This document shows positions 1 through 46,173 of a DNA stretch of 46,173 nt, in pieces. Location: the NCBI GenBank assembly GCA_022824805.1, contig JAJDZE010000063.1, positions 1 to 46,173 on the forward strand. Reading direction: 5' to 3'. The notes beneath the pieces are model-generated. The model was not told the origin of the DNA and ran no database searches. It saw only the letters and a list, made by a program, of their open reading frames with translations. A program made the translations under genes and the position numbers. Position 1 is the first letter of the stretch. Every line of letters starts with the position of its first letter. The stretch is from Acidimicrobiia bacterium. GTDB lineage: Bacteria > Actinomycetota > Acidimicrobiia > Acidimicrobiales > Poriferisodalaceae.

Positions 1-347
1 GCCTTCCCGTCGTCGTGGCTGCCGCCGGAACGGCCGGTGCCCCGGAAGTTGTAGCGAAGCGTTGCGATGCCGCTCGCCGGCAGCGCCCTGAAGAGGTGAT
101 CGACGAGCGGATTCCACATGTCCCCGCCGTAGAGCGGGTGCGGGTGAGACAGCACAGCCACCGCTGCGGCAGTGACGCCGGAACTGCTGACACCGGCCGC
201 AGTTTCCTGAGACCCTGTCGATGCGGGCCAGGCAGCTTCGGCTTCGAGCTCGATGCCGTCCGAGGTCACTGCGGTGACGGCACAGGCTTCGACTGTGAAG
301 GGAGGTCCTGGCGCTGGCGTGCCACCGGAATTCTCTGCGTCAATCAC
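1..347 (-). CDS. Alpha/beta hydrolase, COG2945-type (partial, C-terminus off the window)
   Basis: Read on the minus strand from a GTG at 347, the frame is open to the window edge. It contains the segments SHPHPLYGGDMWN and LRYNFRGTGRSGG followed by SHDDG, which are typical of the small dienelactone-hydrolase-like alpha/beta hydrolases of COG2945. About 60 residues precede the first of these, which is long for the family. The catalytic Ser/Asp/His are beyond the edge. The GTG start was chosen because a TACCGT -10 hexamer (361 to 356) lies 8 nt upstream. The substrate is unknown. It is divergent from the GroES-like gene. Confidence 0.75.
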   Translation of the reverse strand, partial: MIDAENSGGTPAPGPPFTVEACAVTAVTSDGIELEAEAAWPASTGSQETAAGVSSSGVTAAAVAVLSHPHPLYGGDMWNPLVDHLFRALPASGIATLRYNFRGTGRSGGSHDDGK

Positions 348-355
348 GCCGGTGA

Positions 356-365
356 ACGGTACCGT
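356..365. promoter_or_regulatory. Palindromic shared -10 element for two divergent genes
   Basis: ACGGTACCGT is a perfect 10-bp palindrome. On each strand it contains TACCGT. The plus-strand copy (360-365) is 7 nt before the GTG at 373 of the GroES-like gene. The minus-strand copy (361-356) is 8 nt before the GTG at 347 of the hydrolase. The spacing matches that at other leaderless-type starts in this window. Confidence 0.5.
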
Positions 366-372
366 GCGGGCG

Positions 373-831
373 GTGAGCGCTCCCGAGACCAACAACGAGC
401 ACGGTGCCGCTTCGGCGACGAAACCCGCTCGTGCCTCGAAGAGCACCAAGACCGGCGGTCGCCCGAAGCCGGCGGCCAGCAAGCCGAAGCCGTCCGCCCC
501 GCCCGACTCCGACGGCGAGCGGCGGCCCATCAAGATGCTGCACGACCGGCTGCTCGTGCGCCTGCCCAACGACGGCTCCGAGCGACGCACCAGCGGCGGG
601 ATCCTGATCCCCGCGACTGCGCAGCAGAACAAGCGCCTCGTGTGGGGCGAGGTGATCGGTGCAGGGCCCAACGTGCGGACCGCCCAAGAAGGGGACCGGG
701 TGCTGTTCAGCCCTGAGGACCGCCACGAAGTCGAGGTGCACGGCGACGATTTCCTGATCCTGCGCGAGCGGGATGTGCATGCCATCGCTGCGCCCCGCAT
801 CGAACCCGGCAGCACCGGCCTGTACCTGTGA
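373..831 (+). CDS. GroES-like co-chaperonin with basic N-terminal extension
   Basis: The protein has 152 residues. From about residue 55 to the end it is a GroES fold: KMLHDRLLVRL, the mobile-loop segment TSGGILIPATA, GEVIGAGPN, GDRVLFSPED and FLILRERDVHAI. GroES proteins form a heptameric lid on GroEL and are usually about 97 residues long. Here about 50 extra residues rich in Ala, Lys, Pro and Ser precede the domain and look disordered. No groEL lies nearby. GTG 373 was preferred over GTG 364 because a -10 hexamer ends 7 nt before it. It could be a specialised second GroES. The family call is firm; partner and purpose are inferred. Confidence 0.85.
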   Translation: MSAPETNNEHGAASATKPARASKSTKTGGRPKPAASKPKPSAPPDSDGERRPIKMLHDRLLVRLPNDGSERRTSGGILIPATAQQNKRLVWGEVIGAGPNVRTAQEGDRVLFSPEDRHEVEVHGDDFLILRERDVHAIAAPRIEPGSTGLYL

Positions 832-859
832 TCGTGCGGCCCTGAGCCAGCTTGGACCC

Positions 860-3064
860 ATGAGCCCTGAACCGACGACGACGGGCGAGACGCAGTTCCG
901 GACCGGCGGCGGCATCACCATCTCGCTGACTGCGTCGACGGTCGACGGCAACGCCGAGGTCGAAGACCTCGTCGACCGGCTGGACGAGGCGCGGGGCGTG
1001 CTGCTGTCGTCGAGCTACGAGTATCCCGGCCGCTACACGCGCTGGGACATGGGCTTCGCCGACCCCCCGCTGGCCATCACCAGCCAGGCGCAGGACATCT
1101 GGGTGAGCGCCCTGAACGAGCGGGGCACGGTGCTGCTCGAGCCGGTCCACGAGGCGCTGGCAGCGTTGGGCAGCGCTGCGGGCATTGTGGATCTTCGCCA
1201 CGAGCCCGCCGACGACTCAGGCGCCGTGGTCTGCCGTGTGGAGCGGGCTGATCGGCGTTTCGAGGAAGAGGAGCGCAGCCGTCAGCCCTCCACGTTCACG
1301 GTCGTGCGCGCCCTGGTGAACCTGTTCTCCTGCGACGATCCGCACCTGGGCCTGTACGGCGCGTTCGGCTACGACCTGGCGTTCCAGTTCGAGCCCATAG
1401 CGCTGACGCTGCCGCGCCCGGCCGGACAGCGTGACCTGGTGCTCTACCTGCCCGACGACCTGCTCATCGTGGACCACGAAGGCGGCATCGCGCAGCGCTT
1501 CCGCTACGACTTTGCGGCGAACGGCCGCAGCACCGTCGGGCTGGCCGGCAGCGGTGCTCGCGTGCCCTACGAGCCCGACATCGAGCTGGAGGCGAGCTGC
1601 GACCATGAGCCCGGCGGCTATGCGGCCGGTGTGCGTGCGGCTCACGAGTACTTCGCCCGGGGCGACCTCTTCGAGGTGGTCACCAGCCAGATGTTCTCCG
1701 AGCCCTGCATCGAGTCTCCCGCGGAGCTGTTCCGCCGGCTCAAAGAGCAGAACCCTGCGCCGTACGGGTTCCTGATCAACTTGGGCGCGGCGGGTGATAC
1801 GGGTGAGTGGCTGATCGGTGCCTCGCCCGAGATGTACGTGCGGGTCGAGGGCGAACGGGTGGAGACCTGCCCGATCTCGGGAACCATCGCCCGAGGCCAA
1901 GACCCCATCGACGACGCCTCGCAGATCCTGGCGCTGCTCAATTCCGCGAAGGACGAGTCGGAGTTGACGATGTGCACCGATGTCGACCGCAACGACAAGA
2001 GCCGCATCTGCGTCCCCGGGTCGGTCAAGGTGATCGGCCGCCGCCAGATCGAGATGTATTCGCGGCTCATCCACACCGTCGACCATGTGGAAGGCCGTCT
2101 GCGCCCCGGCTTCGACGCGCTCGATGCGTTCCTGTCGCACACGTGGGCGGTCACGGTGACCGGCGCGCCCAAGACGGCAGCAATGATGTTCCTCGAGCAG
2201 CACGAACGCACCGCCCGGGCCTGGTACGGGGGCGCCGTGGGCAAGGTGGGCTTCGACGGCAGTCTCAACACCGGGCTCACGCTGCGCACGATCCGCGTCG
2301 CCGACGGGCATGCAGAGGTGCGTGTGGGGGCCACGCTGCTGTGGGATTCCGAGCCCGACGAGGAGGAATCGGAGACCGAGCTCAAGGCGTCGGCGTTCCT
2401 CGACGCGATCCGGCGGCCGCGCTCGGCGGCGGCCACAGGGGTTGCCGTTTCGGTCCCCAGTGATCGGCGGGTGCTGCTGGTGGATCACCTCGACTCGTTC
2501 GTGCACACGCTGGCGAACTACCTGCGCCAGACCGGCGCCACGGTGGTGACCCGCCGGGCCGGCTTTCCCACCGAGGAGATCAGCGCCGACGAGTTCGATC
2601 TCATTGTGCTGTCTCCGGGCCCCGGCCGGCCCGACGACTTCAGCATCGGGCCGGTGGTGCGGGCCACGCTCGACGCCGGGCTGCCGCTGTTCGGGGTGTG
2701 CTTAGGGCTGCAGGGCATCGTGGAGTACTTCGGGGGAGAGCTGGGCCAGCTCGACACGCCCATGCACGGCAAGCCGTCTGCCATCCGCATCCTCGGCGGG
2801 CAGCTGCTCGACGGACTGCCGAGAGAGTTCCGCGCCGGTCGCTACCACTCGCTGTTCGCCCGACGTGCCGACGTGCCAGATTCGCTTGAGGTGACGGCGG
2901 TCAGCCTCGACGATGACGTCGTCATGGCAGTGGAGCACCGCGAGCTGCCCGTTGCGGCTGTGCAATTCCACCCGGAGTCGATCATGTCGCTCGATGACGG
3001 CGTCGGCCTCGCGCTGGTACGCAACGCGGTGGATCGGCTGGTGCCCGGATGGAGAGCCGGGTGA
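860..3064 (+). CDS. trpE(G): Anthranilate synthase, fused TrpE-TrpG
   Basis: This 734-residue fusion makes anthranilate from chorismate and glutamine, the first step of tryptophan synthesis. The N-terminal chorismate-binding part runs to about residue 525 and contains PISGT (338-342), DVDRNDKSR and VTGAPKTAAMM. The glutamine amidotransferase part starts near residue 536 and contains SPGPG, FGVCLGLQ with the likely nucleophile C614, and HPE with H704 and E706. The N-terminal segment SSYEYPGRYTRWD and the single-chain layout match the alpha-proteobacterial TrpE(G) clade known from Rhizobium, not the separate TrpE and TrpG usual in actinobacteria. ATG 860 was chosen because homology begins just after it. 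It overlaps the next gene by 4 nt from GTG 3061. Confidence 0.95.
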   Translation: MSPEPTTTGETQFRTGGGITISLTASTVDGNAEVEDLVDRLDEARGVLLSSSYEYPGRYTRWDMGFADPPLAITSQAQDIWVSALNERGTVLLEPVHEALAALGSAAGIVDLRHEPADDSGAVVCRVERADRRFEEEERSRQPSTFTVVRALVNLFSCDDPHLGLYGAFGYDLAFQFEPIALTLPRPAGQRDLVLYLPDDLLIVDHEGGIAQRFRYDFAANGRSTVGLAGSGARVPYEPDIELEASCDHEPGGYAAGVRAAHEYFARGDLFEVVTSQMFSEPCIESPAELFRRLKEQNPAPYGFLINLGAAGDTGEWLIGASPEMYVRVEGERVETCPISGTIARGQDPIDDASQILALLNSAKDESELTMCTDVDRNDKSRICVPGSVKVIGRRQIEMYSRLIHTVDHVEGRLRPGFDALDAFLSHTWAVTVTGAPKTAAMMFLEQHERTARAWYGGAVGKVGFDGSLNTGLTLRTIRVADGHAEVRVGATLLWDSEPDEEESETELKASAFLDAIRRPRSAAATGVAVSVPSDRRVLLVDHLDSFVHTLANYLRQTGATVVTRRAGFPTEEISADEFDLIVLSPGPGRPDDFSIGPVVRATLDAGLPLFGVCLGLQGIVEYFGGELGQLDTPMHGKPSAIRILGGQLLDGLPREFRAGRYHSLFARRADVPDSLEVTAVSLDDDVVMAVEHRELPVAAVQFHPESIMSLDDGVGLALVRNAVDRLVPGWRAG

Positions 3065-3945
3065 GCGCCGCGCCTGCGCTCGATCGGCTCGTCGTGGCAA
3101 CAGTGCCGCGCGATGTGCTCGTGGTGACGGGACCTGAGGCCGCCGTGTACCTGCACGGCCAGATCTCTGCCGACGCGGAAGCCATGGAGATCGGCCAGAG
3201 CACCCTGTCGTTCCTGCTGGAGCCACGAGGGCGGATCGAAGCGCTCTTCGCCATCAGCCGCACCGGCCCCGAGACGTATGTTGCCGACATCGAACCCGGC
3301 TTCGGCGAGGCAATGTCCGCATCGCTCGAGCGCTTCAAGCTGCGGACCCGCGCCGACTTCTCCCTGCATGAATGGCAGATGCACGCGGTGCGAGGGCCTT
3401 GTGCGGAAGGCGAATCGGCTGTTGGCGCTTCGAGCACCGGCCCAGCCGAAGCCCCAGAGCGGGTGGTGCGTCCCGCCCACTGGCCGCTCGCCAGCGGCCA
3501 CGATCTGCTCGTCGGCCCCGGCGGCGAGTCCGCTGCGTTCGCCGACGGTGCCGAGCAAGTCTCGGCCGACGAGTTCGAGGCGCTCCGCATGGCCTACGGG
3601 CTGCCGGCCATCGGCACGGAGGTCCAACCGGGTGACATTCCCAACGAGACCGGCCTCGTCGAGCGAGCTGCGTCGTTCACCAAGGGCTGCTACCGGGGCC
3701 AGGAGCTGGTGGACCGAATCGACTCGCGCACAGGCGGGCGCCGGTGCATTCAGCGCTTTCGAGCTTGGGGCGACGTCTCGCCAGGCGACAGGCTGTGCGG
3801 CACCGACGGCGCTGGCGTCGGCGCCGTGCTGAGTACCGCTTTGCTGGCTGGCGCCGTCGTCGGATTCGCATCGGTGCTACGAGATGTCGGTGGCGAGGTG
3901 CGCGTCGAGGGCGGCCCGCCGGTCCTTCTTGCCGATCTCTTCTGA
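3061..3945 (+). CDS. ygfZ: YgfZ/GcvT-like folate-binding Fe-S protein
   Basis: The protein has 294 residues from GTG 3061, which overlaps the trpE(G) stop as GTGA; an in-frame ATG at 3049 is the alternative. YgfZ proteins bind tetrahydrofolate through a GcvT-like fold and help maintain Fe-S enzymes. The diagnostic motif KGCYRGQELVDRI, with the conserved Cys, lies near residue 210, and the N-terminal GcvT-like part has HGQISAD and LLEPRGRIEALF. It is co-transcribed with a tryptophan gene, probably as a matter of position. Family membership is clear; the client enzymes cannot be told from sequence. Confidence 0.9.
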   Translation: MSAAPALDRLVVATVPRDVLVVTGPEAAVYLHGQISADAEAMEIGQSTLSFLLEPRGRIEALFAISRTGPETYVADIEPGFGEAMSASLERFKLRTRADFSLHEWQMHAVRGPCAEGESAVGASSTGPAEAPERVVRPAHWPLASGHDLLVGPGGESAAFADGAEQVSADEFEALRMAYGLPAIGTEVQPGDIPNETGLVERAASFTKGCYRGQELVDRIDSRTGGRRCIQRFRAWGDVSPGDRLCGTDGAGVGAVLSTALLAGAVVGFASVLRDVGGEVRVEGGPPVLLADLF

Positions 3946-3969
3946 TCTCGCCGCAGGGTTCGCTACCGG

Positions 3970-3975
3970 TACGCT
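3970..3975 (+). promoter_or_regulatory. Candidate -10 (TACGCT) for the monooxygenase gene
   Basis: TACGCT lies 43 nt upstream of ATG 4019, just after the ygfZ stop, and fits the TANNNT pattern seen before other genes here. No clear -35 is visible. Confidence 0.3.
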
Positions 3976-4018
3976 CGCAGGCTGTTGTCGAGTCGAACGG
4001 ATCGCAGGGAGCAACGAC

Positions 4019-4333
4019 ATGGCAAAGACGGCACTCCTGGCCAAGCTGACAGCCAAAGAAGGCATGCGTGACGAGTTGCTCGCAGTGATCGCCGACATCG
4101 GCATGAGCAACGTTGCCGGCGAGCCGGGCACCGAGGTGTACGCCGCCCACAAGGACCAGAACGACGCAGACGTGGTCTGGTTCTACGAGCTGTACAGCGA
4201 TCAGGATGCGCTCGCAGCCCATGGCGGCTCGGAGCAGATGAAGGTCTTCGGCCAGGCAACGCGGGAGTTCATGGCGGCCCGTCCCGAGCTCATCTTCCTC
4301 GACCCGGCCGTGGCCAAGGGTCTCGATTTCTGA
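4019..4333 (+). CDS. Antibiotic biosynthesis monooxygenase (ABM) family, putative quinol monooxygenase
   Basis: This is a 104-residue single-domain protein of the dimeric alpha-beta-barrel ABM family (YgiN-like). Visible family features are the opening LLAKLTAKEGMRDELLAVI, the segment GTEVYAAHKDQND, and VVWFYELYSDQDALAAHGGSEQ, with the aromatic strand and the conserved His. These proteins act on quinones or other aromatics, or have regulatory roles; the substrate is not evident. ATG 4019 has a good ribosome-binding site (AGGGAG) and fits the family length. A hairpin follows the stop, so transcription may end before trpF. Confidence 0.8.
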   Translation: MAKTALLAKLTAKEGMRDELLAVIADIGMSNVAGEPGTEVYAAHKDQNDADVVWFYELYSDQDALAAHGGSEQMKVFGQATREFMAARPELIFLDPAVAKGLDF

Positions 4334-4336
4334 CAC

Positions 4337-4359
4337 TGGCCCAGCGAACAAGAGCGGGA
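4337..4359 (+). repeat. Truncated copy of the dispersed GC-rich repeat
   Basis: TGGCCC is followed directly by AGCGAACAAGAGCGGGA. This equals the longer copies at 11677, 35818 and 38081 after removal of an internal block of about 17 bp. It sits 3 nt after the monooxygenase stop codon. Confidence 0.6.
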
Positions 4360-4372
4360 CACCTATTCCCGC
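4354..4372 (+). terminator. Short hairpin after the monooxygenase gene
   Basis: GCGGGA (4354-4359) and TCCCGC (4367-4372) form a 6-bp stem with a 7-nt loop, 21 nt after the stop codon and before trpF. There is no U-tract. The left arm is the end of the repeat copy. Confidence 0.35.
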
Positions 4373-4407
4373 CGCCGCGAGGGATCGCCTGACATGCCGG
4401 TAGTGAC

Positions 4408-5082
4408 ATGTTCGTAAAGATCTGTGGCGTCACGAACGAAGAGGATGCGCTGGTTGCCGTCGGCATGGGCGCCGACGCCGTCGGCTTCAACTTCGTGCCC
4501 GGATCACCACGGCAGATCACTCCCAGGCTGGCGCGAGACATCGTTCGCCGGCTGCCGGGAGGGATTGTCACCGTCGGTGTGTTCCGCAACGAGCTGCCCG
4601 AGCGGGTAGTGCAGGTCATGGACGGCGCCGGCCTGCGCCTGGCCCAGTTGCATGGCAACGAGACCACGGCCGACAGCCGCTGGATCGCCGAGCGGGTGCC
4701 CGGGCTCATCAAGGCGTTCGTCGCGGGCGATCCCAATGTGGAGCGCGTACGCGATTACGGCGCCTCGGTCTTGATGCTCGACGGACCTGAGCCCGGCAGC
4801 GGCAGCGTCTTCGACTGGCGGCAGCTCGAAGGCCGAGATCGCGGCATGAGACTGCTGCTCGCGGGCGGGCTGCGCGCATCGAATGTGGCGCAGGCCATCG
4901 AGATCGTGCGGCCGTGGGGCGTGGATGTGGCATCGGGCGTCGAGTCCGAGCCCGGTCGCAAAGACGTGCTCGCCATGCGCGAGTTCGTCGCGGCGGCCAA
5001 GGAGGCCGGAGCTCGCTACGAGAATGCCGACGTGTCGGCGCCGCCCGAACAGGGCGCGCCGTACGACTGGCGCGACGACTGA
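4408..5082 (+). CDS. trpF: Phosphoribosylanthranilate isomerase
   Basis: This 224-residue TIM barrel catalyses the Amadori rearrangement of phosphoribosylanthranilate. The start MFVKICGVTNEEDA carries the catalytic Cys in KICG. GADAVGFNF, LAQLHGNE, the Asp in MLDGPEPGSG, and the phosphate-binding LLAGGLRASNV and VDVASGVESEPGRKD are all present. It is followed 12 nt later by trpB. A dedicated TrpF is notable, because many actinobacteria cover this step with the bifunctional PriA; see findings. Neither trpC nor trpD is in the window. Confidence 0.95.
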   Translation: MFVKICGVTNEEDALVAVGMGADAVGFNFVPGSPRQITPRLARDIVRRLPGGIVTVGVFRNELPERVVQVMDGAGLRLAQLHGNETTADSRWIAERVPGLIKAFVAGDPNVERVRDYGASVLMLDGPEPGSGSVFDWRQLEGRDRGMRLLLAGGLRASNVAQAIEIVRPWGVDVASGVESEPGRKDVLAMREFVAAAKEAGARYENADVSAPPEQGAPYDWRDD

Positions 5083-5094
5083 GCGAAGGACGAC

Positions 5095-6306
5095 ATGGCA
5101 GCAGAAACGGACGGGCCCACGTCGAGTCATCGGTCGGTTATGGGCGAGCCCACAACCGATGGCCGTTTCGGCGACTTCGGCGGCCGATTCGTTCCCGAGA
5201 CGCTGGTCGCAGCGTGCGAGGAGCTCGAGGCGGCGTTCCGGGAGGCCTGGGCCGACCCGGCGTTCGTGGCCGAATTCGAGACCATACTGCGCGACTACGG
5301 GGGACGGCCGTCGCCGCTGACCGAGTGCCGCAACCTGTCGAGCCAGCTCGGCGTGCGCCTGCTGGTGAAGCGCGAGGATCTCAACCACACGGGCTCGCAC
5401 AAGATCAACAACGTGATCGGGCAGGCGCTGCTGGCTCAGCGCATGGGCAAGACACGGCTGGTGGCTGAGACGGGTGCCGGCCAGCACGGTGTGGCCACTG
5501 CGACTGCGGCGGCGCTGCTGGGCATGGAGTGCAAGGTGTACATGGGCGCCGTCGATGTCGACCGTCAGGCCCTGAACGTGTTCCGCATGCGCCTGCTGGG
5601 ATCCGAGGTGGAGTCGGTGCAGTCCGGCAGCCGCACCCTCAAAGACGCGGTCAACGAGGCGCTGCGCGACTGGGTGGCCACCGTCGAGAACACGCACTAC
5701 TGCCTCGGCTCGGTGATGGGCCCCCATCCGTACCCATGGATGGTGCGCACGTTCCATCACATCCTGGGCGACGAGGCCGCTGCGCAGTGCAAGGACCTCA
5801 CCGGCGGCGATCCGGACGTGGTGGTGGCGTGCGTGGGCGGGGGAAGCAATGCTGCGGGGATCTTCTCGGGCTTTGCCGATGGCGACGCCCGTCTCGTGGG
5901 CGTCGAGCCCGCCGGCGGCGCCGCAGTCGGGCGCGGCGTGCCCGGCGTGGTGCACGGCATGACCAGTTATCTCATGCAGGACGAGGTGGGCCAGGTGATG
6001 GAGGCAGAGTCGATCTCGGCCGGGTTGGACTATCCCGGCGTCGGTCCCGAGCACGCTTACCTGGCGGCGATCGGGCGTGCCGAATACCCGAGCGTGACCG
6101 ACGACGAGGTGGTCGAGGCGTTCACGCTGATGAGCAGGGCCGAAGGCATCATCCCGGCGCTGGAATGTGCGCACGCACTGGCGTGGATCGTCCGGGCGGC
6201 GCCGGAGATCCAGGGTCAGACGGTGCTGATGAATCTCTCGGGCCGTGGCGACAAGGACGTCGACCAGATGATGGACGTGCTCGGGATGCACGGGATCGTC
6301 TCGTGA
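5095..6306 (+). CDS. trpB: Tryptophan synthase beta subunit
   Basis: The protein has 403 residues. The PLP lysine is K103 in [21 protein letters not shown], the glycine-rich phosphate loop VGGGSNAAG, and the C-terminal [11 protein letters not shown] are intact, so it should be active as TrpB1. It joins indole from TrpA with serine. ATG 5095 follows AGGA at a usable distance; a second ATG 15 codons on ([17 protein letters not shown]) is closer to the family's normal N-terminus, so the first residues may be an extension. It lies 12 nt after trpF. Confidence 0.97.
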
Positions 6307-6376
6307 CCGGTCGCCGTCGCACCACAGCGAGCACTGTCGCTCGATCGGCGAGGGCTGTGAGCATGGACGCCGCCTC

Positions 6377-7183
6377 GTGAGCGCCGCCGAAGCCAGTACG
6401 CGGCGTGATTCGTTCGGCGCCCTCGAGACGCACCTGCGGGCTCGGCGTGAGAGCGGCGCGAAGCTGCTAGTGCCTTACGTCACAGGCGGCTACCAGGGCT
6501 GGCAACGTGCGGTGGAGGCGGCAGCGGCGGCCGGTGCCGACGCCATCGAGATCGGCGTTCCCTTCTCCGACCCGGTGATGGATGGGCCGGTCATCCAGCA
6601 GGCATCCACTGCGGCCTTGGCCGACGGCGCGACCCCGGCATCGGTGCTGGAGGAAGCACGGGAGCTCGACACCGGCGTGCCGCACGCAGTGATGACGTAC
6701 TACAACCTCTGCCACCACCAGGGCCATGAACGCTTCGCTTCGGCGCTGCTCGATGCGGGTGTCTGCGCGGCGATCCTGCCCGACCTGCCGTACGTCGAGG
6801 CGGGGTCGTGGCTGGAGGCTGCGGCTGAGACGGGCCTCGAAGCGATCCTGCTGGCGGCGCCCACCACGCCCGAGCACCGGCTCGCTGATCTGTGCGGGGC
6901 ATCGCGCGGCTTCGTCTATGCGGTCGGCCTGCTCGGCGTCACCGGCGAGCGGACGGCCCTCGCCCGCACGGCCACCGAGATTGCGGCCCGCTGCCTGGCC
7001 GTCACCGATCGGCCCGTGCTCACCGGTGTGGGCATCGGCTCGCCGTCCCAAGCCGTTGAGGCCTGCGAGGTATCCGACGGCGTCATCATCGGCTCCGCCG
7101 TTGTCCGCACCCTGATGTCCGACGGCCCTGAGGCTGTGGGCGAGCTCGTGGCCTCCTACCGGACGGCGCTGGACCACGGCTGA
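6377..7183 (+). CDS. trpA: Tryptophan synthase alpha subunit
   Basis: This 268-residue TIM barrel cleaves indole-glycerol phosphate. The catalytic Glu is E58 in IEIGVPFSDP; the second acid is in VMDGPVIQQAS. LPDLPYVEAGSW and GVGIGSPSQA (phosphate site) are present. The usual Gly-rich loop 6 reads AVGLLGVTGERT. The start is GTG 6377; an upstream ATG at 6363 runs into a stop. A 70-bp gap to trpB is wide for this pair but holds no other gene. Confidence 0.95.
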   Translation: MSAAEASTRRDSFGALETHLRARRESGAKLLVPYVTGGYQGWQRAVEAAAAAGADAIEIGVPFSDPVMDGPVIQQASTAALADGATPASVLEEARELDTGVPHAVMTYYNLCHHQGHERFASALLDAGVCAAILPDLPYVEAGSWLEAAAETGLEAILLAAPTTPEHRLADLCGASRGFVYAVGLLGVTGERTALARTATEIAARCLAVTDRPVLTGVGIGSPSQAVEACEVSDGVIIGSAVVRTLMSDGPEAVGELVASYRTALDHG

Positions 7184-7186
7184 CCG

Positions 7187-7636
7187 GTGACGCAGCACCA
7201 ACCGAACGCGGACGTTGACCACCCGGTCGCCTCGGGGGACAATTCCAACTCGGTCGCTGCGACCAGGTCGGGTCGTGGTGAATCGGCAGCGTTCGATCCG
7301 GACTGCGAGCTGTGCGAGGCCGCCCGCTTCACCCACTGGTACTACGAGGACGAGCTGTGCTGGGTGGCGGACTGCGAAGTGTGTGCCACGCCCATGGTGG
7401 TGTGGAAGCAGCACGGTACTCAGCCGCCTGCCGATGAATTGGCAGCGATGCTGGCTCGGCTAGTCGAAGCGGGTGAACTCAGATTTGGGCCGGAAGGTGG
7501 GAGGGTGGACCAGGTGATGCGCCAGATCCCCGACCATTTCCACGCCCACTACCGCGACGCCGACTGGATGTCCCGTCGCTGGATGGAACCCCCGAGTCGC
7601 TACACCGGCGTCGGCACGCCACGGGAGACCCGATGA
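7187..7636 (+). CDS. HIT-like protein with extra cysteine pairs
   Basis: The protein has 149 residues; GTG 7187 lies 3 nt after the trpA stop, suggesting coupled translation. After about 35 variable residues come CELCEA, WYYEDELCWVADCEVC, PMVVWKQHG and a C-terminal PDHFHAHYRD. This order (N-terminal CxxC, an H near the middle, HxHxH near the end) resembles histidine-triad nucleotide hydrolases or transferases, with HFHAH in the place of the triad. CELC and the later CEVC might bind zinc. The HIT assignment is by pattern and unconfirmed. The gene overlaps the cytochrome gene by ATGA. Confidence 0.55.
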   Translation: MTQHQPNADVDHPVASGDNSNSVAATRSGRGESAAFDPDCELCEAARFTHWYYEDELCWVADCEVCATPMVVWKQHGTQPPADELAAMLARLVEAGELRFGPEGGRVDQVMRQIPDHFHAHYRDADWMSRRWMEPPSRYTGVGTPRETR

Positions 7637-8091
7637 GCGGTCGTCGCAAGCTCGCTCGAGCAGGTGCCCGGATCATAGGACCTGCCGCAGCGGCTTCAGC
7701 GAGCGGTGATGCCGTACCTAGCGATGTTCGCGCCCGGCGGCTCGTCGGGAACTGGGCGCTGGGGCTCGTTGTCGCGCTGGCGCTGGCGAGCTGCGGCGGC
7801 AGTGACGCCACAGAAGCCGACCTGGAGCGGCTGGAGCAGGCGTTCGAGAGCGCCGATGTGACGCTCGGGAGCGAGGTCTTCAGCGACAGCTGCTCGGTGT
7901 GCCACGGCAGCGACGGCAGCGGCGGTGTCGGCGCAGCGCTCGGCGGCGTCGACGAACGCCTGACCGTTCGCGACCACCTAGCTGTGGTGTGGACCGGTCG
8001 AGGTTCGATGCCACCGTTTGGCGGCATCCTCACCGACGCCGAGATAGCGGCCGTGGTGGCCTACCAGCGGAGCACGTTCGGCGAGGGGTGA
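7633..8091 (+). CDS. c-type cytochrome lipoprotein
   Basis: The protein has 152 residues. A hydrophobic stretch (about 40-53) ends in the lipobox LALASCGG, so the mature protein would be lipid-anchored outside the membrane. The haem-binding motif is CSVCH near residue 90, followed by GSDGSGG; the likely distal ligand is the Met in GSMPPFGG. Small cytochromes of this type (cytochrome CBB3/cytochrome c class I) shuttle electrons. About 40 residues precede the signal sequence, unusually long for a lipoprotein, so the true start may be further in, although the ATGA overlap with the previous gene supports 7633. Confidence 0.8.
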   Translation: MSGRRKLARAGARIIGPAAAASASGDAVPSDVRARRLVGNWALGLVVALALASCGGSDATEADLERLEQAFESADVTLGSEVFSDSCSVCHGSDGSGGVGAALGGVDERLTVRDHLAVVWTGRGSMPPFGGILTDAEIAAVVAYQRSTFGEG

Positions 8092-8164
8092 GCCTCCGTC
8101 CGCCGGCTTTCGTTGACCCTCGATGCGCTCATGATGCAGTGGGCTGCGCGGCCTGAGTGAGATG

Positions 8165-8170
8165 TAGCGT
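8165..8170 (+). promoter_or_regulatory. -10 TAGCGT of fabZ, leaderless-type
   Basis: TAGCGT ends 7 nt before GTG 8178, placing the expected transcription start at or next to the start codon. No ribosome-binding site is visible. This decides the start at 8178 over GTG 8157. Confidence 0.5.
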
Positions 8171-8177
8171 CGCCCCA

Positions 8178-8624
8178 GTGAGCGAGTCTGAATTCCCGCG
8201 CCCCGACGAGCTGCTGCCGCACCGGGCGCCGTTCTTGCTGGTGGACGACATCGTCGAGCTCCAGCCCGGCGAGCGCTGCGTGGCGCATTGGCACCTGACC
8301 GGCGACGAGGACTTCTTCGCAGGTCACTTCCCAGGCCGTCCGACGCTGCCCGGAGTGCTGATGGTCGAGGCCCTCGCCCAGACCGCCGGTCTCGCCGCGG
8401 CCTCAGCATCGTCGCTGGAAGGCAAGCTGGCGCTCTTCGGAGGCATCGACAAGGCCCGTTTCCGCCGCCAGGTCACCCCAGGCGACACGCTGCGCCTGGA
8501 AGCCACGATCGACCGCCTGTCCGCCCGAGCCGGCAGAGCCTCAGGCACCGCCAGCGTCGAAGGTCAGACCGCCTGCGAAGCCTCAATGATGTTCCTCATC
8601 GCCGACGCCAACACCGTCGATTGA
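8178..8624 (+). CDS. fabZ: 3-hydroxyacyl-ACP dehydratase, FabZ-type
   Basis: This 148-residue hot-dog protein dehydrates 3-hydroxyacyl-ACP in fatty-acid elongation. Diagnostic segments are LLPHRAPFLLVDDI, the catalytic His in GHFPGRPTLPGVLMVEALAQ with the downstream Glu, and FGGIDKARFRRQVTPGD. It stands alone, about 23 kb from the fabD-fabF operon. The GTG at 8178 lies 7 nt after a -10 hexamer, so the mRNA is predicted to be leaderless. It could instead be an FabA/FabZ-like protein with another carrier, but the motif order is ordinary. Confidence 0.92.
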   Translation: MSESEFPRPDELLPHRAPFLLVDDIVELQPGERCVAHWHLTGDEDFFAGHFPGRPTLPGVLMVEALAQTAGLAAASASSLEGKLALFGGIDKARFRRQVTPGDTLRLEATIDRLSARAGRASGTASVEGQTACEASMMFLIADANTVD

Positions 8625-8691
8625 GCCCGCCGTAAGGTCCTCCCGGCAGAGGCCCTTCCGTCCAATCCGCTGTGGTGCCGAGCTCTCTGAG

Positions 8692-8952
8692 TCAGCCCGA
8701 GGAGTGGCCGGCTTCGACGATGGCGGTCACGGTCTTGCGGCCGAGGCCGGACACTTCGGCGAGCTGGCGCAGCGAAGCGCCTGACTCGTGAGCCACCCGG
8801 ATCATGTCGTCGCGAATCTCTGCTTCCTTGAGTACCCGCTCGGCGCTGAGACCAACGACCGCCAGCGCTGCGGCGACCTCGCCGTCGAGTTCTGCGCGGT
8901 ACTTGTTCATTGCCGCTCGGGCGGCTGACACGTCAGCTTCGGTGTAGGTCAT
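8692..8952 (-). CDS. Small helix-turn-helix protein
   Basis: This 86-residue protein has a C-terminal helix-turn-helix, GASLRQLAEVSGLGRKTVTAIVEAG, preceded by an alpha-helical, acidic and alanine-rich segment that might dimerise. It overlaps its upstream neighbour (starting at 9110) by ATGA, so the two are co-translated. The arrangement, two small genes divergent from a DUF2442 gene, is like small regulatory or toxin-antitoxin loci, but no toxin is recognisable. It is a probable DNA-binding regulator; its target is unknown. Confidence 0.65.
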   Translation of the reverse strand: MTYTEADVSAARAAMNKYRAELDGEVAAALAVVGLSAERVLKEAEIRDDMIRVAHESGASLRQLAEVSGLGRKTVTAIVEAGHSSG

Positions 8953-9110
8953 CGATCCCCCCGCAGTTCGGTCGCGAGCTTGTCTCGAATCGACATCAAG
9001 GTTGCGATCCGAGGAGACATGTCGCCAGCTGCCTCGGCGTCGTTGAGGTGAGCTAGCACCATGCCGAGCAGTTCCAAGGCTTCGATCCGTTCAAGCTCGA
9101 CCTGAATCAT
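8949..9110 (-). CDS. Small helical protein of unknown function
   Basis: The protein has 53 residues from ATG 9110 and is mostly alpha-helical and acidic (MIQVELERIEALELLGMVL at the start). A TAGAAT hexamer exactly 7 nt upstream argues for this start rather than an in-frame one at 9149. It is the first gene of a two-gene operon with the helix-turn-helix protein. I do not recognise the family. It could be the partner subunit of the regulator. Confidence 0.5.
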   Translation of the reverse strand: MIQVELERIEALELLGMVLAHLNDAEAAGDMSPRIATLMSIRDKLATELRGDR

Positions 9111-9117
9111 TGGTCCA

Positions 9118-9123
9118 ATTCTA
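9118..9123 (-). promoter_or_regulatory. -10 TAGAAT, leaderless-type
   Basis: TAGAAT on the minus strand (9123 to 9118) lies 7 nt before ATG 9110 and is a close match to the consensus TATAAT. Confidence 0.5.
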
Positions 9124-9174
9124 GCCAGTAGTGGCTCAACTAGAACCACTCCGGGTCAGAGGGGCTTGATCAGT

Positions 9175-9180
9175 TAGCTT
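9175..9180 (+). promoter_or_regulatory. -10 TAGCTT of the DUF2442 gene, leaderless-type
   Basis: TAGCTT ends 8 nt before ATG 9189. No ribosome-binding site is visible. It is one half of a divergent promoter region of 78 bp. Confidence 0.45.
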
Positions 9181-9188
9181 CTCGACCC

Positions 9189-9470
9189 ATGGATGCGACG
9201 GCCGAATTGGTGTGCCCTGTCGAGGTCGAGGCTCGCGGGCAATACCGTCTCTGGCTGCGATTCTCCGACGGCGTGGAGGGCGAGGTGGACGTGTCCGATC
9301 TCGCTGGGCAAGGCGTGTTCGCCGCATGGCAGGACACGTCATTCTTCGATTCGGTCCGCATCGACGAGGCGCGCGCAGTCTGCTGGGGCGATGCCATCGA
9401 CCTGTGCCCAGATGCGCTGTACCTGCGCCTCACCGGAACGTCGCCCGAGCGCTACCTGCCCGGCTATTGA
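9189..9470 (+). CDS. DUF2442 domain protein
   Basis: The protein has 93 residues and matches the small DUF2442 family by the pattern RLWLRFSDGVEGEVDVSDL, GVFAAWQD, FFDSVRID, AVCWGDAIDLCPDALYL. These proteins are often paired with DUF4160 proteins in toxin-antitoxin-like loci. No DUF4160 gene is seen here. The neighbours are the divergent helix-turn-helix pair. The family call is good; the function is unknown. Confidence 0.8.
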   Translation: MDATAELVCPVEVEARGQYRLWLRFSDGVEGEVDVSDLAGQGVFAAWQDTSFFDSVRIDEARAVCWGDAIDLCPDALYLRLTGTSPERYLPGY

Positions 9471-9748
9471 ACGGTGAAGGCGGGTGCTCGCTCGGTTCTG
9501 CGGGCAGCTCGACGTCGGCGGTGTCCGACATCACGTCGCTCGTTCCGGACCGGCCGCAGCTGGAAAGTCCGAGAGGCGGGCCGGTCACGCCGACGAGTCC
9601 CAGGCAAGGCACCCACAACACGCAGGGCCAGTTTTGCGCCAAGTCAGACACAGACAGCCCGCCTCCCGCACACATCTTCACTGTTTTGCGCAGGCTCGCT
9701 TGGGCAACCGTGACAAGAGGGCGTTTGGCCGCTGCGGAGAGACTTCGC
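9471..9748. other. Gene-free stretch between convergent genes
   Basis: No convincing gene, RNA or repeat was found between the DUF2442 stop and the SDR stop. A minus-strand open frame (9430-9681) runs through it but resembles nothing I know and overlaps the end of the DUF2442 gene. Confidence 0.5.
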
Positions 9749-10543
9749 TCAGCGGAGGTGGGTGGGGCGGGGGTCGGCTAGGCGGCCGAGGGGCGATTGG
9801 GCTCGCAGGCCGCCGTCCACCACGATGGCTTCGCCGGTGACGAATGACGACTCGTCGCTGGCGAGCCAGGCGGCCACGCTGGCGATCTCATCGGGATGGC
9901 CGAGACGGCGCAAGGCGTGCGCTGCCAGATTGCGTTCGAGCGCCGCAGGGTCCTGCATCATGCGCTGCACGGGCGGCGTCTGGATGGTGCCGGGGCAGAT
10001 GGCGTTGACGCGCACGCCGTCGGGGGCGTGATCGGTGGACAGTGCTCGCGTCAGGTTGATCACGGCCGCTTTGGAGGCGGCGTACACCACCGAGCCGCCG
10101 TCGCCGTGCAAGCCGCTGATCGAGGCCGTGTTGACGATCGAGCCGCCGCGGCGAGCCTCCATCGCCGGCACCGCGTACTTGGCGCCCAAGTACACCGACC
10201 GCACGTTGACGTTCATGACGAGGTCCCAATCACGGGGCTCGAGCTCCACCGCGGTGCCGGGGCGGATGGTGCCAGCGTTGCTGTAGAGCACGTCGAGGCC
10301 GCCCCAGCGGTCCACGGCCGCAGCCACCATCGCCTCCACATCGTCGGGCTCCGCGACGTTGGCGCCGAAGCCGTGGGCCTCGCCGCCGGCCTCCATGATC
10401 GACTCGGCCACGCCCTCAGCTCGCTCGCGACGGATATCCACCACCAGCACCGACGCACCCTCGGCGGCGAAACGCTTCGCGCTCGCCTCGCCGATGCCTG
10501 ATGCACCGCCGGTGACGATTGCGACTTTGTCCTTGAGCAGCAT
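9749..10543 (-). CDS. Short-chain dehydrogenase/reductase (SDR)
   Basis: This 264-residue classical SDR has the cofactor loop TGGASGIG, the acidic residue VVD at the end of strand 2 (suggesting NAD(H)), NAG, the catalytic Ser in NTASISG and YAASK. The C-terminal VDGG motif is present, plus about 15 extra residues. ATG 10543 has a strong Shine-Dalgarno (GGAGGG). The substrate is unknown. It lies next to an HSL-type esterase and close to the P450/glutamine-synthetase-like module, and could oxidise a hydroxylated product of that module (inference). Confidence 0.9.
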   Translation of the reverse strand: MLLKDKVAIVTGGASGIGEASAKRFAAEGASVLVVDIRRERAEGVAESIMEAGGEAHGFGANVAEPDDVEAMVAAAVDRWGGLDVLYSNAGTIRPGTAVELEPRDWDLVMNVNVRSVYLGAKYAVPAMEARRGGSIVNTASISGLHGDGGSVVYAASKAAVINLTRALSTDHAPDGVRVNAICPGTIQTPPVQRMMQDPAALERNLAAHALRRLGHPDEIASVAAWLASDESSFVTGEAIVVDGGLRAQSPLGRLADPRPTHLR

Positions 10544-10587
10544 GCGATTCCCTCCGAGCGCCGCGCCGGGCCCTGCGGACATCGCGA

Positions 10588-10647
10588 GGCTGAGTTGATC
10601 GGCGAAGCCTTGGCCCGAGCGGCCGTGAGCGTAGCGAACACGAGTGG
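10588..10647 (+). repeat. Degenerate copy of the dispersed GC-rich repeat
   Basis: GGCTGAG, then GGCGAAGCC, TGGCCCGAGCGGCC, GTGAGCG, TAGCGAACA and CGAGTGGG follow in the same order as in the copies at 11677 and 38081, with several substitutions and small indels. It lies between the divergent SDR and esterase genes. Confidence 0.6.
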
Positions 10648-10789
10648 GCGGCAAGGGGCGATGCGGCGACGGAGCGTCCTGATCCGCGCACGCGCCGGCA
10701 GTCCACGCCGGGCCTCGTCGTGCCAACGTGGCTACGTTGTGGCGGCCGATCAGATGGTCCCGATGCGGGCCGAGACAGGGGAGGGCTCG

Positions 10790-11674
10790 ATGGCGAGCGA
10801 GGCGTTCTACAAAATCCGCGACATCATCGCGTCGCAGGCCATGCCTGCCGATATCGACGCGATGCGCAAGGGCATCGAGCTCACGGCGCGGCCGCTGCCG
10901 GCCGGCGTCACCGGCGAGATGGTGGACGCCAACGGCGTTCCGTGCGAGCTGCAGACCCCCGACGAGACCACCGGCGACGCCATCGTGCAGTACGTGCACG
11001 GCGGCGGCTACGTCGCCGGTTCGATCGGCTCGCACCGGAACCTGACCGGCAACCTGGCGCTGCAGCTGGGCTGCCCGGTGCTCTCGGTCGACTACCGCTT
11101 GGCACCCGAGCATCCCCACCCGGCGCCGGTGGAGGACTCGGTTGCGGTGTATCGCTGGCTGCTCGATCGAGGCCACTCCGCCGACAAGATCGCCATCGCC
11201 GGCGACTCCGCCGGCGGCGGGCTGACGATGTCGACGCTCATGAAGCTGCGCGACCTCGGGCTGCCGTTGCCGGCCGCAGCTGTGCCGATCTCGCCGTGGG
11301 TCGACATGTCGGGCACCGGCGAGAGCGCCGTCACTCGCTCGGACCGCGACCCGATGGTGACCGCCGACGATCTCACCCGGATCGCCGGCGTTTTCCTCGG
11401 CCCCGACGGCGACGCCGCCGATCCGTACGCGTCGCCGCTCGAAGGCGACCTCGCAGGTCTGCCGCCGCTGCTCATCCACTGCGGTGACGACGAGGTGCTG
11501 CTGAGCGACAGCGAGCGGCTTGCACACAAGGCCCGCACGTCCGGTGTCGACGTGACGCTGGAGGTGTGGCCCGAGATGATCCACGTCTGGCACTCGATGG
11601 CCGGGCTGTTCCCCGAAGCCGACCAAGGCGTCGCCCGGGTGGCCGAATATCTGAGCGAGCGCCTCGCAATCTAG
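10790..11674 (+). CDS. Alpha/beta hydrolase, HSL-type esterase
   Basis: The protein has 294 residues. It belongs to the hormone-sensitive-lipase family of bacterial carboxylesterases: oxyanion motif HGGG (in VQYVHGGGYVAGS), nucleophile motif GDSAGGG, the Asp in IHCGDDEVL and the His in EMIHVW. YRLAPEHPHPAPVED is typical of the family. ATG 10790 was chosen because the sequence before it has no homology; a TACGTT hexamer lies at 10733-10738. These enzymes cleave short-chain esters or lactones. It may act with the neighbouring SDR and P450 genes. Confidence 0.9.
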   Translation: MASEAFYKIRDIIASQAMPADIDAMRKGIELTARPLPAGVTGEMVDANGVPCELQTPDETTGDAIVQYVHGGGYVAGSIGSHRNLTGNLALQLGCPVLSVDYRLAPEHPHPAPVEDSVAVYRWLLDRGHSADKIAIAGDSAGGGLTMSTLMKLRDLGLPLPAAAVPISPWVDMSGTGESAVTRSDRDPMVTADDLTRIAGVFLGPDGDAADPYASPLEGDLAGLPPLLIHCGDDEVLLSDSERLAHKARTSGVDVTLEVWPEMIHVWHSMAGLFPEADQGVARVAEYLSERLAI

Positions 11675-11676
11675 GA

Positions 11677-11739
11677 GGCTGAGCCGAAGGCGAAGCCGTG
11701 GCCCGAGCGGCCCGTGAGCGACAGCGAACAAGAGCGGGA
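11677..11739 (+). repeat. Dispersed GC-rich repeat, full copy
   Basis: It starts two bases after the esterase stop. It carries GGCTGAGCC, GGCGAAGCCGTGG, the shared core GGCCCGAGCGGCCCGTGAGC and AGCGAACAAGAGCGGGA. Compared with the copy inside polA (38081-38143), it has two compensating one-base indels and about four substitutions over 63 bp. Confidence 0.8.
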
Positions 11740-11781
11740 GACGACAGGCACCGCGACGAGAAGGTCCGCCTGCTTGCGCGG

Positions 11782-12489
11782 TCAGGTGAGCGGGGCGTTC
11801 GCCACGTCGTCGAGGAACCAGTCCACCAAGTCGAAGCAGTTGCGTCGGTTCGCCGCCTCGTTGAGCGCGATTTCGGAGAGGATCGCCTCGCGGACGATGC
11901 CGACCGATGCCAGGTAGTCGTCACTGGCTTCGCGGAGCCACTCGCTGGCGAGTTCGGTGCTGATCTCGGGATGGAACTGGGTGCCCACGCTGTGGCCCAT
12001 CCGGAACAGCTGTGGGCAGATCTCGGTGCTGGCGAGCAGCTCGGCGCCGGGGGGCAAGTGGAATCGATCGTGATGCCATTCCATCCACGGCCCCGCCGAT
12101 ATGGGCAAGTCCACGCCGTCGGGAGGTGAGATCCGGTACCAGCCGATCTCGGTCTCAGGGGAGCGGTCCACCGATCCGCCCAGCGCCGCGGCCAGCGCCT
12201 GACCGCCGAAGCAGATGCCGAGCACCGGCGCGCCGCGATCATGGGAACTGCGTATCAAGTCCAGCTCGGTGCCGATCCACGGTTTGATCGAGTCCTCATA
12301 CACCGAGAAGTACGAACCCGTCACCACGAGCATGTCGAAGTCGTCTTCGGGCAGCGGCTGGAAGTCGGCCGGCCGCGAGGTGTCGGGCACCATCACGTGG
12401 ACATGCAGCTCCACGCCACGCTCGGCCAGGCGGTCACCGACGAAACCGGGCCGCGACGTCTCCTCGTGTGTGACGACCAGCGCTCTCAT
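11782..12489 (-). CDS. Class I glutamine-amidotransferase-like hydrolase
   Basis: This 235-residue stand-alone GATase domain, COG0518-like, has the nucleophile in GICFGGQALAAALGG and the His/Glu pair in GTQFHPEIS, so the triad is intact. It has no synthetase domain. Free-standing GATases next to glutamine-synthetase-like genes can act as gamma-glutamyl hydrolases (known: AtdA2 in aniline degradation; PuuD is a related case). ATG 12489 overlaps the upstream P450 stop by ATGA, so the two are translationally coupled. It is the last gene of a P450-P450-GATase operon. The exact substrate is inferred, not shown. Confidence 0.85.
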   Translation of the reverse strand: MRALVVTHEETSRPGFVGDRLAERGVELHVHVMVPDTSRPADFQPLPEDDFDMLVVTGSYFSVYEDSIKPWIGTELDLIRSSHDRGAPVLGICFGGQALAAALGGSVDRSPETEIGWYRISPPDGVDLPISAGPWMEWHHDRFHLPPGAELLASTEICPQLFRMGHSVGTQFHPEISTELASEWLREASDDYLASVGIVREAILSEIALNEAANRRNCFDLVDWFLDDVANAPLT

Positions 12490-13778
12490 GCAGCCAGCTC
12501 GACCACGTGCACGGGCAGGTGCTTGATGCCGGAGATGAAGTTGGACCGCAGCCGCTCCACCGGGCCGTCCTGGGAGATGCGGACCACTCGCCGCAGCAGT
12601 TCCTCGAACACCACCTTGATTTCCATGCGGGCCAGCCACGCTCCCAGGCACAGGTGCGGGCCGTTGCGGCCGAACGCCATGTGCTCGTTGTTCGGGCGCG
12701 CCAAGTCGAACCGGAACGGGTGAGCGAAACGATCGTCGTCGTGATCGGCGCTGACGTAGTACAGCACCACCTTGTCGCCGGCTCGCACCTTGGTGCCGCG
12801 GATCTCGGTGTCGCAGGTGGCCGTGCGGCGGAAATGCGTCGTCACCGAGCTGGCCCGCAGTACTTCCTCCACGGCGCTCGCAGTCAGGTCGTCGTCGCCG
12901 GCCAGCACCGCCGCTCGCCAGGCGTCGAACAGGTGGGGGTGAGCCATCAGCACCCACAGTCCGTGGGTCATCGTGTACCGGGTGGTGTCATTGCCCGCCG
13001 CGATCAGCAGCGTGAAGAAGTTCTTGAACTCCAGATCCGTCAGCGGCGTGCCGTCGGTGGTGGGCGCCAGGAGCTGGCTGATCACATCGTGGGTCGGGCA
13101 TTCGCGCCGCTGCGCCGCTTGGGCCGCCGCGTAGTCGAAGATCTCCACGGTGGCCGGGCTGCGGAACGGCATGAAGCGGAACTCGTCGGTGTCCACCAGG
13201 CCCACGGGGTAGTCGGTGAAGTCGGGGTCGGTGTTGCCGAGCAGCGCGTCGCCCCACTCCACGAGCTGGTGGCCGTCGGCATCGCTGGTGCCCAGCATGC
13301 GGCCCAGCATCCGCATCGGCAGCTCGGTCGCCACCTCAGTGACGAAGTCGAACCGCTCGTCGCGCAGCGCCCGGTCGAGCACCTCGCAGGCCAGCCCCCG
13401 GATGGCGGCCTCATAGGTGCTGACGACTCGCGGCGTGAATCCGCGGCTCACCAGGCGCCGGTAGCGGGTGTGCTCGGGCGGGTCCATCTCCATCATCGTC
13501 TTGCGGGCTTCGAGCTCGTCGGGCGCCATGTCCTCGAGCCGGATGCCCTGCGCGGAGGTGAAGTTCTGGGTGTCACGGCTGACGCGGAACGCGTCCTGGT
13601 ACTTGGTGACGGCCCAGTAGCCGCGCCCGTCCACCTCGTCGACCCAAGCCACAGGGTCCTCGCGGCGCATCCGGGCGAACGTGGCGTGGGGCACACCCTG
13701 GGTCCAGACGTCGTGGTCGGAGATGTTGGCGTCGTCAGGCCCGAGGTCGTCGAGGTAGGGCTCGGCCCATGTGCTCAT
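12486..13778 (-). CDS. Cytochrome P450
   Basis: The protein has 430 residues from ATG 13778. The haem loop is FGRNGPHLCLGAWLAR; the I-helix has IAAGNDTTRYTMTHG with the acid-Thr pair; the K-helix ExxR is in VEEVLRASS. It is soluble, without a membrane anchor, as usual for bacteria. Its motifs resemble the CYP125/CYP142 and linalool-hydroxylase-like group, but the substrate cannot be told. It lies 4 nt downstream of the second P450 and is coupled to the GATase. No ferredoxin or reductase is encoded nearby. Confidence 0.95.
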   Translation of the reverse strand: MSTWAEPYLDDLGPDDANISDHDVWTQGVPHATFARMRREDPVAWVDEVDGRGYWAVTKYQDAFRVSRDTQNFTSAQGIRLEDMAPDELEARKTMMEMDPPEHTRYRRLVSRGFTPRVVSTYEAAIRGLACEVLDRALRDERFDFVTEVATELPMRMLGRMLGTSDADGHQLVEWGDALLGNTDPDFTDYPVGLVDTDEFRFMPFRSPATVEIFDYAAAQAAQRRECPTHDVISQLLAPTTDGTPLTDLEFKNFFTLLIAAGNDTTRYTMTHGLWVLMAHPHLFDAWRAAVLAGDDDLTASAVEEVLRASSVTTHFRRTATCDTEIRGTKVRAGDKVVLYYVSADHDDDRFAHPFRFDLARPNNEHMAFGRNGPHLCLGAWLARMEIKVVFEELLRRVVRISQDGPVERLRSNFISGIKHLPVHVVELAA

Positions 13779-13782
13779 CTGC

Positions 13783-15081
13783 TCAGGCTCGCACAGCGGC
13801 CGACGACTCGGCGACGGCAGCATCAACATCCACTGTCACCTCAACTGAGGCGACGCCGTGAACGAAGTTCGACGGGATGCGCACGAGGTCGGCGACGCTC
13901 GCCGGTCGGATGCCGCGGTCGAGCATGGCTTCGAGCAGCACGGTCAGTTCCATGCGGGCCAGGTAGGCGCCGAGGCAGAAGTGCGGCCCGCCGCCGCCGA
14001 AGGCGATCTGGGCGTTATCGGCCCGGCCGATGTCGAACTCGTCGGGCCGCTCGAACACCGCTTCGTCGCGGTTGGCCGACGGGTACCACATCACCACCTT
14101 GTCGCCTGCGGAGATCTGGGTGCCCGCCAGCTCGGTGTCGACCGCTGCGGTACGGCGCATGTGCAGGATCGGCGAGGCCCAGCGGATGACCTCTTCGACG
14201 GCGCTCGCAAGCAGTTCGCGGTTTGCCGCCAACCGGTCCCACTGCTCGGGGTGCTCGGCGAACGCCATCGTCCCGTGGGTGATCGCCGTGCGCGTGGTCT
14301 CGTTGCCGCCGAACACCAGCACCTGGAAGAAGTTCCGGAATTCGGTGGCCGTCAGGCGGTCGCCGCCGACCTCGGCGTGCACCAGGTGGCTCACCACGTC
14401 GTCGGCGGGGTGTTCCAGCCGCTCGTCGCCCAGCTTGGCGCCGTACTCGTACAGCCCCCACGCAGCGGGGCTGCCGAAGGGGAGCAGGCGCAGCGGCGTC
14501 GTGTTGCCGTAGGAATCGGGCGGCAGCGACTGCGTCTCGGTGGTGCCCTCGACGAGGTGGTTGGACAGCTCCACCATGTAATCGGCGTCTTCGGGAGGCA
14601 CGCCCAGGATCGCGATGATCACCCGGATCGGCAGCGGCGCTGCCACCAGCTCCACCCAGTCGCCGCCGCCCCGCTCGACCACCGCATCGAGCAGGTCGTC
14701 GGCGATGGCACGGGTGCGCTCGGTGTACCGGCGCATCTGGCGGGGTGTGAACGCCTTGGAGACCACCCGCCGCAGCCGGGTGTGCGCCGGCGGGTCGTGC
14801 TCGAGGATCGAACGGCGGGCCTCCAGCGCGTCGGCCTCGAGATCCCACAGGTTGACGTGCCCGATGGCCGACGAGAAGCGCTCGGAATGGCGCGACACCT
14901 CGCACACGTCGGCGTGGCGCGTCACCGCCCAGAAGCCGTGGCCGTTGTAGCGATTCCAGTGCAGCCCCGGCTGCGCTCGAAGCGTCCGGAAGTCGTCCCA
15001 ACCGATGCCGTTCGCGTAGCGGCCGGCGTCGGCGATGTCGATGTCAGCGGGCGGCTCGCTCGGCGCCGATCCATCGGTCAC
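13783..15081 (-). CDS. Cytochrome P450, second of pair
   Basis: The protein has 432 residues from GTG 15081, which has a GGAG site 8-10 nt upstream. The haem loop is FGGGGPHFCLGAYLAR; the I-helix reads VFGGNETTRTAITHG, with Gly where most P450s have Ala; the ExxR is in VEEVIRWAS. It is a paralogue of the next P450 (same layout, and IPSNFVHG compared with LRSNFISG near the end). It is the first gene of the operon, divergent from glutamine-synthetase-like gene 1 across 127 bp. The tandem P450s may hydroxylate successive positions or related substrates. Confidence 0.95.
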   Translation of the reverse strand: MTDGSAPSEPPADIDIADAGRYANGIGWDDFRTLRAQPGLHWNRYNGHGFWAVTRHADVCEVSRHSERFSSAIGHVNLWDLEADALEARRSILEHDPPAHTRLRRVVSKAFTPRQMRRYTERTRAIADDLLDAVVERGGGDWVELVAAPLPIRVIIAILGVPPEDADYMVELSNHLVEGTTETQSLPPDSYGNTTPLRLLPFGSPAAWGLYEYGAKLGDERLEHPADDVVSHLVHAEVGGDRLTATEFRNFFQVLVFGGNETTRTAITHGTMAFAEHPEQWDRLAANRELLASAVEEVIRWASPILHMRRTAAVDTELAGTQISAGDKVVMWYPSANRDEAVFERPDEFDIGRADNAQIAFGGGGPHFCLGAYLARMELTVLLEAMLDRGIRPASVADLVRIPSNFVHGVASVEVTVDVDAAVAESSAAVRA

Positions 15082-15208
15082 GATGTCGGCTCCGTGTCTG
15101 TTCGGGCCAATGCGGTTTCGGGAGGCACAGCCGAATGGTAAAGCTGTGCCCGCCCGCGAGCCGACCAGACGCGTCCATCGCATGCGAACACAACGGAGGA
15201 ATGAAACC

Positions 15209-16591
15209 ATGAGCGAGCTTGCCGACATCCAGAGCACCCTGCGGATGGCCGACGTGCACACCGTCGAGGTGGCCATCGCCGACACCTACGGGCACCTGCG
15301 CGGCAAGCGCTTTCCCGTCGACCACTTCCTGCGCTCGGTCGCCGAGGGCGGCTGCCACCTGGCCGACGCCATCTACATCTTCGACCTGCACAACGACCTC
15401 GTCGACAGCCCGTACATCAACATGGCCAAGGGCTACCTCGATACGCATCTGGTGCCAGATCTCGGCACGCTGCGGATCTTCGGTCACCGTCCCGGCTATG
15501 CGCTGGTGTTCGCCGACAGTCTCGAACCGCCGCACCGTCTCCACCCCATTGCACCCCGCACGGTGCTGGCCCGCCAGATCGCGCGCTGCCGGGCGCTCGG
15601 CTACAGCCCGCTCGTGGCCACCGAGATGGAGTTCTACCTGTGCGAGGCCGACTGGTCGCACACCCAGAGCCACATCCAGTACTCGTCGCTCACCGACCGG
15701 TCAGACCTCGAATCGGTGCTGTTGGCCATGCGTCTCGCGATGATCGACGCCGGCATCCCCGTGGAGTCGTCGAACCCCGAGTACGGACCGGGCCAGATCG
15801 AGATCAACGTGCAGTACTCCGATGCCATGACCACGGCCGACAACACGGCGCTCTACAAGAGCATCGTTAAGGAGATCGCCGAGGAGACCGGGCTGAAGGC
15901 CACGTTCATGCCCAAGCCATGGACCGAGCCATCGGGCAGCGGCATGCATGTGCACACGAGCCTCGTAGACGTGAGCCACCGCGCACCCGGCGGCGGCGAA
16001 CAGCCGCACGAGGCAGCGAGCTCCAACGCGTTCGCCAGCTCCGAGAACCGCCCCAACGACGTGATGTCGCACTGGCTCGCCGGCCAGCTCGACAACGCTG
16101 CGGCGCTGTCGCTGCTCGGCAGCCCCGTGCCCAACGGCTACAAGCGGGTGCGCCCGTACACGTTCGCCCCTACTCATGTGCACTGGGGGCTCGACAACCG
16201 TTCGGTGATGTGCCGCTGCACGGTGGGTGCGGGCAATGCGAACCGGGTGGAGTACCGGGCGCCGGGTGCCGACGCCAACCCGTATCTGATGATCGCCGGC
16301 CTGCTGGCAGCGGGCGCCGACGGTCTCGAGCGCCGCGCCGACCCGGGCCCGATGAGCGTGGGCGACCAGTACGACGACCCCGGCGATGCCGTGCCGTTGC
16401 CCGCCAACGCCGCCGACGGCATTGCGGCCTTTGAGGGCAGTGCATTGGCCGCAGCGTTGGGGGAGGAGTTCTCGACCAACTTCGTGCTGATGGCCAAGGC
16501 CGAGCTCGACAAGTTCACCGAAGCCGGCTGTGACCCGGTCGGCGACGAAGTGACCGACTGGGAGCGAGACCGCTACATCGAGTTCACGTGA
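15209..16591 (+). CDS. Glutamine-synthetase-like gamma-glutamyl ligase 1
   Basis: The protein has 460 residues. It has the glutamine-synthetase catalytic architecture: metal-binding ATEMEFYL, the Glu in GPGQIEINV, the His in GSGMHVHTSL, NGYKRVRPYTFAPT, and the Arg in RVEYRAPGADANPYL. Its layout is of the GlnA/PuuA-like group that ligates glutamate to amines rather than to ammonia. No adenylylation-site segment was recognised. ATG 15209 follows CGGAGGA at 8 nt. It is divergent from the P450 operon and convergent with a second ligase. True glutamine synthetase activity cannot be excluded from sequence alone. Confidence 0.85.
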   Translation: MSELADIQSTLRMADVHTVEVAIADTYGHLRGKRFPVDHFLRSVAEGGCHLADAIYIFDLHNDLVDSPYINMAKGYLDTHLVPDLGTLRIFGHRPGYALVFADSLEPPHRLHPIAPRTVLARQIARCRALGYSPLVATEMEFYLCEADWSHTQSHIQYSSLTDRSDLESVLLAMRLAMIDAGIPVESSNPEYGPGQIEINVQYSDAMTTADNTALYKSIVKEIAEETGLKATFMPKPWTEPSGSGMHVHTSLVDVSHRAPGGGEQPHEAASSNAFASSENRPNDVMSHWLAGQLDNAAALSLLGSPVPNGYKRVRPYTFAPTHVHWGLDNRSVMCRCTVGAGNANRVEYRAPGADANPYLMIAGLLAAGADGLERRADPGPMSVGDQYDDPGDAVPLPANAADGIAAFEGSALAAALGEEFSTNFVLMAKAELDKFTEAGCDPVGDEVTDWERDRYIEFT

Positions 16592-16632
16592 GCACGCCCG
16601 ATGCGGGGTTCCCCGGGGCGGGCCCGCGTGCT
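16591..16632. terminator. Hairpin between convergent ligase genes
   Basis: AGCACGC (16591-16597) pairs with GCGTGCT (16626-16632), and an inner GGGG/CCCC hairpin sits at 16605-16614. It lies between two convergent stop codons and could stop transcription from both sides. There is no U-tract, as is common in high-GC actinobacteria. Confidence 0.45.
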
Positions 16633-16664
16633 GGCATCCAGCTCGGCGATGCGTCGGCGATGGC

Positions 16665-17969
16665 TCAGTGGTAGGGGAGGTACTCGTTGATCTCCCACTC
16701 GCTGATCTCGTCGGAGGGTTCGCCCACCGCCGCCACGTAGCGCTCCCATTCGGCGTCTTTGATGGCGAGGAAGTTGTCGACAAGGTCGCTGCTGACCGCC
16801 TCGGCCAGCGCTGGATCGGCCCGCAGGTGACCCAAGGCGTCCGCCAGGTTGAGTGCCGACGTCACCTCGGTGTTCCACGCTTCCATGCCGTCGTTGGTCT
16901 CCGGCTCGGGGCAGGGCAGCTCGTCGACCACGCCGAGGCGTGCTGCCTGCAGCACCGCTGCAATGGCTGTGTGGATGTTGCATGTGCCGTCGGCCAGGCG
17001 TGACTCGATACGTGTGCGAGCACCCCGCTCGGGCGGCACGCGAGTGCCGACCACACGGTGGTCGTAGCCCCAGTTGGCCCGCCGGCCGCTGAAGGTGAAC
17101 GGCCGCAAGCGCCGGTAGGCATTCACCGTAGGGGCGCACAACGGCGTGAGCCCCTGGTGATGGGCGCACAGCCCGGCCAAACAGCTCTTCGCCAGCTCCG
17201 ACAGGCCGTCGCTGGCACGCGTGTCGGCGAGCGCGTTGTTGCCGTCGGCATCGAGCAGCGAGAAGTTGACGTGGACCCCGTTGCCCTCGAACTGCTCATA
17301 GGGCTTGCCCAAGAACGTCAACCGCCGACCGTGGTCCATGGCTCGCTCACGAGCCAGCACCCTGAACAGGAAGGCATCGTCCGCGGCCCGCAGCGCCTCG
17401 GCGTAGCGAAGCGTGAGCTCGAACTGGCCCGAGTCGAACTCGGCGTTCACGGACTCGAGCACGATCTCGCTGGCCGCCGCAACGTCGGTGATCTCGTCCA
17501 TCAAGCCGATGGGGTCCACGAAACGTCCCGTGCCGTACACGTACGACCCAGGCGTGTCCCAGCGCTGCCAGCCGTGCTCTTCGGTGAGTTCCAGCACGTA
17601 TGCCTCGAATTCGATGCCCACCATCGGGCGGTAGCCCAGGGCCTCCCAGTCGGCGATGGCCTTGCGCAGCGCGTACCTGGCCGAGAATCGGAACGGCTCG
17701 CCGCGCTGGGATAGGTCGCAGACCGCTACCTGGGTCCGGTCGTCATCCCAGCCCGGCCGCAGGTCGGCCTCGTCGAAGGTGGCGTGCATGTCGGGAAAGC
17801 CGTCGAGCACTCCCGAGCCCGGCGCAGCGATGAACGAGCGGTCGTAGGCCAGGCTGAACACGGCCGCGGCATGGCCGGTGCCATCTGGGGCGAACCCGGC
17901 CGGCACGTACTTGCCCCGCGCCAGGCCGAGATGGTCGGGCCACAGCATCCGGACGCGTTCATTGGCCAT
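16665..17969 (-). CDS. Glutamine-synthetase-like gamma-glutamyl ligase 2
   Basis: The protein has 434 residues. Catalytic segments: VGIEFEAYVL, NAEFDSGQFELTL, GNGVHVNFSL, NAYRRLRPFTFSG, RIESRLADG. Where ligase 1 has NPYL it has NIHT, and the N-terminal domain is shorter, so the two are diverged paralogues with probably different acceptor substrates. The start is ATG 17969, with AAGGAA upstream. It is convergent with ligase 1 and divergent from the substrate-binding lipoprotein of an importer, as if import and activation were one unit (inference). Confidence 0.85.
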   Translation of the reverse strand: MANERVRMLWPDHLGLARGKYVPAGFAPDGTGHAAAVFSLAYDRSFIAAPGSGVLDGFPDMHATFDEADLRPGWDDDRTQVAVCDLSQRGEPFRFSARYALRKAIADWEALGYRPMVGIEFEAYVLELTEEHGWQRWDTPGSYVYGTGRFVDPIGLMDEITDVAAASEIVLESVNAEFDSGQFELTLRYAEALRAADDAFLFRVLARERAMDHGRRLTFLGKPYEQFEGNGVHVNFSLLDADGNNALADTRASDGLSELAKSCLAGLCAHHQGLTPLCAPTVNAYRRLRPFTFSGRRANWGYDHRVVGTRVPPERGARTRIESRLADGTCNIHTAIAAVLQAARLGVVDELPCPEPETNDGMEAWNTEVTSALNLADALGHLRADPALAEAVSSDLVDNFLAIKDAEWERYVAAVGEPSDEISEWEINEYLPYH

Positions 17970-18051
17970 GGCAGTTCCTTGTCGCTGGAAAGATCGCTAT
18001 CTGAGCCGGGGCGATCAGCAGAAGCTATCCGAGCGGTTATCAGCCGAGGGC

Positions 18052-18057
18052 TAGCAT
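18052..18057 (+). promoter_or_regulatory. Candidate -10 (TAGCAT) of the importer operon
   Basis: TAGCAT lies 27 nt before ATG 18085, leaving a short leader that carries the ribosome-binding site GGGAGGGA. Confidence 0.4.
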
Positions 18058-18084
18058 CGGCTCGACCCATGGGAGGGACCCATC

Positions 18085-19368
18085 ATGAAAAGACGCATCC
18101 TGGTTTTGCTGGCGGTACTTGCGCTGTTCGGTGCCGCATGCGGCAGTGACGACGACACCACCGACAGCGAGCCGGCTGCCACCGAGGCGCCCGCCGCGAC
18201 CGAGGCGCCGGCTGCCACGGAAGCACCCGCAGCAGCCGTCACAATGACCGGCATCGACATCGACCACATCCTCAGCGCCGATCTCGCTAACTGCGAAGAG
18301 GCGCCGACCGGAGACCCGATCCGCGTGGGCATGGCGATGGACTTCAGCGACGTTGTCGGCTTCGTCGACATTCCGGGCTCGAAGCTCGTGCCCTACATCG
18401 CCGAGCTCGCCAACTGCCGGGGCGGCTTCAACGGCCGCCCCGTGGAGGTGCGCGTGGCCGAAGTGGGCGACGATGCTGCGCTCGCTACCGAAGACCTCCT
18501 CGACTGGGGAGCGCACTTCCTGATCGGCCCGCCGTTTGCCGACTTCGCGCTGCCGATCTTGCAGACCACCGGCGGCACCGTCCCGCTGTTCGTGGCGGCA
18601 TCCACCGAGCCGACGCTGGCAGATGCATCCATCAACTCGTATCTGGTCACCTTCGACGACCACCAGATGTCGAGTGCTGCCGCCCAGTGGGCGCTCGACC
18701 AGGGCATTACGCGGGCCATCGTGTTCACCGAGGGCGAGGGCATCCCCTATACCGGCGTCAACCCCGATGCATTCATCGCTGCATTCGAAGCAGGCGGCGG
18801 CGAGGTGGTCAGCGTCCAGACCTATGTCTGGTTCGTCGACACCGACTTCTCCTCGCAGGTGAACGAGATCGCCCAGATCTCCGAGAACAACGAAGTCGTT
18901 TTCTCGGCGGCGCTGGGCTTCCAGGTCACCGCGCTGCGGGGCCAACTCGAAGGCCAGGGTCTCGACAGTCTCACCTACATCGGCACCGACGCGCTCGACG
19001 CCACCGGCATCCAGGTGGAGGCGAACAACGAGGGCATCGCCCACACGCCGCACACGAGCATCACCGCGGGAGACCGCATCGACTCCATGCTCGCCGCGTT
19101 CGAGGCCCACGAGGGCGAGGCGCTCGAGAGCCGTGGCTTCATGGCGCTCTATGCCGACTCGATGTTCATCGGCGTCCAGGGCATGCTCGACTGCGGCTGC
19201 GACGACACCGCCCAGATCGGCGAGGCTGTGCAGCAGATCTCCGGATTCCAGGGGCTGTCGGGCGAGATCACCTACGAAGGCACCAACGGCATCCCGCCGA
19301 AGGCAGTTCCGATCAACCGCATCGTGAATGGCGAGGACGTGCTCGTCGACACAATCACGATCAAGTAA
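18085..19368 (+). CDS. Substrate-binding lipoprotein of a branched-chain-amino-acid-type ABC importer
   Basis: The 427-residue protein starts with a lipoprotein signal, MKRRILVLLAVLALFGAAC, with the lipid-attached Cys at position 19. A low-complexity linker of repeated ATEAPA units follows, then a type I periplasmic-binding fold (Peripla_BP_6, LivJ/AmiC-like): IRVGMAMDFSD, GFNGRPVEVRVAE, HFLIGPPFAD. The family binds amino acids, amides and small aromatics. The gene heads an operon with livF, livH and the livM-livG fusion. The ligand is not predictable, but placement beside amine-ligase-like genes suggests a nitrogen-containing compound (inference). Confidence 0.9.
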   Translation: MKRRILVLLAVLALFGAACGSDDDTTDSEPAATEAPAATEAPAATEAPAAAVTMTGIDIDHILSADLANCEEAPTGDPIRVGMAMDFSDVVGFVDIPGSKLVPYIAELANCRGGFNGRPVEVRVAEVGDDAALATEDLLDWGAHFLIGPPFADFALPILQTTGGTVPLFVAASTEPTLADASINSYLVTFDDHQMSSAAAQWALDQGITRAIVFTEGEGIPYTGVNPDAFIAAFEAGGGEVVSVQTYVWFVDTDFSSQVNEIAQISENNEVVFSAALGFQVTALRGQLEGQGLDSLTYIGTDALDATGIQVEANNEGIAHTPHTSITAGDRIDSMLAAFEAHEGEALESRGFMALYADSMFIGVQGMLDCGCDDTAQIGEAVQQISGFQGLSGEITYEGTNGIPPKAVPINRIVNGEDVLVDTITIK

Positions 19369-19465
19369 GCGCACCACCAAGCAACGCGCCGTCGAGAAGT
19401 CCGTCGCGGCACCGTCGCAGCGGACCCCAACGCCCAGCGGACATGGGCAGCAGATTGCGAGTTCG

Positions 19466-20239
19466 ATGCTCGAAGTCGAAGGCCTCACCGCTCGGTACGG
19501 CGCCATAGCCGCACTGCGCGGCGCGGCCCTCAGCGTCGGGTCCGGTGAGGTCGTCGGGCTCATCGGGCCCAACGGCGCGGGCAAGACCACCCTGCTGTCG
19601 TCCATCGCCGGGTTGCTGACGCCGGCCGAGGGCCGCATCACGTTCGAGGGGCAGGACATCACCGGCCGCTCGCCAGAACAGCTCTTGCGCTCGGGCGTGG
19701 CGCTCGTGCCCGAGCACCGCCGCATCTTCGCCGACCTCACGGTGGAGGAGAACCTGAGGATCGGGGGCGTGACCGTGCCCGCGGCGAAACGCGCCGAGCT
19801 GCTGGACGAGATGGCCGAGCGCTTCGTGGTGCTCAAGGAGAAGTGGGACGTCCCGGCCGGCTATCTGTCGGGCGGCGAGGCGCAGCAGCTCGCCATCGGT
19901 CGAGCGCTGATGTCAGCCCCCCGTTTGCTGATGATGGACGAGCCCTCACTGGGCCTCGCCCCGGTGCTCGTGGACTTGGTATTCGAGCTGATCGGCACGC
20001 TGCGCGACCAGGGCCGTACGTTGCTCGTCGTGGAGCAGAATGCCTCGCGCATGCTCGAAGTGTCCGACCGCGCCTACGTGCTGCGCAGCGGCGAGGTGGT
20101 GGCCTCGGGCACCGGTGCAGAGCTGAGCCAGCGGGACGACCTGTTCGACACCTTCGTCGGATCGGTCGTGGCGCCCGGCGAGGACCTGCCCTCCGCAGGC
20201 GCGCCCGCGCCGGACGGCACCGGAGGCGGCGCGGCGTGA
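19466..20239 (+). CDS. livF: ABC transporter ATP-binding protein, LivF-type
   Basis: The protein has 257 residues from ATG 19466. Walker A is GPNGAGKTT, signature LSGGEAQQLAIGRALM, Walker B LLMMDEPSLGLAP, with the switch His replaced by the Gln of VEQNA as usual for LivF. It powers import with the partner ATPase domain in the LivM-LivG fusion. The C-terminus carries about 20 extra Pro/Ala/Gly residues. It overlaps the permease start by GTGA. A 97-bp gap separates it from the binding-protein gene. Confidence 0.93.
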   Translation: MLEVEGLTARYGAIAALRGAALSVGSGEVVGLIGPNGAGKTTLLSSIAGLLTPAEGRITFEGQDITGRSPEQLLRSGVALVPEHRRIFADLTVEENLRIGGVTVPAAKRAELLDEMAERFVVLKEKWDVPAGYLSGGEAQQLAIGRALMSAPRLLMMDEPSLGLAPVLVDLVFELIGTLRDQGRTLLVVEQNASRMLEVSDRAYVLRSGEVVASGTGAELSQRDDLFDTFVGSVVAPGEDLPSAGAPAPDGTGGGAA

Positions 20240-21123
20240 CCGAACTCGCACAGAACCTCATCGACGGCCTCGGCCGGGGCAGCATCTATGCGCTGCTGGC
20301 GCTGGGGGTAGCGGTGGTCTTCGGCGTGATGCACCTGCTGAACTTCGCCCACGGCGAGCTCATCACCGTCGGCGGCTACGTCGCGCTGTGGACACTCGGC
20401 GCAGGCTGGTCGTGGTACATCGTGACGCCGCTCATCGTGCTGAGCGCGGTGCTGACGTCGTTGGCGATCGAGCGGGTCGCCTTCTCGCGGGTGCGGGGCA
20501 GCTCAGACTTCACGCTGCTGCTCACGTCGTTCGGCGTGCACTTCGTGATCTCGGCCATCTTCCTGCTGTACGTGTCGGCCTCGGTCAAGCCGTTCGACCG
20601 GCCCTCGTGGGTCACCAACACCTACTCGATCGGGCCGCTCAACATCGAGGTGTACGACACGGTCGTCATCGCGGTGACCGTGCTGACGCTGATCGGCACC
20701 ACCCTGCTGCTGCAGCGGACCATGTTCGGGCTGTCGTTGCGGGCGGCAGCCGCCGATTTCGACACCGCCCGGCTGATGGGCGTGCGCTCCGACACCGTGA
20801 TCCGGGGGGCGTTCGCCCTGTCGGGGCTGCTGGCGGGCATCGCCGGTGTGTTCTGGCTGATGCGCGCCGGCAGCATCAGCCCCGGCGCCGGCATCACGCC
20901 CATGCTCAAGGGCGTGCTGGCCGCGCTGATCGGCGGGCTGGGCAGCCTTCGAGGGGCGGTGATCGGCGGCTTGGTGCTGGGACTGGCGGAGGTGCTGCTG
21001 CGCTCACGCCTGCCCGACAGCATTGCCAGTCTCACCGAGGGTGTGGTGTTCCTGCTGATCGCCCTGCTGTTCATCTTCCGGCCGCAAGGCCTGGTCACCG
21101 TCAAGCACGCCGTGCGGGTGTGA
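20236..21123 (+). CDS. livH: Branched-chain-amino-acid-type permease, LivH-type
   Basis: This 295-residue integral membrane protein begins at GTG 20236, overlapping the livF stop by 4 nt. It shows the LivH opening GRGSIYALLALGVAVVFGVMHLLNFAHGEL, about eight hydrophobic segments, and the cytoplasmic coupling region LRAAAADFDTARLMGV, then GVLAALIGGLGSLRGAVIGGLVLG. It forms the translocation pore with LivM. Translational coupling and order are standard for Liv operons. Confidence 0.93.
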   Translation: MTELAQNLIDGLGRGSIYALLALGVAVVFGVMHLLNFAHGELITVGGYVALWTLGAGWSWYIVTPLIVLSAVLTSLAIERVAFSRVRGSSDFTLLLTSFGVHFVISAIFLLYVSASVKPFDRPSWVTNTYSIGPLNIEVYDTVVIAVTVLTLIGTTLLLQRTMFGLSLRAAAADFDTARLMGVRSDTVIRGAFALSGLLAGIAGVFWLMRAGSISPGAGITPMLKGVLAALIGGLGSLRGAVIGGLVLGLAEVLLRSRLPDSIASLTEGVVFLLIALLFIFRPQGLVTVKHAVRV

Positions 21124-21136
21124 ACGGGCGCATCTG

Positions 21137-23029
21137 ATGTTCCCGCGCCCCGGACGTGATGTCGGCTTTCCCATAGCCGGATGCGCCCTGCTCTTCGCCG
21201 TCTTCCTGGCCGGCGGCCTCATCTACGAGAGCTTCCAGGGCCGAGCCGCCGAGCGGCTGGTGACGGTGATGCTGATCGACGCCATCATCGTGCTCGGCAT
21301 CCAGATCTACGTCGGCAACACCGGTGTGCTGTCGTTCGGGCACATCGGGTTCGGCGCGATCGCCGGCTACGCCTTCGCGGTGTTCGCCATCAGCCCCGAA
21401 AAGAAGCTCAAGCGCATACCCGACGCGCCGTTCGGCCTGAACGACGTGCTGCTGAACCCGGCGCTGGCCGTTGCTGTGGCCATCGGGGTGACGGTGGTGG
21501 TGGCGCTCGTGGTGGGCATCGGCTTGGCGCGCTCAGGTGCCGAATCGGGCGCCGTCGCGGCCACCGTGATCACGCTGGCGCTGCTGTTCGTCACCCACGA
21601 GGTGGCGCGCAACTGGCCTGACCTGACCGGCGGCAACCGCGCCGGTCTCACGTTCAAGGTGGGGGCCGCGCTCGACAGCAGGCTCCCGATCTACCTGTGC
21701 CTGCTGGGGGCGTTGATCCTGGCGCGGCTCTTCGCTCAGAGCCGCAGCGGCAAGCTGGCCGTTGCCGCCCGCGAAGACAATCTGGCCGCACGCGCCATGG
21801 GCGTGAACCCGCTCGTCCAGCAGACCGCGGCCCTGCTCATCTCGGTTGCGGTGGTGAGCGTGGGGTCATCGCTGCGGGTGTACGAGAACGGCTCGATCCT
21901 GCCCGACGATTTCTTCTTCAACTACACGCTGCTGACGCTGGCCATGCTGATCGTCGGCGGTCGCAACAGCGTCACCGGAGCGCTGGTGGGTGTGGCCGTG
22001 ATGACGGTCGGGCGCGAACTGGCCCGCCGCCTCGGCCAGGACGGCTTCGAGGTGTTCGGGCTCGGCCTCGATGCGGCACCGCTCGACTGGATCTTTCGAG
22101 AGAACCTGCAGACGGTCTTCTTGGGCCTGGCGATGCTCGGCTTCATGATCTTCCGCTCCGACGGACTGCTGGGGGACTGGGAGCTGGACGGCTGGCTGTG
22201 GCGTCTGTGGCATCGTCGCAAGCCCGAGGAGCGACCTGAGCCGCTGGCGGAAGTCGCGCCGGTGGGCTTGCATGCCGAGGCAGAGCGCGAGGGCGCAGCC
22301 CTGGAAGTGCACGATCTCGCCGTCGACTTCGGCGGCTTCCGGGCGCTCGATGGCGCAGGGCTCACCGTTGCGCCTGACGAGGTGGTGGGCTTGATCGGCC
22401 CCAACGGCGCCGGCAAGACGACGCTGGTCAACGTGATCACCGGCATCGTCGAGCCGTCAACTGGCTGGTTCAAGCTGGGCGAGCGAGAGCTGACCGGAGC
22501 GCCGAGCCACGACATCGCCCGTGCCGGACTGCTGCGCACGTTCCAGAACCTGCGACTGTTCGGCGCGTTGACCGTGCGCCAGAACGTGGAGCTAGCTGCT
22601 CGAGTCGCCGCCCAGCACCGGCCGGGCAGCCACCCCCCGGTCGATGCGCTCATCGCCGAAGCCGGGCTCTGGGACGTGCGCCACCGCCGCGCCCGCGAGC
22701 TCGACTACGGCAGTGCGCGCCGGCTGGAACTGGCCCGAGCGGCAGCCATGGCACCGGCCTACCTGCTGCTCGACGAACCCACCAGCGGCATGAGCGACGC
22801 CGAGTCGGCGGAGATGATCGGGCGCATCCGCCATATGGCTGCCGCAGTCGATGCGGGCGTGCTGGTGATCGACCACGATCTCAACTTCATCACCGGCATA
22901 AGCGACCGCATCTATGTGCTCGATCAGGGCCAGGTGATCAGCGCCGGCACGCCCGACGAGGTGCAGGCCGACCCGGCTGTGCGCGCGGCCTACCTCGGCG
23001 CCGAGAGCGACGCTGAGGGGCGCGCCTGA
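21137..23029 (+). CDS. livM-livG: Fused permease and ATPase, LivM-LivG
   Basis: The protein has 630 residues. Residues up to about 350 are a LivM permease (YVGNTGVLSFGHIGFGAIAGYA, AAREDNLAARAMGVN, MLIVGGRNSVTGALVGVAVM). A charged linker follows (about 355-390), then a LivG ATPase: Walker A GPNGAGKTT, LRTFQNLRLF, signature LDYGSARRLELARA, Walker B YLLLDEPTSGM, and the switch His of IDHD. All domains are intact, so the fusion should be functional and fixes the stoichiometry of one permease with one ATPase. It completes the importer. The two are normally separate genes. Confidence 0.93.
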   Translation: MFPRPGRDVGFPIAGCALLFAVFLAGGLIYESFQGRAAERLVTVMLIDAIIVLGIQIYVGNTGVLSFGHIGFGAIAGYAFAVFAISPEKKLKRIPDAPFGLNDVLLNPALAVAVAIGVTVVVALVVGIGLARSGAESGAVAATVITLALLFVTHEVARNWPDLTGGNRAGLTFKVGAALDSRLPIYLCLLGALILARLFAQSRSGKLAVAAREDNLAARAMGVNPLVQQTAALLISVAVVSVGSSLRVYENGSILPDDFFFNYTLLTLAMLIVGGRNSVTGALVGVAVMTVGRELARRLGQDGFEVFGLGLDAAPLDWIFRENLQTVFLGLAMLGFMIFRSDGLLGDWELDGWLWRLWHRRKPEERPEPLAEVAPVGLHAEAEREGAALEVHDLAVDFGGFRALDGAGLTVAPDEVVGLIGPNGAGKTTLVNVITGIVEPSTGWFKLGERELTGAPSHDIARAGLLRTFQNLRLFGALTVRQNVELAARVAAQHRPGSHPPVDALIAEAGLWDVRHRRARELDYGSARRLELARAAAMAPAYLLLDEPTSGMSDAESAEMIGRIRHMAAAVDAGVLVIDHDLNFITGISDRIYVLDQGQVISAGTPDEVQADPAVRAAYLGAESDAEGRA

Positions 23030-23086
23030 GTACTCTCGGATGCTGCGGGCGGGGTGCCGCCGCGACCCTGGCGATGTGAGGATGAC

Positions 23087-23839
23087 ATGAGCACGTCAAC
23101 GCTGGAACGCACAGGATCCGATGCACTCGGCGACCCGCAGCGCATCTGGAACGAGGGCGACGCCGATATCCCCGCCGAATTCCACGAGCTGCTCGTGCGC
23201 ATGCTCAGCTACCACGTCGAGAACAGCGCGAACCCGCACTACACCGACCTGCTCACCAAGCTGTGGGACCGCTGCCTGCGGTTCGCTCCCGACGAAGCCA
23301 CCAAGGGGCTGCTGGTCAAGCTGATGCAGCAGGAAGTGGAGCACGGGATCATCAATGCCCAGATCCTGGCGGGCTTGGGCGTCGACCACGTCGATCGTCC
23401 GATCGAGCAGTACGCATTCCGGCACCCGATGGAGACGTTCTGCGACCTGTCGTACTTCCATGCGCTCATCGACCGGGTGGGCGTCTATATCGGCGAGACG
23501 TGGGACGGCGTGCCCTACAAGCCATTGCTCGACATCGCCACGCGGGTGCACAAGGAAGAGCTGTTCCACTGCACGCTCGGCCTGCGGAACCTGCGGCTCA
23601 TCTGCAAGAAGCCCGAGGGCCTCGCCGAGGCCAACGAGAAGATCCACTTCTGGTGGCCGGCGGCGCTGGACATGTTCGGCCGGTCAGATTCCGACTTCGG
23701 CGACGCGTACGTGCGCTGGGGCTTGCGGAAGAAGAACAACGCCGACCTCCGCAGGCAGTACATCGCCGACACCAGGCCCCTGCTCATCGATCTGGGGATC
23801 GAGGTGCCGCCGAACCGGCTCAACCGCCGGTTCTTGTAA
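23087..23839 (+). CDS. Ferritin-like diiron protein, PaaA/PaaC-related
   Basis: The protein has 250 residues. It resembles the catalytic or structural subunit of phenylacetyl-CoA epoxidase: helices with MQQEVEHGIINAQILAGLG (E..H) and VHKEELFHCTLGLRNL (EE..H) give a carboxylate-bridged diiron site pattern. Such enzymes use O2 to epoxidise CoA-bound aromatics. No PaaB, PaaD or PaaE partner is found in the window. ATG 23087 follows GTGAGGA. The substrate is unknown; the adjacent hot-dog hydratases point to CoA thioesters (inference). Confidence 0.7.
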   Translation: MSTSTLERTGSDALGDPQRIWNEGDADIPAEFHELLVRMLSYHVENSANPHYTDLLTKLWDRCLRFAPDEATKGLLVKLMQQEVEHGIINAQILAGLGVDHVDRPIEQYAFRHPMETFCDLSYFHALIDRVGVYIGETWDGVPYKPLLDIATRVHKEELFHCTLGLRNLRLICKKPEGLAEANEKIHFWWPAALDMFGRSDSDFGDAYVRWGLRKKNNADLRRQYIADTRPLLIDLGIEVPPNRLNRRFL

Positions 23840-23845
23840 TCGGCT

Positions 23846-24139
23846 ATGGACTCCGCAGCTGCGGGCGGGCTTGCAGTCAAGGTGACGCGGCCGGCGCCTG
23901 AGGTGGCCTTCATCGAGACGTCGTCATCGGCGCACTGGGAGTGCTTCTGGGTGGCTGAGGGCGAGCACACGCTCGTGGTAGGTGCGTTCGACCGGGGCGA
24001 CCGCTCGACACCGGAGCCGCGCATCCATGTCATCAACAAGCCTTACGGCTGGGACATGCGGCCGGCATCTGATCCGCCCACCGCCGGCGACGACGAGGAC
24101 CTGCTCGTGGCGGTCTGGCAGCTGCTGAGCTCGAACTGA
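23846..24139 (+). CDS. Hypothetical protein in the diiron/hydratase operon
   Basis: The protein has 97 residues, soluble, with a Trp- and Asp-rich sequence; the segments VAFIETSSSAHWECFWVAEGEH and HVINKPYGWDMRP are its most distinctive. I do not recognise the family. It starts 6 nt after the diiron gene and precedes the hydratase genes by 22 nt, so it is probably co-expressed with them. It might be a small partner of the diiron protein, but it does not resemble PaaB. Confidence 0.5.
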   Translation: MDSAAAGGLAVKVTRPAPEVAFIETSSSAHWECFWVAEGEHTLVVGAFDRGDRSTPEPRIHVINKPYGWDMRPASDPPTAGDDEDLLVAVWQLLSSN

Positions 24140-24161
24140 GCATGTACAGGAGCGAGCACAG

Positions 24162-24611
24162 GTGAACCTGGAGACCCTGGGCCAAGTACTGGTCGAGACC
24201 GAAGTGGTGGTGGAGCCCGACTCGGTGGCGCTGCTGGTGGATGCGCTGGGCACGCCTCAGGCTGAGGAAGTGGCGTTGCGGCTGCCGTTCTTCGGGCCGA
24301 CGGTGGGCGGCGGCGACTCGGTGGTCGGGCCCATCGATCTCAGCCTCGAGCGGGGTCTTGCCGGCGGCCAGTCGTTCGAATGGCACCGTTCGTTCCGCCC
24401 GGGCGAGCGCGTGTCTGTAGTGGTGTCGGTGGAGGACATCATCGACAAGGGCACGCTGCATCTGGCCACCGTGCTGTCGGAGTATCGAGGCGCCGACGGT
24501 GAGCTGATCCAGCGGCAGCGGACGGTGTTCGTGGAACGCAAGCCGGCCGGCGAGCAGGCGCAGGATGCCGCCGCAGATGACGGCAGCGCGGCGGGAGTGT
24601 CCGCATCATGA
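24162..24611 (+). CDS. FAS1-like dehydratase-domain (hot-dog) protein
   Basis: The protein has 149 residues from GTG 24162. The segment GLAGGQSFEWHRSFRPGERVSVVVSVEDI is typical of the N-terminal MaoC-like/FAS1 dehydratase fold, as in mycobacterial HadA/HadC-type subunits, which usually lack the catalytic dyad and pair with a catalytic partner. The partner is the next gene, overlapping by ATGA. The last 20 residues are Ala/Asp/Ser-rich. It probably forms a heterodimeric hydratase on a thioester substrate. Confidence 0.8.
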   Translation: MNLETLGQVLVETEVVVEPDSVALLVDALGTPQAEEVALRLPFFGPTVGGGDSVVGPIDLSLERGLAGGQSFEWHRSFRPGERVSVVVSVEDIIDKGTLHLATVLSEYRGADGELIQRQRTVFVERKPAGEQAQDAAADDGSAAGVSAS

Positions 24612-25000
24612 GCGAGCAACGCATGGGCGAGCTGGACCTGTCGCCGGCGACCGCGCCTGCCATCACGCCCGAAGCCATGCGCAGCTTCGTCGACGGCGTG
24701 AGCGATCCCAACCCGGTGCACACCGACCCCGAGTTCGCAGCCAAGGCCGGTCTGCCCGATGTGGTGGTGCAGGCTTCGCACACGACTGCTCTCGCACTCG
24801 ATGCGCTCATCGCACGGTTCGGTGCCGACGCGATCCTGAACCTCGACATCCGGCTGCGCGGACCGGTCTTTCCCGGCGACGAGGTGACGGTGTCGCCGGT
24901 GAGCTACGGCGAGCTGGATCGGGGAGTGGAGCTGCGCAACCAGCGGGGCGACGTGGTCGCCAGCGGCATCGTGGTGATGCGCGGCGACCCCGACGAGTAG
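24608..25000 (+). CDS. MaoC-like hydratase, catalytic partner
   Basis: This 130-residue hot-dog protein has the R-hydratase motif with the catalytic Asp/His: SDPNPVHTDPEFAAKAGLPDVVVQ. LRGPVFPGDEVTV is the second conserved strand. Known relatives hydrate trans-2-enoyl thioesters. It overlaps the preceding FAS1-like gene, as in other two-subunit hydratases. In steroid catabolism similar pairs act beside CoA ligases and transferases; whether this one does is unknown. Confidence 0.85.
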   Translation: MSEQRMGELDLSPATAPAITPEAMRSFVDGVSDPNPVHTDPEFAAKAGLPDVVVQASHTTALALDALIARFGADAILNLDIRLRGPVFPGDEVTVSPVSYGELDRGVELRNQRGDVVASGIVVMRGDPDE

Positions 25001-25006
25001 ACCCGG

Positions 25007-25375
25007 ATGGCCACATTCGACGATGTACGCCGTCTGGGCATGGCCCTGCCCGAGATGGCGGAGTCGACGTCGTACGGGACACCGGCGCTGAAGGTCCGCA
25101 AGAAGCTGGTCTGCCGGATGTGGAGCGAGCGTGAGCACAACCGCGACTCGGTGCACGACACCGAGGTGTTGGTGGTGTTCTGCGAACTCGACATGAAGCA
25201 GGTGCTGCTCGACAACCATCCCGACGCGTTGTTCACGGTGCCGCATTACGACGGCTTTGGCGCTGTGCTGGTCCGCATGTCCGACGTCGACTTCGACGAC
25301 CTTGCCGACTGGATCGAGGACAGCTACCGCCTCAAAGCACCCCCGACGCTCATTCGCCAGCTCGACGCCGAGTGA
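25007..25375 (+). CDS. MmcQ/YjbR family protein
   Basis: The protein has 122 residues. It fits the YjbR fold by the opening TFDDVRRLGMALPEMAESTSYGTPALKVRKKLVCRM, and by DNHPDALFTVPHYDGFGAVLVR and YRLKAPPTLIRQL near the end. Family members resemble DNA-binding domains, but the real function is unsettled. It follows the hydratase by 6 nt and is likely the last gene of that operon. No link to its metabolism is evident. Confidence 0.88.
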   Translation: MATFDDVRRLGMALPEMAESTSYGTPALKVRKKLVCRMWSEREHNRDSVHDTEVLVVFCELDMKQVLLDNHPDALFTVPHYDGFGAVLVRMSDVDFDDLADWIEDSYRLKAPPTLIRQLDAE

Positions 25376-25400
25376 GCCAACGAGCGCTTGGGCGCCACCG

Positions 25401-25868
25401 CTAGTCGCCCGCGAGACGGGCGGGGAAACCGCCCTTTGAAATCGGCCCCCAGCTCTCGATGTGCAGGCGCAGGAGCACCTTGCTTTGGCGGGTCATGGCT
25501 TCGCGGTACTCGTCCCAGTCGGAATGCTCGCCGCTGATCACCCGGAAGTACTCCACGAGGCCGTCCATGGCCTCTGGCAGGTCCTCGACCTCGCCGCGGC
25601 ACTCGAGCTGCACCCACTCGCCGTTCCACGCATCTGACATCACGACAATCCACGCCGCAGAGTTGCGTCGCAGGTTCAGCGACTTGGCCCGGTCGGGGTA
25701 GCTGCTGACCAGTACCGCATCGCCGGCCTCGTCGAGCCCCATGGTGACCAGCGATGCCTGCGGGCGACCGTCCCGCCGGAGCGTCAGCAGCACGCCGTGA
25801 TGCCGTTCCCGCACGAATTCCCGCAGCTCTGCACGCTCCACGATCCGGTCAGTCGCTATCGACACCAT
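25401..25868 (-). CDS. PPOX class F420- or FMN-dependent oxidoreductase
   Basis: The protein has 155 residues from ATG 25868, with GGGAG upstream. It is a split-barrel pyridoxamine-phosphate-oxidase-like protein: VRERHHGVLLTLRRDGRPQASLV, SSYPDRAKSLNLRRNSAAWIVV, and VQLECRGEVEDLPEAMDGLVEYFR. In actinobacteria this group commonly uses F420. It is convergent with the YjbR gene and unlinked to it. The cofactor (F420, FMN or haem) cannot be fixed from this sequence. Confidence 0.85.
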   Translation of the reverse strand: MVSIATDRIVERAELREFVRERHHGVLLTLRRDGRPQASLVTMGLDEAGDAVLVSSYPDRAKSLNLRRNSAAWIVVMSDAWNGEWVQLECRGEVEDLPEAMDGLVEYFRVISGEHSDWDEYREAMTRQSKVLLRLHIESWGPISKGGFPARLAGD

Positions 25869-26036
25869 CTGGTACTCCCTGTCTCGGCCCAACAGTTCGG
25901 GCAGTCTCGCCGATCTACTGCCATTCGGCACTGCGGAAGCCGCTCCGGGCCGTTGGTTCACATGGCCCCCGCGTAGAGGGAAGAATCAGCCCCACGCCGT
26001 GCGCCGCACTGGCGCAGACGAGAGGTGACATTCGAG

Positions 26037-28472
26037 ATGTTGCAGCACTACCGGGTTTTGGATCTCTGCGAGGGCATCAGCCAGTTCGCGGGCTACCTGT
26101 TGGCCAGTCTGGGCGCGGAGGTGATCGCCGTCGAGCCTCCCGGCGGGGTCCAGAGCCGCCACGCAGGCCCGTTTGTCGACGACAAGCCGGATCCGGAGCG
26201 CTCACTGGCCCACTGGGCCTACAACCAGGGCAAGCAGAGCGTCACGGCAGACTTGACCACCGCCGAAGGCCGCCAACGGCTGCTTGACCTGGTGCGCGGC
26301 GCGGATGCGCTCATCGAGGACGCGCCGGTCGGGCACCTGGCATCGCTGGGCCTCGCATACGCCGATCTCGCCGCCGTCAATCCCGCCATCGTCCACGCAT
26401 CGGTGACGCCGTTCGGCTCGACCGGCCCCCGCAGCACCTGGGTCGGCTCCGACCTGACAGCAGTGGCCGGCAGCGGTTTCCTGCATGCCAGCGGCGACAA
26501 AGACCGCGCTCCCGTGCGCGTCTCGGGCGTGCCCCAGAGCTTCCTGCAAGCTGCCGGCGACGCTGCGGCAGCGATGCTCATCGCGCTGCGCGAGGCCCAG
26601 CGCAGCGGCCGCGGCCAGCACGTCGACATCTCCGCCATGGAATCGATGACCCACGGCCAGCCGCAGAACCTGTCGCCGCGGGTCAACGCGAACGCCATCG
26701 AGCGCCTCGCCGGCGGCCTGAGCCTCGGCGGTATTGACGTGCCGATGATGTTCCCGTGCGCCGACGGCAACACGATCTGCGTGGCGCTCATGGGTGCGGC
26801 GTTCGCGCCCTTCACGCAACGGCTGGTGGAGTGGGAGGCGGAGGAGGGGTTCGCCGACGAAGAGCTGCAAGCCGTCGACTGGGAGACTGTCGCAGCCGAG
26901 GTGCTGGGCGGTCAGCGTTCGCCCGAGATCATCGCCAAGTCGTTCGCGACCCATGCCCGCTTTCTCGCCACCAAGACCACCGAGGAATTGTGGGCGGCGG
27001 CGTTCGACCGGAACCTGCTCATCACGCCGTCGGCGTTGGTGAGCGACCTGCTGACCAACCCGCATTTCGCCGACCGCGAATTCTGGCGTGACGTGCAGCT
27101 CGATGCTGAGCGGACGGCGCGCTTCTGCGGCCCGCTCGTGCACTTCAGCCACGACGCTCCCGAGCGCCTGCCAGTCGTACCCCAGCTCGGCGCCGGCAAC
27201 GACACGTTCGACGCCAACCGGCAACCCCATGCGGCGACGGTTGCCGCCGGCGGCCCAGTCTCAGATGGCAGCGAGCTGCCGCTGGCTGGCCTGAAGGTGG
27301 TGGAGTTCTCGTGGGTGATCGCTACGCCGTCGGCGGTGCGGATCCTGGCCGACTACGGCGCCACCGTCGTCAAGGTCGAGACCGAGAGCCGGCCCGACAC
27401 GATGCGCACGGTCAACCCGTTCGTCGACGAGGATCCGCACCCCGACAACAGCGTCGGCTACGGCGTGTACAACGCCGGCAAGCGCAGCCTGAGCTTGGAT
27501 CTCAGCAATCCCGAATCTCGCCCGGTCGTGGAGGACCTGATCCGCTGGGCCGATATCACCACCGAGTCATGGGCGCCGGGAGCGGCTGCGCGTATGGGCT
27601 TCGGCTACGACGATTTCTCGGCGATCAACCCGCAGATCATCATGCTGTCGAGTTCGCTGCTGGGCCAGAGCGGTCCGTATTCGAGCCTTGCCGGCTACGG
27701 GTTCATGGCGGCGGCGATCGCCGGCTTCTACGAGATCACCGGCTGGCCCGACCGCGGCCCGGCGGGCCCCTACGGCCCCTACACCGACTTCTTGGCGCCG
27801 CGGGTGATCGTGGCATCGTTGATGGCGGCGCTCGAGCGACGCGACCGCACCGGCACCGGCTGCTACATCGACATCTCCCAGACCGAGGCGGCGCTGCATT
27901 ACCTGGCACCGGCCATCCTGGATGCCTCGATCAACGGCCGCGATCCGCAGCGGTCCGGCAACGACGACCCGCATATGAGCCCTCACGGTGTGTACCCGAG
28001 CACCGGCGAGGATCAGTGGGTTGCGGTCGCATGCACCGACGACCGGTGGGCACTGTTGGCTGAAACGATCGGGTTGGCTGGCGACGGTGCCGCTGGCTGG
28101 GATCAGGCTGCACGCCGCGAGCGAGCGGCGGAGATCGACGAGGCCATCTCGGCGTGGACCTCGGGGCGCACCAATGCGGAGGCCGCGGAGGCGTTGCAGG
28201 CCAGCGGCATCGACGCCTACCCGGTCAACAACGCCCAGGGCTGCTGCGACGACCCGCAGTTACGGGCGCGCGAACATCACATCAACGTTCCCCAGAGCCA
28301 TCGCGGCACGATGTGGACACAGCACTGCCGGACGCGCATGTCCCGAACGCCACCGGTGGTCTGGCGGGGCGGGCCGTGCCTCGGCGAGGACAACTTCGAA
28401 GTGCTCACCGAGTTCTTGGGCTACGACGCCGAGCGGGTCGCCGATCTGGCCGCCGCCGAGGTGCTCGCCTGA
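26037..28472 (+). CDS. Tandem CaiB/BaiF family III CoA-transferase
   Basis: The protein has 811 residues, made of two CoA-transferase family III domains joined head to tail. The first runs to about residue 400 (LDLCEGISQFAGYLLASLGAEVIAVE; GRGQHVDISAMESM). The second runs from about 415 to the end (LKVVEFSWVIATPSAVRILADYGATVVKVE; GTGCYIDISQTEAAL). Family III enzymes move CoA between carboxylic acids or racemise acyl-CoA. By alignment from memory, both copies have Glu near the site of the catalytic Asp of formyl-CoA transferase. ATG 26037 suits the ribosome-binding site GAGAGG; GTG 26025 is an alternative. The substrate is unknown; bile-acid or sterol side chains are one possibility. Confidence 0.92.
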   Translation: MLQHYRVLDLCEGISQFAGYLLASLGAEVIAVEPPGGVQSRHAGPFVDDKPDPERSLAHWAYNQGKQSVTADLTTAEGRQRLLDLVRGADALIEDAPVGHLASLGLAYADLAAVNPAIVHASVTPFGSTGPRSTWVGSDLTAVAGSGFLHASGDKDRAPVRVSGVPQSFLQAAGDAAAAMLIALREAQRSGRGQHVDISAMESMTHGQPQNLSPRVNANAIERLAGGLSLGGIDVPMMFPCADGNTICVALMGAAFAPFTQRLVEWEAEEGFADEELQAVDWETVAAEVLGGQRSPEIIAKSFATHARFLATKTTEELWAAAFDRNLLITPSALVSDLLTNPHFADREFWRDVQLDAERTARFCGPLVHFSHDAPERLPVVPQLGAGNDTFDANRQPHAATVAAGGPVSDGSELPLAGLKVVEFSWVIATPSAVRILADYGATVVKVETESRPDTMRTVNPFVDEDPHPDNSVGYGVYNAGKRSLSLDLSNPESRPVVEDLIRWADITTESWAPGAAARMGFGYDDFSAINPQIIMLSSSLLGQSGPYSSLAGYGFMAAAIAGFYEITGWPDRGPAGPYGPYTDFLAPRVIVASLMAALERRDRTGTGCYIDISQTEAALHYLAPAILDASINGRDPQRSGNDDPHMSPHGVYPSTGEDQWVAVACTDDRWALLAETIGLAGDGAAGWDQAARRERAAEIDEAISAWTSGRTNAEAAEALQASGIDAYPVNNAQGCCDDPQLRAREHHINVPQSHRGTMWTQHCRTRMSRTPPVVWRGGPCLGEDNFEVLTEFLGYDAERVADLAAAEVLA

Positions 28473-28477
28473 GCGTC

Positions 28478-29827
28478 TCACCCGCCGTTCGCTTCAGGCT
28501 CAGACTCGGCCGCTTCGTTTGGCTCAGTCTCTGATTCGACCTCTGTTGCGCTATCGGGGTCAGTCGCAGCTTCGCCCTCGCCGCCTGCTTCGCCCTCCGA
28601 CTCGGCTTCGTCCTCGGCGTCGGCCTGGGGCTCTCGGGCAGCGGTGGTCGGGGGCGGCTGGTGCCGGGCGCAGTCACCCGACACGATGTCGTTGATTCGA
28701 TCGAAACGAGCACCTTCAGAGACAGGCACTGGCGCGCCGTTGATGTCGAGCAGGTGGGGATGGAACGACCAGCCCAGCATCTCGCCGCCGTCGAAGTCGA
28801 TCTGCAGCACGCCGGTGTCTCCGGTGATGCCAGACCGGTAGTGCCACACGAAGTTGCCCAGCGAGTAGGCCACGAGCTTCCCGTCGTCGAACACCACGGG
28901 CTGCAGCACGTGCGGGTGATGGCCGATGACGGCGTCGGCGCCGTTGTGCAGCAGCTCGAAGGCGAAGTCGCGCTGGCGACCCTCCGGGCAGGTCATGCGC
29001 TCGATGCCCCAATGGACCACGGCGATCACCACGTCGGCCTCGCTCGCAGCCACCCGCACGTTGGCGAGCACCCGGTCGCGTTGGTACGCCGACGCGATCC
29101 CCGGACGCGTCTCGCTGGCCGGAAACCCGAGCGGCACCACCATCGAGGCGCCCACGAACGCAACGCGCACACCGGGGCGCACTTCGATCACGCGATGCCC
29201 GTATGCATCGCTGCTCGTCGCCCCAGCACCGAGCGCGATCACACCGTTGGCTTCGAGCAGATCAATCGTGTCGACCAGCGCGTCAGGGCCGTAGTCCATC
29301 GCGTGGTTGTTGGCCAGGCCGGCGACATCCACGCCCGCCGCAGCGATCCGCTCGGCTGCCGACGGCGACGCCCGGAACACGTACTTCTTGTCGGCAGGCT
29401 CACCGCGCTCGCTGATGACCATCTCCGCGTTCACGACGGCGATGTCTGCCGACGCGAGCGCAGGCTCGATGCCGGCGAACGGATCGACGCCGGCGGCTTC
29501 GCTGCGGTCCATCAGCACGTCGCCGCCTGCCAGCAGCGTCCACGTCAGATCCGGCGCAGTCGTCGAGGGCACAATGGCGGTCGCAGCGGTCGCTGCGATC
29601 GTCGTCGCAGCGGAAGTGACCGGCGTGGCCGACGGGGTGACCGCGCCTGCCGCCCTGCCGGACTCGGATTCGCGGGGCGCTGCTTCAGATGCTGTTTGCG
29701 GGGCGACTGCCGACGCTTCGGTTGACGTGGGCGGGAGAGGCACGACTCGCACATGGCTGGTGTTGCACGCCACCGCCAGAATGGCGAGGCCCGTAATGAC
29801 CGATGCAACGAGTGGCCGCCCCACCAT
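28478..29827 (-). CDS. CapA-family lipoprotein with acidic tail
   Basis: The protein has 449 residues. A lipoprotein-type signal ends at AVAC near residue 21. A Thr/Ala/Ser-rich linker follows to about 90. Then comes a CapA metallophosphoesterase-like domain: LLAGGDVLMDR, VVNAEMVIS, ANNHAMDYG, VHWGIE, GHHPHVLQPV, YSLGNFVW. CapA proteins take part in poly-gamma-glutamate or capsule metabolism. The last 60 residues are hyper-acidic (Glu, Ala, Ser, Asp). ATG 29827 is 7 nt after a TACCCT -10. It ends 5 bp from the CoA-transferase gene. Confidence 0.88.
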   Translation of the reverse strand: MVGRPLVASVITGLAILAVACNTSHVRVVPLPPTSTEASAVAPQTASEAAPRESESGRAAGAVTPSATPVTSAATTIAATAATAIVPSTTAPDLTWTLLAGGDVLMDRSEAAGVDPFAGIEPALASADIAVVNAEMVISERGEPADKKYVFRASPSAAERIAAAGVDVAGLANNHAMDYGPDALVDTIDLLEANGVIALGAGATSSDAYGHRVIEVRPGVRVAFVGASMVVPLGFPASETRPGIASAYQRDRVLANVRVAASEADVVIAVVHWGIERMTCPEGRQRDFAFELLHNGADAVIGHHPHVLQPVVFDDGKLVAYSLGNFVWHYRSGITGDTGVLQIDFDGGEMLGWSFHPHLLDINGAPVPVSEGARFDRINDIVSGDCARHQPPPTTAAREPQADAEDEAESEGEAGGEGEAATDPDSATEVESETEPNEAAESEPEANGG

Positions 29828-29834
29828 CGAATTG

Positions 29835-29840
29835 AGGGTA
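29835..29840 (-). promoter_or_regulatory. -10 TACCCT of capA-like gene, leaderless-type
   Basis: TACCCT on the minus strand lies 7 nt before ATG 29827. No ribosome-binding site is visible. Confidence 0.45.
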
Positions 29841-30006
29841 CGGCGGACGCGAGGCGGGCGTCCCTTGCTCGTCGGCTGCGCGCCGCGGCCGCTCGCACAC
29901 GCGGATGGTCGGTGTCGGTGGTGTCGCGACTCCGAACTAGCGTCGCGCTCGCGGGTCCGAAGGACGCCCCGCGCAGCACTGCGTCCAGCCGAACAGGAGG
30001 CTTGAT

Positions 30007-31173
30007 ATGTCGCTCGGAGACACAGTTCAAGGGATTCTCGATCGCGGCGTCGCCGATGGCGATGTGGTCGGAGCAGTCGCCAAAGTCATCGGCGCGGACG
30101 GAGAGATCTGCTCGGCTGCCGCTGGCACCCGCGGGGCTGACAGCGACGTTCCGATGTCGAATGACACCGTGTGCTGGATTGCCTCGATGACCAAGGCAGT
30201 CACCGGCACGGCGGCGATGCAACTCGTGGAGCAGGGCAAGCTCTCGCTCGACGGCCCGGCCGCAGAGGTGGTGCCGCTGCTCGGCGAGCTCGACGTGCTG
30301 GCCGGCTTCGACGACGACGGCAGCCCCGTCACCCGCCCACGCAACGGAGACATCACGCTGCGCCACCTGCTGACCCACACCGCCGGCATGGGGTACGACA
30401 TCTGGAGTCCTGAGCTCGGCCAGTTTCAAGAGGTCACTGGCACGCCAGGCGTCATCGAGTGCCAGAAGGCAACGCTGCGCAACCCCCTCCTGTTTGATCC
30501 CGGTGATCGCTGGTTCTACGGCACCGGCATCGATCACGCGGGCCAGATGGTCGAGGCAGCGTCTGGCATGTCGCTCGGCAGCTACATGTCCGACAACATC
30601 TTCGAACCGCTGGGAATGGCCGACACTGCGTTCAAGATCACTGACGACATGCGCGCCCGCCAGTCGGCGATGCACACCCGTGATGAGAACGGCTCGCTGT
30701 TCGAGATGCCGTTCGAGATCCCCCAAGAGCCGGAGTTCGAGATGGGAGGCGGCGGCCTGTACTCCACCACCGACGACTACTGCCGCTTCCTGGCCATGAT
30801 GCTGAACGGCGGCAGCCTCGACGGCAACCAGATCGTGTCACCCGACAGCCATGCGCAGATGGTCGCCAATGCCATGGGCGACCTGCGGGTGACCATGCTG
30901 CCGACGGCCGCTCCGCCCTTCTCCTTCGACGCCGAGTTCTTCCCGGGCGTGGAGAAGTCGTGGGGCTTGACGTTCCAGATCAACGAGGAACCTGCGCCGA
31001 CGGGCCGCCCTGCCGGTGGTCTCATGTGGGCCGGGCTGGCCAACTCGTACTTCTGGATCGACCTGCAGAGCCAGGTGGCCGGCTGCTACATCAGCCAGCA
31101 GGTGCCGTTCGCCGACCCCCGCTCGTACGCGCTCTACGAAGCCATCGAGACTGCCACCTACGACAGTTTCTAG
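30007..31173 (+). CDS. Serine hydrolase, beta-lactamase/EstB-like
   Basis: The protein has 388 residues. The catalytic SxxK is SMTK (in CWIASMTKAVTGTAAMQL), the Tyr motif is YGTG and the late glycine motif is GGGGLYS; HLLTHTAGMGYD is typical of class C beta-lactamase-like esterases (family VIII). There is no signal peptide, so it is cytoplasmic and probably an esterase rather than a beta-lactamase. ATG 30007 has AGGAGG upstream, and TAGCGT (29938-29943) is a candidate -10. It overlaps the end of fabF by 4 nt, tail to tail. Confidence 0.88.
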   Translation: MSLGDTVQGILDRGVADGDVVGAVAKVIGADGEICSAAAGTRGADSDVPMSNDTVCWIASMTKAVTGTAAMQLVEQGKLSLDGPAAEVVPLLGELDVLAGFDDDGSPVTRPRNGDITLRHLLTHTAGMGYDIWSPELGQFQEVTGTPGVIECQKATLRNPLLFDPGDRWFYGTGIDHAGQMVEAASGMSLGSYMSDNIFEPLGMADTAFKITDDMRARQSAMHTRDENGSLFEMPFEIPQEPEFEMGGGGLYSTTDDYCRFLAMMLNGGSLDGNQIVSPDSHAQMVANAMGDLRVTMLPTAAPPFSFDAEFFPGVEKSWGLTFQINEEPAPTGRPAGGLMWAGLANSYFWIDLQSQVAGCYISQQVPFADPRSYALYEAIETATYDSF

Positions 31174-32344
31174 GCGGGGCCGAGCACGATGCAGCCGTTG
31201 TGGCCGCCGAAGCCGAATGAGTTGCTGATCGAGGGGCCCGGCTCCCAATCAGCCGCCTGACCGGTCACCAGGCGGAACTCTGCGAGCTCAGGATCAGGTG
31301 TCGTCCAGCCGGCCGTTGCCGGGATCTTGCGGTGATGCATCGACAGCAGTACGGCAATGGCTTCCAGCGCGCCTGCCGCGCCGAGCGCATGCCCGGTGAC
31401 GCCCTTGGTGGAGGTCACGAGCGGACCGTTGGGCCCGAACAGCTTGTTGAGCGCTTCTGCTTCGGCGGCATCGTTCAGCGGGGTCGACGTGCCGTGCGCG
31501 TTCACGTGGACGATGTCGTCGGGCGCGAGGCCGGCGTCATCGATGGCGAGCTGCATGCAGCGCAGCGCCCCGGCACCGCCGGGGGCCGGCGCAGTGATGT
31601 GGTGCGCATCGGCGTTCGAGGCGGTGCCGAGCACCTCACCCCAGATCGTTGCGCCCCGCGCCATCGCCGAATCCCATTCCTCGAGCACAGGGTGGCAGCG
31701 CCCTCGGTCATCATGAAGCCGTCGCGGTTCTTGTCGAAGGGCATCGAGACGCCGCTTGACGACAGGGCCGTCATGTTGACGAAGCCCGCGGTGCCCACGG
31801 GCGTCATCACCGATTCACAGCCTCCGGCCACAATCACGTCGGCGGCACCGGTTCGGATCAGCCGCGCTGCGTAGCCGATCGCATGCGTCCCTGCCGCGCA
31901 TGCGGTGGTGAGCACCTCGCAGGGTCCGGCCAGGCCGTACCTCATCGATATAGCGGCGCCAGGGGCGTTCGGCATCATCATCGGCACCATGAACGGCGAG
32001 ACCCGGCGCGCACCCTTGCGATCCAGCACGAGCACCTGGTCTTCGAAGGTCTGCAGCCCGCCCACACCCGTGCCGTAGATCACGCCGCAGCGGTCAGGAT
32101 CGGCCGCCAGTTCCCCGGCTGACTCGAACGCCTGGGCTGCTGATGCCATGGCCAGCTGCACGGATCTGTCAGCCCGTCGGGCCTCCTTGGCATTGTCGTA
32201 GAACGGTGCTGGATCGAAGTCGGCGACTCGCCGCTCGCCTTGCGGCGGGTCAGCATTCAGCCCGCGCCAGAAGTCGTCCACTCCGGTACCGGCGCACGAA
32301 ACGACGCCGACGCCGACGACTGCTACCCGGCGCCGAGCGTTCAT
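31170..32344 (-). CDS. fabF: 3-oxoacyl-ACP synthase II, frameshifted
   Basis: This condensing enzyme elongates acyl-ACP with malonyl-ACP. The first frame, from ATG 32344, gives the N-terminal half, with the nucleophile in TTACAAGTHAIG. It reads to FDKNRDGFMMTEGAATL and then leaves homology. The second frame resumes at the next residue (31688) with VLEEWDSAMARGATIW, HVNAHGTSTPLND, STKGVTGHALGAAG and the C-terminal SNSFGFGGHN. Adding one G between CTG and TGCTC restores a normal protein of about 391 residues. So either one base was lost here, by mutation or by a sequencing or assembly error, or the gene is read by frameshifting. The Cys and both His are present across the two halves. Confidence 0.85.
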
Positions 32345-32429
32345 CGGTCGGCGCTCACTGTCCATGCTGGCCCACTGCCTGGGCAGGCCCACGGTGCAGG
32401 TCTGTGCCCATGACGCAGCAGGACAGGGC

Positions 32430-32663
32430 TCACAGCTTCGATTCGACCAGCTGAATCGCGTGGGCGACGGTGGTGACGTCTTCCAGTTCTTCCTCGTCCA
32501 CGCTGATGTCGAACTCCTCTTCCAAGGCCATCACCAGCTCGACGAGGTCCAAGCTGTCGGCGTCGAGGTCGTCGGCGAAGCTGGCCTCGGGTGTGACCTG
32601 CTCTGCGTCCACGGCCAGCACCTCGACGGCGCAGTCACGGAATCGATCCAACGTGTCACTCAT
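32430..32663 (-). CDS. acpP: Acyl carrier protein
   Basis: This 77-residue acidic four-helix protein has the phosphopantetheine attachment site at S37 in DADSLDLVELVM. It carries growing acyl chains for the enzymes encoded around it. It lies between fabG and fabF, 85 bp before fabF, and has its own possible promoter upstream (TACACT) as well as read-through from fabG. An AGGGGA ribosome-binding site precedes ATG 32663. Confidence 0.97.
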   Translation of the reverse strand: MSDTLDRFRDCAVEVLAVDAEQVTPEASFADDLDADSLDLVELVMALEEEFDISVDEEELEDVTTVAHAIQLVESKL

Positions 32664-32723
32664 GCTGATCCCCTCATGTATGGGCGGTCACCGCACGAGC
32701 CCCCGACGGCCGTGCGAGTGCGC

Positions 32724-32729
32724 AGTGTA
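32724..32729 (-). promoter_or_regulatory. Candidate -10 (TACACT) upstream of acpP
   Basis: TACACT on the minus strand lies 60 nt before the acpP start, inside the gap after fabG, and could give extra acpP transcript. Confidence 0.3.
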
Positions 32730-32754
32730 GAGGGTGAGCCGATTTGGGCATGGC

Positions 32755-33489
32755 TCAATGGCCCATTCCCAGGCCGCCGTCGACAGGTATCACGGCACCG
32801 GTGATGTACGCGCCCTCGTCGGACGCCAGAAACGCCACCGCAGCAGCTATCTCGGACGGTTCTGCCACCCGTCCCAGCGGCACAGCGTCAGTGATGGCCG
32901 CTTGCTGCTCGTCGTTCAACGCACCGAACATCTCGGTAGCGACTGGCCCGGGCGCGACGACGTTCGCGGTGATGCCGCGCGAACCGAGTTCGCGGGCCAG
33001 CGATCGCGCCATGCCCACGAGGCCCGCCTTGGACGCCGCGTAGTTGACCTGTCCGGCCGAGCCCAGCAGTCCGACCACCGACGACACGAAGATCAACCGC
33101 CCCCAGCGTGCGCGCAGCATGGGCCTGGCCGCCCGCTTGGCCATCCGGTAAGCGCCAGTCAGATTTGTGTCGACGACAGCGGCGAAGTCGTCGTCAGCCA
33201 TGCGCAGCACGAGCTGGTCGCGGGTGATGCCGGCGTTGGCCACCAGAACCTCCACCGCACCGAGCTCAGCCTCGATCGACGCGTAGGCGGCATCGACGGC
33301 ATCGCTGTCGGCCTGGTCGCACGCCATCCACAGCAGACGGTCGTCGTCAGGGGCCTCGGTGCGGCTGGTGACGGCCACACGGTGGCCTGCATCGGCAAAC
33401 AACTGAGCCGTGGCCAGGCCGATGCCGCGGCTGCCGCCGGTGACGAGAACAGTGCGTGCTGTGGCCGGGCGCGCCTCGGGCTGATTCAT
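32755..33489 (-). CDS. fabG: 3-oxoacyl-ACP reductase
   Basis: This 244-residue SDR has VTGGSRGIG, NAGITRDQL (a FabG hallmark), the Ser in VSSVVGLLGSAGQ, YAASK and PVDGGLGMG. It reduces 3-oxoacyl-ACP with NADPH. It was started at ATG 33489, 25 bp after the fabH stop; an in-frame GTG at 33537 would overlap fabH. The segment after the cofactor loop is slightly short, which is common in actinobacterial FabG-like proteins. The operon position supports the specific role. Confidence 0.93.
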   Translation of the reverse strand: MNQPEARPATARTVLVTGGSRGIGLATAQLFADAGHRVAVTSRTEAPDDDRLLWMACDQADSDAVDAAYASIEAELGAVEVLVANAGITRDQLVLRMADDDFAAVVDTNLTGAYRMAKRAARPMLRARWGRLIFVSSVVGLLGSAGQVNYAASKAGLVGMARSLARELGSRGITANVVAPGPVATEMFGALNDEQQAAITDAVPLGRVAEPSEIAAAVAFLASDEGAYITGAVIPVDGGLGMGH

Positions 33490-33514
33490 CGTGAGCAGTG
33501 TGCGTGACGCTCGT

Positions 33515-34480
33515 TCAGCTAGCTCGGGCGGGAGCACCCGACCAGCGAAGCAGTGCCGACGCCGAGGTCATGCCGGCGCCGAAGCCGACGAGCAGCACGT
33601 TGTCGCCCTCGTTGATCTGTCCGCTGCGCACGGCGTCGTCGAGTGCGAGGGGAATCGAGGCCGACGAGGTGTTGCCGGTGCGCTCGATCACCATCGCGGC
33701 TTTCTCATAGGGGATGCGCAGCCGCTTGCAGGCTGTCTCGACAATACGGACGTTGGCCTGATGGGGCACCACCACATCGATGTCGTCGGCCGTCAGCCCC
33801 GCTTGCTTCATCGACTGGCGCGCCGACTCTTCCATCACCAGCACGGCTTTCTTGAACACCGCCTGGCCCGCCATCTGGATGTAGTCGCCGTGCTCGCAGT
33901 ACAGCTGCTCCTCCATGGAACCGTCGCTCGAGACATGCCAGCCGAGCAGGTCGGAGCCCTGCTCGCTGCGCTCGAGCACGGCGGCGCCCGAGCCGTCGGC
34001 GAACAGGATGCAGGTGGCCCGATCGGTCCAGTCGGTGATCCGCGACAGCGTCTCGGCGCCGATGACCAGCACCCGCTCGTGACCCATCGCGATCATGCCG
34101 TGGCCGGCCACCAGTGAGTAGACGAACCCTGAGCAGGCGGCGTTCACGTCCATGGCGCCGCAGTCGAGGCCGAGTGCCTCTTGCACCCGCGACGACGAGG
34201 CCGGAACGCAACGATCCGGTGTGGTGGTGGCCAGGATGAGCATGTCGATGCTCGACGGATCGACACCGGCGACCTCCATCGCAGCGGATCCGGCTCGTGC
34301 GGCCAGGCCGGCGGTGGTGCCCCCGATGTTCCGCTGCTTGATGCCGGTGCGCTCGATGATCCACTCGTCGGAGGTGTCGACCGTCTCGGCAAGATCTTCG
34401 TTGGTGAGGACGCGCTCGCCGAGCGCCGTCCCGATGCCGACAATGCGCGCGCTGGATGCGTTGCCCACGCTGAGCGTCAT
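33515..34480 (-). CDS. fabH: 3-oxoacyl-ACP synthase III
   Basis: The protein has 321 residues. The catalytic Cys is C116 in VNAACSGFVYSL, with His in VPHQANVRI and Asn in TGNTSSASI, so the triad is complete. It starts chains by condensing an acyl-CoA primer with malonyl-ACP. TSDEWIIERTGIKQRNI is the usual N-terminal signature. ATG 34480 is 29 bp after the fabD stop. GGGGGG(C) runs upstream of the start serve as the only visible ribosome-binding signal. Confidence 0.96.
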   Translation of the reverse strand: MTLSVGNASSARIVGIGTALGERVLTNEDLAETVDTSDEWIIERTGIKQRNIGGTTAGLAARAGSAAMEVAGVDPSSIDMLILATTTPDRCVPASSSRVQEALGLDCGAMDVNAACSGFVYSLVAGHGMIAMGHERVLVIGAETLSRITDWTDRATCILFADGSGAAVLERSEQGSDLLGWHVSSDGSMEEQLYCEHGDYIQMAGQAVFKKAVLVMEESARQSMKQAGLTADDIDVVVPHQANVRIVETACKRLRIPYEKAAMVIERTGNTSSASIPLALDDAVRSGQINEGDNVLLVGFGAGMTSASALLRWSGAPARAS

Positions 34481-34509
34481 CTGTGGCCCCCCCTTCTGGT
34501 GCTGGCTCT

Positions 34510-35694
34510 TCAACTGCCAGCGGCCGTCCGCAGCCACGCAACGGGCTGCCGTGCGGTGACCCGTTCGCCTTCTACGGCCATGATCCCCATGACAGTACCC
34601 GCGAACGCAGAGCGCACTTCTTCCCCGGCCACATGGCCGATGACATCGCCCACCGTGACTTGCTGGCCGTCGCCGACGCCAGCGCTGAGCGTGAATATGC
34701 CGGCGCACGGGCTCACGATGAGGCGCTCGGTGACGTACAGGTTCTCGCCGCCGAGCACGGTCGGCGCCGAAGGCGCATCGGTGGCGAGCGTCTCCATCAG
34801 CGTGTCGATCTCGGCAGGCGTGCCGACCGACACCGATGTCGCGCCTCGATGCGTCCGCTTGGTCATGCCGGTCAGCACCTTGCCCGGGCCGAGCTCGGTG
34901 AAGGTGGTGACGCCGGCGTCGGCCAGCGCATGGAGGCTGGCGCGCCACAGCACCGGTCTGGTGAGCTGCTGTGCCAGCAGCGTGCGCCACTCGTCGGCGT
35001 CGGCACGCGGCTGGGCATCGACATTGGCCACCACCGGCACGCTCGGGGCCCGGATCTCGACTTCGGCCAGCGCCTTGCGCAGACGATCCCTCGCCGGCTG
35101 CATGAACGGCGTGTGGAACGCGCCGCCCACTGGCAGGCCCATGAGCCGTTTCGCGCCCGCCGCCTTCGCTTCGTCACCAGCGACGGCGACAGCATCCGGG
35201 GCGCCTGCAATGACCACTTGGCCCGGAGCGTTGTAGTTGGCAACCCAGACATCGCCGGGCGTGGCTTCGCACGCCTCGGCCACGAGATTGTCGTCGAGAC
35301 CCAGCACGGCCGCCATGGTCCCTTCCTGCTCGTCAGCAGCAACCTGCATGGCCTCGCCGCGCTCGGCAACGAGCCGCACGGCGTCGTCATAGGCCAGGGC
35401 ACCGGTTGCAGTCAGCGCGCTGTATTCGCCCAGTGAGTGCCCGGCGGCATACGAGAAGGTCGCACCCGTGCGTTCGACCGCATCAAGCACCACCATCGAC
35501 AGCACGAACGTCGACAGCTGCGAATTGCGCGTGTGGCGCAGCTCGTCGGCGTCGGCTTCCAGCAGCAGCGCAGCGACATCACGCCCGCAGGCGTCGGACG
35601 CCTCGGTGACCAGCTCCCATGATTCGTGCGCTGTCCACGGCTCGCCCATGCCTTGCTGCTGCGAGCCCTGGCCCGGGAATGTGAATGCGAGCAC
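34510..35694 (-). CDS. fabD: Malonyl-CoA:ACP transacylase with extra biotinyl/lipoyl-like domain
   Basis: The protein has 394 residues. Up to about 305 it is FabD: FPGQGSQQQGMG, the nucleophile S87 in GHSLGEYSA, and H194 in GGAFHTPFM. From about residue 318 there is a second, small domain: LIVSPCAGIF, GQQVTVGDVIGHV, VRSAFAGTVMGIMAVEGERV, QPVAWL. This is the barrel-sandwich pattern of biotinyl/lipoyl carriers, but without the modified lysine (no AMKM). FabD is usually about 300-310 residues, so this is a fusion. GTG 35694 follows TAGGAGG. It is the first gene of fabD-fabH-fabG-acpP-fabF. Confidence 0.9.
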   Translation of the reverse strand: MLAFTFPGQGSQQQGMGEPWTAHESWELVTEASDACGRDVAALLLEADADELRHTRNSQLSTFVLSMVVLDAVERTGATFSYAAGHSLGEYSALTATGALAYDDAVRLVAERGEAMQVAADEQEGTMAAVLGLDDNLVAEACEATPGDVWVANYNAPGQVVIAGAPDAVAVAGDEAKAAGAKRLMGLPVGGAFHTPFMQPARDRLRKALAEVEIRAPSVPVVANVDAQPRADADEWRTLLAQQLTRPVLWRASLHALADAGVTTFTELGPGKVLTGMTKRTHRGATSVSVGTPAEIDTLMETLATDAPSAPTVLGGENLYVTERLIVSPCAGIFTLSAGVGDGQQVTVGDVIGHVAGEEVRSAFAGTVMGIMAVEGERVTARQPVAWLRTAAGS

Positions 35695-35817
35695 TCGGCC
35701 TCCTACCCAGCGCCGAGGCGGACGACCGGATCGGTGCCCGAACTGCAGCGCAGTGAACGCACAATGGGGATTAGGGCAAGAGGGTAGGTGGCGGCCTAGG
35801 CCGAGAGCGGCTTTTCC

Positions 35818-35882
35818 GGCTCAGCGCCCCGCTCTTGTTCGCTTCGCTCACGGGCCGCTCGGGCCTCGGGGTACGCTGAGCC
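35818..35882 (-). repeat. Dispersed GC-rich repeat, copy with terminal inverted repeats
   Basis: On the minus strand it carries GGCCCGAGCGGCCCGTGAGC, then GAAGCGAACAAGAGCGGG (35865 to 35828), identical in core to the copies at 11677 and 38081. This copy is bounded by GGCTCAGCG (35818-35826) and CGCTGAGCC (35874-35882), a 9-bp perfect inverted repeat. Its end is 8 bp before the tRNA. Confidence 0.75.
35872..35877 (+). promoter_or_regulatory. -10 TACGCT of the tRNA-Leu gene, inside the repeat
   Basis: TACGCT lies 13 nt before the mature tRNA 5' end and overlaps the right arm of the repeat's inverted repeat. The predicted start leaves a short 5' leader for RNase P. Confidence 0.45.
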
Positions 35883-35890
35883 GTCCCAAG

Positions 35891-35973
35891 GCCCGGGTGG
35901 TGAAACGGCAGACACGGGGGACTCAAAATCCTCTGCCCTCACGGGCGTGCGGGTTCAACTCCCGCCCCGGGCA
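35891..35973 (+). tRNA. tRNA-Leu (anticodon CAA)
   Basis: This 83-nt class II tRNA has the acceptor stem GCCCGGG/CCCGGGC, a D-arm with TGGTGAAACGGCAGAC, an anticodon loop CTCAAAA giving CAA (reads UUG), a long variable arm, and a T-arm GCGGG-TTCAACT-CCCGC. CCA is not encoded. It is placed by eye on pairing, with both ends fixed by the acceptor stem. Confidence 0.95.
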
Positions 35974-36029
35974 CTCGCAAGGCGGGAAAACCAGGCGGGC
36001 TCACACGACGAGCGTCTCTAAGGTGCGCT

Positions 36030-36084
36030 GTGGGACGGTGCCAGTTCACCCGAAGCGGTGTCTGCCAACCTGGCGCCGTCCCAC
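36030..36084 (+). terminator. Long near-perfect hairpin between tRNA-Leu and the ANTAR regulator
   Basis: GTGGGACGGTGCCAG (36030-36044) pairs with CTGGCGCCGTCCCAC (36070-36084): 15 bp with one G-U. The 25-nt loop holds a small CACC/GGTG hairpin. It starts 57 nt after the tRNA. It may end the tRNA transcript or be part of an RNA leader; there is no U-tract. Confidence 0.5.
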
Positions 36085-36197
36085 TTGTGCACGCTTCTAG
36101 CTTAGAGCGCCCAGTGGCCATCTCTGGCTGGATTTTCGGAGAGGCGCGACAACCCGACCGGTAGGCTGACCGATCCTGTCCCGCGAGGGGAGAGTGC

Positions 36198-36773
36198 GTG
36201 TCGAAGCGAGTCGTGATCGCAGAGGACGAGGCCATCATCCGGCTCGATCTGCGCGAGATGCTCGAAGACGAGGGCTACGTCGTGGTGGCCGAGACAGGCC
36301 GCGGCGACGAAGCCGTGGAGCTCGCACGCCGGCATCAGCCCGAGGTGTGCATCTTCGACATCCAGATGCCCGGCCGCGACGGCCTCGATGCGGCACGAGA
36401 GGTTGCCGGCGACCGCACATCCGCAGTGCTGATCCTCACCGCGTTCAGCAAGCGTCATCTCATCGCCGAAGCCCGCGACGCCGGCGTGCTCTCGTACTTG
36501 GTGAAGCCGTTCCAACGCGAAGAACTGGTCTCGGCCATCGAGGTGGCTTGGGGGCGTTTCACCGAGATGCGAGAACTCGAAGACACGGTGGAGAGCCTCG
36601 AGGAGAAGCTGGAGACGCGCAAGGCGGTGGAGCGTGCGAAGGGCCTGCTCATGGACGATTTCCAGCTCTCCGAGCGGGACGCCTTCGAGTTCATCAGGAG
36701 TACGGCGATGGCCAACCGCGCGAGAATGCGGGACATCGCCCAGCAGATCGTCGATGGCTTGCTGACCCCCTGA
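36198..36773 (+). CDS. pdtaR: Response regulator with ANTAR RNA-binding domain, PdtaR-like
   Basis: The protein has 191 residues. The receiver domain occupies about residues 1-118 (acidic pocket EDEAIIRLD, phosphoacceptor D54 in CIFDIQMPGRDG, LTAFS, LVKPF). A coiled linker follows (LEDTVESLEEKLETRKAVERAKGLLM), and the ANTAR three-helix domain follows to the end (AFEFIRSTAMANRARMRDIAQQI). Such proteins bind tandem RNA hairpins and relieve termination. It matches mycobacterial PdtaR in both architecture and position beside polA. Start GTG 36198 follows GAGGGGAGA; TAGGCT (36162-36167) is a candidate -10. Confidence 0.93.
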   Translation: MSKRVVIAEDEAIIRLDLREMLEDEGYVVVAETGRGDEAVELARRHQPEVCIFDIQMPGRDGLDAAREVAGDRTSAVLILTAFSKRHLIAEARDAGVLSYLVKPFQREELVSAIEVAWGRFTEMRELEDTVESLEEKLETRKAVERAKGLLMDDFQLSERDAFEFIRSTAMANRARMRDIAQQIVDGLLTP

Positions 36774-36842
36774 GCCCGCCTTCGGACATCTGCGGTTGGC
36801 AGGCTTCCGCAACCTTCACCCGGCCCCGTTGGGAGAGTTCCC

Positions 36843-39647
36843 ATGTCGAAGCTCCTCTTGCTCGACGGGAATTCGCTCACGTACCGGGCCTTCTTTGCCG
36901 TGCCCGAAGACATGGCCACCCGCTCGGGGCAGCCCACCGGCGCCGTCTTCGGGTTCACGTCCATGCTCATCAACCTGGTGCGCGACCACCGTCCTGACGC
37001 GATAGCGGTGTGCTTCGATCGTCGGGAGCCGACCTTCCGCCACACCGCAGCACCCGAGTACAAGGCTCACCGCGACGAGACGCCGCCGACGCTCATCGAG
37101 CAATTCGGCCTCGTGCGCCAGGTGCTCGAGTCGCTGAGCATCCCGGCGATCGACTGCGTCGGCTTCGAGGCCGACGACTTGCTGGCGACGCTGGCGTCGG
37201 AGGCGGAACAGCGCGGCGATGATGTGCTGATTGTCAGCGGCGACCGCGACGTGTACCAACTCGTGCACGATCCCAAGATCCAGGTGCTCTACAACCGCCG
37301 GGGGGTCACCGACTACGCGCTCTACGACGAAGCGGGCATCGCCGAGCGCACCGGCGTCACGCCCGATCTCTACGTGCAATACGCGGCACTTCGCGGCGAC
37401 CCGTCCGACAACCTGCCGGGAGTGCCCGGCGTGGGCGAGAAGACGGCCGCCAAGCTCCTCAACAAGTACGGCAGCGTCGAAGCGCTGCTGGCTGCCGCCG
37501 CCGACCAGACGCCCAAGCTGGCTGAGAACCTTGCAGCTCATGGCGAGGTCGTGCGGCGCAACGTTGAGCTGATGAAGCTGCGCACCGACGCTCCGGTCGA
37601 CGCCGCGCCAGCCGATCTGCAGTGGAACGGGTTCGACGCCGACCTCGTGACGCGCACGTTCGAGTTCCTGGAGTTCGGCACCCTGCACGCTCGCCTCCGT
37701 GACGCCCTCGAGGGCACGTCCATGGAGGGCCTGCTGGCGCCGAGCGCGGGTTCCCCCGAAGGGGCCCAGCTCGCAAACGTGCAGCTGCTGCCGGTGGACG
37801 CGGAGGGGGGCAGCCGTGGCGCCAGTGCCGCAGCGCTGCTGAGCGAGATGTCGCGACGCGACGAGCCTGTCGCGCTCGGCTTCACCGTGGAGGCCGACGG
37901 CGCCCTCGGTGTGCTGGCGGTCGCCGACGATCCCTCGCAGGGCACCGTGCTCGCGCTCGGCCCCGATGATCTCGTCGTGCCTGAGATCGCGGTGGCGTGC
38001 GTCCGCCTGCTGGCCGCTGACGGTCCGGGCGTGCATGTCCACCAGGCGAAGGAGCTCATGCGTGCGCTCGCCCGCCGAGAGGCTGAGCCCGCAGGCGAAG
38101 CCGTGGCCCGAGCGGCCCGTGAGCGGAGCGAACAAGGGCGGGAAGCACAGGGCGATCTGCAGGCCGGCGCGGCGCTCGCCGGGCTGGGCGTCGACACGTC
38201 GATCGCCGCCTATCTCATCCATCCATCAGAGGGCCGTGACGAGCTGAGCGCGCTGCTCGTGCGCCATTGCGGCACCGAGCTTGCCGGAGGCGGCACCGAG
38301 GGCCAGCTGGGTTTCGACGACCTCGGCGCCGATGGACCCACCGAAAGCGTCGTGGCCGCTCGTGACGCCCTGGCGGTGGCGATGCTGGCGCCGATGCTCG
38401 ATCAGCAGCTCGAGAGCTTGGGCATGTCCGACCTGTACCGGGATGTGGAGCGTCCGCTCATCAGCGTGCTGGCTCGCATGGAAGCAGCCGGCATCGGTGT
38501 CGACCGCGGCGAGCTGGAATCGCTCCGTGACCTTCTCACCGGCGAGGTGTCCGCGCTGGAAGCCGAAGTGCGCGAGCTGGCCGGCCGCGACGACCTCAAT
38601 GTCAACTCACCCAAGCAACTTGCCGAGGTGCTCTTCGAGGATCTGGGGCTGACGCCCCAGCGCAAGACCAAGACCGGCTACTCCACGAGCGCAGCGGCGC
38701 TGGAGTCGCTGCGGGGCGAGCACCGCATCGTGGATCGGCTGCTGGCGTTTCGCGAGGTGGAGAAGCTGCGTTCCACCTATGGCGTCAGCCTGCTCGAATG
38801 CGTGGAGCCCGACGGTCGCATCCACGCCACGTTCAACCAGACGGTGGCTCGCACCGGCAGGCTGAGCTCCGAGGATCCGAACCTGCACAACATCCCCGTG
38901 CGAACCGAGCAAGGCCGGCTGTTCCGGCGAGCGTTCGTGCCCGCGGATGGCTTCGAGCTGCTGATCGCCGACTACAACCAGATCGAGCTGCGGGTGATCG
39001 CCCACCTGTCCGGCGATCCGGGCCTCGTGGGCGCCTTCGAAGCGGGCCACGACATCCACAGCGCAACCGCCGCATCCCTGTTCGGCATCAGCCCCACCGA
39101 GGTCGACCCGCAGCAACGGTCGGCGGCCAAGATGGTGAGCTACGGCTTGGCCTACGGGATGGAGGCATATGGCCTCGGCCAACGTCTCGGCGTGCCCACC
39201 GGCGAAGCATCGGAGATCCTGGACGCCTATTTCGAAGCGTTTCCCAAGGTGCGCTCGTTCATGGACGGGGTGGTGGAGCAGAGCCGCGAGCGGGGCTACA
39301 CCGAGACGGCCTTCGGCAGGCGCCGCCCGCTGCCTGAGCTCACGTCGCGCAACTTCCGGGTACGCCAAGCCGCCGAGCGGCAGGCCATGAATGCCCCCAT
39401 CCAAGGGCTCGCTGCCGACATATTCAAGGTGGCGCTCATCCGGCTGGATGAGGCCCTGCATGCACGGTCCGCAGCCAGTCGGCTGGTGCTGCAGGTGCAC
39501 GATGAGGTGATCCTGGAAGTTCCCCCTGATGAGGCCGCCGAGGTGACCGATCTGACGGTCGAGGTGATGCGCAATGCCGCCGACCTGGCGGTGCCGCTGG
39601 AAGTCCATGTCGCTGCCGGCGCCACCTGGGCAGACGCCAAGGGCTGA
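36843..39647 (+). CDS. polA: DNA polymerase I
   Basis: The protein has 934 residues. The 5'-nuclease domain is at about 1-295 (SGDRDVYQL, DNLPGVPGVGEKTAAKLL). A 3'-5' exonuclease-like domain (about 325-490) has lost the FDTET-type acid motif (FTVEADG), so it is presumably inactive, as in other actinobacteria. The polymerase domain has motif A ADYNQIELRV, motif B AKMVSYGLAYGM and motif C QVHDEVI. Motif B has Tyr where E. coli has Phe762. Residues 413-434 are encoded by the dispersed repeat (38081-38143), read in frame. ATG 36843 follows GGGAG. Confidence 0.96.
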   Translation: MSKLLLLDGNSLTYRAFFAVPEDMATRSGQPTGAVFGFTSMLINLVRDHRPDAIAVCFDRREPTFRHTAAPEYKAHRDETPPTLIEQFGLVRQVLESLSIPAIDCVGFEADDLLATLASEAEQRGDDVLIVSGDRDVYQLVHDPKIQVLYNRRGVTDYALYDEAGIAERTGVTPDLYVQYAALRGDPSDNLPGVPGVGEKTAAKLLNKYGSVEALLAAAADQTPKLAENLAAHGEVVRRNVELMKLRTDAPVDAAPADLQWNGFDADLVTRTFEFLEFGTLHARLRDALEGTSMEGLLAPSAGSPEGAQLANVQLLPVDAEGGSRGASAAALLSEMSRRDEPVALGFTVEADGALGVLAVADDPSQGTVLALGPDDLVVPEIAVACVRLLAADGPGVHVHQAKELMRALARREAEPAGEAVARAARERSEQGREAQGDLQAGAALAGLGVDTSIAAYLIHPSEGRDELSALLVRHCGTELAGGGTEGQLGFDDLGADGPTESVVAARDALAVAMLAPMLDQQLESLGMSDLYRDVERPLISVLARMEAAGIGVDRGELESLRDLLTGEVSALEAEVRELAGRDDLNVNSPKQLAEVLFEDLGLTPQRKTKTGYSTSAAALESLRGEHRIVDRLLAFREVEKLRSTYGVSLLECVEPDGRIHATFNQTVARTGRLSSEDPNLHNIPVRTEQGRLFRRAFVPADGFELLIADYNQIELRVIAHLSGDPGLVGAFEAGHDIHSATAASLFGISPTEVDPQQRSAAKMVSYGLAYGMEAYGLGQRLGVPTGEASEILDAYFEAFPKVRSFMDGVVEQSRERGYTETAFGRRRPLPELTSRNFRVRQAAERQAMNAPIQGLAADIFKVALIRLDEALHARSAASRLVLQVHDEVILEVPPDEAAEVTDLTVEVMRNAADLAVPLEVHVAAGATWADAKG
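38081..38143 (+). repeat. Dispersed GC-rich repeat inside polA, in frame
   Basis: This is a full copy (63 bp) sharing the core GGCCCGAGCGGCCCGTGAGC and AGCGAACAAG with the copies at 11677 and 35818. In the polA frame it encodes EAEPAGEAVARAARERSEQG, a charged, probably helical segment in the degenerate exonuclease-like domain. Confidence 0.8.
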
Positions 39648-39701
39648 CCCGCCGAACAGGCCACGCCTGAGCGCCCCGGGTCCGACGGATGGCGACGCCG
39701 G

Positions 39702-39707
39702 TAGCCT
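39702..39707 (+). promoter_or_regulatory. Candidate -10 (TAGCCT) of rpsA
   Basis: TAGCCT lies 65 nt before GTG 39773, in the 125-bp gap after polA. Confidence 0.35.
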
Positions 39708-39772
39708 TTCCGTGCGCTGTGCGCGGCTAGCTCAGCCGCCTGCGCCCGTGTTCCCGACCCGAGCATTCCCCC

Positions 39773-41305
39773 GTGACCGACGCAATTGCCCCCGTTCCAA
39801 ACCTCGAAGACTCAGTACTCGCCGAGTCCGCGCCACCCGATGACTCCCCGGCGACACCGCCCGAGGTGCCCGGCGGCGAAAGCGCAAGCGACAAGAGCGG
39901 CAACGGGGCTTCGACGGGCGACTTCGGCACCTTCACCGATGCGGGCGACTATGTGCCGCGGATCGTCACCATGGACGACCTCGGCGACACGCCGTTCGAG
40001 GACGCCATCGCCCAGACCATCGTCGAGTTCGACGACGGCGACATCGTGGCCGGCACCATCGTGCGGGTCGACCGCGACGAAGTGCTGCTGGACATCGGCT
40101 TCAAGTCCGAGGGCGTCATCCCGTCGCGCGAACTCTCGATCCGTCACGACATCGACCCATCGGAGGTCGTGGAGGTCGGCGATCAGATCGAGGCCTTGGT
40201 CCTGCAGAAGGAAGATCCCGACGGCCGCTTGGTGCTGTCCAAGAAGCGGGCGCAGTATGAGCGCGCCTGGGGCCGCATCGAGGAGATCCGCGAGTCCAAC
40301 GGCGTCGTCAAGGGCCCCGTCATCGAGGTGGTGAAGGGCGGGCTGATCGTCGACATCGGCTTGCGGGGCTTCCTGCCGGCGTCGCTGGTGGAGCTCCGGC
40401 GCGTCCGCGATCTGGCGCCCTATGTGGGCCAAGAGCTCGAAGCCAAGATCATCGAGCTCGACAAGAACCGCAACAACGTGGTGCTCAGTCGGCGAGCCTG
40501 GCTCGAAGAGAGCCTCAAGGAGGAGCGGGAAGGCTTCCTGCGAGATCTTCAGCGTGGCGAGCGGCGAACCGGCCGGGTCTCGTCGGTGGTCAGCTTCGGC
40601 GCATTCGTCGACCTCGGCGGCATGGACGGCCTCATTCACGTCTCGGAGCTGTCGTGGAAGCACGTCGATCACCCTGGCTCGGTGGTCAGCATCGGCGACG
40701 AGGTCACGGTGGAGGTGCTCGAAATCGACCGCGAGCGCGAGCGCATCTCGCTCTCGCTCAAAGCGACGCAGCAGGATCCGTGGGAAGTGTTCGCGAACTC
40801 CCACCGGGTCGAGGAGTTGGTCTACGGCCGGGTTACCAAGCTCGTGCCCTTCGGTGCATTCGTGCAGGTCGGCGACGGCATCGAGGGCCTGGTGCACATC
40901 TCGGAGATGTCTGCCCACCATGTCGAGCTGCCTGAGCAGGTCGTGACACCCGGCGAGGAGCTCTGGGTGAAGATCATCGATCTCGACCTGCAGCGCCGGC
41001 GCATCAGCCTGTCGATCAAGCAAGCAGCCGAAGGCGGGGTGGTCGCGGAGGAATACCGCGAGGCGTTCGGCGATCACGCCTACGACGAGGAAGGCAACTT
41101 CATCGGCGAGTTCAGCTACGAGACGCCTGCCGACGGCGAGGAATCGGAAGCCGAGCGGGCGTGGCGCGAGTACTACGAGGAGCACGGCGAGGAGGCCTAC
41201 CGCCAGGCCCTCGCGCATTACGAGAACCAGGGTGCCGACGGCGAGCCCGCTGCGACCGACCCAGGTGACGACGACGGCACCGCGGGCGTCGCGGCCGTCG
41301 TCTAG
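39773..41305 (+). CDS. rpsA: Ribosomal protein S1
   Basis: The protein has 510 residues. After a disordered, acidic N-terminal stretch of about 60 residues come four S1 RNA-binding repeats: the first begins GDIVAGTIVRVDRDEVLLDIGFKSEG, the others at GPVIEVVKGGLIVDIGLRGFLP, GERRTGRVSSVVSFGAFVDLGG and LVYGRVTKLVPFGAFVQVGD. This number is typical of actinobacteria. The C-terminus is again acidic. S1 helps translation initiation; in a genome with many leaderless genes this may matter. The start at GTG 39773 has no clear ribosome-binding site, so its exact position is uncertain. Confidence 0.95.
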   Translation: MTDAIAPVPNLEDSVLAESAPPDDSPATPPEVPGGESASDKSGNGASTGDFGTFTDAGDYVPRIVTMDDLGDTPFEDAIAQTIVEFDDGDIVAGTIVRVDRDEVLLDIGFKSEGVIPSRELSIRHDIDPSEVVEVGDQIEALVLQKEDPDGRLVLSKKRAQYERAWGRIEEIRESNGVVKGPVIEVVKGGLIVDIGLRGFLPASLVELRRVRDLAPYVGQELEAKIIELDKNRNNVVLSRRAWLEESLKEEREGFLRDLQRGERRTGRVSSVVSFGAFVDLGGMDGLIHVSELSWKHVDHPGSVVSIGDEVTVEVLEIDRERERISLSLKATQQDPWEVFANSHRVEELVYGRVTKLVPFGAFVQVGDGIEGLVHISEMSAHHVELPEQVVTPGEELWVKIIDLDLQRRRISLSIKQAAEGGVVAEEYREAFGDHAYDEEGNFIGEFSYETPADGEESEAERAWREYYEEHGEEAYRQALAHYENQGADGEPAATDPGDDDGTAGVAAVV

Positions 41306-41377
41306 CACGCATCACAGCGGTCGTCGGGCGGTGATCCGGGCCGCACTCGGCTGTTGCGGCGAGCGCACTACGGCCTG

Positions 41378-42001
41378 ATGATCACCGTCGGGCTCACCGG
41401 TGGCATCGGCAGCGGCAAGAGCACGGTCGCCTCGGGCTTTGCCCGCCGCGGTGCTGCAGTGATCGATGCCGATGCCATCGTTCGCGAGCAGCAGGCACCC
41501 GGCAGTCCGGTCTTGGCGGAGATGGCGGAGCGCTTTGGGGATCACATCGTGGCGCCCGACGGCACGCTCGACCGCAGCTCGGTTGCAGCGATCGTGTTCA
41601 ACGATCCCGACGCACTCGCAGACCTGAACTCGATCACCCATCCCCCGGTCGGTCGGGAGATCCGCCGCCGGCTGGGCGAGCTCGAGGGCACGGATCGTCT
41701 GGTGGTGCTCGACATCCCGCTGCTCGGCGAGGGGCTGGCCAAGGGTCAGCGGCCGCGTTACCAGACCAGCGGAATTCTGGTGGTGGACACGCCGACCGAG
41801 GTTGCTGTGGAGCGGCTCGTGACCTTGCGGGGGTTCTCCGCCGATGATGCGCGTGCGCGCATCGCGGCGCAGTTGTCGCGTGACGAGCGACTGGCTATTG
41901 CCGACTGGGTCATCGACAACTCCGGCGACCCCGACGAGCTTGACGCCGCGATCGAAGCGGCTTTCAACTGGGCCAGCGCACTCCCGCATGTGCCGACCTG
42001 A
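41378..42001 (+). CDS. coaE: Dephospho-CoA kinase
   Basis: This 207-residue P-loop kinase makes the last step of CoA synthesis. Walker A is LTGGIGSGKST, DADAIVREQQAPG binds the CoA moiety, and the lid region and VVLDIPLLGEG are present. ATG 41378 was selected since homology starts immediately; a GTG/ATG 8 codons earlier is possible. It follows rpsA by 72 bp. The order rpsA-coaE-uvrB is conserved in mycobacteria. Confidence 0.94.
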   Translation: MITVGLTGGIGSGKSTVASGFARRGAAVIDADAIVREQQAPGSPVLAEMAERFGDHIVAPDGTLDRSSVAAIVFNDPDALADLNSITHPPVGREIRRRLGELEGTDRLVVLDIPLLGEGLAKGQRPRYQTSGILVVDTPTEVAVERLVTLRGFSADDARARIAAQLSRDERLAIADWVIDNSGDPDELDAAIEAAFNWASALPHVPT

Positions 42002-42005
42002 GCGG

Positions 42006-42545
42006 TCAGACGATGATCGGGGTTCCGCAGTGGGGGCAGCTCGGCTCGGGTGAGCGCGTGTCGAATTGGGAGGGCTTGATCAGCAGGAAGCAGCCTTCGC
42101 AGAGGATCTCGTCTTCCTGTTTGGAAGCTGAACGGGAACCTGTGACGATGCCGATCTCGTCGTCCTCGTCGTCCTCGTCCTCGTCTTCAGATGCCAGCCG
42201 TTCCTTGAGGATCTCGCCGAGATCCGCCTCGAGCTCCTCGTCGTCCTCGTCGTCGTCTTCGTCGTCTGCAGTGGGGCGTACCCCGGCGGGCACCTCGCGG
42301 CTCGGCCCGGCGTCGTCGTCTGACGACTCTGTCTCGCCACCATCCAGGCCATCGGTACCCATCCCGTCCGCGTCCAAGTCGTCGACATCGTCGACTTCGT
42401 CGTCGAGGTCGGTCACGCCCAGCTCTTCGGCATCGAGATCGTCGGGAATCGGTTCGAAGTCGTCGCCCAACAGGTCAGGGGCACCCATGGCGTCGTCGAG
42501 CGCATTGTCGTCGGACTCAGATGTGTCTGGTTCGTCGCGGCTCAT
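42006..42545 (-). CDS. Hyper-acidic protein with C-terminal zinc ribbon
   Basis: The protein has 179 residues. Residues 1-135 are almost entirely Asp/Glu with some Ser/Gly. The last 40 have two CxxC pairs, [15 protein letters not shown] and [10 protein letters not shown], forming a likely zinc ribbon similar to the end of DUF4193 proteins of actinobacteria. It sits between coaE (convergent) and uvrB (divergent). The role is unknown; such proteins may interact with RNA polymerase or ribosome parts (inference only). Confidence 0.75.
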
Positions 42546-42705
42546 GGGCGGTCTCAGGTCGTATGGGAGTCGGGTATCGGCGGGTCGGCGGTCAGCGCGG
42601 CAGGATAACCACCCGGCCGGTCGCGCGGCGGCACCCTGCCTTCGGGTTCGTTCCGCATGGGCCAGAGCGGCAGATCGCTGCCGGAATCGCGTGGCGCCGC
42701 GGCCG

Positions 42706-42711
42706 TAGCCT
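42706..42711 (+). promoter_or_regulatory. -10 TAGCCT of uvrB, leaderless-type
   Basis: TAGCCT ends 7 nt before ATG 42719, and no ribosome-binding site is visible. This supports the start at 42719. Confidence 0.5.
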
Positions 42712-42718
42712 CTCGGTC

Positions 42719-44833
42719 ATGGCATCGGTCTCTACGGCGCCGTCGCAGCAGGACGCAGGCGCAGTCGAGCCCGGCCGAGCTCGCCCGTGGTTGCCCGAGC
42801 CGACTGCCGCCCACCCGTTCCGTGTCAGCGCAGGCTTCGAGCCGGCCGGCGACCAGCCGCGCGCCGTGGCCGAACTCGCGGACGGCGTCATCCGCGGCGA
42901 CCGGTTCCAGACGCTGCTCGGCATCACCGGTTCGGGCAAGAGCGCCACGATTGCGTGGGCGATCGAGCGGGCGCAGCGCCCGACGCTGGTGCTCGCTCCC
43001 AACAAATCGTTGGCGGCACAGCTTGCGAACGAGTTTCGTGAGTTCTTCCCCGACAATCGAGTGGAGTACTTCGTCTCGTACTACGACTACTACCAGCCCG
43101 AGGCCTATATGCCGGCCTCGGACACCTACATCGAGAAGGACTCCAGCGTCAACGACGAGATCGACCGGCTGCGGCACTCGGCCACGGCGGCCCTGCTGAC
43201 CCGCCGGGACGTGATCGTGGTGTCATCGGTCTCGGCCATCTACGGGCTTGGCGCACCGGAGGAATACCTGCGCCAGATGCTGTACCTGCGCGTGGGCGAG
43301 ATGGTCGACCAGCGTGCGGTGCTGCGCCGGCTCGTCGACATGCAGTACGAACGCAACGACACGAACCTGGTGCGGGGCCGCTTCCGGGTACGCGGCGACA
43401 CGCTCGAAGTGCATCCGGCCTATGAGGAGTTCCTGGTGCGGGTGGAGCTGTTCGGTGACGAGATCGATCGCATCAGCCGCATCGATCCGGTGACCGGCGA
43501 GCGTCTCGGCGAGCTCGAAGAGGTCACCGTCTTCCCGGCGTCGCACTACGTCACCGGCGAGGACAAGATGCGGACGGCGATCGTCAAGATCGAGGCTGAG
43601 CTCGCCGAGCGGCTGCAGCTCTTCGAGAAGGAGAACAAGCTGCTCGAGGCGCAGCGGTTGCGAATGCGCACCGAGTACGACCTCGAGATGCTGGCCGAGC
43701 TGGGCTACTGCAACGGTGTCGAGAACTACTCGATGCATCTCGACGGCCGGGTGTACGACGAGCCGCCCTACACCCTGCTCGACTTCTTCCCCGACGACTA
43801 CCTGCTGGTGATCGACGAGAGCCATGTCGCCGTGCCCCAGCTGCACGGCCAGTTCGCCGGCGACCGGCGCCGCAAAGACACCCTGGTGGAGCACGGCTTC
43901 CGGCTCCCGTCGGCGCGCGACAACCGGCCCCTGCGCTTCGAGGAGGTGATGGAGCGGCTGAACCAGGTGGTGTTCATGTCGGCCACCCCGGGGGAGTACG
44001 AGCTGCGCACGAGCAGCCAGGTGGTGGAGCAGATCGTCCGTCCCACCGGTCTGGTCGACCCCGAGATCGTGGTGCGCCCGACCAAGGGCCAGATCGACGA
44101 CCTGATGGGCGAGATCGAGCGGGTCACCGAGCAGAGCCAGCGTGTGCTCGTGACCACGCTCACCAAGAAGATGGCAGAGGATCTCACCGACTACCTGCTC
44201 GAGCTGGGCGTGAGGGTGCGCTATCTGCACAGCGAGATCGACACCATCGAGCGGATCGAGATCCTGCGTGACCTGCGGCTCGGCCACTTCGACGTACTGG
44301 TGGGCATCAACCTGCTGCGAGAAGGCCTCGACCTGCCCGAAGTGAGCCTTGTGGCGATCCTGGACGCCGACAAGGAGGGCTTCTTGCGCAGCGAGACGTC
44401 GCTCATCCAGACCATCGGGCGAGCGGCACGCAACGTCGACGGCCAGGTCGTGATGTACGCCGATGAGTTCACGCCGTCGATGCACCGCGCCGTCTCCGAG
44501 ACCAACCGGCGGCGGGGCCTGCAGCAGGCGCACAACGCCGAGCATGGCATCGACCCGCAGACGATCCGCAAGGCCGTCACCGACATCCTCGAGGTGTTGC
44601 GAGGCCCAGCGGAGACCGCACCGGTGCCCGAGAAGCTGTTGTCGGGTCGCGTGACGGCCGAGCGGATGAAGGCCGCCTACGGCGACCTGCCGGCCGATGA
44701 CCTGACACGCCTCATCGCCTCGCTGGAGGAGGAGATGGCCGAAGCGGCCGCCGACCTGCGATTCGAGTACGCAGCCCGGCTGCGCGACGAACTGCGCGAA
44801 CTGCGGCGCGATCTGCGAGACGCCAGCGCTTAG
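42719..44833 (+). CDS. uvrB: Excinuclease ABC subunit B
   Basis: The protein has 704 residues. This DNA-repair helicase-like protein has Walker [14 protein letters not shown], the damage-probing beta-hairpin region [38 protein letters not shown], motif DEE-type IDESH, and [11 protein letters not shown]. The C-terminal UVR domain ([32 protein letters not shown]) binds UvrC. The first 35 residues are a variable extension. It overlaps mscR tail to tail by 4 nt. A paired uvrA lies 1.2 kb downstream. Confidence 0.97.
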
Positions 44834-45921
44834 AGCACGACGACGGAGCGCAGCACCTCGCCGTGCTCCATCTTCTCGAACGCCTCCTCGACGCCTGCAA
44901 TCCCGATCGTCTCGCTGACGAACTTGTCGAGCGGCAGGCGGTCCTGCAGGTGCAGGTCGATGAGCATGGGGAAGTCTCGGCTCGGCAGGCAGTCGCCGTA
45001 CCACGAGCTCTTGAGCGAGCCGCCCCGCCCGAACACCTCGATCATCGGCAACTCGATCTTCATGGTCGGGTTCGGCACACCCACCAGCACCACGGTTCCC
45101 GCCAGATCGCGGGCGTAGAAGGCCTGCTCATATGTCTGGGGCAAGCCCACGGCCTCGATGGCCACATCCACGCCATTGCCGTCGGTCAGCTCGCGGATCG
45201 CCTCGACGACCTCATCGTTGCTGAGGCCTGCCGAGTTGACGGTGTGGGTGGCGCCGAACTCGCTGGCCCAGTCGAGCTTGCGGCCGTCGATATCGACGCC
45301 GATGATGGTGTGCGCTCCGGCGAGCCGCGCACCGCAGATGGCCGCATCTCCCACGCCGCCGCAGCCGAACACGGCCACGCTGTCGCCGCGGCCGACGCCG
45401 CCGGTATTCATCGCGGCACCCAGGCCTGCCATGACGCCGCAGCCGATGAGACCCGCCACCTGGGGCGGCGCCGCAGGATCCACCTTGGTGGCCTGCCCTG
45501 CGGCCACCAGGGTTTTCTCGGCGAACGCCCCGATGCCCAGCGCGGGTGACAGCTCGACGCCGTTGAGCGTCATCTTCTGCGACGCGTTGTGCGTGGCGAA
45601 GCAGTACCAGGGACGGCCCCGGTCGCATGACCGGCAGTTGCCGCAGACCGCGCGCCAATTCAGGATCACGAAATCGCCGACGGCGACATTGGTGACGCCA
45701 TCGCCGACTTCTGACACGACCCCCGCGGCCTCATGCCCGAGCAGGAACGGGAACTCATCGTTGATGGCGCCCTCGCGGTAGTGCAGGTCGGTGTGGCACA
45801 CTCCGCATGCCTGGACATCGACGATCACCTCACCGGGACCTGGGTCGGGGACCACGATCGTCTCGACCGTGACCGGCTCGCCCACCGCTGTGGCTACGAC
45901 ACCTTGTACTTCATGTGGCAT
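44830..45921 (-). CDS. mscR: S-(hydroxymethyl)mycothiol dehydrogenase
   Basis: This 363-residue zinc-dependent alcohol dehydrogenase closely follows mycobacterial MscR (mycothiol-dependent formaldehyde dehydrogenase and nitrosothiol reductase): [55 protein letters not shown] for structural zinc, [17 protein letters not shown], and [11 protein letters not shown]. It oxidises the formaldehyde-mycothiol adduct with NAD. It implies that the host makes mycothiol. It could clear formaldehyde from demethylation by the P450s (inference). ATG 45921 is 7 nt after a TAGGGT hexamer. Confidence 0.93.
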
Positions 45922-45928
45922 GACCGCG

Positions 45929-45934
45929 ACCCTA
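45929..45934 (-). promoter_or_regulatory. -10 TAGGGT of mscR, leaderless-type
   Basis: TAGGGT on the minus strand lies 7 nt before ATG 45921, without a ribosome-binding site. Confidence 0.5.
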
Positions 45935-45976
45935 CTTCTGCCGGTTGCGCCCGAAGAGCGTGCGCTGATCGGCATA

Positions 45977-45990
45977 CGAACTTGTGTATG
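45977..45990. promoter_or_regulatory. Weak LexA-box-like site upstream of uvrA
   Basis: CGAAC-TTGT-GTATG resembles the actinobacterial SOS box CGAAC-N4-GTTCG, matching fully in the left arm and 3 of 5 in the right. It also overlaps an exact CATAC/GTATG inverted repeat (45973-45990). It lies between the divergent mscR and uvrA genes. Confidence 0.3.
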
Positions 45991-46018
45991 TGTCCGGGAT
46001 GACCGGCAGGGGCGCAGG

Positions 46019-46024
46019 TAGGCT
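46019..46024 (+). promoter_or_regulatory. -10 TAGGCT of uvrA, leaderless-type
   Basis: TAGGCT ends 8 nt before ATG 46033, so the transcript should start at or one base before the start codon. Confidence 0.5.
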
Positions 46025-46032
46025 CCACCCGA

Positions 46033-46173
46033 ATGGGTGAGCGGCTGATCGTCCGCGGGGCGCGCGAGCACAACCTGCGCAATGTGGATGTGGAGTTGCC
46101 CCGCGATCGCATGATCGTGTTCACCGGGCTGTCGGGCAGCGGCAAGTCGTCGCTGGCCTTCGACACCATCTAC
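46033..46173 (+). CDS. uvrA: Excinuclease ABC subunit A (N-terminus only; window ends)
   Basis: Only the first 47 codons are inside the window. They read [18 protein letters not shown] and [18 protein letters not shown], the highly conserved start of UvrA with the first Walker A motif (the P-loop GLSGSGKSS). UvrA is the damage-sensing ATPase that loads UvrB. It lies 1.2 kb downstream of uvrB with mscR, in reverse, between them. Confidence 0.95.

Follow-up and report, generated by a model that had tools for sequence, protein, structure and literature searches.

The window, which is the whole 46,173-nt stretch analysed here (positions 1-46,173, forward strand, of contig JAJDZE010000063.1 in assembly GCA_022824805.1), carries five copies of a short repeated element, one of which lies in frame within the gene for DNA polymerase I. 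Its source genome is G000, one of 11 genus genomes (G000-G010) that include the congener G007; L-numbers denote loci. The features that matter here are:

4342-4362, plus strand: element remnant (end of hairpin 2, AGCGAACAAGAGCGGGA), profile 12.5 bits, weak; neighbours by Pfam, a monooxygenase-like gene and a PRA-isomerase (trpF-like) gene
10586-10689, plus strand: full-length, diverged copy between divergent genes, profile 57 bits
11675-11783, plus strand: full-length copy, profile 87 bits
11677-11697, plus strand: hairpin 1, GGCT-GA-GCC nnn GGC-GA-AGCC, from RNA and DNA folds
11702-11738, plus strand: hairpin 2 core, CCCGAGCGGCCCG (TGAGC-loop-GCGAA) CAAGAGCGGG, from the RNA fold and stem replacement across families
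35828-35869, minus strand: core-only copy in the tRNA-Leu leader
35891-35974, plus strand: tRNA-Leu
36843-39647, plus strand: polA, DNA polymerase I, 934 aa (Pfam DNA_pol_A 3e-143, 5_3_exonuc_N 1.7e-55)
38077-38145, plus strand: polA insert, a 3'-truncated element of 69 bp net, in frame (EAEPAGEAVARAARERSEQGREA)
38078-38158, plus strand: profile match in polA, 71 bits

The original prediction held that at least five copies of a repeat of about 60 bp lie in this stretch. All five places were read, and a profile made from genomic copies finds each of them, at 12.5 to 87 bits. The repeat unit is real, but 60 bp covers only the left part of an element that measures about 113 bp and includes a 3' tail. 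The copy at 4337, described as truncated, is present as a remnant of about 20 nt with a weak profile match (E 0.037), whereas the minus-strand copy at 35818 was found by the profile (38 bits) as the core alone and not as a full element. The copy thought to lie in a coding region, at 38081, does so, in frame in the DNA polymerase I gene.

The full-length copy at 11675-11783 begins immediately 3' of the TAG stop codon (11672-11674) of an alpha/beta hydrolase gene; both this copy and the one at 10586-10689 are common to G007 and missing in five of six compared relatives. At the tRNA-Leu leader, core-like sequence occupies the orthologous place in G002, G004, G006, G007, G008 and G009, six of the nine aligned relatives. 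The polA insert is present in G000 and G007, and the other aligned relatives are empty. Its reading frame is also used at L024, L027, L067 and L286 (among 19 of 30 intragenic copies), and the peptide EAEPxGEAVARAARERSEQERE recurs among intragenic copies; the coding score at L024 is weak on the left side of the copy, and the comparison with empty orthologues covered polA alone.

A repeat family with a maintained fold

The repeat family is real. Across the genome, the core 16-mer AGCGAACAAGAGCGGG has 100 matches (50 + 50) at up to two mismatches, against 4 (3 + 1) for the reversed pattern; the left end GAGGCTGAGCCG matches exactly 76 times, against 3 for its reversed control; and a 62-nt consensus yields at least 46 BLAST matches, with 40 of 162 candidates scored. 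By these counts the element has dozens of copies in the source genome, and it was also found, at high copy number, in 10 of 10 congeners. The profile was run on a scan set of 11 sequences, about 435 kb, and one first-order Markov simulation of these 11 sequences gave 0 matches at E<1. The reversed-pattern and Markov controls rule out chance or base composition as the origin of the repeats. A phage or plasmid origin is also ruled out: a 120-base copy matched none of 50,697 phage and 72,556 plasmid records, and an exact 19-mer of the element matched no viral contig. In the literature searched, no paper contained any of four core strings or dealt with miniature inverted-repeat elements in Acidimicrobiia.

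The element is about 113 bp long; in related genera it reaches about 135 bp and more. From a left end beginning GAGGC it runs through hairpin 1 and a nearly invariant hairpin 2 core to a variable tail that is partly complementary to the left end. Identity over 51 aligned copies is 0.974 in the core, 0.961 in the left end, 0.579 in the tail and 0.551 in the loop, the core value being biased upward because many loci were collected by core probes. Among 30 left ends taken with a probe independent of the core, 17 had a core of at least 30/31. Copies that are truncated at the 3' side but keep an intact left end are common. Pairing between a copy's own left end and own tail averages 7.18 of 12, versus 6.90 with swapped tails (4 of 2000 permutations), and 8.15 versus 7.52 in the long form (0 of 2000), a small effect in permutations that ignore the shared ancestry of copies.

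The fold of the element is maintained through sequence change. Hairpin 1 has tandem G.A mismatches, and its fourth pair exchanges T-A and C-G across subfamilies (C-G 78, T-A 64, other 5). Hairpin 2 carries a GNA triloop in 203 of 209 thirteen-nt loops, and C-G-closed GNA triloops have exceptional stability in DNA. Its pairing is retained despite stem replacement in six other families, each with a fully paired new stem: CCGGC/GCCGG (f14), GCGGC/GCCGC (f8), GTGCC/GGCGC with one G-T pair (f24), CGTGC/GCACG (f28), GCTGC/GCAGC (f21) and TCGCC/GGCGA (f53). The stretches folded for L346, L347, L348, L352 and L353 lacked hairpin 2 in whole or in part, and their folds are uninformative for it. Single-copy folding energies are mostly unremarkable against shuffled sequence, with z of -0.45 and -0.17 for the core and -3.36 for the 35818 copy, of -2.98, -1.22, -0.25, -0.08 and -3.32 for full copies, and of 0.24 and 0.65 under DNA parameters. 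The DNA-parameter fold of the hairpin 2 core (11702-11738) contains part only of the RNA-fold pairs, and within the genus RNAalifold assigns next to no covariation (a term of -0.17). The stems of the element would form in RNA too. The folding energies, the low covariation and the RNA-compatible stems all weigh against the explanation favoured below.

Insertion after the species split

Copies were scored for synteny in 1.23 Mb of syntenic stretches, with bits of at least 40 taken as strong. Of 27 strong copies, 23 had a comparable relative, and all 23, at 18 distinct sites, are absent in at least one relative. The site there is usually cleanly empty: 16 of the 18 have an empty relative whose leftover lies between -10 and +14 bp. 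Orthologous sites with and without a copy, the comparison that had been proposed, are available, and because every comparable copy is missing in some relative, the element spread after the species split.

The dinucleotide flanking the left end is CT in 61, CC in 48 and TC in 20 of 162 cases. Left ends lie on the stop side of genes in 20 of 47 cases (10.7 expected) and on the start side in 0 of 39 (4.9 expected). Right ends show no stop-side excess (8 of 20, 8.4 expected), and this absence speaks against the explanation that we come to favour. Among 228 copies, 67 are oriented with both neighbouring genes and 43 against both, 44 lie between divergent and 38 between convergent genes, 30 are inside gene calls and 6 are at locus edges. 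Head-to-tail arrays of the core occur. Target duplication shows no convincing excess in 62 end pairs (62 of 189 copies had a usable right end under a rough right-end rule), the best of the 48 offset/width combinations listed being reached by 14 and 16 of 1000 shuffles; single insertion sites are compatible with a 0-3 bp duplication.

One explanation of these distributions is a structured RNA, 3' UTR or terminator-like, that is retained for a transcript useful to adjacent genes. The maintained core fold, the preference of left ends for gene 3' ends and the core-like sequence at the tRNA-Leu leader in six of nine relatives all suit such an RNA. Nevertheless, 18 of 18 sites are missing in some relative, the orientation of the 228 copies to their neighbours is mixed, and an Rfam scan of the window at gathering score matched tRNA only, with no family for the element. 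We consider this explanation very improbable.

Candidate movers and known repeat families

Linked RAYT (Y1_Tnp) genes, suggested as companions of the repeats, were not found in the genus: Y1_Tnp was found in none of the 11 genomes, so the named enzyme class is not there, in a search that covered Y1 among the HUH families. Overall, Y1_Tnp was present in 2 of 41 genomes, and 5 of 14 control genomes were positive. This scarcity counts against the best explanation, as does the loose tracking of the element by IS110 and RVT_1. An autonomous copy was not found (0 split profile pairs in 2.5 Mb of loci), and end probes detected no gene-bearing copy with these ends in the window and L080-L294; without the core, such probes recovered remnants and one core-less end pair, with no gene.

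Among 25 element-bearing genomes, IS110 matched in 16 and RVT_1 in 12 at E<=0.001, some of these matches falling under the family cut-off, versus one genome each among 16 without an element match. This loose co-distribution, together with undetected target duplication, one-sided truncation and a structured core, would fit mobilisation by a reverse transcriptase or an IS110 recombinase, the element then being of the retro- or guide-RNA kind. However, the search for RVT_1 found nothing in G003, G004, G008 and G010, and that for IS110 nothing in G006, G009 and G010, all element-rich congeners; most of the genomes that lack the element are smaller, which means that mobile-DNA load in general could explain the co-distribution; and an unsystematic look saw no copy tied to an IS110 or RVT_1 gene. 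Such an element is improbable in our judgement, and IS110 and RVT_1 were set aside as movers for their patchy distribution within the genus.

A classical MITE, namely a deletion derivative of a DDE-type IS moved in trans as double-stranded DNA, is a serious but unlikely alternative. Its terminal inverted repeats would be AGAGGCNGAGC... and ...GCTCNCTCT; the two ends of the element repeat each other imperfectly in inverted orientation, most plainly in the long form (AGAGGCCGAGCG-AATAGGTGAG versus AGAGCGAGCGCAAATAGGTGAG reverse complement). That such ends also suit an ordinary DDE transposon weighs against the best explanation. A CTAG-like target, which suits some IS families, would fit as well, and the copy at L181, about 40 bp long, has both ends but lacks the core. 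By contrast, the searches of 2.5 Mb of loci and of the window plus L080-L294 found no longer gene-bearing copy with the same ends, and the 62 end pairs gave no convincing target duplication. Moreover, the interior of a MITE is free to vary, yet no part of the element is as conserved as the core, which is shared between families, and many copies lose the 3' end while the left end stays intact. Like prokaryotic MITEs (Correia, QMITE, RUP), the element is non-autonomous, under 500 bp and often truncated, with inverted-repeat ends; unlike them, it has a strongly conserved interior, and no target duplication or parent IS was found. IS200/IS605 derivatives (PATEs) have hairpins near their ends and insert behind a short motif without duplication, which recalls the element with its flank preference and no duplication detected, but none of the 11 genus genomes yielded TnpA (Y1), nor the source genome TnpB (OrfB_IS605).

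The likening of the repeats to REP or RPE elements, as a family that spreads, is partly supported: it describes the behaviour of the repeats (copy number, filled and empty sites, stop-codon ends, in-frame insert) but not their membership, with neither the GTAG/CGTC tag nor Y1_Tnp found. According to PMC3733652, REPs and Rickettsia-type RPEs (R. conorii) are sorted by a GTAG or CGTC tag, CGTC REPs are without a dedicated transposase, and REP sequences have termini supplying TAG stops and are found inserted in repair genes, that for DNA polymerase I among them; the E. coli-type REP hairpin has a conserved mismatch bulge. Like REPs as described there, the element is a short, high-copy hairpin found chiefly outside genes and near their 3' ends, with a DNA polymerase I insert and termini that give stop codons. 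Unlike REPs (20-40 bp), it measures about 113 bp or more and has two hairpins, partly complementary ends and a core in head-to-tail arrays. It carries neither tag (GTAG in 6 and CGTC in 2 of 162 left ends, versus 2 and 7 in a control stretch, with left ends the only ends scored), in contrast to the CGTC ends of R. conorii RPEs, and the RAYT (Y1) gene that accompanies the GTAG class was found in 0 of 11 genus genomes. RPEs are a class of ~150 bp whose in-frame insertions into genes of unrelated kinds carry a constant peptide (PMC10969869), and the in-frame insertions of the element, with their recurring peptide, resemble them; unlike RPEs, the element resides in another phylum and is mainly intergenic. 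The CT/CC flank also recalls the CT/CA cleavage sites of TnpA-REP, as given in PMC8266576.

The reading we prefer is of a novel REP-like family whose copies travel as single-stranded DNA in folded form. We lean, with modest confidence, towards a non-autonomous mobile element that is moved in this form by a trans-acting recombinase, the single-strand route being one we infer. A recombinase acting in trans would recognise the folded single strand and, by analogy with TnpA-REP and IS200/IS605 enzymes, might cut at a CT-like dinucleotide and paste the element elsewhere. Surviving copies would be of three kinds: those behind genes, those that restore a stop codon by joining T to AG or GA of the element, and those that keep the frame. 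It is quite possible, although we hold this with less assurance, that the family constitutes an undescribed REP-like class in the order of this Acidimicrobiia bacterium, with a two-hairpin core that compensatory changes preserve across many families, complementary ends and a non-Y1 enzyme acting on folded single-stranded DNA.

The present family bears on how REP-like repeats spread without a dedicated transposase, which CGTC REPs are reported to lack (PMC3733652). Having inserted since the species split, it offers numerous filled and empty sites for comparison between related genomes and a fold-keeping core across families; therefore, the recognised structure is readable from sequence, and the mover can be hunted by its binding to a defined oligonucleotide. 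The polA insert is an RPE-like case outside the RPE phylum, in which mobile DNA has been made part of DNA polymerase I, and the hosts of the family are little-studied bacteria.

Anatomy and distribution of the element

The ordered blocks described in the original prediction were borne out at all five places in the window by sequence reading and profile matches. The family is real, with boundaries that had been drawn too short: alignment beyond the proposed ~60 bp gives a longer element. In the aligned copies, GAGGCTGAGCCG nnn GGCGAAGCC is followed by GTGGCCCGAGCGGCCCG TGAGC GNA GCGAA CAAGAGCGGGA and then by a tail of ~45 nt terminating ..CGCGC..CTC; 79 of 83 full profile matches, counted with any redundancy left in, span 105–116 bp. 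In related genera the core (the hairpin-2 region) is the same and the left arm is longer.

Mean pairwise identity over the 51 full copies aligned is highest in the core (0.974) and at the left end (0.961); the tail (0.579) and loop 1 (0.551) are far more variable. Because the majority of loci had been retrieved with core probes, the analysis was run again using a left-end probe. Of 76 places, 30 left ends were retrieved: in 17 of them the core matches at 30 or all 31 of its positions, in 5 it is truncated or altered, and 8 consist of the left end alone. Together, this recount and the identities indicate that the core is nearly unchanged in intact copies while the tail drifts. The eight core-less left ends (GAGGCTGAGCCG; loci L295, L298, L300, L302, L314, L318, L320 and L324), some directly 5' of ATG, may be remnants or chance matches, or else a minimal end that was inserted. 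Head-to-tail core arrays with periods of 45 and 57 nt occur at L354:991-1124, L355:891-1043 and L333.

As anticipated for a dispersed family, the surrounding genome (3.69 Mb, 211 contigs) contains 100 matches to a core 16-mer versus 4 to the reversed pattern, and 76 to a left-end 12-mer versus 3 to a control. The element was found in all 10 congeners searched, in 3 (G017, G019, G020) of the 26 genomes examined from the family's other genera and, using a 60-nt core query, in 50 of 298 genomes order-wide, congeners counted in. The exact core 22-mer occurs in at least 115 stretches. Among the matches listed, 78 of 80 named stretches carry Acidimicrobiia or Acidimicrobiaceae titles, and several presumably come from sponges, going by isolate names.

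Mobility and landing sites

We compared syntenic stretches of relatives (1.23 Mb in total, window included) for 27 copies scoring at least 40 bits, 4 of them without a comparable relative. Absence was judged only in relatives with flanks at least 80% identical, and a site was called empty where the gap held no profile match. The element has moved, and its mobility is established: as expected of a spreading family, each of 23 copies (18 distinct sites by our own count) is absent from at least one relative, and at 16 of the 18 sites the leftover in an empty relative measures −10 to +14 bp. Loss occurs as well as gain, since empty relatives retain a 16-nt left-end remnant at the G008 143349 site (L127). 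The element is present there in congener G008 and, with a different loop, in G004; G009 is close to G008 yet lacks it. The nearly identical 16-nt remnant is common to G009, G007, the window's own genome (G000) and G002, a pattern that suggests interspecies recombination or repeated deletion. The window's three main copies, at 10586, 11675 and 38078, are shared with G007 alone among the relatives compared.

A core-only copy in the tRNA-Leu leader (35828-35869) has orthologues in G002, G004, G006, G007, G008 and G009 and is absent from G003 and G005; a recognisable core persists in several species, with longer apical-loop replacements in G002 and G004.

A landing preference is also established. 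Of 162 left ends, 61 have CT, 48 CC and 20 TC as the dinucleotide 5' of the purine run, and 79 have a stop triplet, in any frame, across the junction. With genes called by our own codon-usage caller rather than taken from annotation, and uniform insertion in the same gap as the expectation, 20 of 47 copies whose left end faces a gene end lie −4 to 0 nt from the stop (10.7 expected). On the start side the left end gives 0 of 39 (4.9 expected), and right ends show no excess at stops (8 of 20 versus 8.4). By reading, the element's own letters can restore the stop, as CACTAG in G010 and CACTGA in G004 (site G004 16623). Within polA, the DNA polymerase I gene (36843..39647, +), the insert is 69 bp and in frame, and its frame EAEPxGEAVARAARERSEQERE is found again in four further loci. 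Elsewhere, window 42147-42271 holds CTC/GTC-rich short direct repeats.

Fold and covariation

The fold is established as two hairpins. RNA folding, including a consensus fold, gives hairpin 1, left of the core, as GGCU-GA-GCC/GGC-GA-AGCC and hairpin 2 as CCCG.. with an inner GUGAGC/GCGAAC helix; DNA parameters retain hairpin 1 and, in part only, hairpin 2. Folding energies of single copies are mostly not better than those of shuffles. Covariation, nearly nil inside the genus because the sequence there hardly varies, is clear between subfamilies. Of 147 cases, 78 have C-G and 64 have T-A as the fourth pair of hairpin 1. In element families f8, f14, f21, f24, f28 and f53, hairpin 2 has its inner stem swapped for six different stems, all fully paired and one of them with a G-T pair, while the outer sequence is much the same. 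A GNA triloop, its middle base free, occurs in 203 of 209 thirteen-nt cases; 28 of 265 parsed cores carry a longer 27–28-nt insert at this position. C-G-closed GNA triloops are unusually stable in DNA.

Candidate movers and relation to REPs

The favoured inference is that a mover recognises the folded single strand of the element. This would fit the features specific to one strand (the GNA triloop, the tandem G.A and the invariant core), the lack of any convincing target duplication and landing behind CT-like dinucleotides. The main rival is that the element could be a DDE-type MITE with its ends as inverted repeats, and these ends are partly complementary. Folded-single-strand recognition would be as in TnpA-REP, which, according to PMC8266576, cleaves at CT or CA, the E. 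coli enzyme requiring a mismatch bulge in the stem; this enzyme family, however, was not found here. A search for Y1_Tnp, a gene type named as a check in the original prediction, found it in 0 of 11 genus genomes and in 5 of 14 control genomes; no OrfB_IS605 was found in the window's own genome. IS110 occurs in 16 of 25 genomes with the element versus 1 of 16 without, and RVT_1 in 12 of 25 versus 1 of 16. As each is absent from several element-rich congeners, these counts do not show either to be the mover.

PMC3733652 describes REPs as lying downstream of genes, providing TAG stops and occurring in DNA polymerase I. The likeness is close, extending to gene-downstream placement, stop supply and the DNA polymerase I insert, but the left end of the element is missing the two tags that define the REP superfamilies. 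The proposed kinship with REP- or RPE-type spreading families therefore holds for these parallels and fails at the left end: the element is REP-like, not a REP.
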